Below are positions 1 through 32,878 of a stretch of 32,878 bases of DNA, one piece after another; the stretch's first letter is position 1, and each line of letters opens with the position of its first letter. Both the position numbers and the translations under genes were made by a program. The notes below the pieces were generated by a model. The model saw only the letters and a list, made by a program, of their open reading frames with translations. It searched no databases and had not been told where the DNA came from. This DNA comes from Acidimicrobiaceae bacterium (GTDB taxonomy: Bacteria > Actinomycetota > Acidimicrobiia > Acidimicrobiales > Ilumatobacteraceae), in NCBI GenBank assembly GCA_002698945.1, contig NZZV01000001.1:1-32878 (forward strand), read 5' to 3'.

Positions 1-613
1 CCGACGCTGCGACGACCTGCACGGCCGGCCGCCGGTCGGTGCCGCGGAGCAGCACGACGAGGGTGAGGAACCCGAGCGCGGCGAGCAGCACGACGAGCTG
101 ACCGAGATCGTCGGGACGGGCCTGAGCAGGCTCGCTGGCGCGGCGAATCAGATTGTGGACGGCCTCGGCGCCGAACACGGCAGGCAGCGCAGCCCGTCCC
201 GACACCGCACGCCACCCGGACCGCTCCGCGGCCCAGCCACCCGCCGTACCGAACACCGATCCGGCCACGACTCCCGCCACCAGCCACACCGACGCGGTCG
301 ACGATGTCAGGTTGGCGTGGCTCGCGTCACGGACGAGCACATCGGCGAGGGAGTACGCCTCGACCCCGACCACCAGCACGATCACGGCGCCGATCGCCGC
401 GGCGGGCCGTTCCCGCACCCACCTGCCGTACGCGAACGCCGCCGCGGCCCAGACCGCAGGAGAGTTGAAGAGGTGGGCCCACGGATACGGGGCGACGACC
501 TGTCCCCACAGGTCGAGTGGGCCGAGTGCGAGACCGGCACCGAGGGCCACCAGCCACCACGAACGCCGCGCCGGACTCCCGATCGTCACCATCGAGGCGC
601 CCGCAGACATCAT
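1..613 (-). CDS. Hypothetical multi-pass membrane protein, partial (runs off the left edge)
   Basis: Manual reverse-strand translation is open from ATG near 613 to base 2: MMSAGASMVTIGSPARRSWWLVALGAGLALGPLDLWGQVV...; several hydrophobic segments. Confidence 0.6.
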   Translation of the reverse strand, partial: MMSAGASMVTIGSPARRSWWLVALGAGLALGPLDLWGQVVAPYPWAHLFNSPAVWAAAAFAYGRWVRERPAAAIGAVIVLVVGVEAYSLADVLVRDASHANLTSSTASVWLVAGVVAGSVFGTAGGWAAERSGWRAVSGRAALPAVFGAEAVHNLIRRASEPAQARPDDLGQLVVLLAALGFLTLVVLLRGTDRRPAVQVVAAS

Positions 614-741
614 CACATGCTACGGGGACCCGACCCGGTGCAGGTGGGGGCCCCACGCGTTCGACCGCTCGGGCCGCGTCGCCGCGTCGTGAAGGGCGCT
701 GCGGGTGTCATCGGTGATGCGAGGGCGTGTCAGGCTGGTGC

Positions 742-1311
742 ATGACCGAACCGAGGGTGTTCCTCACCACCGGCCGGCTCGTACTGCGACGGTTCACGCT
801 CGACGACACCGACGATCTGCTCGCGCTCGACAGCGACCCTCTGGTGCGTCGATTCGTGGAGGACGGCGAGCCCGTGACGCGCGCCAACGCGGTCGAGATG
901 ATCGAGCACTGGCTGAAGTACCACGAACGGTCCGACCTGTTCGGTTTCTGGGCGGCGATCGAGCGGACGACCGGACGCTTCCTCGGATGGTTCCACTTTC
1001 GCCCCGGCGACGGTCACGGCGACGACGAACCCGAGCTTGGATACCGCTTGATCGCATCGGCGTGGGGCAAGGGGCTGGCGACCGAGGGCTCGGTCGCGTT
1101 GATCGACCACGGCTTCTCGACGGGGCGGATCCGGCGAGTGGTGGCCGAGACGATGGCGGTCAACGTGGGTTCGCGCCGTGTGATGGAGAAGGCCGGCATG
1201 CGCCTCGTGCGCACCTTCCATGCCGACTGGCCGGTCCGCATCCCCGGCGACGAGGAGGGCGACGTCGAGTACGCGATCACCTTCGACGAATGGAAGGCCG
1301 CCCGAGGCTGA
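742..1311 (+). CDS. GNAT-family N-acetyltransferase (RimJ/RimL-like)
   Basis: MTEPRVFLTTGRLVLRRFTLDDTDDL...ELGYRLIASAWGKGLATEGSVALIDHGF...RRVMEKAGMRLVRTF; typical GNAT acetyl-CoA binding region. Start at 742 preferred over 727. Confidence 0.9.
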   Translation: MTEPRVFLTTGRLVLRRFTLDDTDDLLALDSDPLVRRFVEDGEPVTRANAVEMIEHWLKYHERSDLFGFWAAIERTTGRFLGWFHFRPGDGHGDDEPELGYRLIASAWGKGLATEGSVALIDHGFSTGRIRRVVAETMAVNVGSRRVMEKAGMRLVRTFHADWPVRIPGDEEGDVEYAITFDEWKAARG

Positions 1312-1472
1312 CGCCGCCAGCTGCAAGGCGCGGATGCCCGAGGCTCGAGAAGTCCGACCGCGTCGTGGACCGCAGCATCGTGATGCCGCGGGTGCGGCCT
1401 TCCCCGTTCCGGTCGGCGGCGAACCACGCAGGCCGCCGACCTGCGCCCGGGGATCCACGGACGTCCGGTGGA

Positions 1473-2435
1473 TCAGGTCGCTTCGGTGCCCGCGACCTGC
1501 ACCACGACTGGCTCGCCATCGGTGATCAGCACGCCGCGACCCGGGACCGACTTGAGCCCGGGGCGAACCGGAGAACGGATCCCGGTCAGCGATTGGAAGT
1601 CGGCGACATCGGGCTGCAGCACCAGTTGGCGCCGCGACTGCTTGAGGCGTCCGGCGAGGGTGTGGAAGCCCGACACCATCGCCCGGGATTCGCACGACGC
1701 CACGAGGTGCAGGTGCTCCGTCGCCTCGAGGTCGGCCCACGGCACCGAGTGGTGGTCGAGCACGTCGAACCCGTCGATCACCACGACGACCGGACGCGCC
1801 GGGACGCCCAGCGAGTCGATGGTCACCAGCCGGTTGATCAGGTCGACATGGTTCGCCGGTCGGCCGATCGACGCCTCCTTGACGGGAAGACCGCCGAGCG
1901 GGCTCGACGGCGGACCGATCACGTACACGTCGTGGTCGTCGATCAGTTGGGTCACGATCGTGCGCAACGCCGTCGACCGGCCGGAGCGTGGCGGTCCGGC
2001 GATCACCACGTCGGAGTGCTCGAACTCGAGCTCGACCGGGTCGAGCGTCACGTCGGCGACACCCACCACGACACGTCGAGGGCCAGCGGCGGCAGGCAGG
2101 CCGCCGAGATCGACGACGGCGGGGAACGGGCGGCTCGCCAGCACCGGTACCGACGGCGGGTCGAGTTGGGCGGCGAGGCGACTCATGAACTCGGCCTGCG
2201 CCCGTGCCGTCGGGTCGGCGGTCACCGAGGCGACCTGCACCGTCGTCGCGCCCTGCAGCAGTCCGCGACCCGGCGTGAGGTCGAGCTGCCGCGCCCGATC
2301 GCCCGGGATGCCGTGGTCGGCGTAACCGTTCTCGTCGTTCTGTCGCAGGATGAGCCGGTTGAGCACAGCACTCTGGATCGGTGACGGGACCGTGTTGCGA
2401 CGGTCGGCGGTGATCACGGCGTGGCGTGGTTCAAC
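1473..2435 (-). pseudogene. 5'-truncated FtsK/SpoIIIE (EccC-type) ATPase, C-terminal portion only
   Basis: RHAVITADRRNTVPSPIQSAVLNRLILRQNDENGYADHGIPGDRARQLDLTPGRGLLQG...VVIAGPPRSGRSTALRTIVTQL. FtsK-like similarity begins abruptly near 2435; the ORF start at 2522 appears to come from IS-derived sequence. Confidence 0.7.
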
Positions 2436-2526
2436 TCCACCAACACGACAGCGGCCTCCTCCGAGATCAGTGGACGAAATATCCACATCGAAGAAGGTGA
2501 CCACCGCCACCACAAGCAGCAACGAG

Positions 2527-2627
2527 TGTCAGCCACCTACCGGGGCCACTGTCGCCCAGGAACCGGGGCCGCGTCCCGAAACCGTCAACCAGCAACCGGG
2601 GCCACGATGTCCACTATGAACCGGGTC
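2527..2627. mobile_element. Insertion-sequence end remnant (IS481/IS21-like) with four imperfect 20-bp direct repeats
   Basis: TGTCAGCCACCTACCGGGGC (2527-2546), TGTCGCCCAGGAACCGGGGC (2550-2569), CGTCAACCAGCAACCGGGGC (2583-2602), TGTCCACTATGAACCGGGTC (2608-2627). Confidence 0.55.
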
Positions 2628-2641
2628 CGCACACGACGCCG

Positions 2642-2660
2642 TGGTACATATTTGGTACAT
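2642..2660 (+). repeat. 19-mer TGGTACATATTTGGTACAT, copy 1 (two TGGTACAT units 11 bp apart)
   Basis: Identical 19-mer at 29617-29635; each copy lies about 0.1 kb outside a tRNA-Met 3' repeat. Confidence 0.85.
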
Positions 2661-2694
2661 GGCGGGCCGAAATCGGGCCTCGCCGGAGAACGCA

Positions 2695-2727
2695 GAAGGC
2701 CTGGCCACCATTGGTGACCAGGCCTTC
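2695..2727 (-). terminator. Hairpin next to the tRNA-Met 3' fragment, copy 1
   Basis: GAAGGCCTGG-CCACCATTGGTGA-CCAGGCCTTC: perfect 10-bp outer stem with additional inner pairing. Confidence 0.6.
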
Positions 2728-2733
2728 CATCGA

Positions 2734-2778
2734 GTGGCGGGGGCAGGATTTGAACCTGCGACCTTCGGGTTATGAGAA
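2734..2778 (-). repeat. att-like direct repeat, left copy: 3' half of tRNA-Met(CAT)
   Basis: 45 bp GTGGCGGGGGCAGGATTTGAACCTGCGACCTTCGGGTTATGAGAA, identical to 29464-29508. The reverse complement has anticodon loop CTCATAA, T-arm GCAGGTTCAAATCCTGC and acceptor CCCCGCCA. No 5' half is present. Confidence 0.9.
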
Positions 2779-2896
2779 CCGAGCCTGAGGTCCGCTCACG
2801 TCTGCGCTCATTGGCATCAGTCCTGGTCAGACGGCCAGAACTGCTGATGTGCGCTTGGCTTCGTCCGCTCCCACCGGCGCCTGTAGGTGCCGGTCG

Positions 2897-2916
2897 CGTT
2901 GTACGTCCGTTGTACG
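2897..2916 (+). repeat. Paired CGTTGTACG direct repeats (11-bp period), possible recombinase arm site
   Basis: CGTTGTACG at 2897-2905 and 2908-2916; the GTTGTAC core also occurs in the inverted repeat at 29369-29395 near the other island end. Confidence 0.45.
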
Positions 2917-2929
2917 GGCTGGACCTTCG

Positions 2930-2945
2930 CCTCCTCTCAAGGAGG
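2930..2945 (-). terminator. Short hairpin downstream of hypE
   Basis: CCTCCT-CTCA-AGGAGG, 6-bp perfect stem, about 50 bp past the hypE stop. Confidence 0.35.
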
Positions 2946-2995
2946 GGCGGGTTCCGATGCCCCCTCGGCGACCGGATCCGCCGACGGCCGCGCCG

Positions 2996-4072
2996 TCAGC
3001 AGATCCGAGGGAGCTGTTCGCCGAGTGGGAGGTCGACGACTCGGCTGGCTCCGAGTCGAGTCCTCGCCACGACGACACCGGGATGATCGGCGACGACCCG
3101 GCCGATCACGCGGGCACCGCGACCATGCTCGTGATCGTGCATGGCGGCGACAACGGCGTCGACACCTTCAGGTGGGACGAATGCGACCAGTTTGCCCTCG
3201 TTGGCGACGTTCATCGGGTCGAGCCCGAGGAATGAGCAGGCGGCAGCGACCTCAGGCGGCACCGGGATCGCCGCCTCGTCGTACTCGACGCCCACGGCGG
3301 CCGACGAGGCGATCTCGCACAGGCTCGCCGCGACGCCGCCGCGGGTCGGGTCGCGCAACACGTGCAGGTCGCGGTGGGCGTCGAGCATGGCGCCGACGAG
3401 GCCGTGGAGCGGAGCGGAGTCCGACTCGATCTGCGTGCCGAACTCGAGACCCTCGCGTTGTGACATCACGGCGACGCCGTGCAACCCGATCGGGCCGGAG
3501 ACGACGAGCACGTCACCCGGCGTCGCCCGCGACGGCCGGATGTCGACCCCGTCGGGGACCACACCGACGCCGGCCGTGTTCACGTAGACCCCATCGGCCA
3601 GCCGGGCGTCGACGACCTTGGTGTCCCCCGTGACGATCGGCACCCCAGCCGCACGCGCGGCATCCCCCATCCGGTCGGCGATCCGGCCGAGTGTCGCCAG
3701 CTCCAGCCCCTCTTCGATGATGAACCCGCAGCTCAAGGCGATCGGCTGAGCGCCGCTCATCGACACGTCATTGATCGTGCCGTGGACAGCGAGCTCACCG
3801 ATGCTGCCGCCGGGGAAGAACAGCGGGCGGACGACGTACGAGTCGGTGGAGAACGCCAATCGGCCCGCACCGCCATCCAGGGCCAGGGTCGCCGCGTCGT
3901 GCAGCTCGCCGAGCGCAGCCCCCGATGTTGCGAAGGCGGGACGGAAGAGATGCTCGACGAGTTCACCCGACAGCCGGCCGCCGCCGCCGTGGCCGATCAC
4001 GACGCGGTCGTGGCCTCGCAGTGGGAGCGGACACGACCAGTTCTCGAAGTCGGGAGGGTCGGACTCAGCCAA
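2996..4072 (-). CDS. hypE: Hydrogenase expression/formation protein HypE
   Basis: [19 protein letters not shown]...[36 protein letters not shown]...DPTRGG... and C-terminal PRIC. Start probably TTG at 4072, overlapping the hypD stop. Confidence 0.95.
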
Positions 4073-5180
4073 CGCCGACCTCGACCGGCACCACGTCGAG
4101 ACGACGGTACTGGTAGTACGCCGCACAGGCGCCCTCGCTGGAGACCATCGTGGCCCCGAGCGGGGCGCGCGGGGTGCATTCCTTGCCGAACGCCTCGCAC
4201 TCGTGCGGCTTGATGAGTCCCTGCAGGACCTCGCCGCTGCGGCACAGCGACGACTCGGGGGCGTCGACGTCACTGACCCCGAACCGGAGCTCGGCGTCGA
4301 AGTCCGCGTATCGGTCGGAGAGGCGCCACCCGCTCGCCGGGATCTCGCCGATGCCGCGCCACTGCCGATCGCACACCTGGAACACGTCCTCGATCATCGC
4401 CTGGGCGGCGGCGTTGCCGGCCGAGGACACCACCCGTTCGTACGCGTTCTCGAGCCGCGCCTCGCCGGCCTCGAGCTGTGCCACGGCACGGCGTATCCCG
4501 TCGAGCACGTCGAGCGGCTCGAAGCCGGTGACCACGATCGGCACCTGGTAGGCGTCGACGAGCGGCCCGTACTGCCAGGTCCCCATCACCGAGCAGACGT
4601 GCCCGGCGGCGAGGAAGGCGTCGACCCGGCTCGTGGGCGAGCTGCAGAGAGCTTCGATCGCCGGCGGTACCAGGACGTGGCTGACGAGGACGGAGAAGTT
4701 CGTCAGACCACGCTGGTGGGCAAGGTGGACCGTCATCGCGTTGGGAGGCGCCGTCGTCTCGAACCCGATCGCGAAGAACACCACCTGCCGGTCGGGGTGC
4801 TCCTCCGCGAGACGCACCGCGTCGAGCGGCGAGTACACGACGCGGATGTCGCCGCCCTCGCTTCTGATCTGGAACAGGTCGTGCTGGCTGCCCGGGACGC
4901 GGAGCATGTCGCCGAACGAGCAGAAGATGACCTCGGGGAGAGCCGCGATCTCGAGTGCCTTGTCGATGACGCCGAGCGGGGTGACGCAGACCGGACATCC
5001 GGGGCCGTGGATCAACTCGATCGAGTCGGGCAGGAGCTGGTCGATGCCGTTGCGGATGATCGAGTGGGTCTGTCCGCCGCAGACCTCCATGATCGCCCAC
5101 TCCCGGGTGGCCAGCCGCTCGATCTCGTCGAACAGCCGTCGTGCCAGTTCGGGGTCGTTGAACTCGTCGAGAAACCTCAC
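4065..5180 (-). CDS. hypD: Hydrogenase formation protein HypD
   Basis: [20 protein letters not shown]...[15 protein letters not shown]...[11 protein letters not shown]...GFETTAPP...[14 protein letters not shown] start at 5180. Confidence 0.95.
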
Positions 5181-5473
5181 CGGACACCTCCTCTCGCGTC
5201 GGGGATCGGGCCACCGACGGTGCCCCCGGTCACGCCGAGCTCGTCGTCCAGCACGCCCAGCTCGCGGAACAACGCCAACGTCTCGAGTGCCGTGGCCTCG
5301 TCGACCTTGGAGATCGCGAAGCCGACGTGGACGATCGCGTAGTCGCCGACCTCGATATCGGGGAGGTATGCGAGGCAGATGTCCTTGCGGATGCCGTCGA
5401 AGTCGATCGTCGCCATCCGGGTGCCCCGCTCGTCGCGGGTCTCGACGATCTTGCCGGGTACGGCGAGACACAT
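5177..5473 (-). CDS. hypC: HypC/HupF-family hydrogenase maturation chaperone
   Basis: [11 protein letters not shown]... canonical HypC N-terminus. Confidence 0.95.
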
Positions 5474-5474
5474 G

Positions 5475-7820
5475 TCAATCGACCTCCTGTCGGTCGGGTT
5501 CGGGTTGTCGGTCGGGTTCGGATGAGTGCGAATCTACGTCGGCACAGTGGGCCGCGATGTACGCCTGTCCGAGCGCCAACCCGCCGTCGTTGCACGGAAC
5601 CTGTCGGTGCGTCAGCACGGTGAAGTCGGCGCCGCTGAGACGCTGGGTGGCCCGGTCGGTGAGCAACGCGTTCTGGAAAACGCCGCCGCTCAGGACGACG
5701 GTCTCGATCCCCGTCGCCTCTCTGGAACGGCATGCGAGCGTGTGGATGAGCTCGACGACGGCGAGGTGCACGCCGCGCGCGATCGCTTCGATGGCGACGC
5801 CGTCGCGCAGATCACGAACCGTTGCGGCCACGAGCTCGGCGACCGAGCACGCGGTACCGGCGGCGGCGAACTCGTAGCGGGGCGCGGCCGCGTCGGTGGC
5901 GCCCATCGCGGCGACCTCGAGATCGATCGCCGCCTGGGCCTCGAAGCTGATCCGGTGGCGGAGCCCGAGCAGCGAGGCGATCGCGTCGAAGAACCGCCCC
6001 ATGCTCGACGTCGGCACGCAGCCGAAGCCAGACTCGAGCTGCCGGGCCACTACGCCGAGCTCGACGGCGTCGACCTGCGCGACCGGCGGAAGGTCGCCGG
6101 CCCACTCGACGCCTGCGGCGTGGAGATGGGCGAGCGCGACGCGGCACGGGTTCTGGATCGACGCGTCGCCGCCCGGCAGCGGGACGTATGCGAGGTGAGC
6201 TGCACGCTCGAAACCGTTCGCGTCGGCGTGGAGCACCTCACCGCCCCAGATCGCGCCGTCGGTGCCGTAGCCGGTGCCATCGAACGCGACTCCGATCACG
6301 GGGCGGTCGGGGGCGAGCCGGTGCTCCGCCATCACAGCGGCGACGTGGGCGTGGTGGTGTTGCACCTCGACGATGCGGTCGGGGTGGTGCGTGCGGCCCC
6401 ACCTCGACGTCGCGTATCCGGGGTGCGCGTCGACGGTAACGACCTCGGGTTCGACGGCGTACATCGTCGTGAACGAAGAGACCGTCGCCTCGAACGCGCC
6501 CAACGTCGCCAGATGCTCCATGTCGCCGACGTGCTGGCTCACCCAGGCATGGTCGCGCGATGCCACGCAGCACGTGTTCTTCAGTTCGCCGCCGACCGCC
6601 AGTACCGAGCGCCGGCCCCCGTCGATCGGCACGGGTACCGGCGCGTAACCGCGCGCCCTGCGGACCGGGAGCAGCTCGCCGGCGACCACCCGCACGACCG
6701 AGTCGTCGCACGGCACGTGGATCGGTCGATCGTGGTCGAGCATCATGTCGCACAGGTGGCCGAGTCGGGGGTCGACCTCGTCGTCGCGGTGGACGATCGG
6801 CTCGCCGCTCAGGTTGCCGCTGGTCATCACCAACGGCGGGAGCCCCGCGTCGAACAGGAGGTGATGGACGGGCGTATACGGCAGCATCACACCGACGAGC
6901 GGATTTCCGGGAGCGACGAGTGCGCTCAACCCGTTGTCGGGGCGTGCCTGGAGCAGCACGACAGGGCGGGCGGGAGAGGTGAGCTGCCGCTCCTCCTCGG
7001 CGTCGATCTCCGCGAGCCGCCGAGCCACGACGAGGTCGGAGACCATCAGCGCGAACGGTTTGTCGGGTCGGTGCTTGCGATCGCGGAGCCGCCGGACCGC
7101 TCGGTCGCTGGTGGCATCGCAGGCGAGGTGGAAGCCGCCGACCCCCTTGATCGCTACCGTCGCACCGGCGAAGAGCGCGGCGACGACGGCCTCGATCGGA
7201 TCGTCGACCGGACCGAGGGCCGGATCGGCAGCCGCCGACGGTGTCCGCACGTGCAGCGTCGGACCGCAGTCGTGGCACGCGATCGGCTGAGCGTGGTACC
7301 GCCGGTTCGAGGGGTCGCGATACTCGGCCGCGCAGTCGTCGCACATCTCGAACCCGGCCATCGTGGTGGCCGGACGGTCGTAGGGCAGGTCGCGGATGAT
7401 GGTGAACCGGGGGCCGCAGTTGGTGCAGGTGATGAACGGGTGGCGATGGCGGCGATCGGACGGGTCGAACAGCTCGGCGACGCAGTCGTCGCAGACCGCC
7501 GTGTCGGGCGGGACCAGGGTGCGTGCACCCATCGCACTGCGGCTCTCGACGATGTGGAACCCGGTCGACGGCGCCCGACCACCGGGTTGCCGCTCGACGG
7601 CGTCGATCATCGCAAGCGGTGGGGCGTCGTCGCGTAGCCGTCGGGCGAACTCGTCGAGCCGGTCCGGCGTGCCGGCAACGTCGATGAACACGCGCGTCGA
7701 GTCGTTGCCGACCTCGCCGTCGAGGCCGAGCTCGGTGGCGAGACGATGGACGAACGGGCGGAAGCCGACGCCCTGAACGATGCCGGTCACCACGATCCGC
7801 TCGGCGACGCGCGTGCTCAT
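5475..7820 (-). CDS. hypF: Carbamoyltransferase HypF
   Basis: Acylphosphatase domain IVQGVGFRPFVHRLA, zinc-finger-like CDDCVAELFDP...CTNCGPRFTI...CHDCGPT, YrdC-like and Kae1-like regions. Start MSTRVAER at 7820. Confidence 0.95.
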   Translation of the reverse strand: MSTRVAERIVVTGIVQGVGFRPFVHRLATELGLDGEVGNDSTRVFIDVAGTPDRLDEFARRLRDDAPPLAMIDAVERQPGGRAPSTGFHIVESRSAMGARTLVPPDTAVCDDCVAELFDPSDRRHRHPFITCTNCGPRFTIIRDLPYDRPATTMAGFEMCDDCAAEYRDPSNRRYHAQPIACHDCGPTLHVRTPSAAADPALGPVDDPIEAVVAALFAGATVAIKGVGGFHLACDATSDRAVRRLRDRKHRPDKPFALMVSDLVVARRLAEIDAEEERQLTSPARPVVLLQARPDNGLSALVAPGNPLVGVMLPYTPVHHLLFDAGLPPLVMTSGNLSGEPIVHRDDEVDPRLGHLCDMMLDHDRPIHVPCDDSVVRVVAGELLPVRRARGYAPVPVPIDGGRRSVLAVGGELKNTCCVASRDHAWVSQHVGDMEHLATLGAFEATVSSFTTMYAVEPEVVTVDAHPGYATSRWGRTHHPDRIVEVQHHHAHVAAVMAEHRLAPDRPVIGVAFDGTGYGTDGAIWGGEVLHADANGFERAAHLAYVPLPGGDASIQNPCRVALAHLHAAGVEWAGDLPPVAQVDAVELGVVARQLESGFGCVPTSSMGRFFDAIASLLGLRHRISFEAQAAIDLEVAAMGATDAAAPRYEFAAAGTACSVAELVAATVRDLRDGVAIEAIARGVHLAVVELIHTLACRSREATGIETVVLSGGVFQNALLTDRATQRLSGADFTVLTHRQVPCNDGGLALGQAYIAAHCADVDSHSSEPDRQPEPDRQEVD

Positions 7821-9043
7821 CCGAGCTCCCAGATCATCACCCGGTTGTTGCCGGAGTCGGCGATCGCGAGCCGGCCGCGGTGGAGGCACAGACCGTACGG
7901 CCAGCAGAGGCTGTCGTCCCCGACGGCGTCCCACCGGTTCTCACCATTGGTGCCGAAGTCGGGCTGGCCGAGCACCCGATCGGCACCGACGGTCCCGTCG
8001 GCCGGCGCGTGATCCCACACCAGCACCCGGTTGTTGGCGGTGTCGGCGACGGCCATCACCTCGCTCGAGGGATCGATCTCGATCGCGTACGGGAACCGCA
8101 GCGACGACGCCGTCTGGGCTTGGTACGGGAACTCACCGGCGGTCACGAAGTCGGGTTGACCGAACACGAGGTCGGCCCCGACGTCACCGCCGGGCATCGG
8201 CTCCCACCCCAGCAGGCGATGGTTGCCGGCGTCGGCGACCATGAACCGGGCATCGGTGCCGGCCACGTCGTGCGGCCACCGGAAGCTGGCCGGTCCGAGC
8301 TCGCCACGGTTCTCGTCCCTGCTGTGGCCGTCGGCTTGCCCGAGCACCACCGCAGGAGCCTGGCCCGGCTCGGGGATGCCGTCCCAGGCGAGCATCCGGC
8401 GGTTGCCGGTGTCGGCGACCCAACAGCGACCGGCGACCATAGCGACGCCGAACGGCCAGTAGAACCCAGTGGGACCGCACGGACCACCACGGTTCTCGTC
8501 GACCGCCGCCGGATCGGGCTGACCGATCACGTGGTCGGGGGCGAGGTCGCTCGTCTCGGGAACCGAGTCCCAGACGAGGAGTCGATGGTTCCAAGCGTCG
8601 GCGACGACGAGCCGGTCGTCGTGGACGATCACCCCGGTCGGCAGCCGCATGCCCCGCTCGGGCCCACGGCCGGCCGCCTGCGCTCCCTCGCTCGTCATGT
8701 CGGGTTGACCGAGGACCACGTCGGCGTCGCCGTGCGACGTGAGCCCGTCGACGTCGTGCCAGATCAGGACCCGATGGTTGCCGGTATCACAGACGACGAC
8801 GCGTCGGTCGTCCATCCAGACGCCCCGCGGGGCGTAGAGCTGCGACGGCGTCGGATCGGCGTCGGGCAGCATCAGCCCTCCGAGCGCGGGGGCCCCGAGC
8901 CACACGGCGGGGTGGGCTCCGCCGGTCAGGTCGACGTTGCCGGACGGACCGGGAGCACTCCAGCCCGTCGACGTGCGCGCGTGCAACGGGATCGTGACCG
9001 TCGCAGCGCGGCCGTCAGGCGCCGGCGGCACGGATCCAGACAT
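7817..9043 (-). CDS. NHL-repeat (beta-propeller) protein, hydrogenase-associated
   Basis: Repeated VADTGNRRMLAWD / VADAGNHRLLGWE / VADTANNRVLVWD / IADSGNNRVMIWE with interspersed VLGQPD motifs. Start MSGSVPP at 9043. Confidence 0.85.
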   Translation of the reverse strand: MSGSVPPAPDGRAATVTIPLHARTSTGWSAPGPSGNVDLTGGAHPAVWLGAPALGGLMLPDADPTPSQLYAPRGVWMDDRRVVVCDTGNHRVLIWHDVDGLTSHGDADVVLGQPDMTSEGAQAAGRGPERGMRLPTGVIVHDDRLVVADAWNHRLLVWDSVPETSDLAPDHVIGQPDPAAVDENRGGPCGPTGFYWPFGVAMVAGRCWVADTGNRRMLAWDGIPEPGQAPAVVLGQADGHSRDENRGELGPASFRWPHDVAGTDARFMVADAGNHRLLGWEPMPGGDVGADLVFGQPDFVTAGEFPYQAQTASSLRFPYAIEIDPSSEVMAVADTANNRVLVWDHAPADGTVGADRVLGQPDFGTNGENRWDAVGDDSLCWPYGLCLHRGRLAIADSGNNRVMIWELG

Positions 9044-9920
9044 GACCGTCCTCGATGCGGGTGGGCACCTGGGTGAGCTGGGCACCGGGCGCAGACAGGC
9101 ACTCCCCGGTCGACGCGTCGAAGCGGAACCCGTGCCAGGGGCACGTGAGCACCCCTTCGTCGAGCATTCCACCGTCGAGCGTCATGCCCTGGTGCACGCA
9201 CGCGTTGCGGAACACGGTGAGAGACTGCTCGACGTTGGTGACGACGAAGCTGTGCGGTTCGCCGTCGTCGGGCGTCACGTCGATGCGGCGCATCTCGCCG
9301 GGCGGGATCTCGTCGATCGACATGCCTCGCACCCAGCCGGTGTCGCGCTTGCGTCCGATCTGGTCGAGCGGGATGAACGCGACGGTCGGTTGGTCGTCGA
9401 GCTGTTCGACCCGCTCGATCTCCTCGACGTGACCGATCAGCGCCTCCTCGACCCCTTCCCGTAGCGTCGCCGCCGACATCGAGCAACCGTTGCAGCTGCC
9501 GTGCAGCCGCACGTAGGCGGTGCCGCCCTCGACGCGGACCAGCTCGACGTCGCCGCCGTGCGATTGCAGGTACGGGCGTACCGCGTCGAGCGCCCGTCGT
9601 GCCCGGGTGGCCGGGTCGGCCCGAATGATGCCGTGGAGGCCGAGGACCGCCCGCACGTTAGGGTCGTCAACGAGATCGAACAGGAGCTCCTTACCCCGCG
9701 GGTCGTCGCGCAGGGTCCGGACGATGTGGACGAGGGCCGGACGGTGGAACGCCTCGATCGCCATGCGAAGGTCGGTGGCCGCGCTCCTCGCGGGCTCATC
9801 GAGCCCGGCGACCGCCCCGGCGGCAGCGTCGACAGCGGTCGCCAACGCCTCGAACTCGGCGTCCGGTTCGTCGGGGCCGACCGGTTCACGGGCTTCCCGC
9901 GTGGTCTCGACGGCGGTCAT
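9015..9920 (-). CDS. NifU C-terminal-like domain fused to a Rieske [2Fe-2S] domain; putative hydrogenase electron-transfer protein
   Basis: NifU-like LQSHGGDVELVRVEGGTAYVRLHGSCNGCSMSAATL followed by Rieske CVHQGMTLDGG...CPWHGFRFD. Start MTAVETT at 9920. Confidence 0.88.
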   Translation of the reverse strand: MTAVETTREAREPVGPDEPDAEFEALATAVDAAAGAVAGLDEPARSAATDLRMAIEAFHRPALVHIVRTLRDDPRGKELLFDLVDDPNVRAVLGLHGIIRADPATRARRALDAVRPYLQSHGGDVELVRVEGGTAYVRLHGSCNGCSMSAATLREGVEEALIGHVEEIERVEQLDDQPTVAFIPLDQIGRKRDTGWVRGMSIDEIPPGEMRRIDVTPDDGEPHSFVVTNVEQSLTVFRNACVHQGMTLDGGMLDEGVLTCPWHGFRFDASTGECLSAPGAQLTQVPTRIEDGHVWIRAAGA

Positions 9921-11185
9921 GCCGAGTCCTGCCGGATGAGGCTCTCGTGCTTGGCGACCTCGTCGAGCACCGAACGCACCGCCATGACCGCGTCGTGCTC
10001 CTCGAACTCCTCGAAGATCGCCCGTGCTTCGTGCAGCCGGGCCTTGGCATCGTCGAACGCACCGAGGTGGGCGAGCGCATTCCCCTGATTGGCCAGCACG
10101 CGGGCGCACCCCTGCGGGTCGGCATCCCGGTCGCGATGGGCCAGGACCTCCTCGTACAGCTCGACCGCCTCGGCGATGTTCTCGGCCTGGTGCTTGGACG
10201 GCATGTACACCAATGCGTTGGCGAGGTTGAGCTGGGTGCTCGACCACCGGCCGGGGTGGGTCTCGGGCGTGAAATAGGCGAGCGCCTCGCGCATCGACTG
10301 CACAGCGACGCCGACTCGCAGCTGATCGGACGCCTCGTGCATGGGTATCGTCAGGTAGGCGAGGCCGAGGTTCGCATTGGCGATCGCGAACGTCTCGGGG
10401 GCGGTGTCGGCGGTCACCAACGCCATCGCCTGGTGGTAGTGGTCGATGGCCTTCTGCATGAGCCGCGGCGCGGCTTCGGACATCTCTTGGAACATCGCGC
10501 CCGCGGCGACGTGCAACTCGGCGCGGCTGACGTGGAGGTCGGTCCCGCTCAGCGCGTCGATCGCGGCCTGGAACGTGACCGAGGCGCGCTGCACCCCTCC
10601 CTCGTCCAGTTGTGCGTTCGCGAGCTGGCCCATCAGCTGGCCGGCGAGCGCCGCCGACACAGGTCGGGCGGCCTGGGCACCCTCCTCGAGGTGTTCGATC
10701 GCCGCCGCCGAGTCGCCGCGTTCGAACGCCGCCGTGGCATGCGCAGCGTGGACCATCGCCGCCACCTCCCCGTCAAAGGCGTCGGATGCCGGCGGTGACG
10801 GACGCAGGCCGACCGCGAACCCGAGCGTCTCGACGAGTCCGTGCAACGCCGGATCGCCGGTGACCACTGGGTCGGTGACCAACACCTGGAGCTCGGCCGG
10901 GTCGGGCGCGAGCACGAAGCGATTGATCCGCACGACCGGATCGGCGGGGTCGAGGCGATCGAGTTCGGCGAGTGCAGCATCGGCGTCGCCACCGAGTGCG
11001 CGCTCGTAGTACGCGAGGCCGTCCGGGAAGGCGGACGGCAGCTTTCCGGCGGCCAACGACTCGCGCACCCCGTCATGACCGTCGCCATCGACGATCAGGA
11101 GGAACCCGGCGGGCAGTGGGAACACGCCGAGTGGCTGTGGCCGGCTCAGCAGTGTCCGCGGATCGGTGGTGGAGACATCAACCAT
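9917..11185 (-). CDS. Tetratricopeptide-repeat protein, hydrogenase-associated
   Basis: MVDVSTTDPRTLL...; helical repeats such as ALAYFTPETHPGRWSSTQLNLANALVYMP and ARVLANQGNALAHLGAFDDAKARLHEARAIF. Confidence 0.75.
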   Translation of the reverse strand: MVDVSTTDPRTLLSRPQPLGVFPLPAGFLLIVDGDGHDGVRESLAAGKLPSAFPDGLAYYERALGGDADAALAELDRLDPADPVVRINRFVLAPDPAELQVLVTDPVVTGDPALHGLVETLGFAVGLRPSPPASDAFDGEVAAMVHAAHATAAFERGDSAAAIEHLEEGAQAARPVSAALAGQLMGQLANAQLDEGGVQRASVTFQAAIDALSGTDLHVSRAELHVAAGAMFQEMSEAAPRLMQKAIDHYHQAMALVTADTAPETFAIANANLGLAYLTIPMHEASDQLRVGVAVQSMREALAYFTPETHPGRWSSTQLNLANALVYMPSKHQAENIAEAVELYEEVLAHRDRDADPQGCARVLANQGNALAHLGAFDDAKARLHEARAIFEEFEEHDAVMAVRSVLDEVAKHESLIRQDSA

Positions 11186-11408
11186 TCAGTGGCCCTTCGA
11201 TGTTGCGGTCGGCGCTTTGACGAACCCAGCCGGCTGCGATCCGGGCATGACGCTCGGTCGGGTAGTCGTTGATCCGGCGACGGACGACACCGTCGGGGAA
11301 CACGACCACGATCTCGACGATCCAGCGGCCGCGATCCTCTGACACCAAGGTGTCGACCGCGACCGCCGGCTCGCCGGGGGTCGGGTGGGGATCACCGGAG
11401 GTCGACAC
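11178..11408 (-). CDS. Small hypothetical protein (76 aa) in hydrogenase operon
   Basis: Overlaps neighbouring genes at both ends in an apparently co-transcribed operon; MSTSGDPHPTPGEPAVAVDTLVSEDRGRWIVEIVVVFPDGVVRRRINDYPTERHARIAAGWV. Confidence 0.65.
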   Translation of the reverse strand: MSTSGDPHPTPGEPAVAVDTLVSEDRGRWIVEIVVVFPDGVVRRRINDYPTERHARIAAGWVRQSADRNIEGPLNG

Positions 11409-11715
11409 GGAGTGCTCCGCTGGCGTGGTCCCAGATCGCGGCCCGCTCGCCGACCGGCGAAACGCCGGGCGGGAGCGCTTCCCAGATCAGGGTCGACCGG
11501 TCGCCCTCCTGGTTGCGCTGCTTGAGCAGCAGACCGCCACCCTCGGTACTGACCAGGGGCATCAGCCACAGCTCGCCACCGCGGGCGATCGCGACGAGCG
11601 CGTCCGCCGGGAAGTACGAGCGCGCCACCGCGGCGGACACCCGTAACGAGCCGGCCGCGGTGAACTCGACCGTCGTCGCGGTTCGATCCGCCCGTTGGTC
11701 GGCACCGTGGCTCAC
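11392..11715 (-). CDS. Hypothetical protein (107 aa), hydrogenase-associated
   Basis: MSHGADQRADRTATTVEFTAAGSLRVSAAVARSYFPADALVAIARGGELWLMPL...; overlaps flanking operon genes. Confidence 0.7.
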   Translation of the reverse strand: MSHGADQRADRTATTVEFTAAGSLRVSAAVARSYFPADALVAIARGGELWLMPLVSTEGGGLLLKQRNQEGDRSTLIWEALPPGVSPVGERAAIWDHASGALRVDLR

Positions 11716-12248
11716 CGGTCATCCCACATGCTCCGTATCATCGCGCCGACTCGGTGCATGGCGGTCGCGATGTCGTCGGTGAGCGGCGCACCCGGCTCGG
11801 TCGACGCCGCCTCGACCAGGTACACGACGATGTCGTCCGGATAGTCGTCGCCGAGCAGCCAGCGACCGAACGAGAGCGCGTGGTCCCACCGGAACTGATG
11901 GGTGTGGATGCCATCGAGCGCCGGCAGGTCCTCCAACTCCTCGCCGGGCACGCGGTAGATCGTGCCGGGCGCGGCACCGGTCGCCGCGGCGTCGACGATG
12001 ACCACTCGGGCGGCGCCGCGCATCTTGAACGCGACGTCCATCCCCGCGGTCCCACCGTCGACCAGCGTGACGTCGTCGGGGACGCCCTGCTCCCAGAGGT
12101 GCCGGACGAGCGTGGGGCCCACCGCGTCGTCACCGCGAAGCAGGTTGCCGCAACCGACGACGACGGTCTGCCCGTCGCGATGGGCGCTGAGCGACTCATC
12201 GAGCGCGATCCGGCGCGCTTCGTCGATGGAGAGCCCTGGTCGCGCCAC
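11712..12248 (-). CDS. [NiFe]-hydrogenase maturation endopeptidase (HyaD/HupD family)
   Basis: VVGCGNLLRGDDAVGPTLVRHLW...VDGGTAGMDVAF...VVIVDAAATG; GTG start at 12248. Confidence 0.88.
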   Translation of the reverse strand: MARPGLSIDEARRIALDESLSAHRDGQTVVVGCGNLLRGDDAVGPTLVRHLWEQGVPDDVTLVDGGTAGMDVAFKMRGAARVVIVDAAATGAAPGTIYRVPGEELEDLPALDGIHTHQFRWDHALSFGRWLLGDDYPDDIVVYLVEAASTEPGAPLTDDIATAMHRVGAMIRSMWDDR

Positions 12249-12252
12249 CCCG

Positions 12253-13860
12253 TCAGACCATTCCGTTGATGACGAACTTCGAGAGCTCCTTGCCGGTCTT
12301 GCCGTCGTAGGCGTGCACGGTGCAGACCAGGCACGAGTCGAAGCTGCGTGCGACGTGGCCGAGCTCGACCGGGTCGGACGTGTCGACGATCGGGGCACCG
12401 ACGAGCGCCTGCTCGATCGGGCCGAGCGAGCCGGCGCCGTCGCGCGGACCGATGTTCCATGCGGTCGGGGTGATGACCTGGTAGTTGGCGATCTTGCCGT
12501 CCTCGATCACGATCCAGTCCGACAGCGAACCACGGGCGGCCTCGGTGGACCCGAAACCCTTCCCCGACTCGTGCTCGATCGGCTTGGTGTAGAAGCTCCC
12601 CTGCAGGTCGAGCTCGTCGAGCCATTGACGCGCCCACTTGTAGTACTTCGGGCCCTCGTGCATGCGGGCCAGCTGGCGCGTCATCACCGACGGTCCGATC
12701 CGGCTCATGATGTCGAGGAACAGCGGATCGTCGTCCTGGTGTGGCGCCGCGTCGGGCGCGGCGGCGGCGATGCGTCGTGCGAGCGGACCGGCCTCGAGCG
12801 GGACGTGTCCGACGCCCTCGACGTCGTAGCGGGGTGACTTCGCCCACGAGTACTTGTCCTGCTTGGCGCCGTCGGCCGGATCGATCGGAACGGTCCGACC
12901 CTCCCACGGGTGGAGCAGGCCCGACCCCTCGTAGAACGAGTGGGCGGTGTCCTCTGCGACGCGCATGTGGTCGAATTCGGAGAACTGGCCGTTGACGTAC
13001 ACCCCCGAGCGACCCATCAGAGCGGCGTTGCGGCCCTCGATCGTCGGGTTCTCGTACAGGCCAGGGTCGAAATAGGTGCCGGTCGCGAGATAGTTCCCGA
13101 CGCCCTGTCCGTACGTGTCGAGGCCGACATCCATGCAGTACCGGATGAAGAAGCCGCAGTCGCTGTCGTACTGAGCCTCGTTCTCGTCGACCCAGGCGAG
13201 GACGTCGTCCCACGTCTTGTTCTCGAGCCAGCGGTCGACCGAGCAGCCGAGCCACTGGCCCTCGAGCCACGCCCGGTTCCAGTTCTCGAGGATTGCGATC
13301 GAGCGGCTGACCTCGGCGAGCGTCGGCGCGCACATCACCCCGCCCGGCACCATGAAGCTCGAGTGCGGCCACTGACCGCCGAACATCGCGTAGACCTCGA
13401 CCGGCTTCTGCGAGAGGACGACTCCGGTCTGATAGCTCTCGCCGACGTATGGGGCGAACCGGCGGACCGCTTCGTCGTACATCGGCGACTTGGCGTAGTT
13501 CTTGTTCGTCAGGTCGATCGCGAACAGGGCGTAGAAGTAGCGGGGGATCGACTGCAACGTCTCGCACGCTTGCGCAATGTTGCGGATCAAGGTCGCGTTG
13601 TGCGGCATGTGCGTGGCCCATGCCGTGTCGAGCGCGTAGGCCGACTTGTACAGGTGGCTGCCGCCGCAGATCCCGCAGATGCGTGGGGTGACGATGAGGC
13701 CGGCCTGTGGGTCCTTGCCCTGCAGGATCATCTCGAAGCCACGGAACATCCCGGCCGTCGTCCATGCCGAGCTGACATGGCCGTCGTCGATGGTGACCCG
13801 GACGTCGAGATCGCCCTCGACCCGACCGAGCGGGCTGACACTGAGATCGATGGTGCTCAT
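12253..13860 (-). CDS. hhyL: [NiFe]-hydrogenase large subunit, actinobacterial-type (group 1h/1l-like)
   Basis: L1 motif RICGICGGSHLYKSAYALDTAW; L2 motif DSCLVCTVHAYDGKTGKELSKFVINGMV with a C-terminal extension after His suitable for protease processing. Confidence 0.93.
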   Translation of the reverse strand: MSTIDLSVSPLGRVEGDLDVRVTIDDGHVSSAWTTAGMFRGFEMILQGKDPQAGLIVTPRICGICGGSHLYKSAYALDTAWATHMPHNATLIRNIAQACETLQSIPRYFYALFAIDLTNKNYAKSPMYDEAVRRFAPYVGESYQTGVVLSQKPVEVYAMFGGQWPHSSFMVPGGVMCAPTLAEVSRSIAILENWNRAWLEGQWLGCSVDRWLENKTWDDVLAWVDENEAQYDSDCGFFIRYCMDVGLDTYGQGVGNYLATGTYFDPGLYENPTIEGRNAALMGRSGVYVNGQFSEFDHMRVAEDTAHSFYEGSGLLHPWEGRTVPIDPADGAKQDKYSWAKSPRYDVEGVGHVPLEAGPLARRIAAAAPDAAPHQDDDPLFLDIMSRIGPSVMTRQLARMHEGPKYYKWARQWLDELDLQGSFYTKPIEHESGKGFGSTEAARGSLSDWIVIEDGKIANYQVITPTAWNIGPRDGAGSLGPIEQALVGAPIVDTSDPVELGHVARSFDSCLVCTVHAYDGKTGKELSKFVINGMV

Positions 13861-13875
13861 GATGGTTGGAGTCCG

Positions 13876-14847
13876 TCAGACGACGAACATGTCCTCCTTC
13901 GACCATTCGGGCGCCGCAACCCTGGCTGCGGCGGCATGGGCCATGTATGTCAGGTGGTCGGTGCCCTCGGGCACTTCCTTCGGGATCACGCCGTTGACCT
14001 TCTGGGTCTTGAACACGGTTCCCGGTGCGAGTTCCATGAAGGGGAACTCGGGCTCGGTGCACCCGAGGCACGGCATGCCGGCCCGGGTCTTCGAGCTCTG
14101 CCGGTTCCAGAGGATCCGGTTGCACGGCGAGTGCGTCATCGGCCCCCGGCATCCGAACTCGTAGAACAAGCAGCCGGTGCGGGTTCCTTCGCCGAACGAC
14201 AGCGTCGACTGCTTGTACTCGAAGAACTGGACCCTGGTACAGCCGGTCTGCGTGAACGTCTTGAAGAACGTCTGCGGCCGGTGCAGGTCGTCCAGGGCGA
14301 TGTCGGCCGTTCGCCCGGTCGCGAGCGCCACGAGGATCTGGGTGATCCAGTCGGGGTGCGCCGGACAGCCGGGGATGTTGATGACCGGGAGGCCGGCCTT
14401 CGAGGTGAAGTCGGGGCCCAGGAACCCGCCCTTGGCGCGCTTGTGGAACTGCAGACCGGTCGAGTCGGTGGGATTCGGCGCTGTCGCGGGGACTCCGCCC
14501 CAGCAGGCGCAGTCGCCGATCGCAACGACGATCTTGGCGGCCGCAGCGAGCTCCTCGACCCACTCCTTCATCGGACGGTCGGCGAAGATGTTGTAGCGGC
14601 CGGAGCCGTCGGGCCCCTCGATCACCGTGCCCTCGAACACGAAGATGTCCATCTCGCGTTCGCCGCTGACGCAGTCGCGGAAGATCTTCTGCGCGTTCTC
14701 GCCCAGCTCCATCCCCAGCGACGGATGCCAGATGATGTCGAGCCCGAAGTCGACGATCAGATCGACCACATTCGGTTCGTCGGCGTTGAGGAACGACATC
14801 GTGTTGCCGCTGCATGCCCCTCCGTGGAGCCAGAGCACTGAAGCCAT
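13876..14847 (-). CDS. hhyS: [NiFe]-hydrogenase small subunit, actinobacterial-type
   Basis: MASVLWLHGGACSGNTMSFLNADEPN...IGDCACWGGVPA...GCPAHPDWI...CPCNRIL-like and GMPCLGCTEPEFPF cluster motifs; no Tat leader. Confidence 0.93.
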   Translation of the reverse strand: MASVLWLHGGACSGNTMSFLNADEPNVVDLIVDFGLDIIWHPSLGMELGENAQKIFRDCVSGEREMDIFVFEGTVIEGPDGSGRYNIFADRPMKEWVEELAAAAKIVVAIGDCACWGGVPATAPNPTDSTGLQFHKRAKGGFLGPDFTSKAGLPVINIPGCPAHPDWITQILVALATGRTADIALDDLHRPQTFFKTFTQTGCTRVQFFEYKQSTLSFGEGTRTGCLFYEFGCRGPMTHSPCNRILWNRQSSKTRAGMPCLGCTEPEFPFMELAPGTVFKTQKVNGVIPKEVPEGTDHLTYMAHAAAARVAAPEWSKEDMFVV

Positions 14848-14881
14848 GGTGTTGACGTGTCCTTTCCGATCGGCGGGCCGA

Positions 14882-15409
14882 TCAACCGTTGCGTGCGTCC
14901 AGGCGGCGCCCGAGGGCCCGCGAGATCTCGATGAACATGCCGATACCGCGCTGAACGTCGGGGTCTCTCAGGGCCCGCATCGCGCCGAACGCTCCCTTGA
15001 CCGCCGTGCCCTCGGCCGCAGCCGTCGCGGCTCCCTCGGTGGCGGCCTCGCTCATCATGGACAACAGCTCGATCGTCTCCGGCTTGGTCATCGACGAGTC
15101 GAGGATCGTCTGGAGAGCGGGCGCTGCGGCGGCGAGCTCGCCGGCGATCTTCGTGAGCTCCGAGAGCGTCGGCGCACCCTCCGGCCGGGGGCCGCCCGCG
15201 CGCTGGAGATCGTGGATCCCTTCGACGAAGGAGTCCATGATCGACTCGCTGCGTTCGATCATCCCGCTGAGGCCGAGCACGAGGGTCGACAGCAGCTCGG
15301 CGTTGTCGAGCAGGGTCACCAGGGAGGCAGCGACCGCGGGATCGTCGAGCCGTTCGGCCACGGCATCGATCGGACGGCTCGGCCGGTTCGTCGCTTCGAG
15401 TGACGTCAT
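14882..15409 (-). CDS. DUF1641-family protein, first gene of the hydrogenase operon
   Basis: MTSLEATNRPSRPIDAVAERLDDPAVAASLVTLLDNAELLSTLVLGLSGMIERSESIMDSF...; gene order typical of actinobacterial-type hydrogenase loci. Confidence 0.7.
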   Translation of the reverse strand: MTSLEATNRPSRPIDAVAERLDDPAVAASLVTLLDNAELLSTLVLGLSGMIERSESIMDSFVEGIHDLQRAGGPRPEGAPTLSELTKIAGELAAAAPALQTILDSSMTKPETIELLSMMSEAATEGAATAAAEGTAVKGAFGAMRALRDPDVQRGIGMFIEISRALGRRLDARNG

Positions 15410-15434
15410 GTCATCCCCCTCTGGAATCTGTCCA

Positions 15435-15586
15435 GGGACTTTGGTCCCGAGTATCCCCGACCGCCAACGTACGTCGGTGTGCGCATTGCCGCTATCCAGT
15501 GTGCGTCGCTATTGTCCATCCCCGGTGCACTTCGCGAATAATCACTATCCGTCCAGCGCAGACCTCATCCAGGGAGCGACGACGCC
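15435..15586. promoter_or_regulatory. Divergent control region between the hydrogenase operon and the AraC-family regulator
   Basis: GGGAC-TTTG-GTCCC inverted repeat (15435-15448); CTAT-based repeats gCTATCCAGT (15491), gCTATTGTCC (15508) and aCTATCCGTCC (15544). Confidence 0.45.
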
Positions 15587-16660
15587 GTGACCGCGGCCAC
15601 GGTCACGGGCCGACTGACGCGCCTGCAGAGCCTGAACACACGGCACACGTTCGACGCGCCACGACCACGTCTGCGGCCCCGCGGACTGCCGCCCGCCCTG
15701 GAGCCCCACGGGATCTACGCGGCGGCGAATCCGGCGGAGGCCGCGATGTTCGGTCGCGACCTGCTCGGGGCGCACCGTGTGCACGTCGCCGACGGCGACC
15801 ACGCCGGCTTCGCCTCGTCGTTCCACGCCGTGCTGGTGCGCGACGTCACCCTCGGCTACCTCGACTACACCACCGCGGTTCGGGTCGAGGTACAACAGCT
15901 CCCCGACGACGTTCTGGTGATCGTGCCCGCGAACGGCACCTCGGCGATCGCGATCGGCGACGAGACGGTGCACACGAGCCCGATCCATGCCGCCGTCCCA
16001 CGACCCGGGGCACCGCTGACGCTCGAGTGCGACGCCGACGCCGCCCACCTGATCGTGCGGATCGATCGCGCCGCGCTCGACGTCCACCTCAGCCGCCTGC
16101 TCGGTCGGTCGCTCGCCGCCCCGATCGACTTCGTGCCGGCGTTCGACCTGAGCGCGCCGCGCGCGAACCGATGGAACTTCGCGATCCAGATGCTTCACTC
16201 GGAGCTCTTCGAGCGGGCGTCGCTCGTCCACTCCGGGATCGGCCACGGGCCGCTCGAGGAGTTCCTGATGAGCGCGCTCCTCTTCAGCCAGCCGTCGAAC
16301 TACTCCGACCTCCTGTCGCCGACGTCGGTCGCAGTGCGGCACACGGTCCGAACGGCCTGCGACTTCATCGAACGGAACCTCGGCGCCGACCTCACCGTCG
16401 CCGACATTGCCGGCGCGGCGGGCGTCAGCGTCCGGACATTGCAGCACCAGTTCTCGGAGGATCTCAGCCAGACCGTCACCGGTTTCGTGCGGAGTCGACG
16501 GCTCGAGCGGGCGCGTGCTGACCTGGCCGACAGTGTGCCGGGGTCGGGCGTGACGGTCACCGAGATCGCATCCCGGTGGCAGTTCAACCATCTCGGGCGG
16601 TTCGCCGTCACCTACCGCGAGCGGTTCGGCGAGTCGCCCTCCGAGACACTTCGCCACTGA
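15587..16660 (+). CDS. AraC-family transcriptional regulator
   Basis: C-terminal HTH NLGADLTVADIAGAAGVSVRTLQHQFSEDLSQTVTGFVRSRRLERARADL...VTEIASRWQFNHLGRFAVTYRERFGESPSETLR; GTG start. Confidence 0.92.
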   Translation: MTAATVTGRLTRLQSLNTRHTFDAPRPRLRPRGLPPALEPHGIYAAANPAEAAMFGRDLLGAHRVHVADGDHAGFASSFHAVLVRDVTLGYLDYTTAVRVEVQQLPDDVLVIVPANGTSAIAIGDETVHTSPIHAAVPRPGAPLTLECDADAAHLIVRIDRAALDVHLSRLLGRSLAAPIDFVPAFDLSAPRANRWNFAIQMLHSELFERASLVHSGIGHGPLEEFLMSALLFSQPSNYSDLLSPTSVAVRHTVRTACDFIERNLGADLTVADIAGAAGVSVRTLQHQFSEDLSQTVTGFVRSRRLERARADLADSVPGSGVTVTEIASRWQFNHLGRFAVTYRERFGESPSETLRH

Positions 16661-16705
16661 CGGGTCCGCGAGGGTCCCGATCGCCGACGCCATCGCGCTG
16701 CGGCG

Positions 16706-17623
16706 TCAGGTCTCCGCCCCACCCGGCAGGTGCCGGGCGCCGTTGGCGACGACGAAGTCCCACAGCGCCGACATCGCGGGCGTCGGCGCCGCATGGCGGT
16801 GGCGCAGCACGAACCAACTTCGCAGGATCGGGGTGCCGACGACGTCGAGCACCGCGAGTCGACCGTCGGCGACCTCGGGGGCGACCGTGTGTGAGGACAG
16901 CAGGGCGAGACCCAGGCCGGCCATCACGGCCTGCTTGATGGTCTCGTTGCTGCCGATCTCCATTCCGATCTGCGGCGTTTCGGGGAGTGCTGCGAACATG
17001 CGCTCGGTCAGCGCCCGCGTGCCAGAACCCTCCTCGCGCATCAGGAAGGTCTCCGACGACAGACCCTCGGCCCGGACTCGGTGACGTCCGACGAGCGGAT
17101 GCTCGGGGTGGGCGATCACCACGTGCGGGTGGGGCCCGAACTCGTGCGTGACGAGGTCGAAGGTGGGCGGCGGTCGCCCCATGATGCAGACGTCGATGTC
17201 GAGCGCAGCGAGCGCGGCGATCGTCTCGTCGCGGTTGCCGATCCGGAGCGTCACCTCGATGTCCGGGTGGTCGCCCCAGAAGGCGGCGAGCAGGTGTGGG
17301 GCGAAGTACTTCGCCGTGGACACCGCGCCGAGCGCGACCCGTCCGGTGCGACCCGTCCGGAGCCCTTCGAGGATGTCGTCACACGACCGGATCTCGATCT
17401 CGATGTGGTTCGCGGTCGCGAGTACCTGCTCGCCGGCATCGGTCAACCGGAGCCCTCGCGGCGTACGGAGCACGAGGTCGACGCCGGCGGCACGTTCGAG
17501 GAGCCGGATCTGCTGACCGACCGCGGGTGGGCTGACGTGGAGCTCGCGCGCTGCGGACGAGATCGTCCCGTGCTTGGCCACCGCGACCAGCGAACGGAGC
17601 TGCTTGAGGGTCGCTGCTTCCAC
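16706..17623 (-). CDS. cbbR: LysR-family transcriptional regulator, CbbR-like
   Basis: ATLKQLRSLVAVAKHGTISSAARELHVSPPAVGQQIRLLERAAGVDLVLRTPRGLRLTDAGE; divergent from the CBB operon. Start probably GTG at 17623. Confidence 0.85.
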   Translation of the reverse strand: MEAATLKQLRSLVAVAKHGTISSAARELHVSPPAVGQQIRLLERAAGVDLVLRTPRGLRLTDAGEQVLATANHIEIEIRSCDDILEGLRTGRTGRVALGAVSTAKYFAPHLLAAFWGDHPDIEVTLRIGNRDETIAALAALDIDVCIMGRPPPTFDLVTHEFGPHPHVVIAHPEHPLVGRHRVRAEGLSSETFLMREEGSGTRALTERMFAALPETPQIGMEIGSNETIKQAVMAGLGLALLSSHTVAPEVADGRLAVLDVVGTPILRSWFVLRHRHAAPTPAMSALWDFVVANGARHLPGGAET

Positions 17624-17660
17624 CGGTCGCACGATAGGCCGTCGCACGGCCGGACGAAAG

Positions 17661-17710
17661 TCATCCTTTCGATCAACCAAGAATTGTTGTTCTTTACTTT
17701 CCACGGTCGA
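17661..17710. promoter_or_regulatory. Candidate CbbR operator/promoter in the cbbR-fbp intergenic region
   Basis: AT-rich patch in a GC-rich context: TCATCCTTTCGATCAACCAAGAATTGTTGTTCTTTACTTTCC, with CAAC-N8-GTTG inverted half-sites at 17674-17689. Confidence 0.45.
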
Positions 17711-17776
17711 CCCCATCATGATCACACGACCGCAGCCGGGTCGAACCCGAACCGGCACGACGACGAAGGACCGGCG

Positions 17777-18820
17777 TTGATCAGGACGACAGACGACCAC
17801 ACCGTGCCCGAGCTCACCGATGTGGCACCCGAGGTGGCGACCACCATCCAGGCGGTCGCCCGGGGCGTCGCCCGGCTCGCCGCGATCCTGTCCGGACCGG
17901 CGACGGCGACCACCGCCGGTCGACGCAACGCTTCGGGCGACGCGCAGACGCCGCTCGACCTCGTGGCCCACGACCTGTTCGTCGACGTCTTGCGCGAGGC
18001 ACCCGTGCGTGCGGTCGCGTCGGAGGAGGCGGACGATCCCGTGCTGCTCGATCGTGATGCTCCGCTCGCGGTCGCGATCGACCCGCTCGACGGCTCGTCG
18101 AACGTGGCCATCAACGCGCCACTCGGCACGATCTTCTCGATCGTCGATGCGACGGCGACCGATCCGGGTGCTGTGCGCCGCGGAGCTGACGACCACGACG
18201 CGCCGTTCCTCGGAGACGGATCACGGATCGTCGCCAGCGGGTTGGCTCTGTTCGGGCCGAGCACGATGCTCGCGATCGCGGTCGCCGGCAGGGTCGGCGT
18301 GTACCGCCTCGACTCCGGTTCGGACCGCTACGAGGTCGAGACACCGCACCTCGAGGTACCAATCGACGGAGCGGAGTACGCCATCAATGCATCGAACTAC
18401 CGCCACTGGGCGCCCGAGGTCCGACGGTACGTCGACGACCTCGTCGCCGGGTCGGAAGGACCCCGTGGCACCAATACCAACACGCGCTGGGTCGCCGCGC
18501 TCGTGGCCGACGCCTACCGGATCCTGGTTCGCGGCGGCATCTACCTGTACCCCGCCGACCGACGTGACGGCTACGAGCACGGACGGTTGCGGTTGCTCTA
18601 CGAGGCGTATCCCGTCGCCCACCTGATCGAGACCGCCGGAGGCAGCGCGTCCGACGGCGAGCGTCGCATCCTCGATATGCCGGTGAGCGATCTGCACCAA
18701 CGCACGCCGCTCGTGTTCGGATCTGCCCGCGAGGTCGAACGGGTCGCCGACTATCGGACCGCTCGCGCCGACGGCGACCGCGCCCCCCTGTTCACGAACC
18801 GCGGGCTGTTCCGGAGCTGA
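17777..18820 (+). CDS. fbp: Class I fructose-1,6-bisphosphatase
   Basis: AIDPLDGSSNVAINAPLGTIFSI...NASNYRHWAPEVRRYV...TRWVAALVADAYRILVRGGIYLYPAD...YEAYPVAHLIETAGG; TTG start likely. Confidence 0.93.
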   Translation: MIRTTDDHTVPELTDVAPEVATTIQAVARGVARLAAILSGPATATTAGRRNASGDAQTPLDLVAHDLFVDVLREAPVRAVASEEADDPVLLDRDAPLAVAIDPLDGSSNVAINAPLGTIFSIVDATATDPGAVRRGADDHDAPFLGDGSRIVASGLALFGPSTMLAIAVAGRVGVYRLDSGSDRYEVETPHLEVPIDGAEYAINASNYRHWAPEVRRYVDDLVAGSEGPRGTNTNTRWVAALVADAYRILVRGGIYLYPADRRDGYEHGRLRLLYEAYPVAHLIETAGGSASDGERRILDMPVSDLHQRTPLVFGSAREVERVADYRTARADGDRAPLFTNRGLFRS

Positions 18821-18823
18821 CCG

Positions 18824-19699
18824 ATGTCGACCCGCCATCCGATCATCTCGGTCACCGGCTCGTCGGGAGCCGGCACGACCACCGTCAAGGAGACGTTCGA
18901 CCAGATCTTCCGACGCGAGCACATCCGGGTCGCGACGATCGAGGGCGACGCGTTCCACCGATTCGACCGTGCCGCGATGCACGCCGAACTCGAGCGACGG
19001 ACCGCTGCCGGCGACCTCGAGTTCAGCCACTTCGGTGCCGACGCCAACCTGCTCGACGAGCTCGAGCAGACGTTCGCGTCCTACGCGCGGTGCGGCACGG
19101 GACGAACCCGTCACTACGTCCACGACACCACCGAGGCCGAACGGTACGGCGTCGATCCCGGTTGCTTCACCGACTGGGAGGACCTGGAGCCCGACACCGA
19201 CCTGCTCTTCTACGAGGGCCTGCACGGCGCCGTCGTCGACGACCGACGCAACATCGCCCGCCACGGCGACCTGAAGATCGGGGTCGTGCCGGTGATCAAT
19301 CTCGAGTGGATCCAGAAGATCCATCGCGACTCGGACGCTCGTGGCCACACGACCGACGCGATCACGAACACGATCCTTCGGCGTCTGCCCGACTACGTCC
19401 GCTACATCTGCCCGCAGTTCACGGAGACCGACGTGAACTTCCAGCGCGTCCCGGTCGTCGACACGTCCAACCCGTTCATCGCCCGGCACATCCCGACCGC
19501 CGACGAGTCGGTCGTCGTGATCCGGTTCCGCGACCCGCACGGCATCGACTTCCCGTACCTGCTGTCGATGATCGACCGGAGCTGGATGAGCCGGGCCAAC
19601 TCGATCGTGATCCCCGGCGGCAAGCTCGACCTGGCGATGCAGCTGATCCTCACACCGCTGATCCGGCGATTGATCGAGCGGAAGCGGCACGCCCGATGA
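18824..19699 (+). CDS. prkB: Phosphoribulokinase (PrkB-type)
   Basis: IISVTGSSGAGTTTVKETF...IEGDAFHRFDR...FYEGLHGAVVDD...VVPVINLEWIQKIHRD. Confidence 0.95.
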   Translation: MSTRHPIISVTGSSGAGTTTVKETFDQIFRREHIRVATIEGDAFHRFDRAAMHAELERRTAAGDLEFSHFGADANLLDELEQTFASYARCGTGRTRHYVHDTTEAERYGVDPGCFTDWEDLEPDTDLLFYEGLHGAVVDDRRNIARHGDLKIGVVPVINLEWIQKIHRDSDARGHTTDAITNTILRRLPDYVRYICPQFTETDVNFQRVPVVDTSNPFIARHIPTADESVVVIRFRDPHGIDFPYLLSMIDRSWMSRANSIVIPGGKLDLAMQLILTPLIRRLIERKRHAR

Positions 19700-21764
19700 G
19701 CACGGCCACGTCCGGCGCGAGCACCGCGGAGCACGTCGACCCGATCGACGTCGCTGCGACACAGCGGCTGGCGACCGCCGTGCGGATGCTCGCCGCCGAC
19801 ATGGTCGACGCCGCCGACTCCGGCCACCCCGGGCTCCCGCTCGGCGCCGCTGACGTCGCGACCGTGCTGTTCACCCGACACCTCGTGTTCGACGCCGCCG
19901 ACCCGGCGTGGCCGGACCGCGACCGGTTCGTCCTGTCGGCCGGGCACGGGTCGGCCCTGCTCTACGCACTCGGGTACCTCTGCGGGGTCGCCGGGGTCCG
20001 GCTCGATCACCTCCGCCGGTTCCGCCGACTCGGCAGCCCCTGCGCCGGCCACCCCGAGCACGGTGAGTTCCCGATCGCCGACACCACGACGGGACCGCTC
20101 GGACAGGGCATCGCCAACGCGGTCGGGATGGCGATCGCCGAGGAGCGACTGCGACACGACTTCGGCAACGACCTGTGCGACCACCACACCTGGGTCCTCG
20201 CCGGCGACGGATGCCTGATGGAAGGCGTCACCGCCGAGGCGATCGCGCTCGCCGGCCACCTACGTCTGCGACGCCTCGTGCTCCTGTGGGACGACAACAG
20301 GATCACGATCGACGGACCCACGGCTCAATCGACCACCGAGGACCAGCTGGCACGCTTCGCGGCCGCAGGCTGGACGGTCGCGTCCGTCGACGGTCACGAC
20401 CCACTCGAGATCGACGCCGCACTGACGGCCGCCCGCGAGGCCACCCGCCCGACGTTGGTGGCGTGCCGAACCACGATCGGCAAAGGGGCCCCGACCAAGG
20501 CGGGCATCGCCGCCGTGCACGGGTCGCCGCTCGGTGCGGCCGAACGAGCCGCGATGGCAGACCGGCTCGATTGGGGGCATCCCCCGTTCGAGATCCCAGC
20601 AGACCTCCACGCCGAGTGGCGCGCGGCCGGCACCCGGTCGCGCGGTCGGCGCGAGCACTGGACGCAGAACATCGCATCGCATCCGCTGGGCCCAGCGCTG
20701 TCCAGCCGGCTTGCCGACCCGACCCCGTCCGGCACCGTCCGGCTCGCGACGCTGCGGACGGACCTGCTCGCCACCCTGCCCACGGTCGCGACTCGGGCGA
20801 TCAACGCCACGGTGATCGACGCCCTCGACGCTGACACGGCGCGATCCGGCCGAGACGACGGCAGCGGCTCGCTGCTCGGTGGCTCGGCCGACCTGGCCGG
20901 ATCGAACGGCTTCGGGTTCGCGCGGCGTCGTCCGTTCACTGCTGCCGACCGCGGCGGCAATTTCGTCAACTACGGCATCCGAGAACACGCGATGGCGGCG
21001 GCGACGAACGGCATCGCGCTCCACGGTGGCTTCCGGCCCTACGCCGGGACCTTCCTGGCGTTCAGCGACTACTCCCGGCCGGCGATCCGGCTGGCCGCGC
21101 TGATGCGTCTCGGGGTCGTCCACGTCTTCACCCACGACTCGATCGGCGTTGGCGAGGACGGCCCCACCCACCAGCCCGTCGAGCACGTCTGCGCGCTGCG
21201 GGCCATCCCCGGGCTCGTCGTCATCCGGCCCGCCGACGCGGTCGAGACCGTGGAGGCGTGGCAGTTCGCGCTGTCGAGCGACGACCGCCCGACCGCGCTC
21301 GTGCTCACCCGACAAGCGGTCGCACCACTCGATCGGCACGAACGGGCGCCCGACGGCGTCGCTGCCGGCGGCTACGTTGTGGCCGAGCCGTCCGAGGCTT
21401 CCGTGACCCTGCTGGCCTCGGGATCCGAGGTGGGCATCGCGGTCGGCGCCGCCCAGATCCTCGCCTCCGACGGCATCGCCGCGCGGATCGTCTCGATGCC
21501 GTCGATGGAACTCTTCGCCGACAGACCGACCGCCGAGCGCGACGCCGTACTCGGCGAGCTCCCTCGGATCGCGGTCGAGGCGACGATCGGCCAGTCGTGG
21601 CAGCGCTGGCTGCGGCCCGGTGACACGTTCGTCGGGATGAGCGGCTTCGGCGCCTCGGCGCCCGGGCCCGACCTGTTCGAGCACTTCGGCATCACGCCCA
21701 CCGCCGTCGCCGAGGCTGGACGCGCTGCTCTCCACCCGCCGGTCACACGACAAGGAGCCCACTG

Positions 21765-21765
<1 letters not shown>
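19696..21765 (+). CDS. tkt: Transketolase
   Basis: [28 protein letters not shown]...[19 protein letters not shown]...[13 protein letters not shown]...[20 protein letters not shown]...[18 protein letters not shown]. Confidence 0.96.
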
Positions 21766-24357
<2,592 letters not shown>

Positions 24358-24389
24358 CAGGCAACACCACCGAACGAGAGGACTTCACG

Positions 24390-24809
24390 ATGCGACTCAC
24401 CCAGGGCATGTTCAGCTTCCTGCCGGACCTCACCGACGACGAGATCGCGGCCCAGGTCGACTACTTCATCCGCAACGGCTGGGCGGTGTCGATCGAACAC
24501 ACCGACGATCCCCACCCGCGCAACACCTACTGGGAGATGTGGGGGCAGCCGATGTTCGACCTCGGCAGCACACGGCCATTCATGACCGCCCTCGCCGAGT
24601 GCCGGGAGGCGATGCAGAGTGCCTACATCCGGGTGACGGCGTTCGACGCGACGAAGGGGTGGGAGAGCCCGCGCGCCTCGTTCATCGCCCACCGGCCGAC
24701 GGCCGAGGACGGGTTCGCGCTCGCACGCACGAGCGTGCAGGGCCGGACCCAGCGCTACGGCATCCGCGCCGACGTCACCGACCGGCCGACCGCAGGCCGC
24801 TACCGATGA
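24390..24809 (+). CDS. cbbS: RuBisCO small subunit, red-type
   Basis: [58 protein letters not shown] with the C-terminal extension typical of red-type small subunits. Confidence 0.96.
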
Positions 24810-25744
24810 ACGCGCCGACCCCCGTCGACGAGGCCGGCCCCGACCGCATCGCCGGTCCGGACGTCGTCGATCTCGGCGCCGAGCGGCGGGCGACGGGGAT
24901 CGACGACTACCTCGCCGGGCTCGACGCCCGACTGGTCGGCCTGACGCCGGTCAAGCAGCGGATCGACGAGATCGCCGCGCTGCTGCTCGTCGACCGCGTC
25001 CGTACACGGGTCGGGCTGGCGACCGGTCCGCCGACCCTGCACATGAGCTTCACCGGCAACCCGGGCACCGGCAAGACGACGGTGGCGTCGGCGATGGGCG
25101 AGATCCTGCATCGGCTCGGCTACCTCCGGTCCGCTCGGGTGGTGTCGGTCACACGCGACGACCTCGTCGGCGAGTACATCGGCCACACCGCACCCAAGAC
25201 GAAGGACGTGCTCCAGCGCGCCGCGGGTGGCGTGCTCTTCATCGACGAGGCGTACTACCTGTATCGGCCGGAGAACGAACGCGACTATGGCCAAGAGGCG
25301 ATCGAAATCCTGCTGCAGGTGATGGAGGAGCAGCGGGACGACCTCGTGGTGATCCTCGCCGGCTACGCCGACCGCATGGAGCGGTTCTTCGGCTCCAACC
25401 CCGGGTTCCGCAGCCGAGTCGCTCACCACATCGACTTTCCCGACTTCGACGACGGCGAACTCGTCCGCATCGGTGAGATGTTGTTGGCCGACCAGCAGTA
25501 CCGGCTCTCCGACGACGCCCGCGCCACGCTGTTCGACTACGTCGGGCGTCGTCGTTCGCAGCCTCACTTCGCCAACGCCCGATCGGTCCGGAACGCGTTG
25601 GACCGTGCCCGGCTGCGCCAGGCCAATCGTCACGTCACGGCCGGCACCGTGGCGGTCGACGACCTGAGCGTGATCGAGGCCGACGACTTGGCGGTGAGTC
25701 GCGTGTTCAACGACCGACCCGACGACGCCCGGGAGTCGCGATGA
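24806..25744 (+). CDS. cbbX: AAA+ RuBisCO activase CbbX
   Basis: [95 protein letters not shown]. Confidence 0.96.
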
Positions 25745-26427
25745 CCGCCCCGACGGTGATCGCGCCGTCGATCCTTGCCTGCGACTTCGGAAGGCTCGCA
25801 GCCGAGGTCGCCGAGGTCGCGGAGGGTGGAGCCGAGTGGATCCACGTCGATGTGATGGACGGTCACTTCGTGCCGAATCTGACGATCGGGCCGGCCGTGG
25901 TCGCCGCGGTCCGCGCTGCGACCGACCGAGTGGTCGACGTGCACCTCATGATCGAGCCCGTCGACGCGTACATCGAGGCGTTCGCCGGGGCGGGCGCCGA
26001 CGTCATCACGGTGCACGCCGAGGCGACGCGGCACCTCGACCGCACCCTCGCCGCGGTCCGCGATCTCGGCGTGCAGGCCGGTGTCGCGCTCAACCCGGCG
26101 ACCCCGGCCGCGACGGTGCGCCACGTCCTCGACCGCGTCGACCTCGTGCTGGCGATGACCGTCAACCCGGGCTTCGGCGGCCAACGGTACCTCGAGAGCG
26201 TGGAGCCCAAGCTGGTCGAACTGGCCGAGATGGTCGGTGATCGGCCGATCCGGCTGGAGGTCGACGGTGGGATCGACGCCACGACGGCACCGAGGGCCGC
26301 CGCGGCCGGGGCCGACACGTTCGTCGCCGGCTCCGCTGTGTTCGGCGCGAACGTCAGATCGTCGGCGATCGCCGAACTTCGTGGGGCGGCCACACAGGCC
26401 CGCCTCACGACGTCGGTGGAGACCTGA
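25741..26427 (+). CDS. rpe: Ribulose-phosphate 3-epimerase
   Basis: [16 protein letters not shown]...[22 protein letters not shown]...[14 protein letters not shown]...[12 protein letters not shown]. Confidence 0.96.
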
Positions 26428-26429
26428 TC

Positions 26430-27890
26430 ATGACCCGACAGCGTTGGCGGGCCCGGCGGGTGCTCCATCCGGTGACCCTCCGCTGTCTTTCCGACTACGT
26501 CGGCATCGGCGGCGGTGCCGGCCTCGAACTCACCCGACGGATCAGTGCGGACGACCTCATCGATCGGGTGGTCGCCAGCGGCTTGCGCGGCCGCGGCGGT
26601 GCCGGGTTCCCCGTCGGGCGCAAGTGGCGAACAGTGGCAGACCAGCATCGCCACAGCGGAATCGCCCCTGTGGTCGTGGTCAACGGTGCCGAAGGCGAGC
26701 CCGGCACGTTCAAGGACAGATCGATCATCCGCAACAATCCCTACGCCGTCATCGAGGGTGCCCTGATCGCGGGCGTCGCGGTCGGTGCCTCCGACGTCGT
26801 CATCGCGACGAAGCGGAGCTTCGAGCACGAGGGTCGGCGGCTCGCCGACGCGATCGCCGAGATCCGAGCCGCCGACTGGTCGTCGATCCCGATCCATCTC
26901 TTCCACGGACCCGACGAGTACCTGTACGGCGAGGAGAGCGCACTCCTCGAATGCCTCGACGGTCGCGGTCCCTTTCCACGCGTCTCGCCGACCTACCGCA
27001 TCGGTCTGCTCGAAACACGCGACTGGCGTGGAGTCGTCGGACCGGCGCTCGTGAACAACGTCGAGTCGCTGGCAAACGTCCCGAAGATCGTCGCTCGTGG
27101 GCCCGAATGGTTCCGCCGGATCGGCACCGCCGACTCGCCGGGCAGTTCGGTCGTAACCGTCACTGGCGACCGGGTCCGCCACGGTGTCGCCGAGGTCCGT
27201 CTGGGCACGCCACTGCGGACGGTCCTGCGGGCGATCGGCGGTGACATGCGGTCGCAACCACCGATCAAGGCGGTGCTGTCCGGTGTCGCCAACCCGCTGC
27301 TCCTCCCACCCGGGTTGGCGGCGCCGATCAGCTACGAGGGGCTGCGGGCGGCAGGTGGTGGGCTCGGTTCCGGCGGGTTCATCGTGTTCGACGCGTCGAC
27401 CGACATGGCCGCCGTCGCGGCCGGCGTGGCGCGCTTCCTGGCGATCGAGTCGTGCGGTCAGTGCTCGCCGTGCAAGCTCGACGGGTTGCTGCTCGCCGCC
27501 GTGCTCGCCCGGCTGTGTCGCAACGAGAGTCGGCGAGGCGATCTCGATCTGATCAGCCGGCGGTCGCGGACGGTCGCCTACGGCGCCCGGTGCTACCTCG
27601 GGATCCAGCACGAGACCGTGCTGTGCTCGATCCTCGAGCACTTCTGGGCCGAGTTCGAGGCGCACGCGAGCCGCGTCGCTCCGGCGGTCGATCCGGTCGC
27701 GATCACCGAGCTCGTCGACATCCGCGACGGACGTGCCGTGCGCGACGACCGACATCATCGGAAGCAACCCGACTGGTCGTACGGCCTCGCGCACTCGGGC
27801 AAGACCCCCGCGGAGCGACGCAGCGAGCTGGCGAGTTCGTGCCGGGTCGAGCTGAGCTCCCGCCCCGCACGGTTGGCGCTCGATGGATAG
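26430..27890 (+). CDS. Solitary NuoF/HoxF-like NADH-binding flavoprotein with [4Fe-4S] motif
   Basis: GLRGRGGAGFPVGRKW (nucleotide binding), VVNGAEGEPGTFKDRSIIRNNPYAVIEGALIAG, LYGEESALLE, NNVESLANVP, ESCGQCSPCK...CYLG. No NuoE/HoxE or NuoG/HoxU partner in the window. Confidence 0.88.
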   Translation: MTRQRWRARRVLHPVTLRCLSDYVGIGGGAGLELTRRISADDLIDRVVASGLRGRGGAGFPVGRKWRTVADQHRHSGIAPVVVVNGAEGEPGTFKDRSIIRNNPYAVIEGALIAGVAVGASDVVIATKRSFEHEGRRLADAIAEIRAADWSSIPIHLFHGPDEYLYGEESALLECLDGRGPFPRVSPTYRIGLLETRDWRGVVGPALVNNVESLANVPKIVARGPEWFRRIGTADSPGSSVVTVTGDRVRHGVAEVRLGTPLRTVLRAIGGDMRSQPPIKAVLSGVANPLLLPPGLAAPISYEGLRAAGGGLGSGGFIVFDASTDMAAVAAGVARFLAIESCGQCSPCKLDGLLLAAVLARLCRNESRRGDLDLISRRSRTVAYGARCYLGIQHETVLCSILEHFWAEFEAHASRVAPAVDPVAITELVDIRDGRAVRDDRHHRKQPDWSYGLAHSGKTPAERRSELASSCRVELSSRPARLALDG

Positions 27891-27924
27891 ACGCTGCGCC
27901 GACGACGGCCTACCGTGAGCCCCG

Positions 27925-28275
27925 ATGCACGAGTTCTCGCTATGCCGGGCGATCGCCGCGACCGTCGAGTCGCACGCCGACGGGCGCCCGGTGTCGGTCG
28001 TGCGGATCACCGTCGGCCACTTCCGGCAGGTCGTCCCTGACTCGATGGTGCACTGCTGGGAGCTACAGGTACACGGCACGGAGCTGGATGGTTCACGCCT
28101 CGTTATCGACGAAGTCCCAGCGGTGATCGAATGCGCCGGCTGCGGGGCCAGGACGACGCTCGAGTTGCCGGTCCATCGCTGCGGGCAGTGCGACAGCCTA
28201 TCGACGCGCCTGATCAGCGGCGAGGAGTTCCTGATCGACTCGATCGACATTCACACCACTCCCGAGGAGGTCTAG
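27925..28275 (+). CDS. hypA: Hydrogenase nickel-insertion protein HypA
   Basis: MHEFSLCRAIAATVESHA...; zinc site CAGCGARTTLELPVHRCGQCDS. Confidence 0.92.
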   Translation: MHEFSLCRAIAATVESHADGRPVSVVRITVGHFRQVVPDSMVHCWELQVHGTELDGSRLVIDEVPAVIECAGCGARTTLELPVHRCGQCDSLSTRLISGEEFLIDSIDIHTTPEEV

Positions 28276-29052
28276 ATGGGACGATTCCACCGCCACGCCG
28301 ACGGCACCGTGCACGACCACGAGCACGAGCACGAGCACGAGCACGACCACGAGCATCGCGACGTCGGTGACCACAGCGCCTACGAGACCGGGCCGCAACG
28401 GGTCGCGATCCTCGAAACCATCCTCGGCGAGAACGACCGGATCGCCGACATGAACCGCCGCGACCTCGTCTCCGCTTGTGTGCGATCGATCAACCTGATG
28501 TCATCACCTGGCGCGGGCAAGACGACGCTATTGCGTCGTGTGATCCCAGCGCTCGCCGAGCGCGGCACACGAGTGGGCGTGCTCGAAGGCGACATCGCAA
28601 CGTCGATCGACGCCGACCGACTGTCCGACGTCGGCGCGGCCGCGGTCGCACTGGTCAACACCAACGCCGGGTTCGGCGGCGAGTGCCACCTCGACGCGGT
28701 GATGGTGCGATCCGGCCTCGACCGACTTCCCCTGGACCAACTCGACCTGCTCGTGATCGAGAACGTCGGCAACCTCGTGTGCCCCGCCGAGTTCGACGTC
28801 GGCCAGGACCGACGCGCAATGGTCTACGCGATCACGGAGGGCGAGGAGAAGCCCCTCAAGTACCCTGTGATGTTCCACGCGGTCGACGTCGTCTTCGTCA
28901 ACAAGATCGACCTCCTCCCGCACCTCGATTTCGATCTCGCCGCGTTCCACTCGAACCTCCGAGCGGTCAACCCGGCGGCCGACATCATCGAGGTGAGCGC
29001 GACCACCGGCGACGGTCTCGAACGAGCGGTCGAGTGGTTCCAGAGTTCCTAG
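28276..29052 (+). CDS. hypB: Hydrogenase nickel-incorporation GTPase HypB with His-rich N-terminus
   Basis: HDHEHEHEHEHDHEH leader; NLMSSPGAGKTTLLRRVI, EGDIATSIDADRL, VIENVGNLVCPAEFDVG, VNKIDLLP. Confidence 0.95.
   Translation: MGRFHRHADGTVHDHEHEHEHEHDHEHRDVGDHSAYETGPQRVAILETILGENDRIADMNRRDLVSACVRSINLMSSPGAGKTTLLRRVIPALAERGTRVGVLEGDIATSIDADRLSDVGAAAVALVNTNAGFGGECHLDAVMVRSGLDRLPLDQLDLLVIENVGNLVCPAEFDVGQDRRAMVYAITEGEEKPLKYPVMFHAVDVVFVNKIDLLPHLDFDLAAFHSNLRAVNPAADIIEVSATTGDGLERAVEWFQSS
28315..28356 (+). repeat. Coding hexanucleotide tandem repeat (GAGCAC/GACCAC) encoding the HypB His-rich tail
   Basis: gaccac-(gagcac)x4-gaccac-gagcat, seven consecutive hexamers. Confidence 0.85.
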
Positions 29053-29368
29053 ACGGACCAGACCGCGGCGCGGTGCTCGTTGCTCCGTGGGGTCCAGCCC
29101 GACCGTGTCGGGACTTGCCCTCCTGGTCGAAGGACTGGGACCGAGGCAGACCGCAGAGCCGCAAGGGGTCCAAGCAGAGTCGCATCTCGCGAACCGCGTC
29201 GAGTTCTGCGCCCACCCGGGACCTCGGGTTGTGAGACCCGAAGGTCATCCGTGCTCTGGCGGACGACGCCGCAGACTCGACGCGTCCCATGCGCGAAGCC
29301 GCAGGTCAGGGGGTTGGCCACCTGCGACGGCCCGTCGCCTACGGCCATCGAGCCCGGTCTCGGCGGAG

Positions 29369-29395
29369 GCTGTACAACAGTTCGTGTTGTACAGC
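29369..29395. repeat. Perfect inverted repeat GCTGTACAAC-N7-GTTGTACAGC near the right island end
   Basis: 10-bp arms 29369-29378 and 29386-29395; shares GTTGTAC with the left-end repeats at 2897-2916. Confidence 0.75.
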
Positions 29396-29409
29396 GGCTC
29401 GAAATGGCA

Positions 29410-29447
29410 AGAGGCCCCTCCCGAGATTCGGCTCGGAAAGGGCCTCT
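29410..29447 (-). terminator. Hairpin next to the tRNA-Met 3' fragment, copy 2
   Basis: AGAGGCCC...GGGCCTCT outer stem with inner CCGAG/CTCGG pairing. Confidence 0.55.
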
Positions 29448-29463
29448 GACCTGGTGTTACTTG

Positions 29464-29508
29464 GTGGCGGGGGCAGGATTTGAACCTGCGACCTTCGGGT
29501 TATGAGAA
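29464..29508 (-). repeat. att-like direct repeat, right copy: 3' half of tRNA-Met(CAT)
   Basis: 45 bp identical to 2734-2778; flanking bases cannot complete an anticodon stem, so not a whole tRNA. Confidence 0.9.
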
Positions 29509-29616
29509 TTATGGTCGCCAATTTTGGAGGTCCTGGTAGACCGGCATCTTGCCTGGTCACGGCCACTCTACACGTATCCGTCATTGTCCGCCAGTGACCG
29601 CTGTTGACCCTGGTGT

Positions 29617-29635
29617 TGGTACATATTTGGTACAT
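29617..29635 (+). repeat. 19-mer TGGTACATATTTGGTACAT, copy 2
   Basis: Identical to 2642-2660. Confidence 0.85.
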
Positions 29636-29687
29636 CCGATACCTCCAAACTGCGGCCACGCAACGTGGTCGCCGCCTTGGTGTCACG

Positions 29688-29706
29688 GAACGAACCGGGT
29701 TCGTTC
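29688..29706. promoter_or_regulatory. Perfect 19-bp interrupted palindrome GAACGAACC-G-GGTTCGTTC
   Basis: 9-bp arms around one base, in the noncoding gap between the att-like copy and the retropepsin-like gene. Confidence 0.4.
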
Positions 29707-29805
29707 GATCGGTCCGATGGTACCTGGCCTCGCGGTGATGACCCCGGGCACGCCTCACCCGACAGATCGCCCCGCAGCCATCCCGCTCTCGTGACCTGTG
29801 GCCGC

Positions 29806-30243
29806 CTACGACACTTCGACCGTCGAGGTGGACGCGTCGATGCGCGTGGGGAATCTGTCGAACCATCCGCGCTGCCCCAGCAGGACGCCGAAGGGAAGCG
29901 TCCAGCCTTGGCGGGCGCCGAGCGGAAGGGTCCACGTCACCGGCTCGGCTCCTCGCTCGGGCGGGTGCAACCGCAGTTCCACCTCGAACACGGGCGTCGG
30001 TGTGAACCGTCCACCGACCGTCAGCGCGATCTCGTAGAGCGGCTCGGCACGGTCAAGGTCGATGCCGAGTTCACCGAAGAGTGTGGCGTTGGCGACCGAC
30101 GCGGGCGAGCCTGAGTCCACGACTCCGAGCACGGCTGGAAGACCTGGGGAGATCACCAGCGGCACGGCCGGTCGAAGCACCCGCGAGGCATCCGGGTACG
30201 GCGGCTCGTCGAGATCCTGATGGCGGTAGATCCAGCTGGTCAC
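29806..30243 (-). CDS. Retropepsin-like aspartyl protease family protein (tentative)
   Basis: MTSWIYRHQDLDEPPYPDASRVLRPAVPLVIS...AVLGVVDSGSPASVANATLFGELGIDLDRAEP; single VVDSGSP motif (D-[ST]-G). Confidence 0.6.
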   Translation of the reverse strand: MTSWIYRHQDLDEPPYPDASRVLRPAVPLVISPGLPAVLGVVDSGSPASVANATLFGELGIDLDRAEPLYEIALTVGGRFTPTPVFEVELRLHPPERGAEPVTWTLPLGARQGWTLPFGVLLGQRGWFDRFPTRIDASTSTVEVS

Positions 30244-30261
30244 GACGAGCGGGCGTGGCGC

Positions 30262-30450
30262 TCAATCGAGCCCGACGAACAGCGGGGCATCCGCTTCTGG
30301 CACACGGTGGACGGCCACATCGGCTCCGAATCCCTTGCCCTTGCAAGCGGTGAGCAGCTCGTCGAGTTCGCTCGCATCGGCCACGACATCGCCGTCCTCG
30401 TTGACCGCTACCCAACGCCCACGGTACTGGTCGACGAGTTCGCGCTTCAT
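30262..30450 (-). CDS. Small DUF5678-like protein
   Basis: MKRELVDQYRGRWVAVNEDGDVVADASELDELLTACKGKGF...; next to and co-oriented with the protease-like gene. Confidence 0.6.
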   Translation of the reverse strand: MKRELVDQYRGRWVAVNEDGDVVADASELDELLTACKGKGFGADVAVHRVPEADAPLFVGLD

Positions 30451-30579
30451 GATGTGAGCCTACCGTTCGGCACCTGTCCCGGCGGGCCAGCGGTCCCGGG
30501 ATGGCCACCTTCGTCGACGGCCGAGAGCGAATCATCTGAGCGGCTCCACAACTTGTCGCTGCATCGTAGAGTTGCGCAC

Positions 30580-31140
30580 GTGGCGCGACGATCGGGATCG
30601 AACGCTTCGCAGCGGAAGTCGTCGCCGCTCGGTTCGCTGGATCCGGCCGAGCGCGGCGTGGTGCTCGACCGGCTGCTGATCGTGCATCCCGAGCTGCACG
30701 GCGATGCCGAGCGCCTCGCGACTGACTTGTTGGTGGCGGTGTCGGTCGAGCGGGTGGCGTCCGAGGTCGAGGCTGCGTTGGTCTGGATCTCGTTGGATGC
30801 GCTTGCTGCCCGTTCGGGCCGGATGTTGGGCCGCGGCTATGTCCACGAGAGCGAGGCGGCCTGGGAGTTGGTCAACGAGGCGATCGAGCCGTTCCGAGCA
30901 GATCTGGATCGACGGGCTGCGCTCGGTCTGCTCGATGCAGCGGCCAACCTGGCGGTCGGAACCGTGGCCGGGGTCTATCGGGTACGCGAGCCCGAGGAGG
31001 GGACGGTGTTGGCCTACGCCGGAGAAGACACACCAACCGATCTTGCAGAAGAGTTCCTCGATCGCGCCGCGAAGCTCGGTGTGGCGCTGCCCGACGACGC
31101 TGCCGAGTCACACTGGCCCGGTTGGTCCGACCTGTGGTGA
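30580..31140 (+). CDS. Hypothetical protein
   Basis: GTG start: VARRSGSNASQRKSSPLGSLDPAERGVVLDRLLIVHPELHGDAERLATDLL...; 14 bp upstream of the primase-helicase gene, same strand. Confidence 0.6.
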   Translation: MARRSGSNASQRKSSPLGSLDPAERGVVLDRLLIVHPELHGDAERLATDLLVAVSVERVASEVEAALVWISLDALAARSGRMLGRGYVHESEAAWELVNEAIEPFRADLDRRAALGLLDAAANLAVGTVAGVYRVREPEEGTVLAYAGEDTPTDLAEEFLDRAAKLGVALPDDAAESHWPGWSDLW

Positions 31141-31153
31141 TCGCCCACATCCG

Positions 31154-32878
31154 ATGAACGGCGGCACCGGCGACGCGGTCTCCTACGAGGATCTCCTCGC
31201 CGAGCTAGCGACGCTGCGGGAGGAGAACGACCGGCTCCGTGGTCTGCTCGGTCTCGACGAACGACCCGACGACGGCCATGCGCGGGCGTGGGCACCGACG
31301 CTGCTCACCGAAACGACCGAACAACCGTCAGTGGACGCGTCGTCGACGGCTGCGGACAAGCTCGCGTTGTTGTGGTCCTTGTTCGGGGCCCGCGCCGATG
31401 TCTACGCGCAGCGGTGGGAGAGCGCGTCGAGCGGCAAGTCCGGTTGGTCACCGGCGACGAAGGACCGCTGGGCGAAGGGCCGACCTCCGAGGAGTTATCT
31501 GGCGTTGACGGACGACGTGTTCATCTCCCATCTGCGCGGCGAGGCGACGATCGGGATCTACCCGCTGCTCCGCGGCGACACGTGCGCGTTGCTGGCGTGC
31601 GACTTCGACAAGGGCACGTGGGCGCTCGACGCCCTGGCATATCTCGACGCATGCCACCGCAACGCCGTTCCCGCGGCGCTCGAGCGTTCCCGGTCCGGGA
31701 ACGGGGCGCACGTGTGGATCTTCTTCGACGCGCCGGTCGCCGCGTCGGCGGCCCGCGCGATGGGCGCCGCGCTGTTACGTCAGGCGATGACGGCGCGCGC
31801 CGAGCTCGACCTGTCGAGCTACGACCGGTTCTTCCCATCACAGGACTTCATGCCCAAAGCAGGGTTCGGGAACCTCATCGCGCTCCCGCTGCACGGGACA
31901 TCGACGGCGAGGGGCACCACACTGTTCCTGGACCCCACCACGATGGACCCGTGGCCGGACCAGTGGGCGTTCCTGTCGTCGATCGCACGCATGACACCCG
32001 ATGCTGTCGAGTCGCTCGCTGAGACACTTCGACCCGTCGACGCGGGCCCAGCGCTGTCGCTGGCCGAGGTGGCCAAAGCAGGCGGGCCACCACCGCCGCC
32101 GGTGGTGCGTGCCCGACTCGGCGCCGAGCTGTCGATCGGACGGGCGGGCCTCCCACCAGCGGTGATCGCCGGATTGAAACACCTCGGGTCGATCGCGAAC
32201 CCGGAGTTCTTCGAGAAGCAACGCATGCGGTTCTCGACCTGGGACACACCCCGGTTCATCAGCGCCTACCGCGAGGACCTCGAGTGGCTCCACCTTCCCC
32301 GCGGGCTCACCGGCCAGGTCATCGATCTGCTCGAAGGCCTCGGCAGCACCGTCGACCTCGGCGATGATCGACCGCAACCGGCCGCTGTGAACTTCGAGTT
32401 CGACGGCGCCCTTCGGGCGCAGCAGCAAGCCGCCGTCGCCGATCTGGTCGACCACGATCTCGGCGTGCTCGTCGCACCGCCTGGAGCGGGCAAGACGGTG
32501 ATGGCGTGTGCGGTGATCGCGCACCACGGCACCCCGACACTCGTCGTGGTGGACCGCAAGGAGCTCGTCGACCAATGGCGCTCCCGCCTCCACGACCACC
32601 TCGGGATCGCACCATCCCAGATCGGCCAGATCGGCGGCGGCCGCAAAAAGCCCACCGGGATCATCGACGTGGCGATGATCCAAAGCCTGGCCCGCCGCGA
32701 CGACGCATCGTTGTTCGACGCTTACGGCCTGATCGTCGTCGACGAATGCCACCACCTCCCAGCGGTGTCGTTCACGACCTGCATGCGCGCCGCGAGAACC
32801 CGCCGCTGGCTCGGCCTCACCGCGACCCCGTACCGGCGCGACAAACTCGAAGCGCTCATCGCGTTCCAGTGCGGGCCA
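31154..32878 (+). CDS. TOTE-type archaeo-eukaryotic primase fused to superfamily II DEAD/DEAH helicase, 3'-truncated by the window edge
   Basis: Manual translation is open from ATG 31154 to 32878 (575 codons): coiled-coil N-terminus, primase-like GIYPLLRGDTCALLACDFDKGTWALDALAYLDACHRNAVPAALERSRSGNGAHVWIFFDAPV, then Walker A APPGAGKTVMA, VVDECHH and GLTATPYRRD. Confidence 0.85.
   Translation, partial: MNGGTGDAVSYEDLLAELATLREENDRLRGLLGLDERPDDGHARAWAPTLLTETTEQPSVDASSTAADKLALLWSLFGARADVYAQRWESASSGKSGWSPATKDRWAKGRPPRSYLALTDDVFISHLRGEATIGIYPLLRGDTCALLACDFDKGTWALDALAYLDACHRNAVPAALERSRSGNGAHVWIFFDAPVAASAARAMGAALLRQAMTARAELDLSSYDRFFPSQDFMPKAGFGNLIALPLHGTSTARGTTLFLDPTTMDPWPDQWAFLSSIARMTPDAVESLAETLRPVDAGPALSLAEVAKAGGPPPPPVVRARLGAELSIGRAGLPPAVIAGLKHLGSIANPEFFEKQRMRFSTWDTPRFISAYREDLEWLHLPRGLTGQVIDLLEGLGSTVDLGDDRPQPAAVNFEFDGALRAQQQAAVADLVDHDLGVLVAPPGAGKTVMACAVIAHHGTPTLVVVDRKELVDQWRSRLHDHLGIAPSQIGQIGGGRKKPTGIIDVAMIQSLARRDDASLFDAYGLIVVDECHHLPAVSFTTCMRAARTRRWLGLTATPYRRDKLEALIAFQCGP

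Follow-up and report, generated by a model that had tools for sequence, protein, structure and literature searches.

The window analysed here, a stretch of 32,878 nucleotides from the genome of an uncultured actinobacterium of the family Ilumatobacteraceae, carries hydrogenase and CO2-fixation genes between two copies of a tRNA-Met fragment. This raises the question of whether the block between the copies is a mobile unit by which H2-driven autotrophy could be gained, as an earlier note on this DNA had proposed. The two perfect 45-bp direct repeats on which that proposal was built were indeed present, at 2734-2778 and 29464-29508, and their spacing of 26,730 bp was confirmed.

The repeats are cores of an element array at an initiator tRNA gene

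The repeats correspond to the 3′ part of the tRNA-Met gene at 11955-12029 of contig C34, the sole complete tRNA-Met detected at any core of this genome. Of the earlier description as a tRNA-Met 3′ half, the match to the 3′ part of the tRNA held but the length did not: the true core is 43 bp, as only these are common to the tRNA and the remaining copies. Core positions 44 and 45 read AA in both window copies and CC, CA or CG at other cores; the extra AA is a coincidence. Because its anticodon stem is GGG/CCC, which is a mark of initiator tRNAs, the tRNA-Met on C34 is an initiator. The core occurs in five copies in this metagenome-assembled genome (MAG), one within the intact tRNA gene and four as fragments. 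We verified that it is not a repeat scattered for unrelated reasons: all five copies are att cores of elements. Neither copy in the window is a whole tRNA; the window is therefore an interior stretch of a longer array. It belongs to an array in which six or more elements are stacked in tandem at a single initiator tRNA-Met gene. A direct match for tandem elements at an initiator tRNA in actinobacteria was not found in the literature. The features of the array within the window are as follows.

1..2733, no strand: right (P′) end of neighbouring element A, TGGTACAT arm family, with a DUF6518 gene at 2-616
2642..2660, plus strand: element A arm repeat TGGTACATATTTGGTACAT, -92 from the core
2734..2776, minus strand: left att core, 43 bp, 3′ part of initiator tRNA-Met
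2899..2915, plus strand: P-end arm pair TTGTAC-N5-TTGTAC, direct repeats at +123/+134 from the core end, same spacing in five genomes
29236..29246, minus strand: conserved ACCCGAAGGTC, which repeats part of the core in inverted orientation, at a distance of 228 bp from the right core
29371..29393, no strand: P′-end arm palindrome TGTACAACAGTTCGTGTTGTACA, -93 from the core
29410..29447, no strand: terminator-like hairpin AGAGGCCC...GGGCCTCT adjoining the core, conserved in TTGTAC P′ ends
29464..29506, minus strand: right att core, 43 bp
29507..32878, no strand: left (P) end of neighbouring element C, with a TGGTACAT arm at 29617-29635
From 30704: TOTE primase-helicase gene in element C

The island has matched ends of its own type

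The end modules of the island consist, on one side, of the inverted half-core, the arm palindrome, the terminator and the core and, on the other, of the spaced TTGTAC pair. The P arms are found exactly at +123/+134 in 5/5 TTGTAC ends, though the flanking sequence has diverged; the chance expectation for such a pair is 0.01 across all 743 kb examined. At the P′ end, the TGTACAAC palindrome lies 93 bp from the right core of the island and at -93 to -95 in 5/5 ends, with ACCCGAAGGTC at -228 to -230 in all five. When 222 genomes were scanned for the palindrome, all five good matches were located 93-95 bp from a core and none away from one. A wider scan of the order returned only the own family, a palindrome in genome G313 being unrelated. 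The viral contigs searched contained neither TTGTAC ends nor a core-plus-P junction. Four further genomes of the Ilumatobacteraceae have the same end geometry around unrelated cargo, among them the closed chromosome of G009, in which the tRNA is followed by an element with CCGTTAGA arms at both ends, a core, an element with TTGTAC arms at both ends and another core. By contrast, base composition was uninformative for the island and for other parts of the array, the island GC of 0.692 not being distinctive. Overall, the sequence supports reading the island (2734-29506) as a separate unit that is bounded by att sites and seated at a tRNA gene.

These ends also bear on two other explanations. A native chromosomal segment, itself no element, could have been trapped between two tRNA fragments of other elements, and the neighbours on both sides do belong to another arm family. 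However, ends of the island's type, with arms at fixed distances, delimit elements in four other genomes, and no att core was seen near the huc loci of relatives; trapping is thus refuted in the main and appears highly improbable. The second explanation is an artefact, in which assembly or binning wrongly joined unrelated elements at the 43-bp repeat. The genome is a MAG of 82% completeness, in which the repeat could misjoin adjacent elements, and several other MAG contigs break at the core. A misjoin would affect which neighbours flank the island and, to a lesser extent, its matched ends. Nevertheless, TTGTAC ends were detected only in Ilumatobacteraceae and the contig therefore belongs here; both island ends are of matching type, and a closed genome has the same architecture. 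We consider an artefact very unlikely.

On contig C92 of genome G188, a TTGTAC P end without its core stands beside what reads like an integrase start. The same contig carries P′ and P on one core. Its interpretation as a circular form was rejected: because the contig ends share no 25-mer, it represents two tandem elements or remnants. In G009, one integrase is truncated and the third core is mutated.

The island lacks an integrase, and its neighbours belong to another arm family

The end of element A is near-identical to that found on C34 beside the full tRNA, and just five matches to the arm repeat of A (≤3 mismatches) occur genome-wide, each next to a core. In the island's own genome, the same core is also occupied by integrase-bearing elements whose arms are of other types. 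Integrase clades track arm families: the CCGTTAGA integrases are 75-83% alike, the TGGTACAT pair 82% and the GGTAGA pair 54%. The array is a hotspot with an apparent integrase-arm code plus an integrase-less element family.

No recombinase family was detected in the island ORFs scanned, and no Phage_integrase on contig C23. Pfam scans recognised no relaxase, T4SS or phage structural genes between the island cores. It is therefore hardly credible that the island is autonomous, an ICE, IME or prophage encoding its own integration, although its integration site and repeats would be typical of one; a self-encoded tyrosine integrase is refuted. An integrase was likewise missing from the complete G009 TTGTAC element and from the other TTGTAC contigs, and no ICE/IME ancestor was identified among the members examined. 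We found neither a gene common to all integrase-less elements nor an integrase that is shown or predicted to be specific for TTGTAC.

Because the TTGTAC members, the island included, have no recognisable integrase, the block 2734-29506 is best described as one non-autonomous, CIME-like integrative element of the initiator-tRNA array, a description that we hold to be probable. A CIME is a cis-mobilizable element, here in an accretion array (defined in PMC5704250). As in a CIME, the island has attL and attR at its two ends (43-bp cores, each with its matched arms), contains no integration or conjugation genes in Pfam scans and shares its site with tandem elements that do bear integrases; the integrase of its own that an ICE or IME would have is absent. 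It differs in that the integrase-less state is common to a whole end family in five genomes, and in that its cargo is a metabolic module. Thus, of the mobile unit proposed earlier, the discrete att-bounded block stands, with end modules that recur with unrelated cargo in four genomes, but the island has no integrase and we only infer its mobility. Movement would require outside help. A tyrosine integrase provided in trans could insert and excise it at the tRNA 3′ half. Alternatively, as A and C both carry TGGTACAT arms, an integrase might act on the outer ends of these neighbours and move A, the island (B) and C as a composite.

The island could also be a fossil: complete on arrival, it would have lost its integrase and become an immobile, fixed stretch of the chromosome. 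Its integrase-less state would agree with this, as would array decay elsewhere, such as the core-less P end of G188 and the damaged integrase and third core of G009. However, both island cores and both arm sets are intact at standard spacing, and a state common to all TTGTAC members examined does not fit independent recent decay. Such a history is possible but rather doubtful. Returning to the non-autonomous element, we tentatively suggest, with confidence a little short of even, that TTGTAC elements form an integrase-less island family in Ilumatobacteraceae, sharing compact end modules only. Their cargo would be arbitrary, of at most 27 kb, and a putative recombinase dedicated to them would move it in trans. 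The initiator tRNA gene would thereby be the site at which a complete H2-oxidation and CO2-fixation module is exchanged as a single cassette.

The cargo combines a group 2a hydrogenase with a form IC-like CBB operon

The gene content was as previously described and the set is fuller, a fructose-1,6-bisphosphatase and a NifU/Rieske protein having gone unnamed. The hydrogenase genes are listed first.

2996..4273, minus strand: hypE (ORF limits), AIRS domains
4065..5471, minus strand: hypD (ORF limits), domain covers residues 109-456
5177..5533, minus strand: hypC (ORF limits)
5475..7934, minus strand: hypF (ORF limits)
7817..9172, minus strand: NHL-repeat protein of the huc cluster, syntenic in relatives
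9015..10247, minus strand: NifU + Rieske iron-sulphur protein, HucE-like (ORF limits)
9917..11185, minus strand: TPR-like protein of the huc cluster, below Pfam cut-off, by synteny
11186..11722, minus strand: hypothetical protein of the huc cluster, no Pfam match, present in two Acidimicrobiia huc loci
11712..12398, minus strand: hydrogenase maturation protease (ORF limits)
12253..13860, minus strand: hucL, group 2a [NiFe]-hydrogenase large subunit, RICGIC and DSCLVC motifs
13876..14847, minus strand: hucS, small subunit
14882..15409, minus strand: hucM (DUF1641), membrane-associated Huc subunit, 1.3e-20 to 7UUS_Q
15587..16660, plus strand: AraC-family regulator, conserved neighbour of hucM
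26430..27890, plus strand: NuoF/HoxF-like NADH-binding flavoprotein
27925..28275, plus strand: hypA
28276..29052, plus strand: hypB

The hydrogenase had been named Hhy (group 1h), which is wrong: HucL matched Huc (7UTD/7UUS) with E of about 1e-302, as compared to 2.5e-39 for group 1h (5AA5). Membership of group 2a is also indicated by HucM and the NifU/Rieske partner, both in the cluster; the latter gene has the same place in the huc cluster of a M. intracellulare plasmid. The CBB genes are the following.

16706..18196, minus strand: cbbR, LysR-type regulator (ORF limits), match covers residues 192-488
17081..18820, plus strand: fructose-1,6-bisphosphatase (ORF limits), domains from residue 244
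18824..19699, plus strand: phosphoribulokinase
19090..21765, plus strand: transketolase (ORF limits), domains from residue 225
21765..22877, plus strand: class II fructose-bisphosphate aldolase
22888..24357, plus strand: cbbL, red-type RuBisCO large subunit, form IC clade
23850..24809, plus strand: cbbS, small subunit (ORF limits), domain residues 185-283
24257..25744, plus strand: cbbX, RuBisCO activase (ORF limits), AAA domains
25741..26427, plus strand: ribulose-phosphate 3-epimerase

The operon is complete, with the gene order of the alphaproteobacterial operon. CbbL is red-type (866 bits to 1BXN vs about 640 to green forms) and is accompanied in the operon by cbbX, 67% identical to that of Phyllobacterium. 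In the tree, cbbL fell into a 100/100 clade with alphaproteobacterial plasmid sequences (Rhizobiales, Afipia and Nitrobacter), outside which lies the Mycolicibacterium cbbL. We take the former to be form IC and the latter form IE. The RuBisCO is thus red-type and proteobacteria-like form IC, not the actinobacterial form usually cited for atmospheric chemosynthesis.

The two halves of the cargo probably have different histories

CBB genes are almost absent from Ilumatobacteraceae: among 222 family genomes, cbbL was found in 4 and hucL in 7. The huc loci of several related Acidimicrobiia are arranged hypBA-AraC-hucM-S-L without cbb, whereas in the window the CBB operon sits inside a huc locus. 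The RuBisCO appears to be the foreign part of the cargo. In view of the grouping of hucL with hucL genes of the same genus, one of which is on a 68-kb contig that has no att core, the hydrogenase genes were probably resident ones that the unit captured, not an import from afar. Part of the cargo may thus be vertically inherited, given the grouping of hucL with same-genus sequences. The idea that H2-driven autotrophy was acquired as one unit fits the rare, foreign-like cbb genes but probably not the hydrogenase. A genus-typical huc/hyp locus would have gained a proteobacteria-like form IC cbb operon between the AraC regulator and hypAB, and would have come to lie between TTGTAC ends. Huc would pass electrons from low-concentration H2 to the respiratory quinone pool while the cbb operon fixed CO2, which could give a recipient facultative H2-driven mixotrophy or autotrophy.

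Comparison with known systems

The distribution of CBB genes in Acidimicrobiia is sparse and patchy; that they came by several horizontal transfers has already been proposed (PMC11697166). No vehicle was found described in the literature searched. The island is a concrete candidate vehicle with mapped ends, a compact att-bounded unit with the energy and carbon halves of H2-driven autotrophy, and gain of this trait in a single recombination event is now testable. As a means of spread, carriage on mobile DNA has precedents: H2-autotrophy genes, CO2-fixation sets included, are already known on plasmids, ICEs and mobile chromosomal islands (PMC2864759, PMC9587121).

The Dehalococcoides ssrA islands with vcrABC (PMC3146451) likewise stand in tandem at a single essential RNA gene, with direct repeats and key respiratory cargo, some without integration genes; there the site is tmRNA and the enzymes are serine recombinases, whereas here tyrosine recombinases, an initiator tRNA and a cargo for H2 oxidation and CO2 fixation are involved. 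Tycheposons, with their family-specific recombinase and replication genes, serve here as no more than an analogue. CMGI-2 and CMGI-3 of Cupriavidus metallidurans (PMC2864759) also carry H2-oxidation and CO2-fixation genes on chromosomal mobile islands. They are of the Tn4371 family and IS-associated, with the sets split over two islands (CMGI-3, 97 kb), as compared to one 27-kb unit without transfer genes here. Transferable DNA carries CBB plus hydrogenase genes in pHG1 and pHG201 (PMC9587121) and CBB genes in Afipia pHCG3 (cbbL record), but these are large plasmids and the hydrogenases are of other classes. On the 437-kb plasmid of Mycobacterium intracellulare AH16, a Huc cluster with AraC, hypA and hypB lies beside PRK, FBPase and aldolase genes; this is a plasmid, it includes a nuo operon, and cbbL is absent from the stretches read around huc. 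Finally, the large subunit and HucM resemble by sequence those of M. smegmatis Huc, group 2a (PDB 7UTD/7UUS), the difference here being the embedded cbb operon.

The repeats are copies of the 3′ part of an initiator tRNA gene

The window is contig C23 (32,878 bp) of the Ilumatobacteraceae MAG G000 (226 contigs, 82% complete). Perfect 45-bp repeats had been described in the earlier note, and sequences identical over 45 bp are indeed present at positions 2734 and 29464. No complete tRNA was detected in the window with ARAGORN. A genome search allowing up to 3 mismatches retrieved five copies in G000: the window pair and single copies on C168, C34 and C101. Only the C34 copy lies in a full tRNA-Met gene (11955-12029). 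This gene has the GGG/CCC anticodon stem that marks initiator tRNAs. After position 43, the bases are CC in the tRNA and AA, AA, CA and CG at the other copies. Because these letters vary between copies, the shared core is 43 bp long, the final two matching bases being identical by chance. Several relatives carry multiple core copies; G001 and G008 have the full tRNA site just once, with no recognised arms. In several MAGs, contigs stop at the core (L152, L195, L196, L198). The core therefore breaks assemblies systematically and conceals arrays.

Cores border elements, and three arm families pair with integrase clades

Several families of short arm repeats adjoin the cores. In G000, TGGTACATATTTGGTACAT occurs five times, always beside a core; C168 carries CCGTTAGA and C101 carries GGTAGA. 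Among the CCGTTAGA, TGGTACAT and GGTAGA families compared, each pairs with its own integrase clade, with integrases 75-83% alike for CCGTTAGA (C168, G009, G003, G002), 82% for TGGTACAT (C34, G002) and 54% for GGTAGA (n=2). Overall, the data suggest a readable integrase-arm code across elements using one core (G000 contigs C34, C101 and C168; G002, G003, G009, G051).

G009, a closed chromosome of the same genus as G000, shows the order tRNA, CCGTTAGA-armed element (both ends), core, TTGTAC-armed element (both ends), followed by a third core altered by one substitution and one insertion. This tandem order, with matched arms on both ends of each element, shows that the cores delimit elements. To account for the ends recognised in G000, at least six elements would be needed: three TGGTACAT, one CCGTTAGA, one GGTAGA and the island. 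This initiator-tRNA array is new in Acidimicrobiia.

Defence-like genes were also observed. The array element adjoining the island encodes a TOTE primase-helicase (window 30704-32878), and the CCGTTAGA element (L012, 954-7763) a type I restriction-modification set (R, S, M). In G188 (C92; L193, 5490-5840), a coreless TTGTAC P end abuts GGTAGA-family end sequence, beside sequence reading like an integrase N-terminus; this is array decay by deletion.

The island has TTGTAC ends and lacks an integrase

The island is a single element. On the left it carries TTGTAC-N5-TTGTAC, at +123 and +134 counted from the end of the core. These positions are identical in five genomes; the intervening sequence has diverged. 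In the 743 kb examined, 0.01 direct pairs were expected by chance as compared to 6 observed; five of these adjoin a core, and the sixth is at a remnant lacking one. At the right end, a palindrome, TGTACAACAG(Y)TCGTGTTGTACA, is followed by a conserved hairpin. A search of 222 genomes found the palindrome in five, each time at -93 to -95 and in two of them with one mismatch. In 5/5 right ends, 11 bp of the core recur in inverted orientation at -228 to -230:

Window 29236-29246: ACCCGAAGGTC, inverted core part; equivalents in G009, G006, G188 and G003

One end belonging to another arm family has this inverted copy at -210; none was seen within 600 bp of the remaining cores examined. The TTGTAC end family was seen only in Ilumatobacteraceae.

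No Phage_integrase match was obtained on C23, as compared to 19 elsewhere in G000. Since an integrase is also missing from the complete G009 TTGTAC element (two-component system, MacB-type permease, alpha/beta hydrolase, IS110 transposase) and from the TTGTAC contigs of G188 and G006, this new family looks non-autonomous from its gene content. Elements A and C, the left and right neighbours that flank the island, carry TGGTACAT ends. Movement of the island would require an integrase acting in trans, or the outer TGGTACAT ends of these two neighbours. Mechanistically, it stands closest to cis-mobilizable elements (CIMEs) in accretion arrays (PMC5704250) and to ssrA islands of Dehalococcoides (PMC3146451).

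In G043 (C185; L198), two cores enclose 15.6 kb with TGTTCG-type repeats and without recognisable integrase, possibly a second integrase-less end family.

Hydrogenase and CO2-fixation cargo

The large subunit matches M. smegmatis Huc with an E value of about 1e-302, versus 2.5e-39 for group 1h; the gene, named hhyL in the earlier note, is therefore hucL. A DUF1641 protein matches HucM, and the set is completed by a NifU/Rieske protein, an NHL protein, a TPR-like protein, a protease and hypABCDEF. Enzyme functions throughout the island are those predicted from sequence. hucL is found in 7 of 222 family genomes (4/10 in the genus). The copy in the window clusters with those of the same genus (support 88). 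No core is present on the 68-kb contig carrying the G002 huc locus.

The CBB genes (cbbR, FBPase, phosphoribulokinase, transketolase, aldolase, cbbL, cbbS, cbbX, epimerase) follow the order of a Phyllobacterium plasmid; a NuoF/HoxF-like flavoprotein gene (26430-27890) ends the operon, directly before hypA. cbbL, present in 4/222 family genomes, shares 80-84% identity with the best alphaproteobacterial plasmid copies and joins them in a 100/100 clade, mycobacterial sequences falling outside; its sister is from G256 (Ilumatobacteraceae). Several related Acidimicrobiia have huc loci that run hypBA-AraC-hucM-hucS-hucL and further, with no cbb genes; the window has its cbb block between AraC and hypAB. 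Most likely, a genus-typical huc locus gained a proteobacteria-like cbb operon and came between TTGTAC ends, in either order.

Mobility of H2-driven autotrophy is known from C. metallidurans CMGI-2/CMGI-3 (PMC2864759) and plasmids pHG1 and pHG201 (PMC9587121). On a 437-kb mobilizable plasmid of M. intracellulare (NZ_CP012886.2; L248/L249), a Huc-hyp cluster, CBB-cycle genes and a nuo operon occur together, huc adjoining the CBB-cycle genes. What is new is the presence of H2-oxidation and CO2-fixation genes in a single compact att-bounded unit.

The nearest cbbL relatives, in G256 (C74; L233-L234) and G076 (C80; L156), have hyp genes and a different [NiFe]-hydrogenase nearby, and no att cores at these loci. 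CBB genes have been coupled to hydrogenases repeatedly, as in these two cases.
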